From Rallus limicola (lineage: Eukaryota > Chordata > Aves > Gruiformes > Rallidae), in NCBI GenBank assembly GCA_022605955.1, contig JAKCOZ010000003.1, forward strand, positions 48,236,179 through 48,300,178: DNA of 64,000 nt. Reading direction: 5' to 3'. Of this stretch, positions 1-64,000 are shown one piece after another. The translations under genes were made by a program, and so were the position numbers. Position 1 is the stretch's first letter, and every line of letters begins with the position of its first letter. Below the pieces are notes generated by a model. That model had not been told where the DNA came from. It saw only the letters and a list, made by a program, of their open reading frames with translations, and did not search any database.

Positions 1-1061
1 CTGCATACACACACTGTATCCACCACCCTTCAGCATTTTGGAGCTTACTCCCAAGCCCAAAAGGTTTCATCACTAGGAAACCCCCTGTAACACTCAGTAG
101 AATTCCTTGTTCACTTGCATCTTATGACTGCACCCTTCAGAAAATCTGACTAGATATAGTTGGTACATTAGTCACCCACTCCTACTGTAGACTAGGCTCA
201 GAAGCATGCCCGTAAGAAAATGATTCATTCATTTTAATCAGAATTTTTTTCTATTCAGTACTCAACCTGAAATATATCATGGTTGCCAAGATAAGTTAAT
301 AATTTGCCTATCACCAGGTAGGTCTAAATCTAGTCTCTGATTGCAGCTATCTAAGCCCAGAAGGGAAATTTCCCAGAGTACTGAAATTTTTTGAAAATTT
401 CCCTTTACTGCTTTAGCAGCAACAGGTGTTGTAGCTTCTGTGCCCAGGGTTGCTTTAAAAGTTCTCTAACCAGACTCAACAGATGTCTAAAGTGGAGTCT
501 GTAGTCACGCCTGATTTACAGCCATTGCAATCTTCTTTCTACAGTAGGGTTCCCAGTGTAGGTACCAACAATGTAGATAAAATGTCTTCATAGTTGTGAG
601 ATCACTTTGCATGGGGGAAGAAGTCAGAAAGTGAAGACGGGCACTGTCTTCTGCTGCTATTACTTCCACAGTATCCAAACATTCATGTCAGCGTAAATCA
701 AACACTTTGACTTGCATTGCCTTGAGATCAATACCGGTAATCGACACTTAAACCGTGATTTTCAAAGAAATTTTGAAGTACCTATACAAGATTAATTTGG
801 TTTGGACTGCTGTTGTCTCAGAAGAATTTCACTATGCCTCCTTACGAACACCAAAGGGGGTCTTTTTCAGAAGGGTTGTTGGTATTTAATAAGTATAATT
901 AACACCTCAAGTGTCCCTCACATTCTCATTAATAACCTTCTCACTTGTCTTCAGCCTGTAACAGTATAGGTAGTGGAATGAATAAGAAGTTTAAAGAGGA
1001 AGTGCAAAAAATAGACTGAGGACAGTGTAATGTTGATGGTAATCATTATGCTTCTTTACAG
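1..1061. other. Region upstream of receptor coding start
   Basis: No coding exon recognised. A good splice acceptor (cttctttacag, AG at 1060-1061) sits six bases before the ATG, so the transcript probably has at least one noncoding 5' exon in this stretch or left of the window. The promoter was not located. Confidence 0.4.
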
Positions 1062-1109
1062 AGAAGATGAGGAACTCTCTGCTCGCAGCTATCTTTTTAT
1101 TTGCAACAG
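1062..1109 (+). CDS. Receptor exon with start codon and signal peptide
   Basis: ATG at 1067 opens [14 protein letters not shown], a hydrophobic leader, and the exon ends at a gtgagt donor in phase 1. An acceptor immediately before the ATG marks 1062 as the exon border, so 1062-1066 is 5'UTR. Confidence 0.75.
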
Positions 1110-4100
1110 GTGAGTTTTGATTTGCCATATAACTTACTACCATTTATAAATGATAACATTTCTTAATGTTACTCAAAGGCAAGGCCCTAGGACTGAAATC
1201 ACGACCGAGTTAAGTTCTGTGGGTATGAGGAATGACAGCCAGGAACGTGTTTCCCCCCCATTGCTTTTACAGTTGTAAAATGAACGGTTCCTTTTCACTC
1301 CCCAGATCCCTGCAACTGCACAGCCCGGGATCTCCCGTTTTGCCAGCAGCTCCCAGGTGCGTAAATATTTCTCACGCGAGAGATAAGCTCAGAGACCACC
1401 GCGGGTGCTGAAGGAAGCTCACCTAAATGGTTTCGGTGCGGGGCTCCTCTGGGAGCTCAGCTGCGGGGCTCCGGATCGGCAGACCCGACCGGTGCCCAGC
1501 GCCGCCTGGCGGCCGCCGAGCGCCGGCCCGCCGCGGAGGCCCCTGCTGCCCGCCGCCCCGCCGCGGGGGCTCCCGCTGCCCGCCTCCCGCTGCCGGCTCC
1601 CCTGCGGCCCGCTCCCCCTCTGCCCGCTCCCCCACTGCCCGCTGCCGGCTCCCCCCGCTGCCCGCAGGCGCGTAGGCAAGAGAGATTTTATCAGGAAAGA
1701 AACGTTGGCAGAGTTCTGAAGAGGAAAACCGCCCGGCACAGCACGAGGGGACAGATAGGTCTGTGAGACGGTAAAGCTACATAGACGTAATCGACAAGCT
1801 ATGAATAAATCCCATCCAGTGTGTAGCCTCTGTTGACAGAACATAGACAAAGGGATGTGGTCAATGGCTCTATGTCCAGGTGGAGGCTGGTGACAAGCAG
1901 GGTCCCCCAGGGGTCTGTCTTGGGACCAGTGCTCTTTAACATCTTTATCAGTGACATAGATGATGGAATTGAGTGCACCTTCAGCAAGTTTGCAGACGAC
2001 ACCAAGCTGAGTGGTGTGGTTGACAGCACAGAAGGAAAGGAAGCCATCCAGAGGGATCTTGACAGGCTGGAAAGGTGGGCCCAGGTGAACCTAATGAGGT
2101 TCAACACTGCCAAGTGTAAGGTGTTGCACTTGGGCCAGAAGAATCCCAGACACAGATACAGACTGGGAGAAATGCACCTGGGGAGTAGCCCTGCTGAGAA
2201 GGACTTGGGTGTCATGGTGGATGAGAAACTTAACATGAGCCAGCAGTGTGCTCTTGCAGCTCGGAAGGCCAATGGTATCCTGGGCTCCATCAGAAGAGGG
2301 GTGGCCAGCAGGGACAGGGAGGTGATTGTCCCTCTCTAATCTGCCCTTGGGAGGCCCCATCTGCAGTCCTGTGTCCAGATCTGGGGCCCCCAATACAAGA
2401 AAGATGTGGAAATGTTGTAGAGGGTTCAGAGAAGGCCACAGAGAGGATTAAAGCACTGGAGCACCTCTCCTATGAAGAGAGGCTGAGGGAGCTGGGCTTG
2501 TTCAGCCTAGAGAAGAGAAGGCTGTGGGGAACCTCATCTCAGCCTTTCAGTACCTGAAGAGAGCATATAAACAGGAGGGGATTCAACTTTTTAAAAGGGT
2601 AGACAATGGCAGGACAAGGGGGAATGGATTAAAGCTAAAGGAAGGAAGGTTTAGATTAGATATTAGGAGGATGTTTTTTACAGAGAGAGTGGTGAGGTGC
2701 TGGAACAGGCTGCCCAGAGAGGTAGTGGATGCCCCCTGTGGCAGGGGGGGTTGGAGCTCTATGATCCTTGGGGTCCCTTCCAACCCAGACCATTCTATGA
2801 TTCTATGATTCTTTGAAAGGCTGAGTGAGCTGGGGCTGTTCAGCCTTGAGAAAAGAAGACTGAGAGGGGACCTGATCAATGTTTATAAATATCTGAAGTG
2901 TGGGACCCGGGGGGAAATGGCCAGCCTCTTTTCAATGGTCTGTAGGGACAGGAAAAGGGGTGATGGCCTCAAGTTGGAGCACAGGGAGTTCTGCACCAAT
3001 ATGCAGAAGAACTTCTTCACGGTGAGGGTGACGGAGCCCTGGAACAGGCTGCCCAGGGGGGTGTGGAGTCTCCTTCTCTGGAGATATTCAAGACACATCT
3101 GGACACCAACCTGTATGACCTGTCCTAGGGACCCTGCTTTGGCAGGGGGGTTGGACTTGATGATCTCTCGAGGTCCTTTCCAAGCCCTACAATTCTGTGA
3201 TTATGTCCCTGATACCTGTGAAATCCTCCCTTTTCTTTTCAGTCACTGGGGCACACTGAGCACCCATGCTCATGGGGTCCCTTCCAACCCATGTCATTCT
3301 ATGGTTCTATGGTTCTATGAAAATACCATGATTTTGAAAGACAATAGAGTCTGCAATGTTCATGTGTGACAACTATTTATGTTTTACATTTAACTGATGG
3401 TGTACTGTTAACGCCAAAGGGACCAGGTGAATGCATTTCAGCAGAGGTTATTACACAGCGTCTGGCTGTCATCTTGCTGAATTATTGCAGGCACAAATAC
3501 CCTACTTGCTGGAAGTCACAGCAGAGAAGACAGATTTCTGAGTACCCGGTGGCACTGCATAAAGCATGATCAAGAGGACTATATTTTTCTGAAATTAGCC
3601 ATGGGTAGTATTGAATTCCTTGCTATTGGCCAGTCAGACTAAATCCTGCTAAAGCATTACTGGAGGATGACAGATACACAGGAAGAAACCCAAAAACTTT
3701 TAGAGTGGGAAAAAAAAAAAAAAGCTTATGTTATGTAAGAAGAAAGTGGATCATGAAGTCCTCAGAAAAGTGGAAATTATTATTTCTTTGCTTAGGTCTT
3801 GCAGCAGAGCCACAAGAGGAGGCTTGCAGTAGAGGATTAGCACTATTCTAGGGCCAGGAAGAAATAATAGTAATAATATGCATGTTCTTTAAGGGGAAGT
3901 GGTAGAGTAAAACAAAAAAGCAGTAGGAAAAAATTGAATGTGCAACTGGACACTAATACCCACAAATAGGGCAACTGAAAAAAACCAACTGTGTAGTATT
4001 AGTTAAGTTCATCTGGAGAAAGTAACACAGAGCTTCAGTATATTATCATCAGTGTGGTGCACTGCAGTGTTAGTTGAGATAATACACTATTTCCACACAT

Positions 4101-7100
4101 AAAATATACTGGTTTGTGTTCTAAAACCTTCGTCTAACAGAGGAAGCCAGAGGCTTTTTAAAGACTGAGATCACAAGGAGCAATACAACCCCCTGTTCTT
4201 TTATAAGCAGTGATAGGACTGCAACACTGTGGTCACAACTTGGACCTCAGTTACTAAAAATTATTTTGGGAAGAAGTTAGCAGAAATAGAGTAGAAGAGT
4301 GAAAACTTTTCCTTCTTGTCACTTTCTCCAGAACTGTTATTTCAAATAGTTTTGGGAGCAGTATGTAATGGACATATTAACATGAAGCTTTATTTTGAGG
4401 CGTTACTTTAAAACAACAACGACAAACGAAACACCAAGTAAATGAAAGGCTTAATCTAGAGTAAAAGAGCAGGAGAAAGTGAGAGCAGTTGCAGCTTTCC
4501 CAAACTGTTAAAGCACCATGTCCATGGGTGAGGCAGTCAAGATGTGGCTTGGTGGTCAGACTAGAAAAGCAAAGAATTCACTAACTATTCACATGATGTA
4601 GAAACAAGGAAGACCTGAACTCCACCTTTCCAAAAGGAAGCTGCATATACTTAAACCAATGTGGTGTAACTTCATTGGAAAAGCACATTTCTTCTAGGAG
4701 GAGAATGGAACTATAAGGTGAGGGTGTTCAAAATCTGAGGTATACCCACTTGACACACCTTTTCGGTCCAACTCAACTTTTAACTTAAATTTACAGCTGC
4801 TATCTGAATGATGAAGAGAATATCAGTGATACTCCGTAACTCAGGTTGTAGGAAGAAATGGCTCTGAATGAGGGAAAGATAAAGCCTGATCTTTTCTCTC
4901 ATAAGCTATGTTATGACATGTTGTGATCATGCTCTAACACCAGTTCCAGAGATAAGCATATTTACTTAACAAATACCAAAACATTTCTTATTCAAGATTG
5001 ATAGGTCTGTTGGTAAGTCATTAAACCATAGATATAAAATACTTTACTCATCATGAAAAAATCATTTTTATCACCTCAAGCATTCTGTTGAGATCCTTAT
5101 CTACTTTTCTGAATAGAAAATAAAATGTTGGTCTTTTTTTAAAAGTGTGGGTGGTACTTTGAGACATCTTGCCTGATTCTTCTGAACTAATAGTTCAGGC
5201 GCTAAGACACAAAGTAAAGCAGTCATGTTTTATCACTACTATTTCTGATAAAAGTTTTTTTTAAATACTAAAATAAGCTTAACCGCTAGAGATTAAAATT
5301 TACTTAAGAGTGCCATCAGTGTTTAACTTTCCTTCAGGTGAAAAATGTGTACAGAAATATCGTATCATTTAGGTTAGAGAAGACCATTAAGATCATGAAG
5401 TCCAACGGTGTCACTTCTTAGGACACAGTCCAGCACCTCAGTGCCTTTCTTGTAGCTGGGGTCCCAAGACTGAACCCAGTTCAGCTGCAGCCTCACCAGT
5501 GCTGAGTACAGGGGGATGATCACTTCCCTAGTCCTGCTGGCCAGACCATTTCTAATACAGGCCAGGATGCAGTTGGCTTTCTTGGCCACCTGGACACACT
5601 GCTGGCTCATATTCAGCTGGTTGTCAAGCAACTTCCCCAGGTCCTTTTCCGCTGGGCAGATTTCCAGCCACTCTCCCCCAAGCCTGTAGCAGGACCCAGT
5701 ACTCATACCTGTTGAACTTCATACAATTGGCCTCAGCCCATCGACTCATAGGTGAGAGGGACCTGGGGATGCTGGTGGACAGCAGGATGAGCAGGAGCCA
5801 GCAATGTGCCCTTGTGGTTAAGAAGACAAATGGCATGCTGAGGTGTATTAGAAGGGGTGTGGTTAGTAGGTCAAGAGAGGCCCTTCTCCCCCTCTACTCT
5901 GCCCTGGTGAGACCACAGCTGGAATATTGTGTCCAGTTCTGGGCCCCTCTGTTCAAGAAGGACACAGAACTCTTTGAAAGAGTCCAGTGCAGGGCCACCG
6001 TGATGATTAAGGGAGTGGAAAACCTTCCTTATGAGGAAAGGCTGAGGGATCTGGGCCTGTTTAGCTTGGAGAAGAGGAGACTGAGGGGTGACCTCATTAA
6101 TGTTTATAAATATGTAAAGGGTGAGAGTCAGGAGGATGGAGCCAGGCTCTTCTCATACATAGTGGCTGTGCCTGGTCACCTGGCTGTTATGTACGTGTCT
6201 TGTGATGACATTCAAGATGATTTGCTCTATAACTTTCCCTGGCACCAAGGTCAGACTGACAGCCAGTAGTTCTCCAGATCTCCTTCCAGCCCTTCTTGCC
6301 AACAGGTGTCACACTGGCTAACCTCCAGTCAACTGAGACTTTCCCAGCTACCCAGGACTGCTGATGCAAGATGGAAAGCAGCTTGATGAGCACTTCTGCC
6401 AGCTGCCTCAATACCTTTGGTTGGATCCCATCTGGCCTCATAAGCTTGTGTGTGTCTAAGTGGTGTAGCAGGTCACTAACCATTTCCCCTTCTATTATGG
6501 TGGCTTTATTCTGCTCCCCTCCCCTGCCTTCCAGCTCAGGGGGCTGAGTACCTGAGAACAACTGATCTTCCTACTAGAGCCTGAGGCAAAGAAGACATTA
6601 AGAACCTCAGCCTTTTCCTCATCCTTTGTCACTATGTTTCCCCTCCATCTAATAAAAGATGGAGATTGTCCTTAGTCCTCCTATAAATGTATTTATAGAA
6701 ACATTTTTATTTATTTTTCAGCAGCAGCCAGATTAATTTCTGCTTGTGCTTTGGCCCTTCTCATTTCTAACATATTCAGTTGAAGAAAAGCCCTATATTT
6801 TCAAGAATTAAGTACAAATAGTTTTGTATGTAAATTTATGCTCCTTCTGATTTATAATGTGATATTTATGAACCTGGTAGCATAAATGGCATATTGTTTT
6901 CTCCAGAAATAGAACATTATCTGAACTTCAGATTGAGATGAATGATGGTTCTGGAGTAATTCTGGAGTCTAGTCAATCAGTTCTACTGTTAGATAATCAG
7001 TTTTATGCTGCAGTGTGTAATGCTTTGCAAGAAATTCCATAATTCCAGTTAGTTTAAAATTATGAAAACATCGCATTAGCCCTTGGTGTTTCTCACTAAA

Positions 7101-10100
7101 ACACAGTCCCTCTCTCAAGACATGTGCTAGTGTCCTGCATGACATTTATTTCTAAGATTTTTAGAAGGGTGTGTGCAGCCTCTTTTGGCCTATACTTTTG
7201 AAAACATCCATTAATTTGTATTTCGCATTCAAAACAACTTTCCAGGCAGAGCTGTTGCCAATTGCAGTTTATAATTGTGCAGGTGAACAGTGCGTCCCTC
7301 CCATGCAACACAGATGCTCCTGGTTCTCCAGGGTTCTCCAGCAACTCCCAGAGGGGAGTTCTAAATGTCTCTGTCCCTTGTTCTAAGTATCAGTGAACTA
7401 CTTGCCTTGAGACGAATCATGGTCTAAGGACTCACACAGCTGGTTCTCTCTATGTTGAACAGAAGGATCTAGCTTGTTGTGCATTTGGTTTTGTTTCTCA
7501 CAGTCACTTCACACCAGCTACTGGTAAACAGTTGCCTGTGATGGGTCTTTTCCAGTCCTTGTGTTCTCATCTTGCAGACTGGGACAATGAATTGGTGTGC
7601 TACAGAGAATTAAGTGAAGATCTAACCTGTACCTGGCTGCCAGTGCCCAGTGCTCCGAATATGAATGGTTATACCATGTTCTTAAAATGGTAAGTCTGAA
7701 AGTAATTGCAGAAAGCAGAAGTCATCAATGCTAGTCAGCATGATTCCTACCCATCAGAGTTTTGCTCTGAAGTATTTAATCACAATACTCGTCAAAATCT
7801 TTCTTCACATCTCATCAATACTCATTGATTTGGTAAGAGCTCAGTAAGAGTGTGGTGAGAGGCCAGGTACCCACCAAAGCTACCCTATCACTCCTGTCCT
7901 CAGCTGGACAGGGGAGAAAAAGATATAACAAAAGGGTCATGGGTCAAGATGAGAGATTGTTCACCAATTACCATCGTGGGCAAAACAGACTACACTTGGG
8001 GGAAAAAAAATTAACAAATTAACATAGAATAATGAGAAATAAACCCAAATCTTGAAACACCTCCCCCCCAACCTCTTCCTTCTTCATGAGCTTAACTTCA
8101 CTCAAAATTTCTTTACTTCCTCCCCTACAGTATTCCAGGGGGACAGAGAACAGGGGTTCAGTTCATCACACATGATGCAACCACAACCAAACCAGACACT
8201 AAATTCTTCTTATTATACTTTCTATATTATGTTATACCATGTGCCATATGTCAGATATGGCACAAAAGAAAAATTAATTTTAAAGTATTTTCATACAGCT
8301 CAGAATTATCAGGTATTGGTTTCATAGATGAAAAGAACTTGTAGGATCAATCATTAAACTGTTACTTTAAAATATGGGTATCTTCATTTGCACCATGTTT
8401 GTAAAAGCTGAAATAAAGAAGCAGGGTAAAACGTAGATAGACAGATTAAATCAACATCTGCCCATTGTTGAAAACAAAAAAACTTTTAAAGTCATCAGAT
8501 TTCTGTCTCGGTACCTGCATTGCAAAATGGATTTTCCTCATTTTATACCTACATATTTGGGGTTTCCCATGAGATAATGGGTATGTTTAGAGAGAAGTGA
8601 GACCAGAAAATAGGATCTTTGCCTTAAGACCATATCATAGGGTACACAGGATACGATGCTGTATGCCATTGGCAAATTCTGGTACTCATTGATGATTATT
8701 TTGCCACATAACCCACCACTCAGCATTAAAAAAGAGCTGTTGTTAGGAGCATCTCCTAAAGGAAATGTCACCACACTGGGAAATCCCCCAATGTGATGTT
8801 CTGCAGATAAGCAAAGCAACCACCTCAGAGCTGAGGTTACTCCCCCCATGACCTACAATATTTTCCCCCCTGAAGGCCTTGCAATAAACACCAAACCCAC
8901 TGCATTTGCTGTCTTGCCTCTTGGGTCTTCCAGGCACCCCAGCTTCTTGGAAGGCAAGAAGCACCTGTGATACAGCTCTGCTTCTGTAGAGATACTATCA
9001 GCTGAAGTATTTGTAAGCTAGTTACTCTTAGAGTCCTCAGTCAAAATCAGACAACCCTGCTGTTTCTAAGTGCAGGGTTGGTGTTATGAACAGAGAAAGC
9101 AGAAAAAGAAGAGTGAAGAGGTGGTGGGTGGAGCAGGATGGAGACAATTACCTCCTGGAAATGTTCATTTTCTCAAGCCAGACCCAGAACTTTCAGGCTT
9201 CCTGGGCTTCAGCCCAGCGGTCTTAAAGAAAAGCTTCCTTTCTCCTTTTTTTATTGAGCTAAAAGGAAAACAAAAATGTTTAAGAGAGCTTTTTGCTTGC
9301 CTAGAAGAGGACATCACCTGTTTTTACAAGAAACATCAGTTTGACATTGAAATTGTTCCTTCACCTGAATCCTTATGATTTAGTTGTCAGAAAGAAAAGG
9401 ATTAAAGAAAAACACTCCCACAGAGAAGTTCCAACCAAGGATCTGAAATCATGCTTTGAAATATTAATGAATGATTCACAACTAGTCTGAAGCAGAGGAC
9501 AGAGGAACTTCCAAGTGGTTTTGTTCAGTTATTAAATATTGTATCATGATCAGCACATTTAATACTTGAAATACGTAGGCAGGCAATTAGTATGCCAGCC
9601 CATTCCTTGAAGAACGTTGAATTGGAACAGCTTTAACCTTGAGAAAAATCCATCCTGTGTGTGGCAGAGAGTAAATGAGAGAGAGATGGGGGAAAAAAAC
9701 CCCAATAACCCAAACTAAACAGACCAAGAATAGTTTCCCATGTAAGGCCTTAAACATCTTGGGCTTTCTGTACTGTGTGAATTATGTGTACCACAGGAAG
9801 TCTGCAGGGCTGAGGATTGAGGTGGCATTAATACACCTCTGTCAAACACTGTTATATGCATATAACACAAGTTATATGCATGTCTTCTGATTTCTGTTAC
9901 TTCAAGAAGTTTTTCATACCTTTGTGGTAATTTAGTTTCAGCTAACTGGGAAGTTTTCCTGTTCAAAAAGAATTTAGGTGCCCCCATGGTAGGTGGCAAG
10001 TAGACTTTATGAAGTAATTTCTAACCTAAGTTTATAACTTCTAAATGCTCTTTATATCCTATTGTAAGTACTAAAGAAGGCCATATGGATTGTGTCTTGA

Positions 10101-13100
10101 TTCACACTGTATCTTACAAGTTTAAGGAATGTGACAGCTCCCCAAGCACACAACAAGGATTTGCATGTTTAAACTTGCATGCTTACCCTAAATTTACTAG
10201 GGTATTGGAATCCCAATTGCTGTTTCAAGCTGCACAGGCCTTGCCTTCAAGACTTCAATTGAATTTTGTCTGTAGGTACCTGGAAAACTATCAATTGCTG
10301 TATCACTGCTTTCTGGGGCAGGGGAAAACTACAACCCAATAAAATCTCTGGTTTTCATTCTGCTTCCTTTTCTCTGAAGGGACAGAATACCAAAGCTTCT
10401 TCAACGAAACACATCATCACCTTCCATCAAGATAGAACGAAGGGATCTCTACATGGAGCGATCTGCATCTATTTGGATAGCGGTGAATTACAATCAAGGC
10501 AGATGTGTGAAAGGAAAGACCATCTCAGTTATACCGAGCAAAGCAGGTACAGCATCCTCACGAGCTGTGTTACTACAGAGCCCAGCTGAAAAGCTGGTAG
10601 CATTTTCTTAAAGTTTATTTCCAAAACTGTGACTCCTGATATGCAGTTGTTATTTTTACTGATTCAGAGAGCTAAGCTGCACTTTGGTTTCCTTGGATAA
10701 AATCTATGCTGAAGTCAATATCAGAAATTTATCAGCTTTTACGGGATAAGGGTTTTACTTTAAATCATTTGCTAGACTATAAAATAGTCATATTCAGAAA
10801 AATATATAGTGATATTTGTGTACAGTACTTAACCAGCTTCCTGTGCTCTCTTTGATGGTTTTCTGAACTTCTTTATTGGTTTACAGAGAGCAGGTTGACT
10901 CAGTACCACTCACTTAAGGAATTCTTATTACAGAGCATTAGCGTTTTCAGAAACCTTTTCAATGTTGAACTCTTTTCAAAGGCCACTTACCCATTACACA
11001 ATGCTGCAGGGGAGTTATGAAAAAAATAAATCCTATTAACTGTGACATTTAGATGTTTATTTAAATATTCCCTACAATATCTGATAACTGAGATAACTAA
11101 AAGGGATTTCCAAAACTTCACCTTCTCAGAGTAACTGTGGTCCAAGAAAAAAAAAAACCAGCACTTCCCACTGCTCAGGGGCACTCCCAAATTATCACTA
11201 TGACCTCCTCTGAAGGTTTTCGGCCACCTTCTGTTTACTGTCAGGAAGGACAAAAACATATTTGGGCTTAAAATTATATAGCTAAACACAGTTGCTGAAA
11301 CTGGAAGACATTCTAGAAGTCTTTTTATACTCTTCACGATTATAGGTACTCTTGACATTTTGATTTTGCCTTTCAGACTCACTCAGAATAGCACCTGCTT
11401 AGAAAAAGGGCCTTGCTGAAATCAGGAGAAGCATTTACAAAAGAAAGGGGAGAAAAACAACCCTATTTTGTAGATACCAAAAAGATGTAGTAATAATTTA
11501 TTCCCAGGCTTTTAAAAATCTTTCAGTGTTAAGTGCCAAGCCTTTTATTTTTTTACAAACCACACCTGACAGACGTAATTACCAAAGCTTTCCTGCCTCT
11601 CTTGCATTTATAACAGCTGCATGTTCCCCATTTTAGGGAAGTGCTTGACACCATCTAACATAAATGCTTATCAGATCACAAACCAACTGATAATAAAGTG
11701 GGACCTGCCTGCAGCTCCTATACCACATGAGCTGAGATACAGAGAGGCACTCACAGAATCCACTCAGTGGTTGCTGGTAAGTACTTCCAGATGACAATCA
11801 CTTGAGAACATGAGGTGCCTTACTATCAACTCAGCAGTACGTAGCACGTACAGCAGGACATCGTACAGACAGGATGCTACCAAAGAGCACACACAACATG
11901 GATAGCAAGGATGCACAGCACGCAGACTTCTTGTAGTCAAATCTCACAAAGCTCTCTTAGTTTTGTTCTAACAGATGCTAAGCTGTTTGAGAAAGAAACA
12001 TTAATAGTCTTCTATAGAAAAAACCAGAATGTCACGTCATCTGGTTCATCAGCCTGTCAATGAGACACAACCACCATCTGCAATGGAAAAGGTGAAGAGG
12101 TTATCAGATATGCCGTACAAACTCAGATCCTGATTATGCTTTAAACAGTGCACAATGTTAGTCTTTTTGCTATTAGCACTGGGTTTTCAAACCGATTAGA
12201 AATCAGGTTACTGTGATTTTTCAGGTAAAAATTCATGCCTTACACGTTTGTTTTGCAACAGTTTTCCACCAGTTTTCCACATTTCCTTCTTTGACAAGAA
12301 GGGAAATAATTTCTCTGTGATTCAAGGTCAGTTCCAGATGCACTTTAGGACATGCAACAGCAAGAATAAGGTGCAGCAAAAGGGCACTGACAAAAACTGA
12401 AGGGACTAAGAAAGAGGTAGAAAAGCAGTCATAATTTCAGTACAATCTGCATGCAGCAGCCATGGCTGCTTATTCCGGCCATTGCCATCCAGCATATCAT
12501 GCAAAGGCTTCACCAGCAGTCATGCACAAATGCATGATTTGTGTCACTGAGTCCCTGAAATTGCTCCTGTGACCCCTCCCAACTCCTTGTGCACCCCTGG
12601 CCATCCTGCCAGCAGGCTGGTGCGAGAAGCAGGAGAGGCCTTGACCCAATTGGAGCATTGCTCAACAACAAAAGCTTCTCTCTGTAGCAAAACCCATCTT
12701 TTTACGAACACTCTTTTCAGCACAAATCCAAAACATAGCCCTGTACTAGCTGCAAAGAAGGAAAGTAATGCTACCTATCTCAGCTGAAATCAGGACAAAC
12801 TCCAAGAAGAAAGCTGTCTAAAAAATGAGCATCTCTGCTCTCCTAGGAGTCTCTTTGCTTCTTTTGCACCACCAAAACCTTCCATGTTCTCCCCTTTACA
12901 TCAGAACAGCTGTTCTCTCATAGCTGGCTGCCACTTTGTCAGCCACTTCGGAAGGAGTACAGTGAGAGGCCCACATAAGAAAGGTACAAAGAACGTGGAA
13001 GTTTTGGAAGGGTCCCCTTGCTCACTGACATATGTCCTAGACCATTCTAGGACAGCCAGACAGGAGCATACTATTCAACAGATAGATAACCATGTGCAGA

Positions 13101-16100
13101 CAGTCTGGTACACGATGTGTACCAGGGAGCTCAGAGCAGTAGAAATGCATGTCAGATTCTGGAGACAGGAGAGAGAGGAGATGCGAGTTAGTAATGTGAA
13201 AGACACATAGAGAGAGCCACGATGGGTGGTGAGAATGACCAAGAGCTGAAAGACTACAGAAGGTAAATATTTGTTATCTCCTGTGTCACATCTATCCCTG
13301 TGAACCTAGACTGTAAACTCTTCATAGTCACAGGAACATAAGCATCATTTACAGAGGGGGCTGGAGGGAAAGGGTGAGCGTGGGCATATGGGCACAGAGA
13401 ACATACAAAGCTAGCTGAGAAATAGTGTTTATCAAGAGTAGGATTAATATATTTAATTTATTTAATCTAACACCTGTTTTTAAATCCACTTCACTTCCCT
13501 CATGTTCTGTAGGAGAACTGATCAGACCAAAGATCCATATAATGCAGAATATGGTACAGCCACCAGTGGACATATGGGACAGACTGTAAAATAGTTTAAG
13601 CATATAGCAACAGTCTTCTATCGTATTTTCTCTTACAGTTTTCATCTCAGGGATTTCCTTAGACACAAGTGGTGTATTTGTTTCAAGAGAATCTCTATTC
13701 CCTGTACAGTCACTGGAGCTCCAGTGCCATCCTCAGCTGCAGATACACATTGTTTCCATGGCACTGAGGCATAGACAGACACACGTTCAGTCCAGCCATG
13801 CTCCTTACCACATCAATCACATCGATCTTTTTAGACATACTAAAACACTTGAGAATAAGGGTTGTGAGGTTTTTTAATATTTAATTTGACCTCGGCATCT
13901 TGCTCTTCAGAATGCCAACAAGGCTCAGAGTTAAGTGAGTAATTTCATAAGTGATTTTTCAGTATGTATAATATTTAATTGATTTTCAAACCAACATTTA
14001 GACCTAGACTCTCCTAAATGTCCTGACTGAGTGGAACAAGTTCATGAAAATAGGAGTATTGCCTTGAAAGAAAGAAAAGACATTGGCTAAAATGCACAGT
14101 AATTCCTCTTTCCTTATACGAACCCCTACTTTCAGCTGCAGTCAGAAGACCAGTCCTTGGCTGAGAAAACAGTCAATATAAGATTATGTTTTACTGCTGC
14201 CATATAAATTAAACATCATTTGTTTTTAGGTGCCTGTAGAAAGCAATGCTGTCAATGTCACCATTTCAAATTTAAATGCTATGTCTTCATACATTGTTCA
14301 GCTCAGATGCACAGCCAAGGATGGTCTCCACTGTGTTTGCGTTTGGAGTAAAGAAATTATGGTCCCTCACAGTAAGTGCAATGTAGTTTTGTCCTACTGG
14401 GGAAAATATATGAATGTAAATGCTTGTTCAAATCTTGTATCATGAAACAGCATTGTCAGATACTGCTGAAAATATTGTCAAACTGATTCATATGAGTGCA
14501 TGTCTCCATCTTTTCCATGTTTACCAGAACTCACAAACAAACCAAGAATATCGTATACTAAAACTACAGAAATCTCTCCAGGCAGAAGAAGTGTTCTTCT
14601 GAAGTGGGAGGTAATGTTCAGTTTTAATCTGGGTACCTTCTGCATGTTCATGCTATTAGCTTTATTACTTTACAGGACAAAAATAGACTTTGTCATTGTA
14701 TTGAGACTACACTGTACAAGCAAAAGGCACTGAATACTGTACTGTCATTTCAGGATTCAGTGCATTTTTACATTGGTGTATTACATGATAGAAAGTAGCA
14801 AGGAAAAAATACATACATTTCTAAACTTGGAAAATTATTAAACCAGCAATCTCAGGGCTCAAAAATCATTGACATGAAATATTCTTTCCAATTTACATTA
14901 GAAATTGGTCTGCCTCAAGGTTGTGTCTTAGAATTAAGCTTTTCTTGACACTTCCTCCAAAGTCTTTATCACATATGAGGAACATGCCCTGGATTTCATG
15001 TGTTCCTAAGGACTAGTCACATTCTTGAGAGACCAAAAACTTTTAGAAAAGCTTGCTCTATCTACTAATTCACTAATTCAAAAGTGCAAATACATTATAA
15101 TCAGGATGGAAAAAGAGCCTCTGACTTACAAGAACAGTATCTCCCTGCAGCCTTCCCACAATGACATTTACATTTCAAACCTAGATGTCAGAGGCATCCC
15201 ATCTTCCACAGCAGGAGTCACTGTTGGCAGAGCAGTTAGTTTTACCAGCTGAAGTTCTTCTGGTCAGAAACAGAAAACCGACAGTTTTGAGCTTACAGTT
15301 GAGAGGCCCACAGGCAGTTCCAACGAGGAAGGTGTAACTAGAGACGTTTTGTGTGAAAACAAGTTCATTCTATCTGGATTCTGGGAGAAAGAGTATCTAC
15401 AAACTCCAAACTCCAAAAAGATTGCCATAGGGGACATGCCTGGCAGAAAGTAGAGACTGACAAGGTTTTTAAGTATCAGAGGATGTGGAAAGTTTTCTAT
15501 TGACCCCATGCATTTTCACTAAGGGTAAGAAAAGACAGCATAGGAAATGAATACCTCATCTTCTGATAAGGACAAGAGATCCCCTTTTTCCCTTATCTCC
15601 TGAGAAGAAGGCAGAGCTACACAGTAAATGATTCATTGTGTGATTAGAGCAACAGACCATACGTGCCAATTTAAATGTTATGCTAAGAGAATAAATTAGT
15701 CTTCATCTAAATGCTTTAGCTTTTAAAAAAGTGATATAGCTGGTATCAGGGCTAGAACCTTCGTTTGGTGTAACACACTAGTCTACTACACAAAATAGGG
15801 TGCAATGCCAAGTAACTTCAGCAAACATTGAAGGGTCAGGTAGAAGGAGACACTCAATAATAAACATGCTAAATGTAGAGGAAAAAAATATTTGGCCCTG
15901 CTGACATACTGAAATAAAGAAAACAGCCTAAAAATGTTAGAGGCCACAGCTCCCCCACCTTTGCTAATGTTCAGTGGGTAACCTTGAAGTAGCAGGCACA
16001 AGATAATTGACTTTGACTCTAACCACCCAACCAGGCAACATGTATTGCTTCACTGGCCACTGCTAATGCAGGGCCTCCTGTACAAGTTAGAACAGTGTCA

Positions 16101-19100
16101 GCCTTTTCCAGGCTCGTTTTGCTAGGCTAAGAAAGGTAAATTTTACTGGCTTCTTCTTGTGGGATAGACCTGTTACTTCAGATACCCTAGGATTTTTCCT
16201 GCCCAGAAAGCCTTTCCAGTTTCAAAGCCTGGTGAGAGAACCGTAATTCTATTTCCGCTGCAGCTTTTCCAGAGCTTCAGACATTGGCACCAACTCTTCA
16301 CTCCCTACCCTGGGGGAAAAACATCTGTTTCCATTTTAAAAGCTTCTAGCTTTAACAGAAATTCCTCTCAGCACAAGTGTCTCTGCCTTTTAAATTACTG
16401 AATATCATCCTGTCTGTATTACTCCAAAAGTATCCAATTATTTCATTAAGATAACCCAATCTCCCGGCTCTGTGGCATCTTCACACTATTAATTTTGTGC
16501 CAAGAAATAACTGACAAGCTTGATATCAGAAGTAATCCTTGCAATATTCACGAGCCTTTGTGCATTGAGTACCTATCTAGATTGCAGTAATTTCCATTTC
16601 TGTGCACTCATTTTCCAATCTCTCATTAAGATTAGTACAGGAAAATAATGAGTGAACCATCACCACCTAAAAAATTGTATCAATGGATATGTAACACGTT
16701 CCAGAGTTGTCGCATAATTACTAGCATTTATCCTCAAAGAGACCAGATGCCTACAGAACCTAGTAGATGAACATTCCCAGAGGCATAAACTGAAATTAAA
16801 CACCTCTCATTAACTTTCCAGTTCCTAATTATGAGGGGTATGTTCCAATGAAATGTAGAGAGTGTTACAGCTGCTTCACTGATGTTATTACTAATTGGAT
16901 ACACATAACTAAGATCTCAATTAAGCAAAACACTTAATCCTGTGCGTAAATCCTCTAATTTTAAGCGTGCTCTTAATTTTAAGGAAATGCTTTGCTTCAT
17001 TGATTCCTAATAACCTAATTAAACCAGTATGATTTTATCCCCATCATTAAAGGTGACACTTTGTTTGTACAATTTAATTCCTCTTGATTTTCTGCACAGG
17101 ACATAATAACATTTATAGAATAATAATCTTCTTCCTCTTACTAGGTAACCCAAAGTAAGAACATCATTGGATATTATGTTACTGTGGAAAGAATACCCAA
17201 CAGTTGCAGGGATTCACCAAATCGCATCTTTCTAGAGGACAGGAAAGTTCTTCTAAATCTCTCCATGGCTTATTATAGAGTTAATATTTCTGCCTATAAC
17301 AAAGCAGGAGAATCTCCACAAGACGTCTACATTGTCCCTGACATCTCTGCAACAGGTACTTACCTTATCACGTAGTAGAGATGTTTTATGAGCAATCTCT
17401 AGGCTACCTTTTGGCAGTCTTTGGATTAGAATAAAGCCTTTTCTTGAATATTTATTAGGCTGATATATTTGCATAGAGAAAGCCAGTATTATTTCTTAAG
17501 AAAGGATTCTTATAGAAGTTAACTAATAAATTAAGCAATTTAGTATTCTGTTTAGCAGTTCTTTTTTTCAAGCCAGAGAAATAATGTGCTAGAACTACCC
17601 ATCAACAGAGATTATGGAGTGTTCTCATAGTTAAGTAGGTGCCAGCAGTTTAAATGAAGTTTGCAGAAATGCACCTGAGTCTAAGGTTTGTGAGCTAAGT
17701 AACTATTAAGAGACCCAGCGCTGTCATTTATTTCAGCATTACCTCTACTGACTTATAGGAGGGGGAATAGGTAGGATGCATGTGTCATATTTCAATGGTG
17801 ATGCAAGCTTTTGTGATGCCTAAATACACAGTTTTGGGTGGGGTGTTGTTTTTTTTTTCATTTAAATAGTAAAGTAATTTAACAATGTTTTTCTTCTAAT
17901 ATGAGCTAGTGTCATTGCTATAATCCTGAGGTGTAGTTATTCCAACCTAGGAAAAACATCTCTTTTCCAAAGTCGTATCTAATTGGTTTTCTAGAATTTT
18001 CTAGCACACTCCACTCATTCTGTTATCCTTTGCTCTGCAAAATCTTGACAATTTGGTTTTGCCCTTACATTTGACTGGTTTAGCTGTGTTCTGATGAAAT
18101 ACATACTATTACATCAAGCCATTTTTTGATTGACAGCTACTTGATTACCAAAGTTCTTGGCCTGTTCTTCATAGGTCTTTCCAGAGATAGTGGTGTTCTG
18201 TCCATAATAGTTGTGTTCTATGCAGGTTCTCTGTAACTATCTATGAATTACTGGGAAGATACTTGTTTTAAGTGCATTCCCAAGATAAACTGCTTCTCAG
18301 TATGCACAACTTTTCCTCAGTTAGTACAGACATTTTCTTTAATTTTACATTATTATATTGACTTTTTTTCAGACAGGAGGTGAAATGGGGAGTTTTGTCT
18401 GATGCCACAAGATCCGCTTCTTATCCCAAAACAACAGGTTGCTCTTCTCCCCACTTAGTTTCAGTCAGAAAGTCTTTTCTAGATTGATAATCTGCTTTTA
18501 AAAATGCCAGAATGTTTAAGATCCTTGCAGAAAACACAATGGATATGAAATTATATAGGTTTCGTCCGTATTTAGCCTCTTCTCCTCCTCCCCAGGTAAG
18601 CACTATATCACAGTTGCTCTATGTATAACAATTAACAGGAGGTTATTTAGCAATGTCAACCTTCCTCTTCCTGAAGCTTGCAACAGCCATTTCCCCTTTT
18701 CCAATTATGGGAAATTAAAGGTCATGAACAGGAATTAACACTGCAGCTCCCTGAGACTATTGCAAAACACTAGATGTTAAGTTTCCTTTATTGACATACA
18801 AGTGAAAACCTTACTATACACCAGTCTCCTGCAATGATAACTACTTAATGGATAACCTTTGAAAAAGAAAAAAAAGTGAGAGAAGGCAAACAAGAGAGGA
18901 GAAAACTGCTTTCCTGTTTATCTCTAATGGTATATTTGTTCACAGACTTGCCTGGCCAAATCCATGTCAAACACCAGGGAACTAATGCAGTTGTCACCTG
19001 GACTCCAGAATACAATCCAAAATGTTTTGTGGTTGACTGGGGCACTGGTAAAGAGGACATGCGCATGAAAATAGTAACTACGGCTACTCAAAATTTCACA

Positions 19101-22100
19101 CTAGGTAACAGCAACCACCACATCTGCTTATGGAGGCATGATTTCATTTATTAGTTATTTTTGGTTAGAGAGAGTATGATTTTCACGCTGGTTTTAAGCT
19201 CATACTGAAGATCCAGGTAAGCATAAGATCTTATTTTTTGTCCAGCATTAAGATATCATCTAATTTTTAGCAACACCAAGGTCAGATAAAAAGGAGAGTT
19301 TTCAGTAGGACTCTCCTGGTCACAGCTGGGCAAGAAATGCAGTTAAGTTGCTGTCACTGGTGTGATGTCTCTCATCGATCACATTCCAGGCAGACCTACA
19401 CACTACTGGCTTTAAAAAAAAATAATTTCTCCTGTCCCTATGTAAATTTAACTTTATATCTAAAGTGCCTTGTTACAGTCTCCCTTGGATTACTTTTTTT
19501 TATCCCAATGGCTGTCCTTGTCAATGTCTTAGTTCTCAACTCCAGTATTCCTTTTACCAAGCTAGGCATGATGAACCTTAGCTGGGAATCCCTTTATGGG
19601 TCAGCCATAAAAAGTATTGATTAAAATTGTGTAGGTGACGCTTGCAAAGGCCATTCAGGACTGGATTTTATGTACAGTAGAGAACATTTAGTTTCAGAGC
19701 TCCATAAACGAAAGCACTGTTTTCCTTGGTCCTTCCACCACATCTGCACTGCCACACTACATCCAGTTGTTTTGCTTGGCTTTCCATGTGCTAGCTGAGG
19801 GGGGAATAGCTGTCCTTAGCTGTCCTTGAACTAAGACATCTCAGTTGTTTCAGTTCCCTACTTCTTCAAGCCCTCCAGAGTGAGATTATAAGTAGATTTG
19901 GCATCTTTAAAAGCCAACCTGTGTTACATCTTGTTCTGCTTTTGAAATAGTTTGTATTAAGCATGTAAAGACAGAGAAGAAAGATGCACATATTTTGTAC
20001 TCTTTGTAAAAGCACTGTAAATTTTACTATGCTTTGAGTCTCAGAAAGCAACTATATAGAAAAGCTATAAACTCGTGTCTCCTCCACTACTTTATCACTG
20101 ATAACTTTTCAGTAGATCCTGATGTGCCTTTATTTGTTTTCCAGATGTTTTTCAGCCATATAAGTTGTACAAAATAATAGTGCATGCATCTGATGTGTGT
20201 CAGTGTGAAAATTTCACAAGATATGAAAAGACTTTTGGAGCGACCCACTTTTACTCAGTTGAAGGAGGTATTCCTCCCCCTTATACAACCTCATCACTTA
20301 CACTTCTTCTGCAGCAATAGAAAGAAATCCTACAAAGCTTCTTTGCCACATAACAGCATCCTCCAGTTAGCAACGCCTTTGGTCCTAGCAGTTACCCGCC
20401 AGAAGTAAATGTCCTGAATGTTGTTGCTTACCGATAGGTCCACAGGAATACTATTGTTACCCATGACATTACCAAAATAACAGAAAGAAAAGAAAGAAAG
20501 GGTAACTAAAGAGTTAGTTACTACTAATTCTAGCTCAAGCTTAACTGTGGCCAAAGTCATGTTTCCCAATCCAAATTTGATTGAGGGAAAGTTGGTAAGA
20601 AGTTTGTAATTTCTGCCTATATATTGCAAGTTGAAATTGGTGCAGCTGTGGCTATTGTAGTAAGAGTGTCTGTAGTGAGATAGTCACAATTTCTACCTTG
20701 GTATTGCTCAAGGTGAGGTGTTTTTATTCTATGGGATTTCTCCTTTCTCTTCTACGCTTTACATTATATTTATGACAACTAGAATCAGGCAAGAATAGTT
20801 TTAGGAAGCAGCTAGGTTTCAGTCTTGGTGTCTATTGCACAGGTTTCGATGCAGTAGTTTAATTATTATCCGATTTTTAAGTTCCTAGGACAGGTCCCAC
20901 CAACGTGACAATACTGAACATCAGAAAGCATTCTGCACTTGTGAAGTGGACTGAAATAGCTGCTGAAGACTGTCAGGGCTTTCTCCAGGGATACAGGATC
21001 AGCTACACAGACTCATCTAGGAAGAAGTCTGAGCGTAAGTCACTGTGGCTCAGGGCAATTCCGAAAACAGAGCCACAACTGAAAAGCTTTGTCCAGATCA
21101 TTAAGTGCTGTTGCAGCACACTAGCAAGTTACTCAGATTTCTGCAGGAACTGAGTGCTTTTAAAGATCAGCTTGTGGTTACTTTTAATGCTCTAGGTGGT
21201 CCTATGAATACTTAGGATTTTATTAATATTTAATTTAAGATTATATATATAAGAAAATACTTCTTTAAATCTAGTTTCTTTAAAAGGATTCTAAGACTAC
21301 AACAGGATTCTCTAGTAACACTGAAAGGAAGATGTATGCTTTCTGTATTTCTGAAGGTATTAAGATTTCAGTCACAATATTTTTATGTATCATTGCAATT
21401 TGACTCTGAGCCTTTCTACAGGAGGTTCTTTTTTGAACTCAATTAGCAAGGAATATAGTTTGGTTTTCTTAATTGTTTTCAAATACACTACTTTATTTTT
21501 AGAAACGTTTTCTTAAACTGATAATTTAGTGTGTGTAAGAACAAAGGATGAAACTTCTACACATTGAAGTAAATAGTTGTAAGCTCAAACCACTTGAGTT
21601 TTAAAAAAAAATCCTCATGCTTCATTCAATAAACTTTTTTTCTGGTCTGCAGTTGAAAGTCTTCTTGCCATAAAAAATATTAACTTTGTGCATACCGACT
21701 TTCAAATGAAGTTAAAGACATGCTATGGAAGCCAAATAGCACCTAAGACTACACAAAGGGGATAGCAAGGGTTCTATAATTCATGTCTTTACAGGGCCAC
21801 AAACAGTTACAAAAGCTTCAAGTACACAGTGTTAGCAGGAGGTTTGGCAACATCTTGGGGAAGCAGGGGGAGAAAGGGGATCTATGCAACCCCAAATAAC
21901 TACTGGAAAACACAGGAGGATACAGAAGGGGAGTGTCCAGGACTGAACCTATTTTTCCCCCTCTGCCCTAACCACTGCATACAATAGTGACACAACACCA
22001 GACTTCAGTGACACAACATTGCCATGTTTTCCAGGGAGGAAGAATAATTTTATTGCAGAATTTGGGGAAATGAACCCTATAGGCTGCAGCACCATTACCT

Positions 22101-25100
22101 CTTCTATGAAGAACCTAATGCACAGTGGCAAACTTGAAAATTAATTTCTGCCCTGTTAAAAGCATCACTGCTGGTGTTATTCTGGCAGGGGTAAAGTAAC
22201 TACACTGTCAGAAAAGAAAGGTTGTGCTGAAAGCCCCACAAAGCAATGAAGCAGAATGTATGGCCATTTTTGTGTCCAGAATAACATGTAGTGGCACTAA
22301 GGTGAATAACTACAGAGTACTGTAGTGAGTATAAAGCGTGTGAGAGGGCCCAGTCCCTACATAAGCTATTACAGCCAGCATGAAAACCACTGTTGAGTCT
22401 TCTGCAGTCACCACCTGTGTTAAATGCTCATGATTTTTACCTTGGGACTTAAAATATGCCTAAGTATTTGAGGGGTGGGGGTTGGCAGGGTGGGGGGGAG
22501 GGGGAGACCTTGTATCCATCCAAAGAATGCTGTGGCTTCCTCCAGGTCAGGATTAGGGCACAGAAATTTTGCCCTAGAGAAAGACAACCATCAGGGTTTG
22601 CCTAACAGTCTCCTTCACCAGCCCCTCTTGTGTTTCAGCTGTCACACTCAATTCTTCTACCACAAGTTACCATCTTACCGGGCTGAAGGAAAAAACCATC
22701 TACCGTGTGCAGATTTCAGGATTCACTAATGCTGGAGAAGGACCAGCGACTCTTTCACAACCCTTTAGCACTCTAAAATACGGTACTGGGGAAGCTCTAT
22801 TTGCCTGCTTTACACCAGTCCTTGCTTTATGCGCTACAAGTGGCATTATCCTCTACTCTTCCATGCTTTTCAAGCGCTCATGCACAAGATTTGCTATTCA
22901 GTCCTTAGTCACTGATGGCAAACATGATGGACAACACGATTTTTTCTTTGTTAAACTATGCGTCGCAGAACAATTCTGCCTGTAATTTCATTACCTAACA
23001 TGCTGGGAAGACTTAGCTAAGATTCCTCATCTCTGAAATGCTTTCTGACCTTTTTATGCTAGCTGTATGTATTTATCTTTATTGTTGATTCCTGTCTCAA
23101 CAATCTAAATATCCTGCTTGTGAACCAGTTAAATTTGGTAGTCCTGCTCTTGGCTAAATCCTGAGCAACCAAGTAAAACTGGTTTGCAATTACATCTCTA
23201 GGCCATTAACTGTAACAAAAAAAGTCTCTTTCAATTGCTCCTATTGTGAGTGACAGCTAATCAAAGTACCTTTTTTTTTTCTAATAATTTAAATACATTT
23301 TATACAACAGGTCCTATAGTTTGCTGGTAAAAGCTTGCTCTTTTCAAAGGTGTCTGGATAGCATTATGAAGATCAATGCATTTATAAAGTCTCATACATT
23401 GTATCCATATAGGGTTGGCTAAACATGGACTCTTAAACATTTTTAACACCTTATCAGTTAAGCTAAATCTAACATTGCAGTAGACACTTTTGTTTGTTTG
23501 TTTGACTGCAGCTTCACTCAATTTAATCTTTCTAAAGGAGAAAAAAAAAAGAAAACAGGCTGAGATGGTATCAGCCACAGGAAAAGTAACTTGTGAAATT
23601 CAGAGACAGGAGTATGCAAATATGTTCTCCCCACTACAGCTTTTTTATATTAAGTGAAAGAGGTTAAAAAAAACCCAAAACCAATCCCAACTGAACAGTC
23701 AAAAGTGTAAAGCAGAAAGAAGAAGGAAAGAAATTAAAATTCTGCCTTGAAATCAAAAGAGTTTCTCCCCCTTCCTCCCCGCACTGACATTCTTTCTCCT
23801 GTCAACATAAGAAATTAAAGTTTTCTGCAGGACTTAATCCATGCATCCCACTGATGTGTATTTGGATAGGATTCATTTTTTCATTAAAAATAACAAAAAT
23901 GCAATGTTAATTTAATGCAACATTAAAAAAATTCAAGTAATCATACTGAATTTAAATGTTACATTTAGCATTTCCCCCTCCCCCCCTCTTCATCCCATCA
24001 TTTCACAGGTTACTTAATCCATTGGAATAACCTCAGGTTTCTTTATCATTAAAGCTTTTTTCAGCAACAAAACAATTTGCAGCTTTTACAAATACCTTTT
24101 AAAACAAAATCAAATAACTGATTTTTAAAAAGAAATTTTTGTTGGTGGGTGCATAGAAAAACACAAGCTGCTTTTTACAAATACCATTTGTCAGTATCAG
24201 CAACACTATCATGTACTGACCACACTTTCCTGGTGCTATTTTGAAACTTTTGATTTAGCTATCTGTAAAGAACACCTCAACCCCAACCTGCTATTCACAT
24301 CACAGACTGCTTTGGTTCCTGTGTTAGCAGCACTAATGTCACTGCCTGAGCACTTCTTCAACCTTCATTAACCTTTCAAGCACTTGATCTTCAGGGAGGT
24401 GGGGTGATGGTGACAAGAGTCTTGAGCAGGTAATAATATAAGCAATAGGAGATGTAGGCTCACAGCAAGGGCTGACAGACAGCTGCCTGCAGATAAAATT
24501 ACCTAATGATCCTGACAGGTGGAGAACAGCAACTACCAAATACAGAAACCATATATTATTATCAGGATCAGGTAGGATCTCCACTCCCCACCCTCCAAAA
24601 AAAAAAAAACCAAACCACCAAACACAAACACAAACTAAATCCTTCTAGTAAAACGTGATCAGATCAAAAGCCACTTTCAGTCAGTTTTTTATGATGTCAG
24701 GGCCTTCATCAAGGTCCTGACCTATTAAACAAGCTAGACCTCCTATAATAACACAGAGAATAGGAATACTTTGCCAATTATAAAATGTTTCTTTGGATGC
24801 TGGACATCAGAATCCAGCACATGTATCTATATATCTTTAAAATCCAAACTGGAAGGCCTCTGACACTATCACACACTCCCCCCTCCTACCACCCCTCCGA
24901 AATGCCAGGTCTTGTTTTAACTAGATTTCACATGAAATATCAGAACATGTATAAAGTTTGACTTCTGTTTGAAATATTTCTCTTGCTGAGGCAATATGGC
25001 CTTTCTGTATTTCATACCGTAAGTCTGATTTAATCTCTCTGTTTCCCATCAGATCAAGGAGAATTTGAAGGTTTTGTGACTGTTCTTTGCCTCAGCATGC

Positions 25101-28100
25101 TGTTGGTTCTGGTGTTTGCACCTCTCACTTGCTCTCTGGTGCTCAAAAGGTAAGTAAGGAATATTGGCTGAAGCTTTTAGCAGCACTTTTGATTTGCTTA
25201 ACCTCAACTTTCATGGCACTGGGGCTTTTTCTTCATTAAGAGCAACACAACTCAAAAAGCAGTACAAAAGCCACCCCACTCATTTACACAGTGAGAGGAA
25301 TTACAAACCACTGCAAGCTGATTAATACAGTTCATCAAAAGTCTTTAACCTTTTGCTTTTGACACACTTATCTGACTAACTCCTGTCTCAAGCACCCTTG
25401 AAAGGAGATAGCAAGGACCATTTTTGACAGTGGAAAATAGGTTCTATATATGGAAAAAGCATGCATTTGGATATTTTTCTCTATCATTTCTAACTGATAA
25501 TCACATCTCTTCTGTTGAAATGCAAAAATAAATTTGAGCAGCATATAAAAATTGATGTTGCCATCTAAGCAATTTCCTGCAAGCACATTTGGATGTTAGC
25601 TGCATAAATTATGCACATAATGAGAAGGCATAATGGATGGATGAGTAGAAAGAAGAGAGAATAACAAGGGTGCCTGTAAGATATAGATGAGGTCCTCTTA
25701 TTTTAAGAGAAACTGTTCCCTGCAGTAATACACTCTCCTCAAACTACCCTGAGGTACAGTATCAGGAGTATACACTTCCACAAAAAAAAAAAAAGGATTG
25801 CAAATGTGTCTTAATACTCATTTTTTCTGCTAAAACTAGTTGCATACTACCATTCATACTACTATTTTGATGTCCTATAACACCTCCTTCCCTTTTTCTC
25901 CTCTTTACAAACACTCGCCTCAGAAGCTGAAAGAAGAGCTGCTAAAGGACAGAACAGACTGACCATACTGCCCGTGGCTTGAAAGCCATACAGGGTGACA
26001 TAGTTCACTTTAGCTTATACGTCAGGCTTAGCTCCTGCCCTTGCCACTGGGAAAAAAAAAAGACCATGCTCCACACGATGTCTCCTGTGCACTTTCCTTT
26101 TCAGATTTTACTTTAAGTTGCTCTTTATCTGATAGAGCCTTTTTACCAAGTACTTCAGAGACTTACTCAGAACTTCTGACCTAGAGCAAACGTCACTATG
26201 TTAAACCATCATCCTTCATTGTCTAGGCCCATTAGGAAAACTAAAAAAAAGACCCCAAAACAACCCAAACCAAAACAAGACAATACACAGAGGCCTGGTG
26301 TAGCACTACAAAATAGCAATTAAATATGTAGTAGCATTGAACACCTGGAACTTAGACAAGGCATTCGAAAGATCACCTCATCTCAATTACCTGCTTGATA
26401 TGTAAAAAAGGACTCACCAGCCAAACCATCTTCATAGGATCAGCAAGGAGGTACAGTAATTTAACAGCCTCCAGCTTCACCTCAAAACACAGCCTAAACA
26501 GATGCAAAGTACCTTACAGCTAAGGAAGTCTAGATTTGATTTGAAAACAAGACAGCACAGAAGTCAACACTAAGGCAGGGTGATGGGCTGCATAACCTCC
26601 TACAGTCTCTCACATCTATGTTGAGGTTTTTTCCTATGAAGGTGACTCATTGCCCAGAGCTCACAGGGGGGTGCTCTGAGAACAGTTAATGTCAGGGAGG
26701 TGGTCAGCTCAAAAACTCTGAGATGTTCTCCCTCAGCACCCACAGAAGACAGTGATGAACACTCAGGGGTGATAAATCCAGTCAGCTCAGCAGAAACTCC
26801 TTTGGAAATTCCTATCCACCCCACTGCTGCCCCTCCTCAAGGAAATCACAGCAGAACCCCAGCCAGCCTGGGGCCAGCACCAGCATCCTTCTCAGGAAAA
26901 AACAGGAGGATAATGACTGAGGTGGTGCCCATGTCAGGAGGGGCCCAAGGAAGCTGCAAAGCACAGCAGCTTGTTGCCACTTGTGTTGGTTTTGAGCACC
27001 CAGGTGCAAGGAAGGAGCTTGAAAAGGTGGCTCGGATGAGATAAGTAGATGGCTGAAACCCATCGGTACAGCTTGACTGGCAAACTCAGCTCTACCTTAC
27101 AAACCCTGTCCCCTAAGGCAGAAGCAGCTGATGTGAGTTTTTAGTAAAGTGTGTTTCTGTTCTGTTAGGTGAAACAGTGAGGTATTGTGTATCACGGAAC
27201 CAAACTCAGAACAGTCAGAAAAGAACCGAGCTGTGATGTGCCCCCTGTTCTGGACTGTGGGTACCAGGGATGTGCTGTCATTGCACAGAAGCTCAAAACA
27301 GCAATGGCTTACTCTTCATTGAGGGAAAGCAAGCTTCTCATTAGAAGTCCCAAAGCAAATACTTTCTAAAACAAACTTCCTCCTTTGTGTCCAGGAATCC
27401 TCAGGAAGATGGCGGTTTTGTGGAAATGATAGTGAATTAGGAATACACACTGGTTGAAAATAGGGAGAGAACATTTCCAGCTACTGTCACAGTTCCTTTG
27501 TCCTTTTACAAAGATGCTAATCACTAACACAGCATTTCAGTGTACCAAGACTGGTGTGCAGTTTTTAATTGGCATGGTGCTTAACAGGCATTTTATAACA
27601 TCTCGTTTTGATGATCTTGAAAATATCAACAAAATGTTGTGTATAAATGGTAGATAATTTAATGCATACAAAATGTCAATTATTTAACCTGACAATGATT
27701 CTTTACAGACTGAAAATATCATGCTGGCCCAGTGTACCAAGTCCAAGAAACAGCAGTGCCCTCCAAGATATGGCAAGTACTCTTCTGATGGTGTGAAAAA
27801 CACAAGGGAGATCATAGAATCATAGAATAGTTGGGTTGGAAGAGACTTCAAGATAAGGATACCTGGCTTTCAGGACTGAAGTGCCTGGAAATCATCTGTT
27901 ACAATGAGGTTGCTGGAGAACATATTACTCACTTTCGCCCATTATTGTATTGATTTGCTTTTCCCTCTCCTTACCTCTTCTGCTTTTAAACTAGTTTCTG
28001 GTCAAGTTTTGCTGACACCTGATACTAGAAGTTCTTCCTCTAGGACACCTCAGTTTATCTCCCAAACCTCAAACTGCCATCCATTATGTTTTTTGGAGCC

Positions 28101-31100
28101 AGGAACTTACTCTACTTTCCTTTTTAAATATCACTGATTTTTCTGGCAGACCTGAACTGTATTTGGCAGTCCTAAATCTAGTTTTTCAAGCCAACTTGTC
28201 AGCTTTAACAAAGCAGGCTTCTATCTATTTAGTCAAAAATCAGGCAGAAGCTGGAAAGTGTCAACAAGCTGGACACTGTCCAAACCTAAGGGCATGGAGT
28301 GAAATAATCAGCAACAAAATTTCAGAAGACCCTGACAGGCTGCTGGTAATCAAAGGTTTGGCTGGATGTCAGCACTGCTTCCTTCAACAGAGCAAGTATG
28401 AACTTTCATATCCCAGATGGAACATGGACTTCCTTGCTTACTTTCTTCCACTTAAACGTAGATAAAGAAGTGATGAGCTCAGTGTCAGACTGTCATATTG
28501 CTGAAGTCAGATAATGCCAGATAAAGTAGGATCAGATGTACAAAGGTACAGCTGGACAAAGCCGGAGTTTCTAAAGTGATGCTGCTCAAGATTGCAGTTT
28601 CACTGCTCTGTTCTTTTAAGGACTTGATCTCCTTATGAGCACCAGGCAACTTCCAGTTCTCAGTGTTTGGACTCAGACGTCCCTCACTGACCACTCCAGT
28701 AAAAATAACTCCATCTCATTCCCTTGCTACTTCTCCATCACACATTTAGAAAGTGGGAGATCTGCAGATTCAGCCTTGTTTGAAGTCAGGCTTCTCAAAG
28801 GCAAAAAAGCAATCTAGTATATTCAGCGTTTGGGGGATTTCTGCCTTAAAGAAAGTGCAAGACCTGAAGGAAGTCCATGTAATTATGAGCTTAGGTAGAG
28901 TTCAATTGCAGGATAGAAGTTTCATCAAGAAAGGAGTAAGAAGTAACAGCCAAAATAACCTGATAGGTCCAAAGATTAATTTTCCATCATAAAGAAGTGC
29001 AGGTGAAATACAGTGAGACTCTACGCTATAAAAAGGCCAAAAAGCTTTTATGAACCATAATGTCACTTCGACATACATATATCTAAAAGCAAACTATACC
29101 AACTTAAAATCCATTTAACTGTGCCTGCAGAGACCAAGCAACTAAAGGGAAACAAAATCTGTGTTAACCAAGTCAGATAGAGAAATACTGTAATGTTGAT
29201 AACATGGAAGAAACAGAAAAAACATGTTGTATAAGGGTTTTGAGGAGATCAGAAAAAGCCCTGTGTGAGGCAGCCCTGTGTGAGTTACCACATAGAATGC
29301 CTAGAAGCAATTTGATGTTATGAATAGTTCATGAAATTTGAAGTATCCCCCAAATGAGCACTATGAAATGGAGCAAAGGAGTAAATCTTACTATATTCCA
29401 TCTATTTATTCTATTTGTGGGTTGTTTCAAGACTAATCATCATATTAGTTGAACAATGTAGAAACTCTTGACAGAAAACACATTTATAGTCCAGATAGGT
29501 GGCGAAAGAATTTGTCCTTCAAATCAGGCAGAGCACTTTTTTTTGTGAAGAAGGCCATGATACCCCCATGGTCCAGAGCAGCAGGAGAAAATGGAGACAC
29601 TCTCAATTCAGTCATCACAGAAAGGCCAGAAAAATGAATGATGGAGACTAACATGATAAGCCAGCCACCTGGCTGTCCTATTCACACACATCTAGTGTCC
29701 TATTCTTCACATTTATACAGGATTCTTCAAAGGTGTTGCTTCATCTTCACCTATCACTGCCTCTTTCAGGCACGTAGAGCTTATTTTGTATAAATGCAGA
29801 GACACACACACACACACACATACAGCTTATTTTAGATTTAGCACAATAATATTGCTGTTCACAATAAATAGAATAATGGAGCTCCATATCACACAGGCCT
29901 TAATGCAAAGCAAGGCAAAAGCTGGACATGCAGAGGTATCTACTCATCTACTACTTTCCACAAGAGAAAAAGAGAGATACTTTATGTGGGATTGCTGAGA
30001 TTTCAAAGAACAGCATAATCCTTCCCAAGTCAGAACAGAAATTGTAAGAAGAAAGTAATAACCAATAATTACATACATATTTATTTTTTTCAAAGAACCA
30101 TAACAGTTCAAACAAATTTAAAGCAACTGAGGGGAAAAAACAACAAAGGGGAAAAAAAGCTAGTAGTTCAACCAGAGAACATACCAGCCTGGCCATAATT
30201 TAAAAAAATTACACCAAAGTGGGCAGACTCAGCAAAACAATCTGAGTAAAAGAGAAGGATGCTTGGTGTTACAGACTCTTCTCCACTCACTTCACCAGGA
30301 TTTGCAAAGTCTTGTATCCCAAGGTATTCTTAGATAACAACATGGCATGACAGGTAACAGCTACTTGCAGTGGCTGATAGCTAAAGCTTGCTTGGCTGCT
30401 GCTTAATTCAAGCTGCTGCTTTTTTATAGCAACAAGTTTGTTTTAAACTCTTTGAAAGATGTGGGTCTTAGAACGGCACATTGTGAAGCCTACATTTTAT
30501 CACCATGGCATTTTGTCCCAGGTGCACATAAAGACAAGAAAAACTTCACTTAAGTGCTGTGGGAGAGGAGAATATGGTCCTCTGAATTAGGGAAACAACT
30601 ACTTTCATTCATGTTTCTAAAACCAACAAATGTGAGATAGAATGGATGAGTGAGCAAGTTATATAGGCAGGATCAGGCAGCCTGTCTCCTAGCTTTATTT
30701 ATTTATTTATTTCAGTAAATTGCCAATTGTGTTTTGCAAAAGTATGATACTGAAATTATCCTTCCTCTTTGTTTTGTCTTGCAGACTGATTGGAAACCTG
30801 TGTCAAGGTCACTGCTTCAGGCCTTGTCAGACAATGATACCACTAGCCTTTATGTCATAGAGCATGAGTCAAAGGCTCCTTTGAATCTAGAGCTCTTTAC
30901 CGACAGTAGAGAAGACAGCAAGTGTGACACTCGCCAAGCAGAAGCAGCCAGCAGTAACATAGACATAACCCTAAGGCATGAAGTAATCCCTGAAGAAACA
31001 GTTACAAGCGGAGAAGAAGGAATCATTTCCATTACAGTACCACTCCTGAGTGACTACACCAGCGTGGAGTTTAGCCAGAAAGCCCTGATGAGTCTGACAG

Positions 31101-31270
31101 TGAAGCTGCCTGCCAGAGCTGCTCATCCTCATCTAGAAATGGAACTAAGCAGTAAGCCAGCACAAACTGAGCATCAAGTTTTGTTTGCTCCCCAAGACTA
31201 CCTCAAACAAAGCCAGGTAGTATTTTTGCCTTCTGGACCAACTTTGACAGGACAAGTAAATTTGAACTGA
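1067..31270 (+). CDS. Class I cytokine receptor, IL12RB1-like (complete, 15 coding exons)
   Basis: Coding exons are 1067-1109, 1306-1356, 7578-7689, 10380-10546, 11637-11776, 14230-14371, 14528-14610, 17145-17355, 18946-19104, 20145-20267, 20894-21034, 22639-22782, 25053-25149, 27709-27772 and 30785-31270. Together they give 2163 nt in one open frame (720 aa). Phases match at every junction and every intron is GT-AG except the last (GC-AG). Predicted order: signal peptide (1-14), cytokine-receptor D1 with the CYRE...CTW cysteine pattern (about 35-124), D2 ending in WSKEI (210-214), three FNIII domains (about 219-506), a transmembrane helix (about 513-536), box 1 with W544 and three prolines, and a 161-aa terminal exon with YLKQ at 698-701. 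The FNIII 3-5 region, the box 1 region ([13 protein letters not shown]) and overall size resemble IL-12 receptor beta 1, which pairs with IL12RB2 or IL23R at the cell surface and binds TYK2. The orthologue/paralogue question is open, so no symbol is given. IL27RA and IL31RA share the architecture but fit less well by eye. Confidence 0.85.
1306..1356 (+). CDS. Receptor exon 2 (mature N-terminus, 51 nt)
   Basis: A symmetrical phase 1-1 micro-exon between acceptor cactccccag and donor gtgcgt. It encodes a short cysteine-rich segment ([17 protein letters not shown]) with one NxT glycosylation site. IL12RB1 has a cysteine-bearing N-terminal segment in the same place. Because the exon is symmetrical, skipping it would keep the frame. 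Confidence 0.65.
1395..1680. repeat. G+C- and CpG-rich block with degenerate CCCGCTGCC-type repeats
   Basis: About 285 bp in receptor intron 2 is strikingly G+C- and CpG-rich against an A+T-rich background. Its right part is an imperfect tandem of units such as ctgcccgctccc and ctgccggctcc. Open frames across it are compositional and not supported as genes. It could be a small CpG island or alternative promoter, or a simple-repeat expansion. Confidence 0.6.
1850..2814 (+). mobile_element. CR1 LINE, 5'-truncated, sense to receptor
   Basis: Translation shows CR1 reverse-transcriptase signatures: [15 protein letters not shown], then FADDTKL, then the [19 protein letters not shown] block. The frame breaks near 2338, with homology continuing in other frames ([18 protein letters not shown], about 2470-2520). 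The copy ends in the CR1 3' tail, a gggtcccttccaaccc block and two attctatg octamers. It lies in receptor intron 2 and is dead. Confidence 0.9.
2815..3203 (+). mobile_element. Second CR1 3' fragment directly abutting the first
   Basis: It starts inside the element (ctgagtgagctggggctgtt) right where the preceding copy's octamers end. It runs through the CR1 3' end (aggtcctttccaagccct, then attctgtgatt). Confidence 0.85.
3271..3318 (+). mobile_element. CR1 3' tail remnant
   Basis: Only the last ~48 bp of a CR1 are present: a ggggtcccttccaaccc block followed by attctatggttctatggttctatg octamer repeats. Confidence 0.7.
3319..5352. other. Receptor intron 2, no feature seen
   Basis: A+T-rich noncoding DNA with a short A-run near 3711-3723. 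No exon, RNA gene or recognised repeat was found. Confidence 0.5.
5353..5750 (-). mobile_element. CR1 fragment, antisense
   Basis: Minus-strand translation gives [21 protein letters not shown] and [19 protein letters not shown], the CR1 RT C-terminal region. The left border has the reverse-complement 3' end (gaccattaagatcatgaagtccaac). It is joined at about 5750 to an oppositely oriented CR1. Confidence 0.9.
5751..6180 (+). mobile_element. CR1 fragment, sense
   Basis: Plus-strand frame encodes [31 protein letters not shown] and [20 protein letters not shown]. It lacks the 3' tail and breaks into an antisense CR1 near 6180. Confidence 0.9.
6181..6780 (-). mobile_element. CR1 fragment from the 5' part of the RT domain, antisense
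   Basis: Minus-strand translation shows the upstream RT segment ([20 protein letters not shown], then [15 protein letters not shown]). Homology continues noncoding to about 6780. With its two neighbours it makes a minus/plus/minus mosaic. Confidence 0.85.
7578..7689 (+). CDS. Receptor exon 3 (first half of D1)
   Basis: Acceptor ctcatcttgcag, donor gtaagt. The exon encodes [20 protein letters not shown], the first conserved disulfide pair plus Trp of class I cytokine receptors. Confidence 0.9.
7690..10379. other. Receptor intron 3, no feature seen
   Basis: Noncoding A+T-rich sequence. Short open frames here (for example 8052-8327, 8538-8849 minus and 9070-9378) have no family motif or splice context. 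Confidence 0.5.
10380..10546 (+). CDS. Receptor exon 4 (second half of D1)
   Basis: It joins in phase 2 with exon 3 to read [18 protein letters not shown], then [20 protein letters not shown], and ends at gtacag. The other open frame across this exon (from 10266) does not fit the junctions. One NxS site is present. Confidence 0.8.
11637..11776 (+). CDS. Receptor exon 5 (first half of D2)
   Basis: Acceptor ccccattttag, donor gtaagt. It encodes [20 protein letters not shown] and [14 protein letters not shown], the usual KW...P...Y/F.R pattern of a cytokine-receptor D2. Confidence 0.9.
11777..14229. other. Receptor intron 5, no feature seen
   Basis: Noncoding. The open frames at 12884-13210 and at 13349-13666 (minus) show no recognisable motif, no repeat-family similarity by eye and no splice logic. 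Confidence 0.45.
14230..14371 (+). CDS. Receptor exon 6 (second half of D2, degenerate WSxWS)
   Basis: It encodes [16 protein letters not shown], then [20 protein letters not shown], then KEIMVPH. The WSxWS position (14344-14358) reads WSKEI: the first Trp-Ser is kept and the second is lost. Donor gtaagt, phase 1. Confidence 0.9.
14528..14610 (+). CDS. Receptor exon 7 (start of FNIII domain 3)
   Basis: Only 156 bp downstream of exon 6. It encodes [20 protein letters not shown] and SVLLKWE, ending at gtaatg in phase 0. Confidence 0.85.
14611..17144. other. Receptor intron 7, no feature seen
   Basis: A+T-rich noncoding DNA with no recognised repeat. Short open frames (15025-15252; 15264-15509 minus; 15786-16001 minus) carry no motif. 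Confidence 0.45.
17145..17355 (+). CDS. Receptor exon 8 (rest of FNIII domain 3)
   Basis: Acceptor cctcttactag, donor gtactt. It encodes [15 protein letters not shown] and [20 protein letters not shown], a standard FNIII F/G strand ending (Y.V.ISAYN.AGES). Confidence 0.9.
17356..18945. other. Receptor intron 8, no feature seen
   Basis: Noncoding sequence without a recognised repeat or exon. Confidence 0.45.
18946..19104 (+). CDS. Receptor exon 9 (first half of FNIII domain 4)
   Basis: Acceptor tttgttcacag, donor gtaaca. It encodes [20 protein letters not shown] and [13 protein letters not shown]. The VVDW segment corresponds to the C-E-W stretch typical of gp130-family and IL12RB FNIII domains. 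Confidence 0.9.
20145..20267 (+). CDS. Receptor exon 10 (second half of FNIII domain 4)
   Basis: Acceptor ttgttttccag, donor gtattc. It encodes [20 protein letters not shown] and [12 protein letters not shown]. The Y-I-V-A-S and THFYSVEG pattern resembles the same place in IL12RB1. Confidence 0.85.
20894..21034 (+). CDS. Receptor exon 11 (first half of FNIII domain 5)
   Basis: Acceptor tcctaggacag, donor gtaagt. The nearby AG at 20887-20888 would break the frame. The exon encodes [20 protein letters not shown] and [16 protein letters not shown], an FNIII A-C strand segment with the W and Y..RY pattern. Confidence 0.9.
21035..22638. other. Receptor intron 11, no feature seen
   Basis: Noncoding. 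A short G-rich stretch lies at about 22470-22507. Confidence 0.45.
22639..22782 (+). CDS. Receptor exon 12 (second half of FNIII domain 5)
   Basis: Acceptor cttgtgtttcag, donor gtactg. It encodes [19 protein letters not shown] and [20 protein letters not shown], the membrane-proximal FNIII end. Confidence 0.9.
22783..25052. other. Receptor intron 12, no feature seen
   Basis: Noncoding, with several homopolymer A/T runs. The frame reads on from exon 12 to about 22985 but becomes unlike the family after the donor. Confidence 0.45.
25053..25149 (+). CDS. Receptor exon 13 (transmembrane helix)
   Basis: Acceptor gtttcccatcag, donor gtaagt. It encodes DQGEFEGF followed by a hydrophobic run ([19 protein letters not shown]...) and a basic LKR stop-transfer end. 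Confidence 0.95.
25150..27708. other. Receptor intron 13, unclassified
   Basis: Noncoding. The G+C-richer stretch at about 26580-27060 carries a 114-codon open frame (26700-27044) with no recognised domain. It differs in composition from its surroundings and might be an old repeat fragment that I cannot name. Confidence 0.4.
27709..27772 (+). CDS. Receptor exon 14 (box 1), GC splice donor
   Basis: Acceptor gattctttacag. It encodes [19 protein letters not shown] then DM. The Trp plus P-x-x-P-x-P spacing is box 1, the JAK-docking motif, and resembles the CPPLPTP region of IL12RB1. It ends at ATATG followed by gcaagt. Only this GC donor gives the phase 0 that the last exon needs; using the GT four bases later places an in-frame TGA straight after the junction. 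Confidence 0.8.
27812..27860 (-). mobile_element. CR1 3' tail remnant, antisense
   Basis: The segment atcatagaatcatagaatag then ttgggttggaagagacttcaaga is the reverse complement of a CR1 3' end. It begins about 40 bp after the box 1 exon. Confidence 0.8.
27861..30784. other. Receptor intron 14, no gene seen
   Basis: Noncoding. A (CA)n microsatellite lies at about 29803-29822. The open frames at 28163-28465, 28753-28992 and elsewhere have no recognisable motif. Confidence 0.45.
29803..29822. repeat. (CA)n microsatellite
   Basis: About nine uninterrupted CA units following gaga. Confidence 0.9.
30785..31270 (+). CDS. Receptor last exon (cytoplasmic tail)
   Basis: Acceptor tttgtcttgcag; 161 codons then TGA (31268-31270). 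It begins [18 protein letters not shown] and contains three tyrosines. Y698 sits in QDYLKQSQ, a YxxQ motif of the type that recruits STAT3. The tail is longer than that of human IL12RB1 as I recall it, which lacks such a motif. Confidence 0.9.
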   Translation, partial: TDWKPVSRSLLQALSDNDTTSLYVIEHESKAPLNLELFTDSREDSKCDTRQAEAASSNIDITLRHEVIPEETVTSGEEGIISITVPLLSDYTSVEFSQKALMSLTVKLPARAAHPHLEMELSSKPAQTEHQVLFAPQDYLKQSQVVFLPSGPTLTGQVNLN

Positions 31271-31540
31271 AGCATCTTCATAATTTGATACCATAAAATC
31301 AAGTTCCAGAACCTCTAATGCTTGAATGGAGCTATGAGGACCACATAGGACAGTGAGTTTGTGACAACAGTTTGTCTCTACTTCAGTATGCTTCCTCAGG
31401 GAAATACACTGATCATATATTTAGATTAGCTCTTTCACCAGAGTCATTCTGTGGAAAATCCTTGTGTCAACACACAGGAAAACTTTCAGGGATCTGTGTG
31501 AATCAATATATGAATAAAGTACTTCTCACTAGGTGCTTAG
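31271..31540 (+). other. Receptor 3'UTR with AATAAA
   Basis: The first canonical polyadenylation signal after the stop, AATAAA, is at 31513-31518, which predicts a short 3'UTR of about 260 nt. Later sites are possible. Confidence 0.5.
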
Positions 31541-33201
31541 TTCCAGGGTACTCAGGAGGTCAAATTTAGGCTTCTGCTCTAAGCATAACATTGTTCAGGA
31601 GAGTTCTCTAATCATTGTGACTAGTCTAAAACCTGGTTTCCAGATTTCATAAAGTCTTCGGTAAAAATTGCAGCAAAAGTACCTGCTACTCCAGAGAAGG
31701 TCTCCTGTTGGTCAAAGCTGACAACAACCAAAAAAACCAACCAAAGAGGACAGTAAAAAGCCTTGAATTAAAGAATAGAAAATTATGTTTACCCATTTAT
31801 GTAAAACACATAAGTGCTTTACATCTTAGATTTTTACATCTTTATTCATTGTAGGTGACTAGTGCTGTGTAAAATCTATACTAATATTTATCATTACTAG
31901 TATAGAGTTTTTAATCACATCACATTAAATTAAGGCTTCTACTTCCTCCTATGTTTATCTACGCAGACACAGAAATGTATTCGTGTTCTGTTACGAGGTG
32001 TAGTTGCAGATAGGGTTTCACAGTGCATGCCAGGATGATATCTGTTTACCAGAATTCCAACAGCTGAACAGATAGGTCAGCTAGTCATTCCCCCAAAGCT
32101 TGCATAGGCGAGGGGTCATGCAAATATAGGGGGTAAAAGAGTCTTCCTTAATATGCTCTCTCTGTGACTCCATCATGCATGTGCACAGCGCAAGGAGTCT
32201 TGAACTGGGTTTCCAGCTTACAACAGCTTCTCACCTATAAACTCTGTAGGCATTAAGGCTTTGCAATTATTGCAGAAGGCTCAATTTATTGTTGTCACCT
32301 CTAGTTTATGGAACATTTTGTTAAAATTATTTTGTGGAGAAAGAAATTGATCAACTGTACTGTAAACACCAGAGGCTCCTTAGACAGGCATCTTTTAAAA
32401 TTCTGTCCTTAGAAGTGAAGTACAATTCACATTCACACAAATATTCCCAGGCAGATTAGGCAGTAAGAGTTATAGAATAGCTGTGCTTAAAAAAAGCCCA
32501 AAGAAATTGCATATCTCCCGTTTAACTGATTTAGTGAGGTCCCATAACAAAACCCGTTTCATTCATTTTCCTTATTTATATCCACTCTCTCTTTATTTAT
32601 CTCCCTCAATGTTTGTCAGGACTGGCAGGAACCAATCTGTGTTTCATGGTGGGTTTTATATTGGGATTTTTTAGCACTTTTTTAGCATTATTTTGCCACA
32701 AAGCTATGTACTCGTCACCACTAACCTCTGCTTGTTGGAAGAAGAGGTAACAGGAGCACGCCCCCAAAGCTTTGAGCAGTCTTTTAAATTTTTATTTTTT
32801 TTTTTGTAACTTCAGTTAGGAGAACAGAAATGATCCTACTGTGGAGCTCTTGCTACTTGCAATATCTAGTAGAGGAGCTGACGTGAAAACCATTTATGGA
32901 CAATAAAGCCCTCAAATGGTATACAATCATTATCAAGTAGTCATGTGAACACAGCCTAATTTGTCTATTTCCCAAATATAAGAAGTTTCCATTCTTCTTA
33001 TCTATAATATTTCTTTAATGGCTGTATGTTGTAAATTTGGGAGAATGCAAGATACATGAACAATCCTGTTTTGGAGATTAGATATAAATGAAGAACTCAT
33101 CCCATCAGAATATATCTTTTGAGAGCAAAGAAAGAACTTTTTGTGTGGAGAGAAATAGATAATTTTATCTAGCCAAAAAGGTGGCTTTGGTGGAATAACC
33201 A
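31541..33201. other. Intergenic, no feature seen
   Basis: A+T-rich sequence with no exon or recognised repeat, apart from a T-run near 32790-32805. Confidence 0.5.
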
Positions 33202-34280
33202 TAGAATCCTAGAATTTTTTTGGTTGGGAAGGACATTTAAGATCATCAAGTCAAGTCCAGCTGTTAACCTAGCACTGACGAATCCAACCACTAAACGATG
33301 TCCCTAAGCACCACATCTATGTTACTTCGAAATACCTCCAAGAATGGTGGCTCAACCACTTCCTTGGGCAGCCTGTTTTAATGCTTGACAACCCTTTCAG
33401 TGAAGAAATTTTTCCTGATATCCAATCTCAACCTCCCGTGGTGCAACTTCAGGATCTTTCCTTTTGTCCCATCACTTGCTACTTGGGAGAAGAGACTGAC
33501 ATTCACCTGGCTACAGCCTCCTGTAAGGTAGTTGTACACCGCAAGAAAGTCTCCATTCAGCCTCCTTTTCTCCAGGCTAAACAACCCCAGTTCCCTCAGC
33601 CGCTCCTGAGATGACTTGTGTTCCAAACCCTTCATCAGCTTTGTTCATCTTCTTTAGACATGCTCCAGCACCTCATTGCCTTTCTTACACTGAGGTGCCC
33701 AAAACTGAACACAGTACTCAAGGTGTGGCCTCACCAGTGCTGAGTACAGGGGCATACCATGTCTCTAGTCCTGATGGCCACACTATTTCTGATATAAGCC
33801 AGGATGCTCTTGGCCACCTGGGCGGGCACAATGATGGTTCATGTTCAGCTGGTTGTCAAGCAACTTCGCCCAGGTTCTTTTCTAGTGGGAAAGTTTCCAG
33901 CCACTCTTCCCCAAATATGTAACATTGCCTGGGGTTGTTGTGACCCAAGTGCAGGACCCAGAATTCAGCCTTCTTGAACCTCATACAGTTGGCCTCAGCC
34001 TATCGATGCAGCCTGTCCAGATCTCTCTGTAGAGCCTTCCTGCCCTCCAGCACGTCAATACTCCAACCCAATATGCTGCCATCTGCAAACATACTGAGGG
34101 TGCTCTCAATTGCCTCATCCAAATCGTTGATAAAGATTTGATTGAAGAGAGTACTGGTGCCAGTACTGAGTCCTGGGGAATGCAACTTGTGACCGGCCAC
34201 CAACTGGGTGTAACGCCATTCAGCACAATTATCTGACCCTTGCCATCCGGACAGTTTTTACCTAGTGAAGAGTATGCCAG
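33202..34280 (-). mobile_element. CR1 LINE, antisense, ~1.1 kb
   Basis: The left border is the inverted 3' end (catagaatcctagaat ... ggttgggaaggac). Minus-strand frames give [20 protein letters not shown] near 33600 and [20 protein letters not shown] near 34080-34150. Several frame breaks are present. Confidence 0.9.
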
Positions 34281-34394
34281 TATTTAAGTATGTGCTACCT
34301 ACTCAGGGACAAAGGACTAGGAGACACACAATGCTTTTAGGGGCAAACAGGTTTGTTTGTTGTGTTTTGTTGTAGCTTGGTTCTTTTATGGGGA

Positions 34395-34455
34395 TATTTG
34401 GTTCAATTGGAAGGGACCTACAACAATCTTCTAGTCCAACTGCCTGACCTCTTCA
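34395..34455 (-). mobile_element. CR1-like 3' end remnant, antisense
   Basis: Contains ttcaattggaagggacctac then tctagtccaactgcctgacc, matching the inverted 3' portion of a CR1 subfamily. Confidence 0.55.
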
Positions 34456-35702
34456 AGTAGTTTAGAACAGTGTGCATATATGTATAATGATAGCAGAATC
34501 CTACCTCTAGTAATAAACATGTAACATTTAATGTGCTATGGTATTGTTTGAGTAGTTTCACTAGTTTTCTTAGCTTTTGTACTCTTAGCTTCAATGTGTT
34601 ATAAGTGAAATTGTGACTATGAAGGGTCAGGACCATAGCAGCTAAGGCATATTAAATTATTGGGGTTTTTTTCTTTTCCCAGCCAGCTTAGCTCTAGATG
34701 CCCACTGTTAGCATTAGTGAGAGTTTACACAGTGCAAAAGTTTAGATAATTAACAGTAGGCCTGGAGGCACATAAGCATAGTGATTTACAGCATGTAGTA
34801 TATAGCAGGGTTAAAGTGGTTTAGCATTTTTAATTACAGGGAAAGGAATGTAATATTCAGTCTCTAATATGGCTTCTAAAAATGTGTACAAAATGAAGTT
34901 AGTGCATGCCTATTTTTTCTGGTATCCAGAGCAGACTATTTTTTTCTTGTTGGATAATGTAGTATGGACAGGGAGATTGTTTTGTCTACACTTAAGGTCA
35001 GAATACAGTGCAATAGCTAGACAGCATTGAAAGTTATCACAGTGTTTCAGAGACAGAAGAAACAGCTACTCAGTCTGGAACAGGAGATTGCAACAACCAC
35101 GATATTCCAGAGGCGTTTTGTTCCCCCCATTCTGTATTAACTACCAAATAGAATAATAATAACTAAAGAACATAGAATATCTATGTAACCACTAAATCCT
35201 TACGTCTTTGGGTACCTTGGCAACCTTAAAAGCCACCTTTATGGCACAATGGCTTCTGCACTTGAGCAGAGGCCTCCTGAAAGCAGAGAGCATAGGGTCA
35301 TCCTATCACACTGAGTCTACCCCAGTTACTGCTACGAAAACTGTTAATGGGCTTCATTAAAGCCCTCCTCTCTGTCACAGGTTCTTGGTTTGTCCTTTTC
35401 ACTCTCTCCTGAAAGCACTGTGTGTCAACTGCCTGTATGATGTTAACTGTGTCGTGCTACTGCATTGATTGGATCTATATGAACATGAGTAATAAACTTG
35501 GGGCAGCTTACATGCATCACTTGTGAGCACTGCCTACAGAAGCTGCTGCTAAGACTCTATGTCAATGATGGGGGGAGGAATATCCCCACATCTATTTTAT
35601 TTCCACAGCTGAAACAACAGTTTGATTAATACAACTGAAAACAACCTATCAGGCTAGAAATGATCCTTCACATCACCCTTCCTCAGAAAGCCTTTCCTCT
35701 TC
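34456..35702. other. Intergenic, no feature seen
   Basis: No exon, RNA gene or repeat recognised. Confidence 0.45.
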
Positions 35703-36110
35703 ATGGAACCATAGAATCCTTTTGGTTGGAAAGGACCATTAAGATCATCAAATCCAACTGTTAACCTAGAACTTCTAAGTCCATGTGCCTAAGTATCACA
35801 TCTACATGTCTTTTAAATACCTCCATGGATGGTGACTCCACCACTTCCCTGAGCAGCCTGTTCTAATGCTTAATTACACTTTCCATGAAGAAATATTTCC
35901 TAATATCCAATCTAAACCTCCCCTGATGCAACTTGAGGCCATTTCTTCTATGTCATTTGCTACTTGAGAAAAGAGACCCATACCCACCTGGCTACGGCCT
36001 CCTGTTAGGTAGTTGAAGAGTGAGAAGGTCTCCTCTCAGCCTCCTTTTCTCCCAGCTAAACAACCCCAGTTCCTTCAGCCACTCCTGGTGAGGCCTGTTC
36101 TCTAACTCCT
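35703..36110 (-). mobile_element. CR1 3' fragment, antisense
   Basis: Starts with aaccatagaatccttttggt and ggaaaggaccattaagatca, then the conserved 3' region (gtgactccaccacttccctg). It breaks off near 36110. Confidence 0.9.
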
Positions 36111-39100
36111 TCTCACAAAGCCTTCAGTGGGCTGGGGTAGAGACATCACAGAAACAAGCTGACCAAGGAAATAATCTGAATTTGTTGAAGCAGTAACACC
36201 ACAGGCGAGATGGAGGAAAACGCTGAGGAATGATAGGCATAGCAACAGTCAGCACTACTGGGAACATTCAGTGCTCATGTTCAGGTCCTTACTGGAGGTA
36301 TGGGAGTCTAGGCAGGCTGGAGAGCAGTAGACATGCCACTTTACCTGAAAAATAGTAGGTTGCAGACAGTTTTTGATAGAGTGCTAGTACAGACATGGAT
36401 AGCATAAAGCTACACCTAACAATGGGTGTTCGGTGACCTTTCCCAGACAGTAACTGCTACTGTTCAACTTTTCTGGCCATGGGTCAGAGTACTCAGTGAT
36501 CAACAACATTTACCTTTCTCCTGAGTTGCAATTAAGCAAGCATTCTGGCGTTAATTTCAAGTGTATGGTTACTGGCTGTGTCACCAGAATAAGGCTCAGT
36601 AATTCCATTTTGGTATGGCACCTGTGGCTGTGGGTTCAGTATCTGGATAGATGTGGGGGGTTACAACTATCTTGACATGAACATGGACACCATGACTTCA
36701 TTCAAGTGCTACATGCTGACTTCTGGAAAGGAGGCTACCTGTGTTTCTTTAATTATCGGAGCTGTCTCAAACCCATTGTAATTGCTAATGCACACACAAC
36801 ATAAAGAGGTAAACTATACATAGGCAGAGACTGTACTGTAGCTTCTCAACACTGCACGGGTTAGTGCCTTGTAGCTAAGCAAGCAATAGCACCTAGTCAC
36901 ATGGAAGCTGTAATTTATCAGCTACCATTATGCTGGGTCATACTAACATCCTTCTGATGCTATAGAGCATTTGTGGAAAAAGTAAGATAAAACTTACATG
37001 GAATACACTGGCTCTGTGAAAATTCACATTACTAGTAAAGATCCCAGTAGGAAAAATAAAAAAAGTATTTCCGCAACTAATCCATAAGAGATTTTGTGGA
37101 TGCTGACAAAGCCCTAGCTTCAAAACCAGCTAAAATGCTTTCCAGTGGTACATGGTCCTATTCACCCCATTTCAATGTTCATTCAGCCTTGGTTAGATGA
37201 ACCTCAAGACCCTCAGGATTTCATGAAACATAAATAAGGAAAGCAAAGCTATGGCAATATGCATAAATCCACATTTACATGAGCCGTATTGCTGTTGGAA
37301 TGACAGAGGAGTCTGAAGTTCCAAAAAGGGTTTCATGTGCATGTATTTGTGTTCATAACCCTTTATGCAATCACCTTGAAGTCATGTGCTGTTTCTTACA
37401 CTTAGATTTCTTTGAGCATTAGGATTTCTCCTCTCTGTTTCCATATTTAGGTATTACAGTTGAAGGGTTGAAGTGATTCCTTTGTCTACCAAGTATTTTA
37501 CAGGCAAAGAGTCAGTCTATTTTGTTTATAACACTGTGACTTAGTTTCTGCTCTCCAGTTATGAAGAATAGGTATGCAGAGCCTAGGTACATGGAGAAGT
37601 AACACTAGGGAACGAGTTACAAGCACAACAGAACAGTACTTAGCTTCTGGGGACAAGCTGTGTGCTGGTTTTGTTCCAGTGGGTTTTGTTTGGTTTTTGT
37701 GTGTTTGGTTTGTTGGGTTTGTTTAATACTGGTTGTTATTGTAAAACTCTGAGGAATGAAGAGGAAGATGTGGATGCTGAGAACAAGCTTACTGACAGAC
37801 GTCCAAGCAATGGGAACAAAATAGAAGATACACTGTTGTTTTATTTCCCTATACACCTACTGTCTGTCCTCCCAGCAGTCCCACTTCATCTTGGACCTGG
37901 AACCAGCCAGGCTGCCTGGGAGGCCAAGCATCTCATACTGGCACCACAGTGTTCTACTTAATGCTGTGTCAGCAGAATCCAACCTGACTGTTATTCCCAT
38001 CCCTTTCCTACAGCTCCAAAACTCTCATTAGTCATGGACTGAGTATGGGCTATAGAGTTCATATTGACTTGATTTTCTCTTGATTTAGATTAAATAAAAG
38101 CACCTTCCCACTCCCAAGCATTTAAAATTACCTCCTCCCCCCAAGTAAAAAAAAAGGCATTTTGTCAGCTAATTACCTGCACGTAATCAAATGCAAAGCT
38201 CCAGCACACATCAGCTTCAATCCCTTAACCCTGATTTATGCCCTCAAAGTCAAAATGATGCTAATTTGGGTACGACTAAAAAGGTCCTGTAACCCACACA
38301 GGGAACACCTCCCGCTGAGGTATGAATAGGGTGATCACATTGCGGTGCATTTTAGCAGGTTACTCCTGCATTAAGGCACTAAAATAGCAGCGGTGGGGCA
38401 CTGAAAGCAGTGGTGCTTTGCCGTGGGCGCGGAACAAAGCCTGCAGCACGCTGTGCACACGGCGCTCCGAACAATGCCGGGGCATCCCTGCCACCGCTCG
38501 GGAGGGGGTGCTCTAGCTCTGAATGTTACGCTGCTTTCCAGCATCACGACTCGAAGGTACTCTTCCTACACCAGCTGTCACACTCACACGCTTTAGAATT
38601 CCGGGGCAGATTCTGGCTGAACACTCCTGTTTCTCCACCGTAATTCCCTCAGCAAGGGGCTTTAAACTTCCTCAGGACGTGCAGCCAGCCGGGGTTCGCA
38701 GCAGGGAGGGACAACACCTTCATACGAGGTGTTGCTACAGCAAATCCCAGGCCACAGTTTGCAAAGTCTCAGTAAGTGATGCACAGAACTGTACTAAAAA
38801 GGGAAGGTTCACCTATGCTGAATCAAAGTAAGGTACTGCCAGCAGCAGCGCAGCAATGCAGAAGAAAGGACACCGTGAGATTTCTGGAAAGATGGTGTGA
38901 AAGGTTACCAAATCACAGTAGTAAAGCCGTTTCTGTACAAGCCCACACCCAGCATCTTGCCCAAGTAACAGCAAGACCTCATTGCAAACTACTTTCATTC
39001 CTGTGCCTCACACTGCAACCCACTTCCATGCAATTCTTCAAGCAGTACAGTCATTAATCCTGTATGATTTACACATCTGGTCTTCCACTCCATCTAAAAG

Positions 39101-39164
39101 CTACCCGAATTCATCATTCATATTACACAAGGTCACACCTTCGCAATACAAAAAGGAATACCCA
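36111..39164. other. Intergenic; small CpG-richer patch
   Basis: Mostly A+T-rich and featureless. At about 38385-38530 there is a modest CpG-rich patch. A (G)TTTG-rich simple stretch lies at about 37670-37740. No gene is supported. Confidence 0.45.
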
Positions 39165-40160
39165 GAGGGTTGTGAGCAGTGGCACAGAGTCTAGTTGGAG
39201 GCCTGTAACAAGTGGTGTTCCTCAGGGCTCAGTCCTGGGTCCAACCCTGTTCAATATAATCATTAACAACTTGGATGAAGGGACAGAGTGCACCCTCAGC
39301 AAGTTTAGTGATGACACAAAACTGGGTGAGTGGCTGACACCCTGGAAGGCTGTGCTGCCATCCAGCGAGATCCAGACAGGCTGCAGAGCTGGGCAGAGTA
39401 ATCTTAGGAAATTCAACAAGGGCAAACATAGGGTCCTGCACCGAGGGAGGAATAACCCCAGGCGCCAGTGCAGGCTAGGGGCTGGCCTGATGGGAAGCAG
39501 CCCTGTGGGAAAAGACTTGGGAGTTCTGGGGGACAACAGGTTAACTATGAGCCAGCAGTGTGCCCTCATGGCCAATGGCACTCTGAGGTGCATCAAGAAA
39601 AGTATGGCCAGAAGCTCAAGGGAGGTTCTTCTCCCCCTCTATTCTGCCCTGGTGAGGCCTCATCAAGAATCTTGGTGGCAGTTCTGGGCTCCCCGGTTCA
39701 AGAAGGTCAGGGAGATACTGGAGAAAATACAAAAGAGGGCTATGAAGATGATTGGGGGACTAGAACATCTCCTTTATGAAGAGAGGCTGAGGGACTTAGA
39801 ACTTTGTAGCCTAGCAAAGACTGAGGGGGATCTTATCATTGCTTATAAACACTTGAGGGGTGGGTGTTGGGAGGGTGAGGTAATTTTATTTCAGTGGTGC
39901 CCAGTGACAGGACAAGAGGCAATGGGCATAAACTTGAACATGGGAAGTTCCACCTAAACATTAGAAAAAACTTTACTGTGAGAATGGCAGAGCACTGGCA
40001 CAAGCTGCCCAGAGAAGTTGCAGAGTCTTCTTCTCTGGAGACATTAAAAACCTGCCTGGATGTGTTCCTGTGTGACCTAATCTAGGTAATCCTGTCCTGG
40101 CAGAGGGGAGTTGTCCAGAGATCCCTTCCAAATCCGAAGATGTGATTCTGTGAATCTGGG
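39165..40160 (+). mobile_element. CR1 LINE with long residual RT frame
   Basis: A plus-strand frame open to 39957 reads [31 protein letters not shown] (ADD altered to SDD), GKDLGVLGDNRLTMSQQCAL and [20 protein letters not shown]. It ends with a degraded 3' tail (gatcccttccaaatcc, gtgattctgtgaatctg). It is 5'-truncated and lacks the upstream RT, so it cannot be autonomous. Confidence 0.92.
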
Positions 40161-41699
40161 GACTGAGTCATACACAGTTCTGACCCCTGGCCCCCCAAAC
40201 CAACACTCCTCCACCACCCAAATGATGCTACAGCTTCCAACTAGCTAAGCACCAAGCAGCAACCATTTACATGGTGTACATAATCACTTTATCATAGCCA
40301 GCAATGTTTGGTTGCTGGTGCTAGGCATTTTCGATCTCCTGTGCGTGCCTGTCAGAAGATGAATCAGCAGTGGAACCATCAGGCTTGGTTAGTTACTGGC
40401 CTTTTTATGTGCTTCTAAACTTGGGGGAGACAGGGGACACAAATGATGCTTGACTGCTTTTATAAAGCTCTGGAGAACTATGATCTGGAAGGCTGATATA
40501 GCCTCTGAAAGAGTAACTTTGGCTCTTTATAGAGCTCTATTTTTCAATCTGTAAAGACCGTAAAGGCAAAAATATCTTGTCTCATAAGCAGAGGATGACA
40601 CAGAAGCCATGAAACACGATCACTTCAAACGGGATATACTTTTTCCCAATTGCAGTTATAAGCTGCTGTTGGAGTAGAGTTACCTGTCTGGCAGGAGAAA
40701 AGAAAGTTCTTAAATAAAAGAAGTCGTATTTCTATGTTTTATTATCATCTACAGACTTACTACTATCCTTACAACTATAAATTACCCCAGGTAAAAATGA
40801 TCAAAGGAAATCTGATTTATTAGAGTATATTAACTTACGCAGTACCTGGCAACCATCTTTCACCCAGCTGCAGAGCACAGGTAATGCCCATTTCTCATGT
40901 GTTCAGTGCCACACAATGATCTGGGTCTAACACCTTCTTCCATCAAAAGATTCTTGAGTATACTTTGAAGTAATGAATTAAGCATTGCCACACTTGACTG
41001 AACAAAGCAAGTATTGTAAATCCTGTTATAAAATTGTAAGAATTCAGAACAGAGAATTTCAGTAACTTACAGTGTGTCCCACATTACTCGAGAAATAGCA
41101 TAACAAAGCAGTCTCCAGCTCTCCTGGGCTCACACCATAAATGTACAGCTGTGATCTTTCCCTCTTCTTTGGAGATGAAGCAACAGGATAAATATTAGCA
41201 CAGCGCTAAGGGTCTTTAGCAGATAGAAGGCTCTCCCTGCTGATAGAAATTAAACTTGGACAGATGAATTAACACCTTGCAATTAACACGGTAAATATCC
41301 ACCTTTTGTAAAAGGTGGGTCCTCTTTTGCATCCCAATAAGCTCTTTAATAACATATCTACCCATAATCTTCTCTGGCTAGGGGAGAATTTAATTGGGCA
41401 TGCCAAAGCAAGCCAAAACCCATGTTCATTCCCTATATATGTATGTGTGTATATATATTATCTAATATCATAGCATCTTTCTGTACTATGGTTCGTTTCA
41501 AACTGCTGATCATTTCACAGGAGGGTGATCTGTATGTAACATGCATTAGTATGATTTATATCATGGTTCAGATGGACCTAGCCCTTATTAGATACCTAGT
41601 CTTGATGAGACTGAGCAGGGTAATGGGGATGCATAATAGTTGAATGCTTGTGGGGAAAACACCAAGCTACTAAAAACTAACAAAAAAAAAAGATAAAAG
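40161..41699. other. Intergenic, no feature seen
   Basis: A+T-rich. A short TA/TG alternating stretch lies at about 41436-41462. It separates the convergent receptor and SREK1 transcription units. Confidence 0.5.
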
Positions 41700-44600
41700 G
41701 TATTTTAACAGTTCAGAAGGTTTATTAAATGACTGTCAGTAAAATAAGACCAGGAGCAACTGCAGAAGATGGTACCTCACTCCAGTAAAACACCAATCTG
41801 ACAAGCGCAGATGTTACGTATTCATATAATGTTGACATTCCAACATGGACCAATGTGTTTAACTTCTAAATTCATCAATTTGAACAAACTCTTGAAATAT
41901 TACTTCAATAGAAGTTAAAAGTTTTCTTTAGGCTCTGTCCTTACAAATAAATATAAGATTTCTAGAGAGAAAAACAGGAGCAGCAGTCTCCCCCAGGTCT
42001 GGTACTGAAGCAGCACTTGACAAAAGATGTGCTGCTAACACTCATGTGCTGCTAAGACTCTTTTCTTAGAAAATCCCCTGCTCAGCCAGCAGACTCATAA
42101 ACCTCTTCTGTAACAGTGATTTAATGCCTCATCACCTTTCCTGTAATATTTTTATATCAGACCAACAGATTTAGTTACAAAGCACCTGGTGGTCTGGGAA
42201 AGATGGAGCCCAAACCAAAAGCAAAACCAAGCAAAAAAAAACCCAGAGAGAGAATTGCTGTATCTCATCCAAATTTAGTGGAAGTGAGTTTATGACACCA
42301 GTAAAACTTTGTGACATCGTTTATTTACAAAAATAACAACAACATAAAAGCAGCATTTGACATTTCTTTACTTGTACCATTTCATAGTTGCTTCATTAAT
42401 GCAAAAATATACTCTACCAACATGGAACAAGTTTGGTTATTTAACTTAGATGATTTACTTTATTACCAGAAATATCAAGCTTGGAGAAAGGAAATAATAC
42501 TTTTGCTGCTGTAGTGCTGCTGATCCCCAGGTATATCTGATAGTTGCTGTATGTAACAAATTAATAATAGCTCCCATATTGATGTTTCCAGATCACTTGT
42601 CCTTTTGATTAAATTATTATGGAAATGATGTATTTAGGAAGTAGCAATTTCTAAGTGGCCCAATTTACTCATCAGTGCAGCATTCGTTCTAAATCCTTGC
42701 ACCAAGGTTTTAATGAGTAGAGCAACAACTTCTAAGAAAGCTACATAACTGGCAGCCCCACTAACGACATCAAGGACTGAGTGAAGGGAAGATGAAATGA
42801 CTCTTTTAACACTGCTGATAAATCTTTCAGGTCAAAAGAGACATGTGACCGCTTCAATGGGAGAAGAAAAGTTGATTAACAAGATTAATATGGAGCATAC
42901 TTTGTACACCAAGAATCTCTACTCTTATGTAAAATTTGGCACTAGATTAATGTAAAAAAAACTATTTAAGAAAAGCAGAAAATACATAAACAGCTCAAAC
43001 CTAATTTTCTCTGTCCATGTTCTCCCATATTAACCTCAGCAATCATAAAACTGTTACAATTTTGTAATATATATTTTCCCTCTTAAGCCAGTAAGAACTC
43101 AGAGTTTCAGAAACCACTGAAAACCTGAAGATTACAGTTTCTCAATTGTAGTATTTACTTAAACAGTATGGAACTGAAGTTAGAGCTGTGTCTCCTCAAA
43201 CCGGGGGCAGGTGGCTGCCTCCACATACTGTCAAGACAAATTCATTAAGCTGTTTTATATTGAAAAGAGTACAGAAGAAACCCCCATACTAATTTATTCA
43301 GATTCAGCAATAGGGTTTACCTACAAATGAAGCATACTTGAATTAAAAAAGAAAAAAACCCAAGCCAACACTGCATGCAATGGCATTTTTAAAGCCTTAA
43401 ACATAATTGAATGTGTATTTCTCTTCCATTAAAAAAAAAAAAAAAATCCCTTTTGTACAGTGCATTTAGTTTTCGGTATTATTTTAATTACACTTTTCAA
43501 CATATAAAAATAAACCTAAGGTACAGGCTGAAAGCTTTTTTCTTCTGTTTACACATTAGCAAACAAATTTCAGTTTTAGATTCTCTTTAGTTCATAACAC
43601 TTAATGATAACTGTCCACACTCCAACCTCTGGTGACAAAATGACATCTCTCTGAACTAACCACCTACTGATTTACATAATTTTAGCTGTTTACAGATTTC
43701 AGTATTTGTGTCACAGAGTCCAATTCTTACTTTTAAAATTACAGTAACACCAAAAGGCAATCATCAATTGATGTAAAACTGAAAGTACCACCAAGTGGCA
43801 GAGGGGACCCATAATATGCCCCAGTTTGCAAGCCATTGATCATTCTTTAAGATTAGTTGGTTCATTGTCATAATGCAGTTTTCACACTAACATTTACAAA
43901 ATCCAAAATTATTTCTGTCTGGGTTATTTTCTTCCCTATAAGTGAATGGCTAGCAAGATTTTAAAATACGAACTCTAGCCTTGTTTCATTACAAACTAAC
44001 AATAATGGAGTGACACAGAGATGCTTCAGGTCTAAAAGTAGGAGATACATACATCAATATGGCACTACTTCTACCAACAGTCATATATATGAATAAAAAA
44101 ATAACACAGTAATAAGGACAGGTATAACATATAATAATTTGTATCATACAGCCTTTACTTATTCTCTTCCCTAGACTAAAAGAAAATCGCAAATATCCCC
44201 ATATGTATTAAGTGTTACAGAATACTAGGACAAGCTAAGGGCAACACAGAGAAACAACCATGTAACAAACAGGCTTGCAGAGTTTCAAAGTAATTTCAGG
44301 CATTGCCTCAGGTGTAACTAGAGAACACTAGCAAGCAAGGCAGACATGCTACAAAACTACAGAATTTACCTTCATTGCAGCAGCTTAAGCACACTCAAGC
44401 AGCCACAGCTCATTTCAGAGCCCAAGCTGTGTGTGGGTTGCTGCTGTTAGCCAGCTCATGTAAAGCGAGTTCAGATGCACCTATCTGAAATTGCTATCAA
44501 AAAAATTAGCAGGTGACTAATGAGCAGGCAGAACTCACATCTCACCGATTCCTGGGGAGTTCTTCAGATGTTTCTGAGTTTCCATCTCAAGTGCTTTTTT

Positions 44601-47600
44601 CCCCCCTTAGTTTTAATTCTTTACATACCACACTACTATCAATATTTCATTCCTCACACCTGTAAAAACCTAGCAACCTCAACAAAATTATCCAAGTCAT
44701 GAGCACCCCTGCTTTGAGGTTGGAATCTTGTTTGACCCACCAGCAGTTGTCTCCTGCTACCTTCTCTCAAAACCCAAAGTAGAATCCTATTGGTTATTGA
44801 GGAACACTGTTGTGAAGTAACTGTGGTCACTAAATGGAGGCTTCAGCGTATTTGGTCATAGCAAAATGGCACTATGTTATCACTTTTCTGAGCAATTACA
44901 AGTCACAACACTTTCCAATAAAGGCTGACTCAAATGAAAAGACATTTAAAACCATACAGCTATCAATAACTACACTGTTCTCAAAAACCTCCACTCAATT
45001 TAATCTCTTTTATAAAGTGCAAAACCAATCTGGCATGGCAGCTCAGCATGCAAACTCGTTATGGATGAAGGCAACAGACTTCCAGTGGAAGATGGACACA
45101 TTTAATGGATGATGCACACACAATCCGGTTGGAGTAAGCAGGGAATTTATAATTGTGCTACACTACCAGTTTAAAAATGAGCTCCCCTCTGCAGAGACAG
45201 CCAAATAATAGTTTTCTAGTAGTGGCTTTTTAGGAAGAGGGGGAACTATAAAAACCTAGTATGAATACACCAAACTTAACTACCTCACAGATCTGCACAG
45301 TATTTACAAAGCAAAACCAGAAAATACAGCACTTGTAAGAAAATACGATTTGAGGTGGGGAAGAAGTGTGTGTGTTTGGTGATTTCTTTTTGCATTTTTG
45401 TCTTTTTGTAAACTATTTCTTTTGTAAGGGAACCACTAATTCACATACAATACAACATGCTGCATATGGACTTACATATGTGTTAAGTTAGCTAGTAAGG
45501 CCGCCAACCTTAACTATTAATTTCCAGAACCATATTTCTTAGCTAACTGTACACCATTCTTTACATATTCTGTAACTGATATATAATAGAGCTACTGCAA
45601 TTCCAGAATAACAAAACTCAAGACTCAAACTAGTATCAGCTGAAGCATGATATACTGCAAGTATTCCAGTTCTTCCCAAAGGAGGAACTTTTGCTTTTCC
45701 AAGATCTTCTAATAAAACATGCGTATTTTCACTGATACCCATATTTCAAATCAAAAGAAGCTGTATGAGTACGATCAAATCAACTAAAAACACTCCTTTA
45801 ATAAGTTTGTACCAGCAGAAACTTCCCTCTAAAATACTTAATTTTATTAGTGAAATGGTACCAAAGATAACAAGTATACAAACAATCTCTTTGCTCTATG
45901 CTACTTACACAACATAAATAAGACAGCTGTTGTTGCAAGACACAATCCTTCACAGTCTTCCTTGTAAGCATACAGATTTGTCTTTCTTTTATCAGAATAA
46001 GCTGTTTACCAGCCAACAGCATGTGGCTTAAACATGTGACTGTCTATACTTTACATGGTAAAGCATTTTCTCTAGTTTTAAATGTACACAGTGGCAGGAA
46101 CATTAAATCAGATCAAAAATGAAGAGTGATTAAGCAGCTTCACAATCAAACTGGGTTTCATTACATTAGGAATTGGGCAAATTTTTCATTCCCTATAATT
46201 CCCCACCCTCACCCTGCCAGAAGAATCAAGGAAAAGGAAAAACAAATTGAAAGCAAATAGCTAATAGGTTATTAAATTTTCTGGGTGGGGTTTTTTTTTT
46301 TCTTTTTTTCTAAACTGAAAGAAAAAACTCTTCCCATGAGGTAAGGCAATTAAGTCATTTGATTGTATTAAGTTCTATTAAAAATAATCTACTTGATTTT
46401 AGGTATAAGTAAGGTTTAAAGGTATGACTGATGAAATCTCATGTAACCAATTAAACTAGTTCAGAAAACACAACCCATATTTTACCTTGACAAAAATATT
46501 TACTTTGTCATTTTACTACATGCTTTCTCCGCAAAGAACAACAACAACAAAAAGTCTCTACTATCTAACTTCCATGAAAATTAGAACTTGTTTCCCAAAA
46601 TTATTTATCCCCAATTCTTTGCATACAATTCCTTTTATATCACCCAACAGGTATCAGAGAAAATGATGGAGAGGTAACAATTAAGGCCATCCAAATGTAG
46701 GTTAAATGCTTAAAGGGCTCTTTGATGCAGGTGATCAGAAAATGCTTTGTATTCAGCTACTACTTTTGTACAGTGGTGGTCCCCAAATTGCATCTTTGCT
46801 TTTATCTATAAATCTCTTCTAAAAATAAAAAGTAAAAATGGAGCTTTAGTACTTTTAACAAGTGAATCAAACAACTGTTCTGACAAATCACTTGCATTCT
46901 TGTCTACAGTATGGTTGTGGCAAAATAGCAATAGAGATCATGTAAGATTTAGCTGAAAATGAGTAATAGCACATATACATTTCTAGAAAATACCACATTT
47001 TAAGAAGGCACTAAAGCATCTGCTTGTGCTCCCATATTTTTTTAAACAAATAAGAAAAAATTATTTTCATAATGGCACCTGTACTCTTTGCAGCTGAACA
47101 GACACACTGCAGTACGGCTCAAAAGAAAACTCTGAGTTGTGGTAATATCGTACAGATGTGCTCACTTCTGGAAGGACAAAAGAAAACAACGTAACAAAAC
47201 AACCCCAAAACAACCCATTAACCTAACCTAAGTAATCTATAACATGGCAATATTCCTTCTAGGAACAGAAAAGTAGCATGCATTGTTCAAATACTTGAAA
47301 AGAAATAGTAACTGTAGGGTTATTAGTAAGGAATTATTTAAAATAACAAACCCTAAGAATCTCAAGCAGTGAGCAAATGAAAAGCATACTAGCCATGGGT
47401 ATTTAACATAGTAACCGTGTAGCTATGTATGTTTAAAACCCCTTTCCCTACAGTTGTCATTTACAAACAATAGAAGTGTGTATTTATGCACCATTTCCAA
47501 GCACATCAAACAGTATACATTGAAGTTTTGTGTGGATTTTCTAACCCACAAAGTAAAACAATATTAATCAACAAGTATTATTTTAAACAACCTTCAATGC

Positions 47601-47957
47601 ATATCTGCAGCTTTTTTTGGGTAGTACAGGTTTATGTCTTTCAGTTTCTACTTATTTGTAACAGCTTATGGCAAAACTTAACATAAATAATTTTACAAAT
47701 AAGTACAGCCATCATGGAAATGAATGGATTTTCAGAGATGAATAGTTCTGATGGCATTTGCCTTTTCATGGTATAACTACTGGTCCGTGCTCTCTTGCTT
47801 TACAGCAAGACGACAACAAAGCTATCACAAGAATTGGAAGAGCTACTAGTACTATCAACACATTTAGGTTGATTGCTTTGACATTTTCTTCCTTGTTCTG
47901 GGAAATAAAAAGCTTTGGATTTCATTCCTTAGTTGAATAAGAGGTCCATTCTTTGCT
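41700..47957 (-). other. SREK1: Probable long 3'UTR of SREK1
   Basis: About 6.3 kb left of the SREK1 stop is A+T-rich and has no CR1 copy, unlike the DNA on either side. Minus-strand AATAAA signals occur at 45843-45848, 43293-43298, 42320-42325 and 41721-41726. The last is followed, in the transcript sense, by a U-rich stretch (the A-run at about 41680-41692 on the plus strand), as expected of a distal cleavage site. Which signals are used cannot be read from DNA. Confidence 0.4.
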
Positions 47958-48110
47958 TTAAACATCTTCCATTTTAATCGAGAGGTTTTCTTCATTAGGT
48001 TGACAGTTCCCATTCTGCTGTAGTTTGACTTCATCTGTCCTTTGTGCTTCTCTGTTGTCTACTTCCTTGTCAGTTTCTGAATTCTGATCCTCTTTAGTGT
48101 GATCTTTGTC
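47958..48110 (-). CDS. SREK1: SREK1 last coding exon
   Basis: 51 codons including TAA (plus-strand tta at 47958-47960). It starts DKDHTKEDQNSETDKEVDNR and ends NGNCQPNEENLSIKMEDV, the conserved vertebrate C-terminus with small changes. Confidence 0.95.
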   Translation of the reverse strand, partial: DKDHTKEDQNSETDKEVDNREAQRTDEVKLQQNGNCQPNEENLSIKMEDV

Positions 48111-51100
48111 CTACCAAAAATAAAATTATTTTATAAAAAAAATTTTATATTTTTGGTATTGTATGATGTTATTTACAACCAATTGTTGGTATTTTTATTG
48201 TCTAAATTTCACATGCCTATCTTGTCATACTAAATTCTTATTAAAAAGCCTCATTAAAAAGTGCTTTATTTTCAATTGGGTGAAGCAGGCATTTGTAACA
48301 ACCCATCACACAAGAAATTACTGCCATAAAGTGATCTTTGTTGTGAATATTCAGAAAGAACCAGAACAAGCAGCATCATGGAAACCTATCAGAAACAGCT
48401 TCAGAAATTAAGATTTCACTGCATTTTAAAAGTAAAGCAGGATTATTTTCTAAACAAAGCAGTATTACATTTAGTTGAGTAATTCTGAGTACAACAAACA
48501 ACGCTTTAAAGGCATGCAGCTTTTCAAATTATAAGATTAAACAGTTTGAAGATGTTTCTTTTCTGAGGCACACCACCTTCTATTTTACAGAGGAAAATCC
48601 AATACCACTCTTCTCCAACCCTTCAGATTTACTGCTGCAGTTTGATATGCAGACCAGGACCAAAGCAAGCAGAGAGACTGCGAGACTCCAAGTTTATTTT
48701 TAAAATTATCTTTTCAGCTTGACAGACAAGGTGTCCCTGAACGCTGCTGCTCCTCAGTTACACAGTCTGCTTCCTGCCTGCTCATAAAGCTAGGCATCTA
48801 GCCAAGTCCTAACATAGAGCACAGAAAAGGAAAGAGAAACCAAAATAAAATGTTTCTGTAACCTATTTGCACAAACTTCTATAGGTTCAGTAAAGTTCAA
48901 ACACAGACTTCTCAAACTGGCCCACTAACCTGAACTGTAGGTCTCCAACTGGCAAAAGCTAAATCCAAATGGTACTAATTAGATAAAGAAAACAGGAGAA
49001 AAAGAAGGCAGGGAAGAGAAGAATAAATAAGGAGGGAGAGAATTTCAACAATAGCTCTGCTACTAGGATCACTTCACTCTGCTCATCACTTAAGTCCTAT
49101 ATAGCTTACCTTCAAAGTAGTGGAGCTTTTGTCAGATTTATCCTTTCCCTCTTTTTCTCTACTACTTTTTTTCTTGGAGGTGGAACGTTCTCTTTCTCTT
49201 CTTTCATTATTTGTATCTCTTTCTCTTTTCTTTTCTTTCTTGTTTCTGTTTAAGAAAATTTTTACTCAAATCAGAATTTGATATAACAGCAACAACCTTC
49301 GAACTATTTAACTGCAAATTAAACTCTCATCTGTGGGTTCTCAAAAAAAAACCAAACATAACAAAACCCAAAGAACCACGACCCCCTCAAAACCAAAACC
49401 CACCCAAATGTAACAAAACCCCCTTCCTAAAGGCAAAGATGTGTTGACTGTAGAGGGAGATAAAGAATGCAGTGTTCAGGACACATGGTGTCTGCAAAGA
49501 AAAAACAAATTAATCTGTAGCTGATGAAGGGCATTTATTGATTTGAAGCCAATCTGCATTGTGAAAGATTTGAAAGTCTCTAGCTGATAGCATTCCAAAG
49601 CTCAATGCAGGAAGTTTTATGTTTTGCATAGTTTTAATTCCAAACTGAATCATACTGACCAACTGACATCATCTGAGATTAGTGCAAAGGCAGTAAAACA
49701 ATTAAAATACTGAATTCTTCCTCCTTTACTGTCGTTAGCTTCTATGTTCACATCAAACTGACCTTCTTGGAGAAGGAGTTCGTGAAGACTTTCTTTTTGT
49801 TGTTTTGGATGTTTTAGGAGACTTGGAGGGACTTCTACTCTTCCTTTTACGCCTTTCTCTGCGGGACCAAGAAATTCAAGATCAAACAAAAAATAAACTC
49901 AGGAACCAGATAAAACCAGAAAGTTCTCCAAATGTTCTGACAAAACAACTAAGTATCCCTGATTTTAACATGTATCACCAAGAATATATATTAAAAAAAA
50001 TTTGTATGTTTCAATTTGGAGGTTTTAAGTCAAAAAATGGTTGCACCCCTTCATTCAGATTTTAAGTTTTTATGCTTGTAATTCTACCTGATAACAATGG
50101 AAACATGCTGAATTCACTAATTCTGTATTAAGTTTCTTCAGGCAGAAAAAGAATACAGTTGGATGAAGACCCACATTAAGACAAAAGGCGTAAGTTCTGC
50201 AATACCAACTTCAAAATGTGGCATTACAGCATGAAGATCACTATTTGCAGTTCAGCCTAACCAAAGTTTAATTCCTAAATACCTGACCTAGCATTCCTCT
50301 TGGTTTAGAAGCAAACAATGCAAAAGGAAGCTCAAAGGTGTTGTCAAGATCAGAATAAGTTAACAACTGTTGTTTTCCTTGTAGTCCTTGCTTAGCAAAC
50401 AGAATGTTATCAGTCTGTAACACACTGAAGAACTCTAGTATTCTACATACTGTTTTACACACATCTGTGGAAAATGCTGAAGTTGCTATTATGGAGTCTG
50501 ATCCAGATTAGAACAAAGCATATTTTATATATATAACTGGTTTCAAACACACTGAGACATGCTAAAATAAAGCTAAAACGGAGCCAGTAAAACTTAATTC
50601 AACATAAATAGAGAGAAAAGTCAAGGAAAAAATAAGTCAGAATACTTTGATAGTGATCCCGTGTCTCGTAATCATACTCAGTACTAACATTCTGTACCTA
50701 TCTCCTCTGTTAGCCTGTAAACATTTGTTGGAAAAGGCCAGATCCAGTGCTTTGTCTCTTCACGCAGCTAGGAATCACAAAGCCATCTGATTTCTAGTTC
50801 TTTCATGTCTGCTAGTACAGCAAGGTCAGTTGCTTAAATTCCTGGAACGTCCTATATGTTCTGCCCGACCTGTACTACTTCTCCAGACACAACTACTTGT
50901 CTGGTATTTTACACTCATCAGGTAAAGGATCATCAGTCCAACTCAGTGATGCACAGTACATCTGAGGAGCTGAAATGCCAGGTTATCAGATACTCTTCTC
51001 TAGAAAGGTTTGCATCCATTCCAACTAGACAGCACCTATTGCCACAGTAAACAGATACCCTTTAAACGCAAGCTAACTGGGAATCTAGCCCAATTTGTTC

Positions 51101-54100
51101 ACAACTACTCTTCATCAAACAACAGAATTACTAGAGACCACCCAGCCCAATCTCTCATCCAGCACTTCATTCTCTCAAGGCAACAGTTAAAACTTGGTAT
51201 CTACATTTGGCATGTGGTATTACTGAACTCCTTAATTCAGTATTCACCCTATTACCGCACTGAGGTGCTCACAAAAGCTTTTCCACCTAAGCTTCTTGAG
51301 TTAAGTTAGTTGCAACACTTTCAGAATACGGTCAAGTTAGTCCACTGATAGACCTTATTATAATCAATCTCAGTCCTCTTCTTTGCTGTGCTGAATTTAT
51401 CTGGACTTCCACCCAGTTTAGCAAAAATAACAGCTACATTAACTTGAATTTTCTTTCTGTTAACTATCAGCACCATTACAGAATATTACTTTTTACTTGT
51501 ACCTGGTCTTCTAGCCAACTGACCAAGGTATCCTTACCTTTCAGCTGAGATACCTTCACCTTTCCAACAGCTAGCCAGACAAGTGACAGGCTTGCTTCCT
51601 GCTGTTCAGCCATCCAGCTTAAGAGCGGCAAGTACTATCACCCAGCTGTTTGTAAGATTTACAGACCAACACTGTACTGTATGAAAGTGACAAAGGAACT
51701 CAGACTTTGATCAGGACAGAGATTATGTATGATGTCACTATCAGAACTTTTGGATGGCTCCAATGGAGAGAAATGGCACAAGAATCACCTACTTACTGTC
51801 CTCCAAGACTAAACTTATGTGAAAGGCAAACACCAGCAGCCCAACAAGAAATTATGTTCTAGCAGGCATCATATAGAACTCACTGTAAAACATCTTATTT
51901 TTATTATTTCAGCTTTGTAGATTTTCCTATAAAGCGTCATTAGTAAGAGACATGGCGAAATTGGTACTTAAAGCTAGGATGGTGCCTCACTGACCTGTCA
52001 AGTCAAAAAAAAGCATGAAAAATTTCCAAACAAACCTGCTGGAGCTACGAGATCTTCTTGAAGAGCTATAGCTTCTTGGGGGTGTTCTGGATCTCTTCTC
52101 TTTCTTCTTTTTATCATCTCTCTCTTTTTCTCTTTCTCGATCCTTCTCCTTATCACCATCTTTTTCCTTTTCTCTGTCTCTGTCCTTATCTTTGTCTCCT
52201 CCTTTGTCCTTATCTCCCTCCTTATCCTTGATCTTCTCTCTGTCTTTCTCTCCTTCTTTCTCACTATCTTCCTTTTCCTTGTTCTGGTCTACATCTTCCC
52301 TGTCTTTTTCCTTCTCCTTATCTTTCTCCTTTTCCCTGTCTTTGTCCCTATCCCTATCTTTATCCTTGTCCCTGTCCCTATCCCTGTCTTTGTCTCTGAC
52401 TCTCTCTCTATCTTTGTTTCGCTCTTTATCTCTATCCTTGTCCTTCTCTCTGTTTCTCTCCTTATCTCGATCTCTTTCCCTGTCCTTGTCTCTGTCTCGG
52501 TCTCTCTCCTTCTCTTTGTCTCTGTCTCTCTCCTTTTCTTTGGCCTTTTCTTTTTCCTTGACCTTTTCTTTGTCTCTTTTCTTGTCCCTGTGAAAAGTCA
52601 AATACAAATGCATTAACTCATCTTTGAACCTACCAATTAAACGACAAGCAACTCTTTAACATGTATTAATAAGGTAAATTATGCATCTGTGCTGAAAAAT
52701 AATTATTCCATATTTTATTTTTCCACCCCTGTTCAGCATGAAGTTCATGTAGCTAGAAAAATACTGGAAACAAACTTGGAAAAGGGAAAGTTAAGGACCA
52801 TGTTATTTCACCTTCAGATTGTTTCTCTTCAACTGACAGTTGTGTTTTTATACATATGTAAACTTTCTACACTTAGTCAGAAGCAAGACAAACTCCACCA
52901 CCTGTAAATCCACTCCTTACTGAAACTGTGTCCACATTAAATGGACTGCAGAGTAACCAACCACCCCCACCTGAATAATGACAAATGACAGAAGTCTTTA
53001 CAGTATTCTCTCTCACCAATGTTTTGGAACTGCTTGGAAGTCCAACAATTAATACAGAGAAATAAAAACTGGGATAGTACTTCACCAAATGCCTTCAAAA
53101 GGCAAACATAAGGTCAACACTCAATCATCTATAATGTCATTAAGACTTAAAAAATATTGAAATATTGTTAATATAATAAAAACCAGAGGAGAGGAAAACA
53201 CAGTCAGCTTCTTTGGGACAGGCAGAATGATTCATGCTCATTAAAAGAGTGAGAAAAATTCCAACTCCTATTCTAGTTGTCAAGCCAAACAAAAATTGAT
53301 CAATTTGCAGCTCTGGCTGGAAGATCACCGTTTCGCATTCTTTGGAATTTGCTGTATGTACTGGTACTGGTGCCTATGCTGGGATTTTTAAAGATTCTCA
53401 AAGAAACTCCTTCACGCATGAGAAGTCCTCATGTGTCCATGGTAAGAGCTGCTCTGAAGAAAATTCACTCTACCCCAGCCAAAACCAGTACATTCAGCAT
53501 TAAAGTTCACTTTCTGTAACATTTACGTTCTATTATTTTGTCTCAGAGACAAAGCTTAGAGACAGGTTAAAGCACTGAGAGATTGCATCCTTTACCATCA
53601 ATTAAAATGTTTGTTAAAATTTTTTCAACAACTCTGTACTGTGTGCTAAGAAGAATGTTATCCCTTTTGAGGAATGTCACTCACCGAGAATGAGAGCGAC
53701 TCCTTGATTTCCGCCTTTCTCTAGATCTAGACCGCTTTTTCAGGGGGCTTCTGGATCTGCGTCTGTCCTTGTGTCTTGAGAGCGATCTGTTGCCAGACCT
53801 ACTTCTATATGAGTAAGGCCAGAAGAAAAATATTTTAATACTGAAAAACATTTTAATCATTGAAATTTCATTAAAAATAGGTCACCCAACCAAGGCAAAA
53901 AAATAGACCTTGAATAAATTTTACATTGTAGAGATTAAAACGTTTGCAGTGTTTCAGAAAATAGTAAAACAGGGAAGTAGTGACTATAGTTTCATCTTAG
54001 GGATGCAGGTGCCTCAACCAATTAAGACTGGTATGTTCTCACAACTGACAGCAGCAGTGGTAAAGCATATTAAGAAATCCAAAAAACTGTAACTATCAAC

Positions 54101-57100
54101 AGTTGTTGAAAGCGTGTGTTTTCCACAAGTGGAAAAATGCAAGTTCGTCTTTAAATTTCAGTCTAGTTTGTTTCAATGCAAAATAATACTAGGATTACTA
54201 GAGTGGTATATAAGGGATTTTGTTTCCAATTTGTGCTGAAAACAGTGATGCAAATTCAGGGATGTTTTAGGTAATTAACTTACTTAGTTGCTGGTCACAA
54301 CGGTGTTGTGTTTGTTCACATGGCTGTGGTATGTAAACCTGTACTTACTGTACATATTCCCTGCAGTGCTGCTTATCACCTCTAGGAAAAGGGTCAAGTT
54401 TCCATTTTGCTGTAGTATGTGATGCTGACATATGGTATGATAACATCACTGGTCATGGGGTTAAGTTTGTCTTTGCAGGTGTTACTGCTGTCATGCCCAT
54501 ACCTTGCAATTCAGTAGTAACTGCAGTCAATCTATGGGGAACACGGTGGGGAGATTCTAAATATCCTTGGGATGTTCAAACCAGCATGCTTCTAGTGCTG
54601 ACTCCTGAAGTTATTTCAGGTCTTGTTTAAGGTTACAAAAAATTGGTTTAAGAATTCAAGTGAGGTTGGGTAGTTATAGGTAGCATGGCATGTGGGAGAA
54701 TATTGGCAGATATGCATCTGTCGTAGTTTTGCGTGGCTGGGTTCTGGTGGAGGGGGGGGCTGCAGGGGTGGCGTCTGCAAGCAGCAGCCAGAAGCTCTCT
54801 GCAGGCCCCACAGAGCAAACACCAGCCGGCTCAAGTCCAGACCTGCAGCTGACCAAGGCCGAGCCCATCAGCGACAGTCACAGTGCCTCTGGGAATCACA
54901 TTTAGGAGAGAAAAATATGCAGGCAGCTGCTTTTTGCCACCAGAGAAGGGAGTGAGAAGATGTAAGAGACTCTGCAGACATCAAGGCCAGTGAAGGGAGT
55001 GGGGAAGAGACACCCCAAGTGCCGGAGAGAAAGATGCCCCTGCAGCCGGTGGAGAAACCCATGGTGGAGCAGGTGTCCCCCCAGAGCCCATGGAGAAAGC
55101 TGAGACCCCACCTGTAGCATGTGGAGAGGCCCCACGCTGGATGAAGCAGGTGGAGACACAGAGAAGACACTGTGACCCATGTTGGAACAAGCCCCTGCCA
55201 GCACTTGCAGCCCATGGAGAGAGATAGAAACACAGGGGTGAGTGAGCGAGACACCCACACGGGAGCAAGTTTGTTGGGGGGTGGCTTGTGACCCTGTGGA
55301 GGACCAGGCTGGAGCTGTCTGGTTCTGAGAGACGTTCTGTGGTTTATGACTGTGCCCCATAGCAGTGACCCACACTGGGGCAGCTGGTGAAGAGCTGAAG
55401 CCCCATGGGACAGGACTGACATTGGAGAATTCTGTGGAGGACTGTCTCCCATGGGTGGGACCCCATGTTGGAGCAGCAGAAGAGTGTCAAGAATGCCATC
55501 CCCCCAGCCACAGTGGGGGGGAAGAAGGGAGCAAAATCATGACTAAAGTCTAATAAGAAGGGAGGGGTGGGTGGGAGGTAGAGGTGTTTTAAGATCTGGA
55601 CAAGGAAAACAGCTCATGAGGAACTGACTGAAACCCCATTCTTCCCATTCCCTGCCCCACCCTGTGCCACAATGAGGAGGGAGAAGGGAGAAACCATGAC
55701 CAAAGTGAAGCCTGCTAAGAAGGGAGAGGTGGGAGGACATGCTTTAAGATCTGGCCCCACTTCTCATTACCTGACTCTGGTACCAGTCACTGGGTGTGCA
55801 GTGCAGTGTCATAAATTAGAGTTTTCTTTCCTTTATTCTGTGTTGAGTGTTTTACCCGTGATGCGAATTGTGGAATGATCTCTCCCGGTCCTTGTCTCAA
55901 CTAAGCCTCCCAATATCTATTTTCTCCCCTTTCCAGCTGAAAAGGGGAGTGATAGAGCGACATTGGTGGGTGTCTGGCCTCGAGCCAGAGTTAAACCACC
56001 ACACCAGGGAATTCTCATCTCTAATGGTTTAGAAGTTAATTCCCAAACAACCACAGGACACTGATAAAGTAATAGAATATTTGAAAGGAAAAGTGCCACT
56101 CCGTTTTTCAGTTAGCACTCCCCCAGACCAAGTGGAAGACCTGAGTGTACCTATGATCCTCTTGAAGAGACTTCTAAGTAATTTTTACAATAAGTGAGTA
56201 ACAAATATCATGAGCAGAACTAGAGAAGCCCCACATCCAGCCAGGAGGAATAAAGGCACAATCAAGACTCTGTGGATCTGACAGCCTGGCATATCAGATC
56301 CACAAGAGTACAAGGCTCTACTGGACACCAGTGTACTCTGTACCCTAATGCTAACAAGTCATGAAGGGATAGAACCCCTATGTATTTTTGGTGTGACAGG
56401 GAGATCCCAGCAGCTAGCAGTACTGGAGGCTGAAATAAGTCTAACTGGGTATGAGTGGCAAAAACACCCCACATGACTGGTCCAGAAGCTCCATGCATCC
56501 TGGACATAAGACTGCCTCAGAAGGTATTTCAAGGACATAAAAGACTGCTGGTGGGGTGGGCTTTTGGCATAACTGCCTTTGAGACAGAGGAATTTGAATA
56601 GTTGTCTACTCTGCTCTGTGTCTCAGAAAAACAGGTGCCAATTACTACCACTACAGAACACCAACAGCAGTATCTCACCAACCCGGACTCCCTGATTCTC
56701 ATCCACGAGCTGATTTGTCAACTGCAGAGCCAGGGGTTCATCAGCAGAACCCTCTGACCCTTTAAAAGTCCCATACAGCTAGTGCAGAAGTCCAGTTAAG
56801 AGTGAGTCAAATGAAGAGTGGAGGCTGACAACGGACTATTGTGGCCTGAATGAAGTCACGGCACCCCTAAGTGCTGCCATGCCGGCCGTGCTGGAACTTC
56901 AGTGTGAACTGGAGTCAGTGGCAGCCAAGTGGTACGAATGCCACAGCTGCTATTGCTAATGCTTTTTTCTCTCAACCCCTCTGGCAGCAGAGTGCAGGCC
57001 ACAGTTTGCTTTAACTTGGAAGGGTGGCATGTACACCTGGAATCCACTGCCCCAGAGGTGGGAACACAGTCCCACCATTTGCCAGACTGCAAAGGGTGAA

Positions 57101-60100
57101 GCTCCAGAGGACTTGCAGTACATTGATGACATGGGTAACATAGCAGAAGTTTTTTGTGAAAAGGAAGAAAATAGTTCTAATCCTTCTGAAAGCTGGTTTT
57201 ACCATAAAGCAAAGTAAGGTGAAGGGACTTGCCCAGAAGATGCAGTTTTTAGGAAGAAAATGGCAGGACAGGCATTGTTAAATCCCAATGGATGAGATCA
57301 ACAACATAGCAACTATGTCTCCAACTAGCAAAACAAGAACACAAGCTTTAAGCATTGCGGGTTTCTGGAGAATGTACAGTCTGTCTGTAAGCCCTCTCCA
57401 TCAGGTGGCACAGAAGAACAAGCAGTGACAAACATTTAAATAAATCAAACAGGAAATAGTCCATGCAGGAGCCTTTGAGCCGATCCGGGCAGAACCGAAT
57501 GTAAAGAAAGTGCTCTACACCACAGCTGGGGAGAATCACCCTACCTGGAGTCTCTGGCAGAAAGCCCCAGGGGGGACTCCAGGTCAACCCCTGGGGTTTT
57601 GGAGTCAGCTACAGAGGATCCAAGGCCCACTGCACTCCAACTGAGAAAGAGATATAGGCAGCTCACAAAGGTGTCTGAACTGCTTTGGAAGGTGGTTGGT
57701 ACTAAAGCCAGCACCTCCCGGCACCCTGGCTGCTGGTGCTGGGCTGGGCGTTCAAAAAGATTCCTCTCTACGCATCTACATGGAGAAAGTAGGTTGCACT
57801 GATCACACCCCGGGCTTCAACAGGAAACCCCAGTTGCCCGGGGATTCTGAAGCTGATCATGGACTTGCCAGAAGGCAAAGATTTCACAACGCTACCAGTG
57901 GAGGACGTGACATGTACTGGAGAGTCACCATCATATATATAACAAACTTCCAGAAAATGGGACAGAATATGTCCTGTTCACTGGTTGGCCCTAAAAACCA
58001 TAGAATCATCTTAAGGTTGGAAAAGACATCTAAGATGGAGTCCAACTGTCTGTCCAGTACCATCATGTCAACTAAACCATGTCCTAGAGTGCCATGTCTA
58101 CATATTTTGTGAACACCTCTAGAGATGCTGACTCCACCACTTCTCTGAGCAGCCTGTTCCAATATCTAATCACTCTTTCAGTGAAGAAATTTTTCTTAAT
58201 ATCAATATTTCACTGTCCTGGGTTCAGCTACACTTGGCAACAACTAAAAACATCACTGTGTTATCAATATTGATCTCATCCTAAATCATAAACACAGTGC
58301 TACACTAGCTCCTAGAAAGAAAACCAACTCTATCCTAGGTGAACCTAGCTGAACCCAGGACAGTCACACAGTGGGAAAGCATTCGAGGTGGAAGGCTCAA
58401 ATGACAAGTCACAGAAAGTGATGAAGGAGAAAATGAATCAAACCAGTTTGCAGAACTGAAAGCCATCTAGCTGGCTCTAAATGTCACTGATTGAGAAAAG
58501 TTTCCAATGGCCTACCCCTGAACCAATTTGTGGGTGGTAACAAATACTTTGTGGGGTTGCAGCAGTGGAAGCAGAGCAACTGGCAGTGCAGAGGGAAACC
58601 CATCTTGGCTTCCCCAGCATAGCCAAGAACTGCTGCCCAGCTAGAGAGCCTGGTTGTAAAAATGTCATGTAGATGCCCATGTAGCCAAGACTCAGGCCAT
58701 GGAGGAACATCAAAACAACCAGCAACATGGATCAGGCTGCTCAGACTGCAGTCGTTCAGGTAGACCTAGACCAGCAACGTAATGGTGAATTATTTATTTC
58801 TTGATGGGCCCATAACACTTCAGGTCATCAACGATGAGATGCAATATATAGATAGGCTTGTGATCACGGTGTGGATTTGACCGTGGACACTATCACACAG
58901 CTTATCCATGAATGTGAAACATGTGTTGCATTCAAGCACACCAGTAGTTAAAGCCCCTGTGGTGTGTTTCAATTGAAAGTAAATCTCAAAACATTTAGTA
59001 TTTAGAGGGAAAGAGAATGTGTTCAAAGGCAAAAGTTCCTGGTTACTCTGATCTGCTCAGTGTATGTCAGTAATCTTCTCTACAGGGACACTTGCCTTAT
59101 AACTTGGTAAGAAATCTCAGTAACCACCACCACACAAAAAATCCCAGTATGCTGTCTTAGTGCAAAATAAAAACCATACCTACCTGTGTTTTGAGTGCGA
59201 TCTTTTCCTTCTAGATCGGGATTTTGAACTAGACCTGGATTCTGAACGAGAATGGGAACGAGATCGACCGCCTTTTCTTTCACTGCTCTTTCCAGACTCT
59301 GAGAGGAAAAAACCACTTTGCAGTGTAAGCTCAGAACATTTAAAGATCCCAGTTAACAATCTGGCACAAGTGGAATGTACCACATATAGTGCAAGGGGCC
59401 TACTCTTTGCACATCTTCCTTCTTTGCAAATATCCTTCAGAAACATCCAAGAAAGTCATTGCATATACTCGTTGAGTGCAGCCATCCTGCAGCAGTACAC
59501 ATAAACCAGATAATTATAAACAGCTAGCTCTATTAGGAATGGGATTTATGTTGCTGCCACAATGCACAAGATCACAACATGTTCTCCTTTTGGTCTATTA
59601 TTTAATATTTTTTTTTTAATAATGAGAGAAGAATAAGTTTAGAGGGCATAACTTTGAAAATAAGCATAAATGTAAATAGTAATTCGTACTTTCTGTACTT
59701 TTAGATATTTCACTCACTGTGCAAGATCACTGTGCAAGCTTTATTCTTCAAACATTTTTTTGCAGGAGAAAGGGATGAAGAGAACAGGGTGAAAAGTTTG
59801 ATCCAAAGGCAGGGAAGTCAACAGAAACTTTAACAGTGACCTCAACAGACTTTGGTTCAGACTCTGAAGAGTTTGTTATTTCACTGAACACTGCAGAAAT
59901 GTTAGAACTATTTTTCTTCCAATCCTAGTAAACAACAGAAAATACTCACCCTTTCCTCCCAAAAAGCCCTCAAGACTCTGCACTACCTAACCTATACAAG
60001 ACAATGTCTGTGTTTGTTAATAAGAACGAAAAACCCCAACTGAAAAGGAAAAGGAGGATCTCAACTGCAAGATTAACAAATTCAGAAGTATTTTATGCTG

Positions 60101-63100
60101 TGATTTTGCAATCAGTTTAAGTCAGAACTGAAATGTCTGTCCAACCTTTCAACCCACCAACACCTTCCTCCCTGACCTGGTATCGCAGTGCTAGCAGGGA
60201 TCAGGAAACCAATCTGGATTAAAAAAGTACTTTACTGTATGTTAAGTTTTATCTCAGATTCATTCTCTGACCCCACTTGCTATAAGGATGCACAGTCTAG
60301 AGCCATCATGAAGAAGAGCACAGCACAGGAACAAAATTAACCTGCTGCAGATAAGGAAAGCATAATATTCATTCTAGCTCCCTATGACAATGAAACTATG
60401 GTATTAATGGAGATAGCTAGAGGAGAACAAAACAAAATATAAAGCATTTTCATCTAAATTTTTTTAAGTACTCCAAACTTTAAAAGCACCAACATTAGGT
60501 ATTTAGTACTAACTTTGTTTTTTTAAAACATTCAGTGAGCATGTATCATGAAATAAAACGTCAACTTCATTCCACTGCTTTGATGCCTGAACACAATTTT
60601 GATTATTTTCTTCTTTTCTGACCACATGTTGCTCACCTTTGAATACCCTTTTCCTCTGTCTGAAAATGCTCTTAAAGGTTTGTGCAAAAGTACACCTAGA
60701 AGGTATCTGTTAGGTCACAAATGTAATGTACCTACCTGGCTCAATAGCTGCAGATATGAAAGACTGCGCTTCCCTTACTCTCTTCATCACTTCCTCCAGT
60801 TCCTTGGCAGCAGCTTGTGGTGTCATTTCAGGAGGCTTCACTATCGCATTATTGGAGTGATTTATTCTGAATCAAGGAAAAAGAAAACCTTTAACTCCCA
60901 AACACTTGAAAGTGAAAATTAAAAATAACTAAGGATAGAAAACTCCTCAACTACCATGTATGACTACAAAGTTCTACAGTTTTCTCCTAATATTCATTTG
61001 TTCTAACTATCTGAAGTGTCTTTTATTGCTTTCAAGTCTTACCACTTTTATATAAATACAGCACACTATTTCTGTGTTAAACATTTTCTAGTGAAATTAT
61101 TTCCCATCAAATGTCTACTGTAAGGCCTATTGATTACACACACATATATAGAAAACTTAATTAATCCTAAAGACTTTGCAAATTCTTTCACTATTACAGC
61201 TTCCACTACCTCAAGATTAAATAGTATTTTACTCAATGCCATAAATGTTCTTCTCTCAGAGAGACTTACACCCAATCTTGAAATTCGAGTTATTAAAAAT
61301 GTTCCAGCTAGTTAACAGGTCCTTGTATGTAAAAAACACTCATCACAGCAGTCTCCTGCACATCAGCCATAAATGCATAAGTATACAAAGAAATGTCATT
61401 CCATAGTGATATGCATAATTAATTTCTTACTTCAGTGGCCTGTCTCCAAACATAACTCCATTAAAGGCAAGAGCTCGAGGTACAGAATTTTGGTCTGCAA
61501 ATTCCACAAAAGCGAATCGTGTTGGTTGCGTCTCATCCCCTGCCATTCGCACAAATTTGACTTCTCCAACTTGTTTAAAGAATTCAAGCAGCTGATCTGC
61601 TGTAGTAGTCTAGAAAGAGTCAGAGAACTCAGCTGAAGTAAAATATATAAAGAAAACCACTTATCCAATATAGCATGTAATCTAAGAGCTACAGATGCTG
61701 GAAAGATGTCTCATTGCTACTATGCAGGTGACATGAGTTTGGCCATGTTACACTAAGACATCTATTTTTTCTTCCACTTGTCTAAAGAATATGCTACAAT
61801 CTAAAAGAGTGTGACCACAAGTCCTGGGGTCCAACGTCTAGGTTAAGACGGCATTTACACAGGATTTTGCACTTTTCAAGCACCCTGTTTGAAATAATTG
61901 ATGAGGAATTTCCTTATATACCTGTGTCCAGGCTATCAACTGTGAATTTTGATCAGTTTAAAAAAATCCAAACAATGTAACAAGATTTATCTTTTATCTG
62001 TTTTTTCCCCATCCTCTAGCTTGTTTTTATCATGATGATAATACTTCAACACTATAGTAGCTACTTTGACAGTTAAAAAAACCAACACTTACATTGCCAT
62101 CAGTCAAAAACATGTATTTTCTCAATTAATTCAATAAACTGCTGGAAAGAAAGTTTGACAGACCTAACTTTCCTCTTACAGAAACTCAACTGTATTTATG
62201 CTAATTTTTCAAATTCCACCAAGACATATAATTTTATTTTACTGCACTTAGGCACAGCACAGTATTGTGGGGAACAGCTAGCTTGATCTCACGAATTCTG
62301 AGCTAACAACCCAGCTGGACATTTGTTTAGCACACACCATCCTGAACTGCTACAGCTACCTTCAGCTACAGCTTTACTTCTCTGACATCCTGCCAAAATG
62401 AATTTCACAGTCTCATCTGATCTGATTGGCACAGGAATATTCAAAATTTGAAATATCACTAGTAACCAAAAAGTGCTGGGGTTTTTGTTTCAATTCTTAC
62501 TGTCATCAACTAACAAAAACTCTTACAAGCAAGATTAGAACTCATACATTACTATTCTATACTTTCCATTAGTATTTCCATCACACACATAGAAGCTACC
62601 TGAGAATTCAAGTTTCCAACATAGACTGTTCTCCTGATTTCATCAATTTTGGATGGATCCACATTCCCCATAATTGGTGGTTGTGGTATTTCTCCCAGTG
62701 CAGTAATATTAGGGTCCAATGCTGCTGCTGGTATAGCTCCCAAAGTGCCAAGTGAAACACCAAGCTGGAAAAGACAAAACCAGAATATATTTCGCAACCA
62801 CACACTGGTGGCAGGTATTTCACTTGTTAATACCTGCCTACCTTATGCATTTCTATAAAAATAAATCTAATGAATATATGCGACAATTTAAAAACTTTAA
62901 GGTCCCAGTTGAGCACTTTTTTTGGCAAAACAAGAAATCTACCCATAAATAACCTTCTATAGTTACAGTTCTCTGCAAGCTACCAGTTAACATCTTATCA
63001 AAGAGATCAGGCCAGGGATGCAGTACATCAATCAGAAATTACAGAGGCTTGAATTTCTAATGCTTACAGTCTATCAAATTGAAAAGATGCTGCTAATGTT

Positions 63101-64000
63101 CTTGGGCCTATTTGTTCTGTAATAAGAAACACCAAAAGGAAAGATAAGGTACCTTTAGGACAAACACATCATGTAAGGCAAGATTAATTATAGTCAAAAT
63201 GCAAAGGATATTAGGTCTAAGTTTTTCCTAGTCACTTTCTAGAGAAAGAGGACAGTACAGCTCTAATTTCTAGAACTGGGAATTAGTCTTCTCTAGGAAA
63301 TGTTACTAAAAAAGGTAACTTCAAAATCACCAATAAATTGGTTTGCTAAGTTCCTGGTTTGAATTTTGTCTTCTCCACCCAAAAAGCCTTTCCAGCAAAC
63401 AAATTTTCTAACACGTGTGACAAATTCTCAACAAGCCACCAGTAATTTTATTTTTTATATAAGAAAAGAGAAAACTACTATTTTAACTTGAAATTCTCCC
63501 TGAATAGTTCACAGCAGCCTGATGTCAATAAGGCTTACAGAGACAGAAGTGAACAGAGCAGAAGTATCAGCAGCTAACTCCCTATGCTTTTTGTAATGAA
63601 AATAATGTTATGCGAACAGTCAAAGGCCCTCTTGCAGATAAGTCAAGTAAAAGCACTCTAATACCTCATTTTAATATTCAAAAAAACGGTGTCTATTATG
63701 TTTTATCACATTTTTACGAGGTGGATAGCACTGGCACTGGACAAAATTAAAGGGTCTAGGGAAGAACAAGAATTAAAATCGTCAAAATCAAAATCAGTAT
63801 TTACCCAATATTTTGTAAACTAATATTCTGTAAGAAAACCCCAGGAAAGTTAGTACAGGAACATCTTGCAATCCACCCTCAAAAGAGGCACCACAGCTTA
63901 ACCCTCACTGATGTAGCATACAAGAGGCCAACATCCATGGATAAGATAGATCGTGTTCTCTGAACAGAGCAGCAGCTGAGTATAGAGGCAACCACAATTT
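47958..64000 (-). CDS. SREK1: SREK1, SR-related splicing regulator (5' end outside window)
   Basis: Nine coding exons in transcript order: 62600-62764, 61431-61609, 60736-60866, 59184-59298, 53685-53804, 52036-52587, 49763-49858, 49110-49245 and 47958-48110. They total 1647 nt in one frame (548 codons plus stop), with matching phases and GT-AG introns. The product is SREK1 (SRrp86/SFRS12), a nuclear protein that modulates SR-protein-dependent alternative splicing. It shows the conserved linker (LGVSLGTLGAIPAAALDPNI), an RRM (RNP2 VYVGNL, RNP1 TRFAFVEF), two RS stretches around a 184-residue Lys/Glu/Asp/Arg block, and the C-terminal NGNCQPNEENLS signature. The exons upstream of the linker, including the start codon and any extra N-terminal RRM of the long isoform, are to the right of 64000. 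Confidence 0.95.
48111..49109 (-). other. SREK1: SREK1 last coding intron
   Basis: Noncoding with no repeat recognised. Donor gtaagc, acceptor AG at 48112-48111. Confidence 0.6.
49110..49245 (-). CDS. SREK1: SREK1 exon (basic/Ser-rich)
   Basis: Encodes NKKEKKRERERDTNNERR-like charged sequence, then ERSTSKKKSSREKEGKDKSD and STTLK. It joins in phase with both neighbours. Confidence 0.9.
49763..49858 (-). CDS. SREK1: SREK1 exon (second RS stretch)
   Basis: Encodes RRKRKSRSPSKSPKTSKTTK then RKSSRTPSPR, between acceptor cccgcag and donor gtcagt. It matches the SREK1 region after the KE block. Confidence 0.9.
49859..52035 (-). other. SREK1: SREK1 intron, no feature seen
   Basis: Noncoding, with no CR1 or other repeat recognised. 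Short open frames (for example 51010-51309 plus) have no support. Confidence 0.5.
52036..52587 (-). CDS. SREK1: SREK1 large exon: Lys/Glu/Asp/Arg repeat block
   Basis: 552 nt, acceptor tttcacag, donor gtttgt. It begins DKKRDKEKVKEKEKAKEKER and consists almost wholly of K, E, D and R in two- to six-residue repeats. It ends in KRSRTPPRSYSSSRRSRSSS, an RS segment conserved in SREK1. The block looks about 60 residues longer than the human one as I remember it. The open frames on the plus strand (Leu/Ser-rich, 52192-52593) are its mirror image and not a gene. Confidence 0.95.
53685..53804 (-). CDS. SREK1: SREK1 exon (first RS stretch, second half)
   Basis: Encodes SRSGNRSLSRHKDRRRSRSP and KKRSRSRERRKSRSRSHS; donor gtgagt. 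The acceptor tcatatag is chosen because it alone keeps the phase and the conserved SRS...N.S.SR.KDRRR pattern. Confidence 0.92.
54690..56004 (+). mobile_element. ERV LTR/leader-like region, degraded
   Basis: A G+C-richer block with repeated phrases of the type ccccatgggacaggac, acccacactggggcagctg and ccccatgttggagcagcag. This resembles the leader/LTR of avian ERV-L-like elements as I recall them. It finishes with a polypyrimidine stretch and a purine-rich ggggagtgatagagcg segment, ending near ccaccaca. It lies antisense in a SREK1 intron. Exact borders and subfamily are not determined. Confidence 0.55.
57998..58206 (-). mobile_element. CR1 3' fragment inserted in the ERV
   Basis: Inverted CR1 3' end: accatagaatcatcttaagg, ttggaaaagacatctaagat, and gtgaagaaatttttcttaat at the other side. 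Confidence 0.88.
58212..58364. mobile_element. 153-bp element with perfect 19-bp inverted ends
   Basis: The two ends, 58212-58230 and 58346-58364, are exact reverse complements (ACTGTCCTGGGTTCAGCTA). The inside read on the minus strand resembles the start of a common avian LTR (ggatagagttggttttcttt). It may be an internally deleted or rearranged LTR piece, or a MITE-like nonautonomous element. No clear target-site duplication longer than 3 bp is seen. Confidence 0.6.
59184..59298 (-). CDS. SREK1: SREK1 exon (first RS stretch, first half)
   Basis: Encodes SGKSSERKGGRSRSHSRSES then RSSSKSRSRRKRSHSKH; acceptor tttcctctcag, donor gtaggt. Phase agrees with both neighbours. Confidence 0.95.
59299..60735 (-). 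other. SREK1: SREK1 intron, no feature seen
   Basis: A+T-rich noncoding sequence; no repeat recognised. Confidence 0.5.
60736..60866 (-). CDS. SREK1: SREK1 exon (end of RRM and following helix)
   Basis: Encodes INHSNNAIVKPPEMTPQAAA then KELEEVMKRVREAQSFISAA, which is essentially identical to other vertebrate SREK1. Acceptor gattcag, donor gtaggt. Confidence 0.97.
61431..61609 (-). CDS. SREK1: SREK1 exon (core of RRM)
   Basis: Encodes TTTADQLLEFFKQVGEVKFV, then TRFAFVEFADQNSVPRALAF and NGVMFGDRPL. RNP1 is FAFVEF. Donor gtaaga. Confidence 0.97.
62600..62764 (-). CDS. SREK1: SREK1 exon (linker and start of RRM)
   Basis: 55 codons: LGVSLGTLGAIPAAALDPNI, then TALGEIPQPPIMGNVDPSKI, then RRTVYVGNLNSQ with RNP2. 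Acceptor cttttccag, donor gtagct, phase 0 at both ends. Confidence 0.97.
62765..64000 (-). other. SREK1: SREK1 intron reaching the window edge
   Basis: No further SREK1 exon is found, so the preceding exon and the start codon lie to the right of the window. Confidence 0.7.

Follow-up and report, generated by a model that had tools for sequence, protein, structure and literature searches.

A probable Ig-less receptor chain of the gp130 family encoded beside SREK1 in Rallus limicola

A cytokine receptor gene lies beside SREK1 in the genome of the bird Rallus limicola (GCA_022605955.1, contig JAKCOZ010000003.1), presumably on the MAST4-facing side. We are reasonably confident, from its sequence, that this gene is complete and that its product, probably functional, is a gp130-family chain without an Ig domain (class I cytokine receptors, group 2), that this chain is probably a separate one from IL31RA, IL27RA and IL12RB2, and that IL12RB1 is its likeliest, albeit unproven, nearest relative. 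The gene structure, the order of the domains, the transmembrane helix, box 1 and the tail motifs can be read directly from the DNA. Counted against this interpretation are the closer raw similarity to gp130, a degenerate WSXWS motif, and a third exon placed by profile similarity alone.

The window, i.e., the whole stretch of 64,000 nucleotides analyzed here, contains the receptor gene on the plus strand at 1067-31270; the reading frame opens with the ATG at 1067 and closes with a TGA whose last base is 31270. We modeled it with 14 coding exons and a 713-residue product. All introns (13/13) are GT-AG, the phases agree at every junction, and the frame runs through the 713 codons of the 14 exons without stop or frameshift. 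The features are the following.

1067..1109, + strand: exon 1, start codon, then a short signal peptide; open frame; donor GTGAGT; ends in phase 1
7578..7689, + strand: exon 2, first half of D1; GT-AG; phase 1 to 2; class I receptor Cys pair with CxW
10380..10546, + strand: exon 3, second half of D1; phase 2 to 1; chosen by reference profile
11637..11776, + strand: exon 4, first half of D2; GT-AG; phase 1 to 0
14230..14371, + strand: exon 5, second half of D2, degenerate WSXWS (VCVWS); phase 0 to 1
14528..14610, + strand: exon 6, first half of FNIII-1; phase 1 to 0
17145..17355, + strand: exon 7, second half of FNIII-1; phase 0 to 1
18946..19104, + strand: exon 8, first half of FNIII-2; phase 1 to 1
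20145..20267, + strand: exon 9, second half of FNIII-2; phase 1 to 1; weak donor
20882..21034, + strand: exon 10, first half of FNIII-3; phase 1 to 1; weak acceptor; weak tblastn matches to OSMR (E 0.021) and IL31RA (E 0.60)
22639..22782, + strand: exon 11, second half of FNIII-3; phase 1 to 1; weak donor; tblastn match to gp130 (2.8e-4)
25053..25149, + strand: exon 12, juxtamembrane QGEFEG and transmembrane helix; hydropathy maximum 2.5; phase 1 to 2
27709..27790, + strand: exon 13, box 1; phase 2 to 0; preferably ending at 27790, possibly at 27776
30785..31270, + strand: exon 14, cytoplasmic tail with box-2-like stretch and YLKQ, stop TGA; 161 codons open
47961..62773, - strand: SREK1 exons, from tblastn of human SREK1 (residues 135-624), the 5'-most reaching 62773 and the 3'-most 47961

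The predicted product begins with a signal peptide, followed by D1-D2, three FNIII domains, a transmembrane helix and then box 1 (CWPSVPSP); its tail bears box-2-like, YxxV and YxxQ motifs. A sequence-only reading of this DNA had described a complete receptor beside SREK1, and the intact open frame, the 14 in-phase exons and the GT-AG introns bear this out, as does the location in our model of every part that it had named (D1-D2, three FNIII domains, transmembrane helix, Cys/Pro box 1). Its count of fifteen exons and 720 codons is not reproduced by the model given above. The difference may lie at the end of exon 13: ending it at 27790 uses a weak donor (GTGTGA, score 1.8) but reaches exon 14 in phase without an extra exon, whereas an end at 27776 has a donor score below 0 and calls for an additional mini-exon, perhaps the fifteenth of that count. 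Splice scores are also below 0 for the donors of exons 9 and 11 and the acceptor of exon 10. The signal peptide is short, and the true start could be in an exon further upstream. An Rfam scan of the window at the gathering threshold gave 0 matches.

The choice of exon 3 deserves separate treatment. Among 39 phase-compatible candidates, 10380-10546 scored highest against the reference D1-D2 profile (30.6 bits), and part of this lead reflects selection, since it was picked as the best of the 39. Its coding score is negative (-4.1 bits, versus -6.7 for the rejected candidate at 8131-8312) and its splice scores (5.8/0.8) are no better than those of the latter (6.5/0.9). Compared with single references, its peptide exceeds shuffled sequences in 2 cases out of 10, CSF3R (p 0.018) and mouse gp130 (p 0.017). 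Homology to the reference profile is, judging from these scores, its sole advantage. The candidate at 8131-8312 was rejected despite perfect phases: with it the profile score is 17.3 bits, versus 17.4 without any exon there, and neither of its two open frames beats shuffles, whichever of the 10 references is used (for human IL12RB1, p 0.52 in one frame and 0.19 in the other; minimum over all references 0.128). Reading it in another frame was also abandoned. A match in D1 to IL12RB1 only was seen with this exon and disappeared upon its replacement, which also weakened the PDB match to IL12RB1 from 7.2e-8 to 1.3e-6. In the model with the rejected exon, residues common to a single reference gave no signal (21 for IL12RB1, 21 for gp130, 19 for IL31RA).

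The assignment to the family is supported by several lines of evidence. Pfam identifies fn3 in three stretches of the protein (E 3.4e-23). In a PDB sequence search, gp130 aligns to residues 12-580 with an E-value of 1.1e-29, which excludes a chance similarity; the alignment begins in D1, passes box 1 and extends into the box-2-like stretch. The first Cys pair of D1, with CxW, is present in exon 2 (C22 and C32-x-W), and a putative second pair would be made of single cysteines, one from exon 3 and the other from the beginning of exon 4. A canonical WSXWS is absent from D2, its site reading VCVWS, which is half conserved. As in the gp130 family (group 2), there are three membrane-proximal FNIII domains and a transmembrane helix followed by the Pro motif of box 1. 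The layout had been taken as that of IL12RB1; the domain order is indeed present, but it is unspecific, being common to the Ig-less chains IL31RA (GLMR) and IL27RA, as stated in an excerpt of Liongue and Ward (PMC1963337). The same excerpt holds that IL12RB1, IL27RA and GLMR occur in tetrapods only and probably go back to a single ancestral receptor.

In phylogenetic trees, IL12RB1 is the sister of the receptor in all six alignment and trimming settings (UFB 78-88, SH-aLRT 89-94), with the uniting branch below the starred support level in every one. Six AU tests on one alignment, uncorrected, lean against IL31RA (p 0.027), OSMR (0.036), IL27RA (0.012) and IL12RB2 (0.0036) as partners and do not reject gp130 or CSF3R (p 0.11). 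The clustering with IL31RA or IL27RA that would have spoken against the sequence-only reading is absent from the six trees. For IL31RA, the p-value is 0.0266 with the corrected protein, compared with 0.198 with the rejected exon 3 and two fewer references. The join to IL12RB1 persists when IL27RA, the longest tip, is removed (88/95). Without IL12RB1 the receptor moves to gp130, unsupported (50/8), and without the receptor IL12RB1 joins IL31RA (81/85). The tree program, in a run with the rejected exon 3, flagged meeting long branches. The receptor stands at 3.8 changes per site from human IL12RB1, compared with 0.75 between human and mouse IL12RB1 and about 2.5 between gp130 and CSF3R; scaling the human-mouse value by the divergence times would give very roughly 2.7 for bird and mammal orthologues.

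In BLAST searches within an 11-sequence set, the receptor is the top partner of human (64.3 bits) and mouse (47.0 bits) IL12RB1, each other aside, followed by IL31RA (45.4 and 43.1 bits, respectively). Starting from the receptor, IL12RB1 ranks after gp130, IL31RA, OSMR and CSF3R. Shuffle z-scores for the whole receptor are 19-23 for gp130, 17-18 for IL31RA, OSMR and CSF3R, and 12-14 for IL12RB1, and mouse IL12RB1 scores higher with IL31RA (12.4) than with the receptor (11.7). For the transmembrane helix and box 1 they are 11.5-11.8 for gp130, 7.9 for IL31RA, 7.5 for OSMR and 2.6-3.5 for IL12RB1; for the tail, 6.2 for CSF3R, 4.4 for IL31RA (box 1 only), 4.1 for gp130 and 0.9 for IL12RB1. By these scores, the transmembrane/box 1 region is gp130-like and the tail CSF3R/gp130-like, unlike those of IL12RB1. 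The proposed kinship with IL12RB1 is only partly supported: the sister position recurs in the six trees at weak support, gp130 and CSF3R are not rejected, and the membrane and tail regions point away from it.

The receptor shares with IL12RB1 the Ig-less D1-D2, three FNIII domains and transmembrane helix, the CYR...C.W at the start of D1 and the C-x-G-x-L-x-x-Y of the last FNIII domain. It differs by an identity of only about 21.5%, a gp130-like juxtamembrane QGE.E, a box 1 with Trp, and a longer tail with three tyrosines, among them YTSV (YxxV) and YLKQ (YxxQ), a pair found together in 1.9% of shuffled tails; the human IL12RB1 tail, we assume, is devoid of tyrosines, STAT-docking ones included. 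It also adjoins SREK1, not MAST3 as IL12RB1 does. With gp130 (IL6ST), its best match, it shares the juxtamembrane and transmembrane region, box 1, the box-2 stretch and YxxV plus YxxQ, but it lacks the N-terminal Ig domain and has a shorter tail with one YxxQ. Its box 1 (WPSVPxPxxSS) and box-2 stretch resemble those of CSF3R, which has an Ig domain that is absent here. With IL31RA it shares the Ig-less layout and CWPxVPxP.

The receptor and SREK1 are convergent (tail-to-tail). RRM_1 of SREK1 is found on 61430-61609, and the 5' end of this gene is outside the window. Since the window begins 1066 bases upstream of exon 1 of the receptor, MAST4 would fall outside it. In human 19p13.11, IL12RB1 (minus strand) and MAST3 (plus) are head-to-head, and in 5q12 SREK1 and MAST4 are both on the plus strand; human 1p, 5q, 9p and 19p form a cytokine-receptor paralogon. 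By this order, the flank of SREK1 that carries the receptor would be the one toward MAST4, which fits an ohnologue of IL12RB1. No such receptor is known beside SREK1 in mammals. Chicken IL31RA, in a further likeness, is on Z together with IL6ST, according to excerpts of PMC3108232 and PMC4964923. An excerpt of PMC9222667 names il31ra and il6st side by side next to DDX4 in three fishes and says that birds keep the genes adjacent to DDX4; the gene beside SREK1 is therefore probably not the IL31RA locus. Among the matches listed in the open-licence PMC literature, there was no account of a receptor beside SREK1/MAST4, nor of the location of chicken IL12RB1.

Possibly, the receptor is an ohnologue of IL12RB1. 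Under a 2R origin, which we regard as a serious contender though short of probable, the receptor before duplication was a head-to-head neighbor of a MAST gene. Of the resulting copies, mammals would have retained the one at MAST3 (IL12RB1) but not the one at MAST4, and birds would have retained the one at MAST4, with or without the other. The location past the 3' end of SREK1, with the receptor oriented away from where human gene order would put MAST4, the sister relation in the six trees and a distance exceeding the rough orthologue estimate agree with such an origin, but UFB support is under 90 and rate differences could yield an equal distance. It is also quite conceivable, if doubtful, that the gene arose by duplication on the gp130/CSF3R/IL31RA side of the family and then diverged, without special tie to IL12RB1; the tree join would then be long-branch attraction. 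The best match to gp130, the membrane and tail scores, the AU values for gp130 and CSF3R, the preference of mouse IL12RB1 for IL31RA and the long-branch warning all fit, yet IL27RA stays apart despite its length, the join survives its removal, and IL12RB1 favors the receptor over gp130 by BLAST.

It is rather unlikely that the gene is nothing more than the IL12RB1 orthologue of birds, relocated or carrying that name in databases, with no second gene. Such an orthologue would agree with the tree, with the annotation of chicken IL12RB1 (ENSGALG00000027301, in an excerpt of PMC4898705) and with the much greater scarcity of IL-12R beta 1 than of IL-12R beta 2 homologues in Aves reported in PMC12162339. 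However, it would have the large distance noted above and, unlike mammalian IL12RB1, STAT-type tail tyrosines, and a chance move to exactly the SREK1/MAST4 paralogous site would be improbable. A recently dead gene, for example on the W chromosome, is very improbable given the 713 open codons in 14 exons, even if SREK1 has a W copy in flycatcher (excerpt of PMC4468903) and the shortness of the signal peptide, the weak splice sites at several exons, the degenerate WSXWS and the uncertain exon 3 could be read that way.

If the receptor is a working chain, as we favor, and expressed, as we infer, its D1-D2 elbow would contact a four-helix cytokine, putatively of the IL-6/IL-12 group, and the three FNIII domains would set the spacing to a presumed partner chain. 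A kinase, probably of the JAK family, would be held by box 1 and box 2, and with YTSV (SHP2/SOCS3 type) and YLKQ (STAT3 type) in its tail the chain could signal by itself, presumably through STATs, in contrast with human IL12RB1 and its presumably tyrosine-free tail. The full proposal is on the unlikely side: a self-signaling ohnologue of IL12RB1 with a YxxQ motif, which birds would have retained next to SREK1/MAST4 ever since the genome duplications of early vertebrates and mammals would have lost, and which would serve as an undescribed receptor for a cytokine of the IL-12/IL-6 group. If the gene is a retained ohnologue, birds would own a chain of the gp130/IL-12-receptor family that is missing in mammals, the wiring of avian IL-12/IL-23 could not be deduced from mammals, the label IL12RB1 may cover two different genes among bird genomes, and a gap in the cytokine-receptor paralogon would be filled. 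A fourth Ig-less chain would also bear on the origin of IL12RB1, IL27RA and GLMR (cf. the excerpt of PMC1963337).

The gene beside SREK1 is a real and intact receptor gene of the gp130 (IL6ST) family. It occupies 1067-31270 on the + strand and its 14 exons encode 713 residues, with 13 of 13 introns GT-AG and in phase. The sequence-only reading had recognized an intact multi-exon receptor, but with 15 exons and 720 codons. The parts of the gene and the other features of the window needed here are as follows.

Exon 1, + strand: short N-terminal signal peptide of the receptor
Exons 2-3, + strand: D1, cytokine-binding domain
Exons 4-5, + strand: D2, cytokine-binding domain
Exons 6-7, + strand: FNIII-1 (D3)
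Exons 8-9, + strand: FNIII-2 (D4)
Exons 10-11, + strand: FNIII-3 (D5)
Exon 12, + strand: transmembrane segment (TM)
Exon 13, + strand: box 1
Exon 14, + strand: cytoplasmic tail, in a single exon
1827-2336, + strand: RVT_1 reverse-transcriptase fragment within the first intron of the receptor
39058-39954, + strand: RVT_1 reverse-transcriptase fragment between the receptor and SREK1

We take both RVT_1 fragments to be CR1-like, which suggests a bird or another sauropsid as the source. The first intron also contains, near exon 1 (1521-1665), short GC-rich tandem repeats with periods of 7-30. A phase-1 intron is found at all domain boundaries of the receptor (exon 1/2, D1/D2, D2/D3, D3/D4, D4/D5, and D5/TM), and Pfam identifies three fn3 stretches in the protein. 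In the PDB sequence set, residues 12-580 match the gp130 chain 8qy5, presumably of mouse (E 1.1e-29), and residues 78-479 match human IL12RB1 (E 1.3e-6). The gene may well be present already in existing predictions, labelled IL12RB1 or IL31RA.

The choice of exon 3 affects the apparent affinities of D1. For the gap between exons 2 and 4, we scored the 39 phase-compatible stretches against a profile built from the D1-D2 region of the references, and 10380-10546 was the best (30.6 bits, runner-up 24.0), a lead that owes something to choosing the top one among 39. The same profile gave 17.3 bits with the alternative at 8131-8312 and 17.4 when exon 3 was omitted. On the + strand, this alternative joins exons 2 and 4 in phase, its acceptor is good, and two of its three frames are open over 60 codons. 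It was rejected because neither open frame outscores shuffled peptides for a single one of the 10 references (human IL12RB1: p 0.52 and 0.19). The splice scores of 10380-10546 are no better than those of 8131-8312, and the coding score is negative for both (-4.1 and -6.7, respectively). Among the 10 references, the peptide of 10380-10546 beats its shuffles only for CSF3R (p 0.018) and mouse gp130 (p 0.017), is borderline for human gp130 (p 0.053), and is no better than shuffles for the other seven, including IL12RB1 (p 0.42 and 0.26). With this exon in place of 8131-8312, an apparent IL12RB1-specific match in D1 disappears.

Checking of the 10 reference receptor sequences covered IL12RB1, IL31RA, and IL27RA: the human and mouse IL12RB1 ectodomains and residues 1-201 of IL31RA are identical to PDB chains, and IL27RA matched over its length. 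Six trees, one for each pairing of three ways of aligning with two ways of filtering columns, all place IL12RB1 as sister of the receptor (UFB 78-88, SH-aLRT 89-94), in line with the kinship proposed by the sequence-only reading, but the starred support level was never reached. Clustering with IL31RA or IL27RA, which that reading had named as evidence against its proposal, occurs in none of the six trees. In AU tests on one alignment (six tests, nominal p), forcing the receptor with IL31RA (p 0.027), OSMR (0.036), IL27RA (0.012), or IL12RB2 (0.0036) was disfavoured, whereas gp130 (p 0.113) and CSF3R (p 0.111) remained acceptable sisters. The join with IL12RB1 is kept when IL27RA, the longest tip, is removed (88/95). 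Removing IL12RB1 leaves the receptor beside gp130 without support (50/8), and removing the receptor leaves IL12RB1 beside IL31RA (81/85).

Pairwise similarity is asymmetric. With the human and mouse IL12RB1 left out of each other's rankings, BLAST pairs each of them most strongly with the receptor, human at 64.3 bits (IL31RA 45.4) and mouse at 47.0 bits (IL31RA 43.1), while the receptor itself ranks gp130 (119 mouse, 108 human) over IL31RA (86.7), OSMR (80.1), CSF3R (70.5), and IL12RB1 (64.3). Over the whole length, human IL12RB1 is closer to the receptor than to IL31RA (z 14.6 and 12.8), and mouse IL12RB1 shows the reverse (11.7 and 12.4). Such asymmetry is expected under fast evolution of mammalian IL12RB1, and also under long-branch attraction in the join. 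Around the membrane, the juxtamembrane QGEFEG, transmembrane exon, and box 1 are nearest to gp130 (z 11.5-11.8), followed by IL31RA (7.9), OSMR (7.5), and CSF3R (5.0), and are unlike IL12RB1 (2.6-3.5). The tail scores highest with CSF3R (z 6.2), then IL31RA (4.4, box 1 only), gp130 (4.1), and IL27RA (2.4), and reaches only 0.9 with IL12RB1. On balance, we lean slightly towards placing the receptor in the IL12RB1 lineage.

The tail has three tyrosines, at 575 (YVIE), 643 (YTSV), and 691 (YLKQ) of the 713-residue model. In gp130, a passage of Liongue and Ward (PMC1963337) assigns YxxQ to STAT3 and YxxV to SHP-2/SOCS3. Both motifs occur together in 1.9% of shuffled receptor tails, so we regard the pair as no more than suggestive.

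SREK1 lies on the minus strand, where human residues 135-624 map from 62773 down to 47961, tail-to-tail with the receptor across about 17 kb. Its exon at 52035-52592 (minus strand) encodes long Lys/Glu/Asp/Arg repeats with abundant tandem periods of 6-48 bases and is perhaps length-variable; between SREK1 exons, 54871-55536 (minus strand) is open for 222 codons with no Pfam match. In human, IL12RB1 and MAST3 are head-to-head in 19p13.11, and MAST4 and SREK1 follow in succession in 5q12. We would therefore expect MAST4 past the 3' end of SREK1, to the left of the window. The receptor is located past this same end and directed away from the expected MAST4 side, which is the arrangement of IL12RB1 and MAST3. 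In the first tree, a path of 3.8 changes per site separates the receptor from human IL12RB1, compared with 0.75 between human and mouse IL12RB1 and about 2.5 between gp130 and CSF3R. At the human-mouse rate, and given the split times of these lineages, a bird-mammal orthologue should be near 2.7, so the difference favours a split older than that of birds and mammals, although rates vary widely.

The chicken Z carries IL31RA and IL6ST, according to passages of PMC3108232 and PMC4964923, and excerpts of PMC9222667 name il31ra and il6st beside DDX4 in three fishes, stating for birds only that DDX4-adjacent genes are conserved. Given these reports, the gene beside SREK1 is probably distinct from the IL31RA locus. 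According to a passage of PMC4468903, the flycatcher W carries a further copy of SREK1, and the window may thus be on Z or W. The annotated chicken IL12RB1 is ENSGALG00000027301 in an excerpt of PMC4898705; no genomic location for it turned up among the open-licence PMC papers listed by our searches. Excerpts of a 405-species survey (PMC12162339) describe bird homologues of IL-12R beta 2 as far more abundant than those of IL-12R beta 1, and these excerpts make no mention of the receptor gene beside SREK1. An IL12RB1 ohnologue, a paralogue kept from vertebrate genome duplication, is compatible with both the position and the trees, and is a plausible identity for this receptor.
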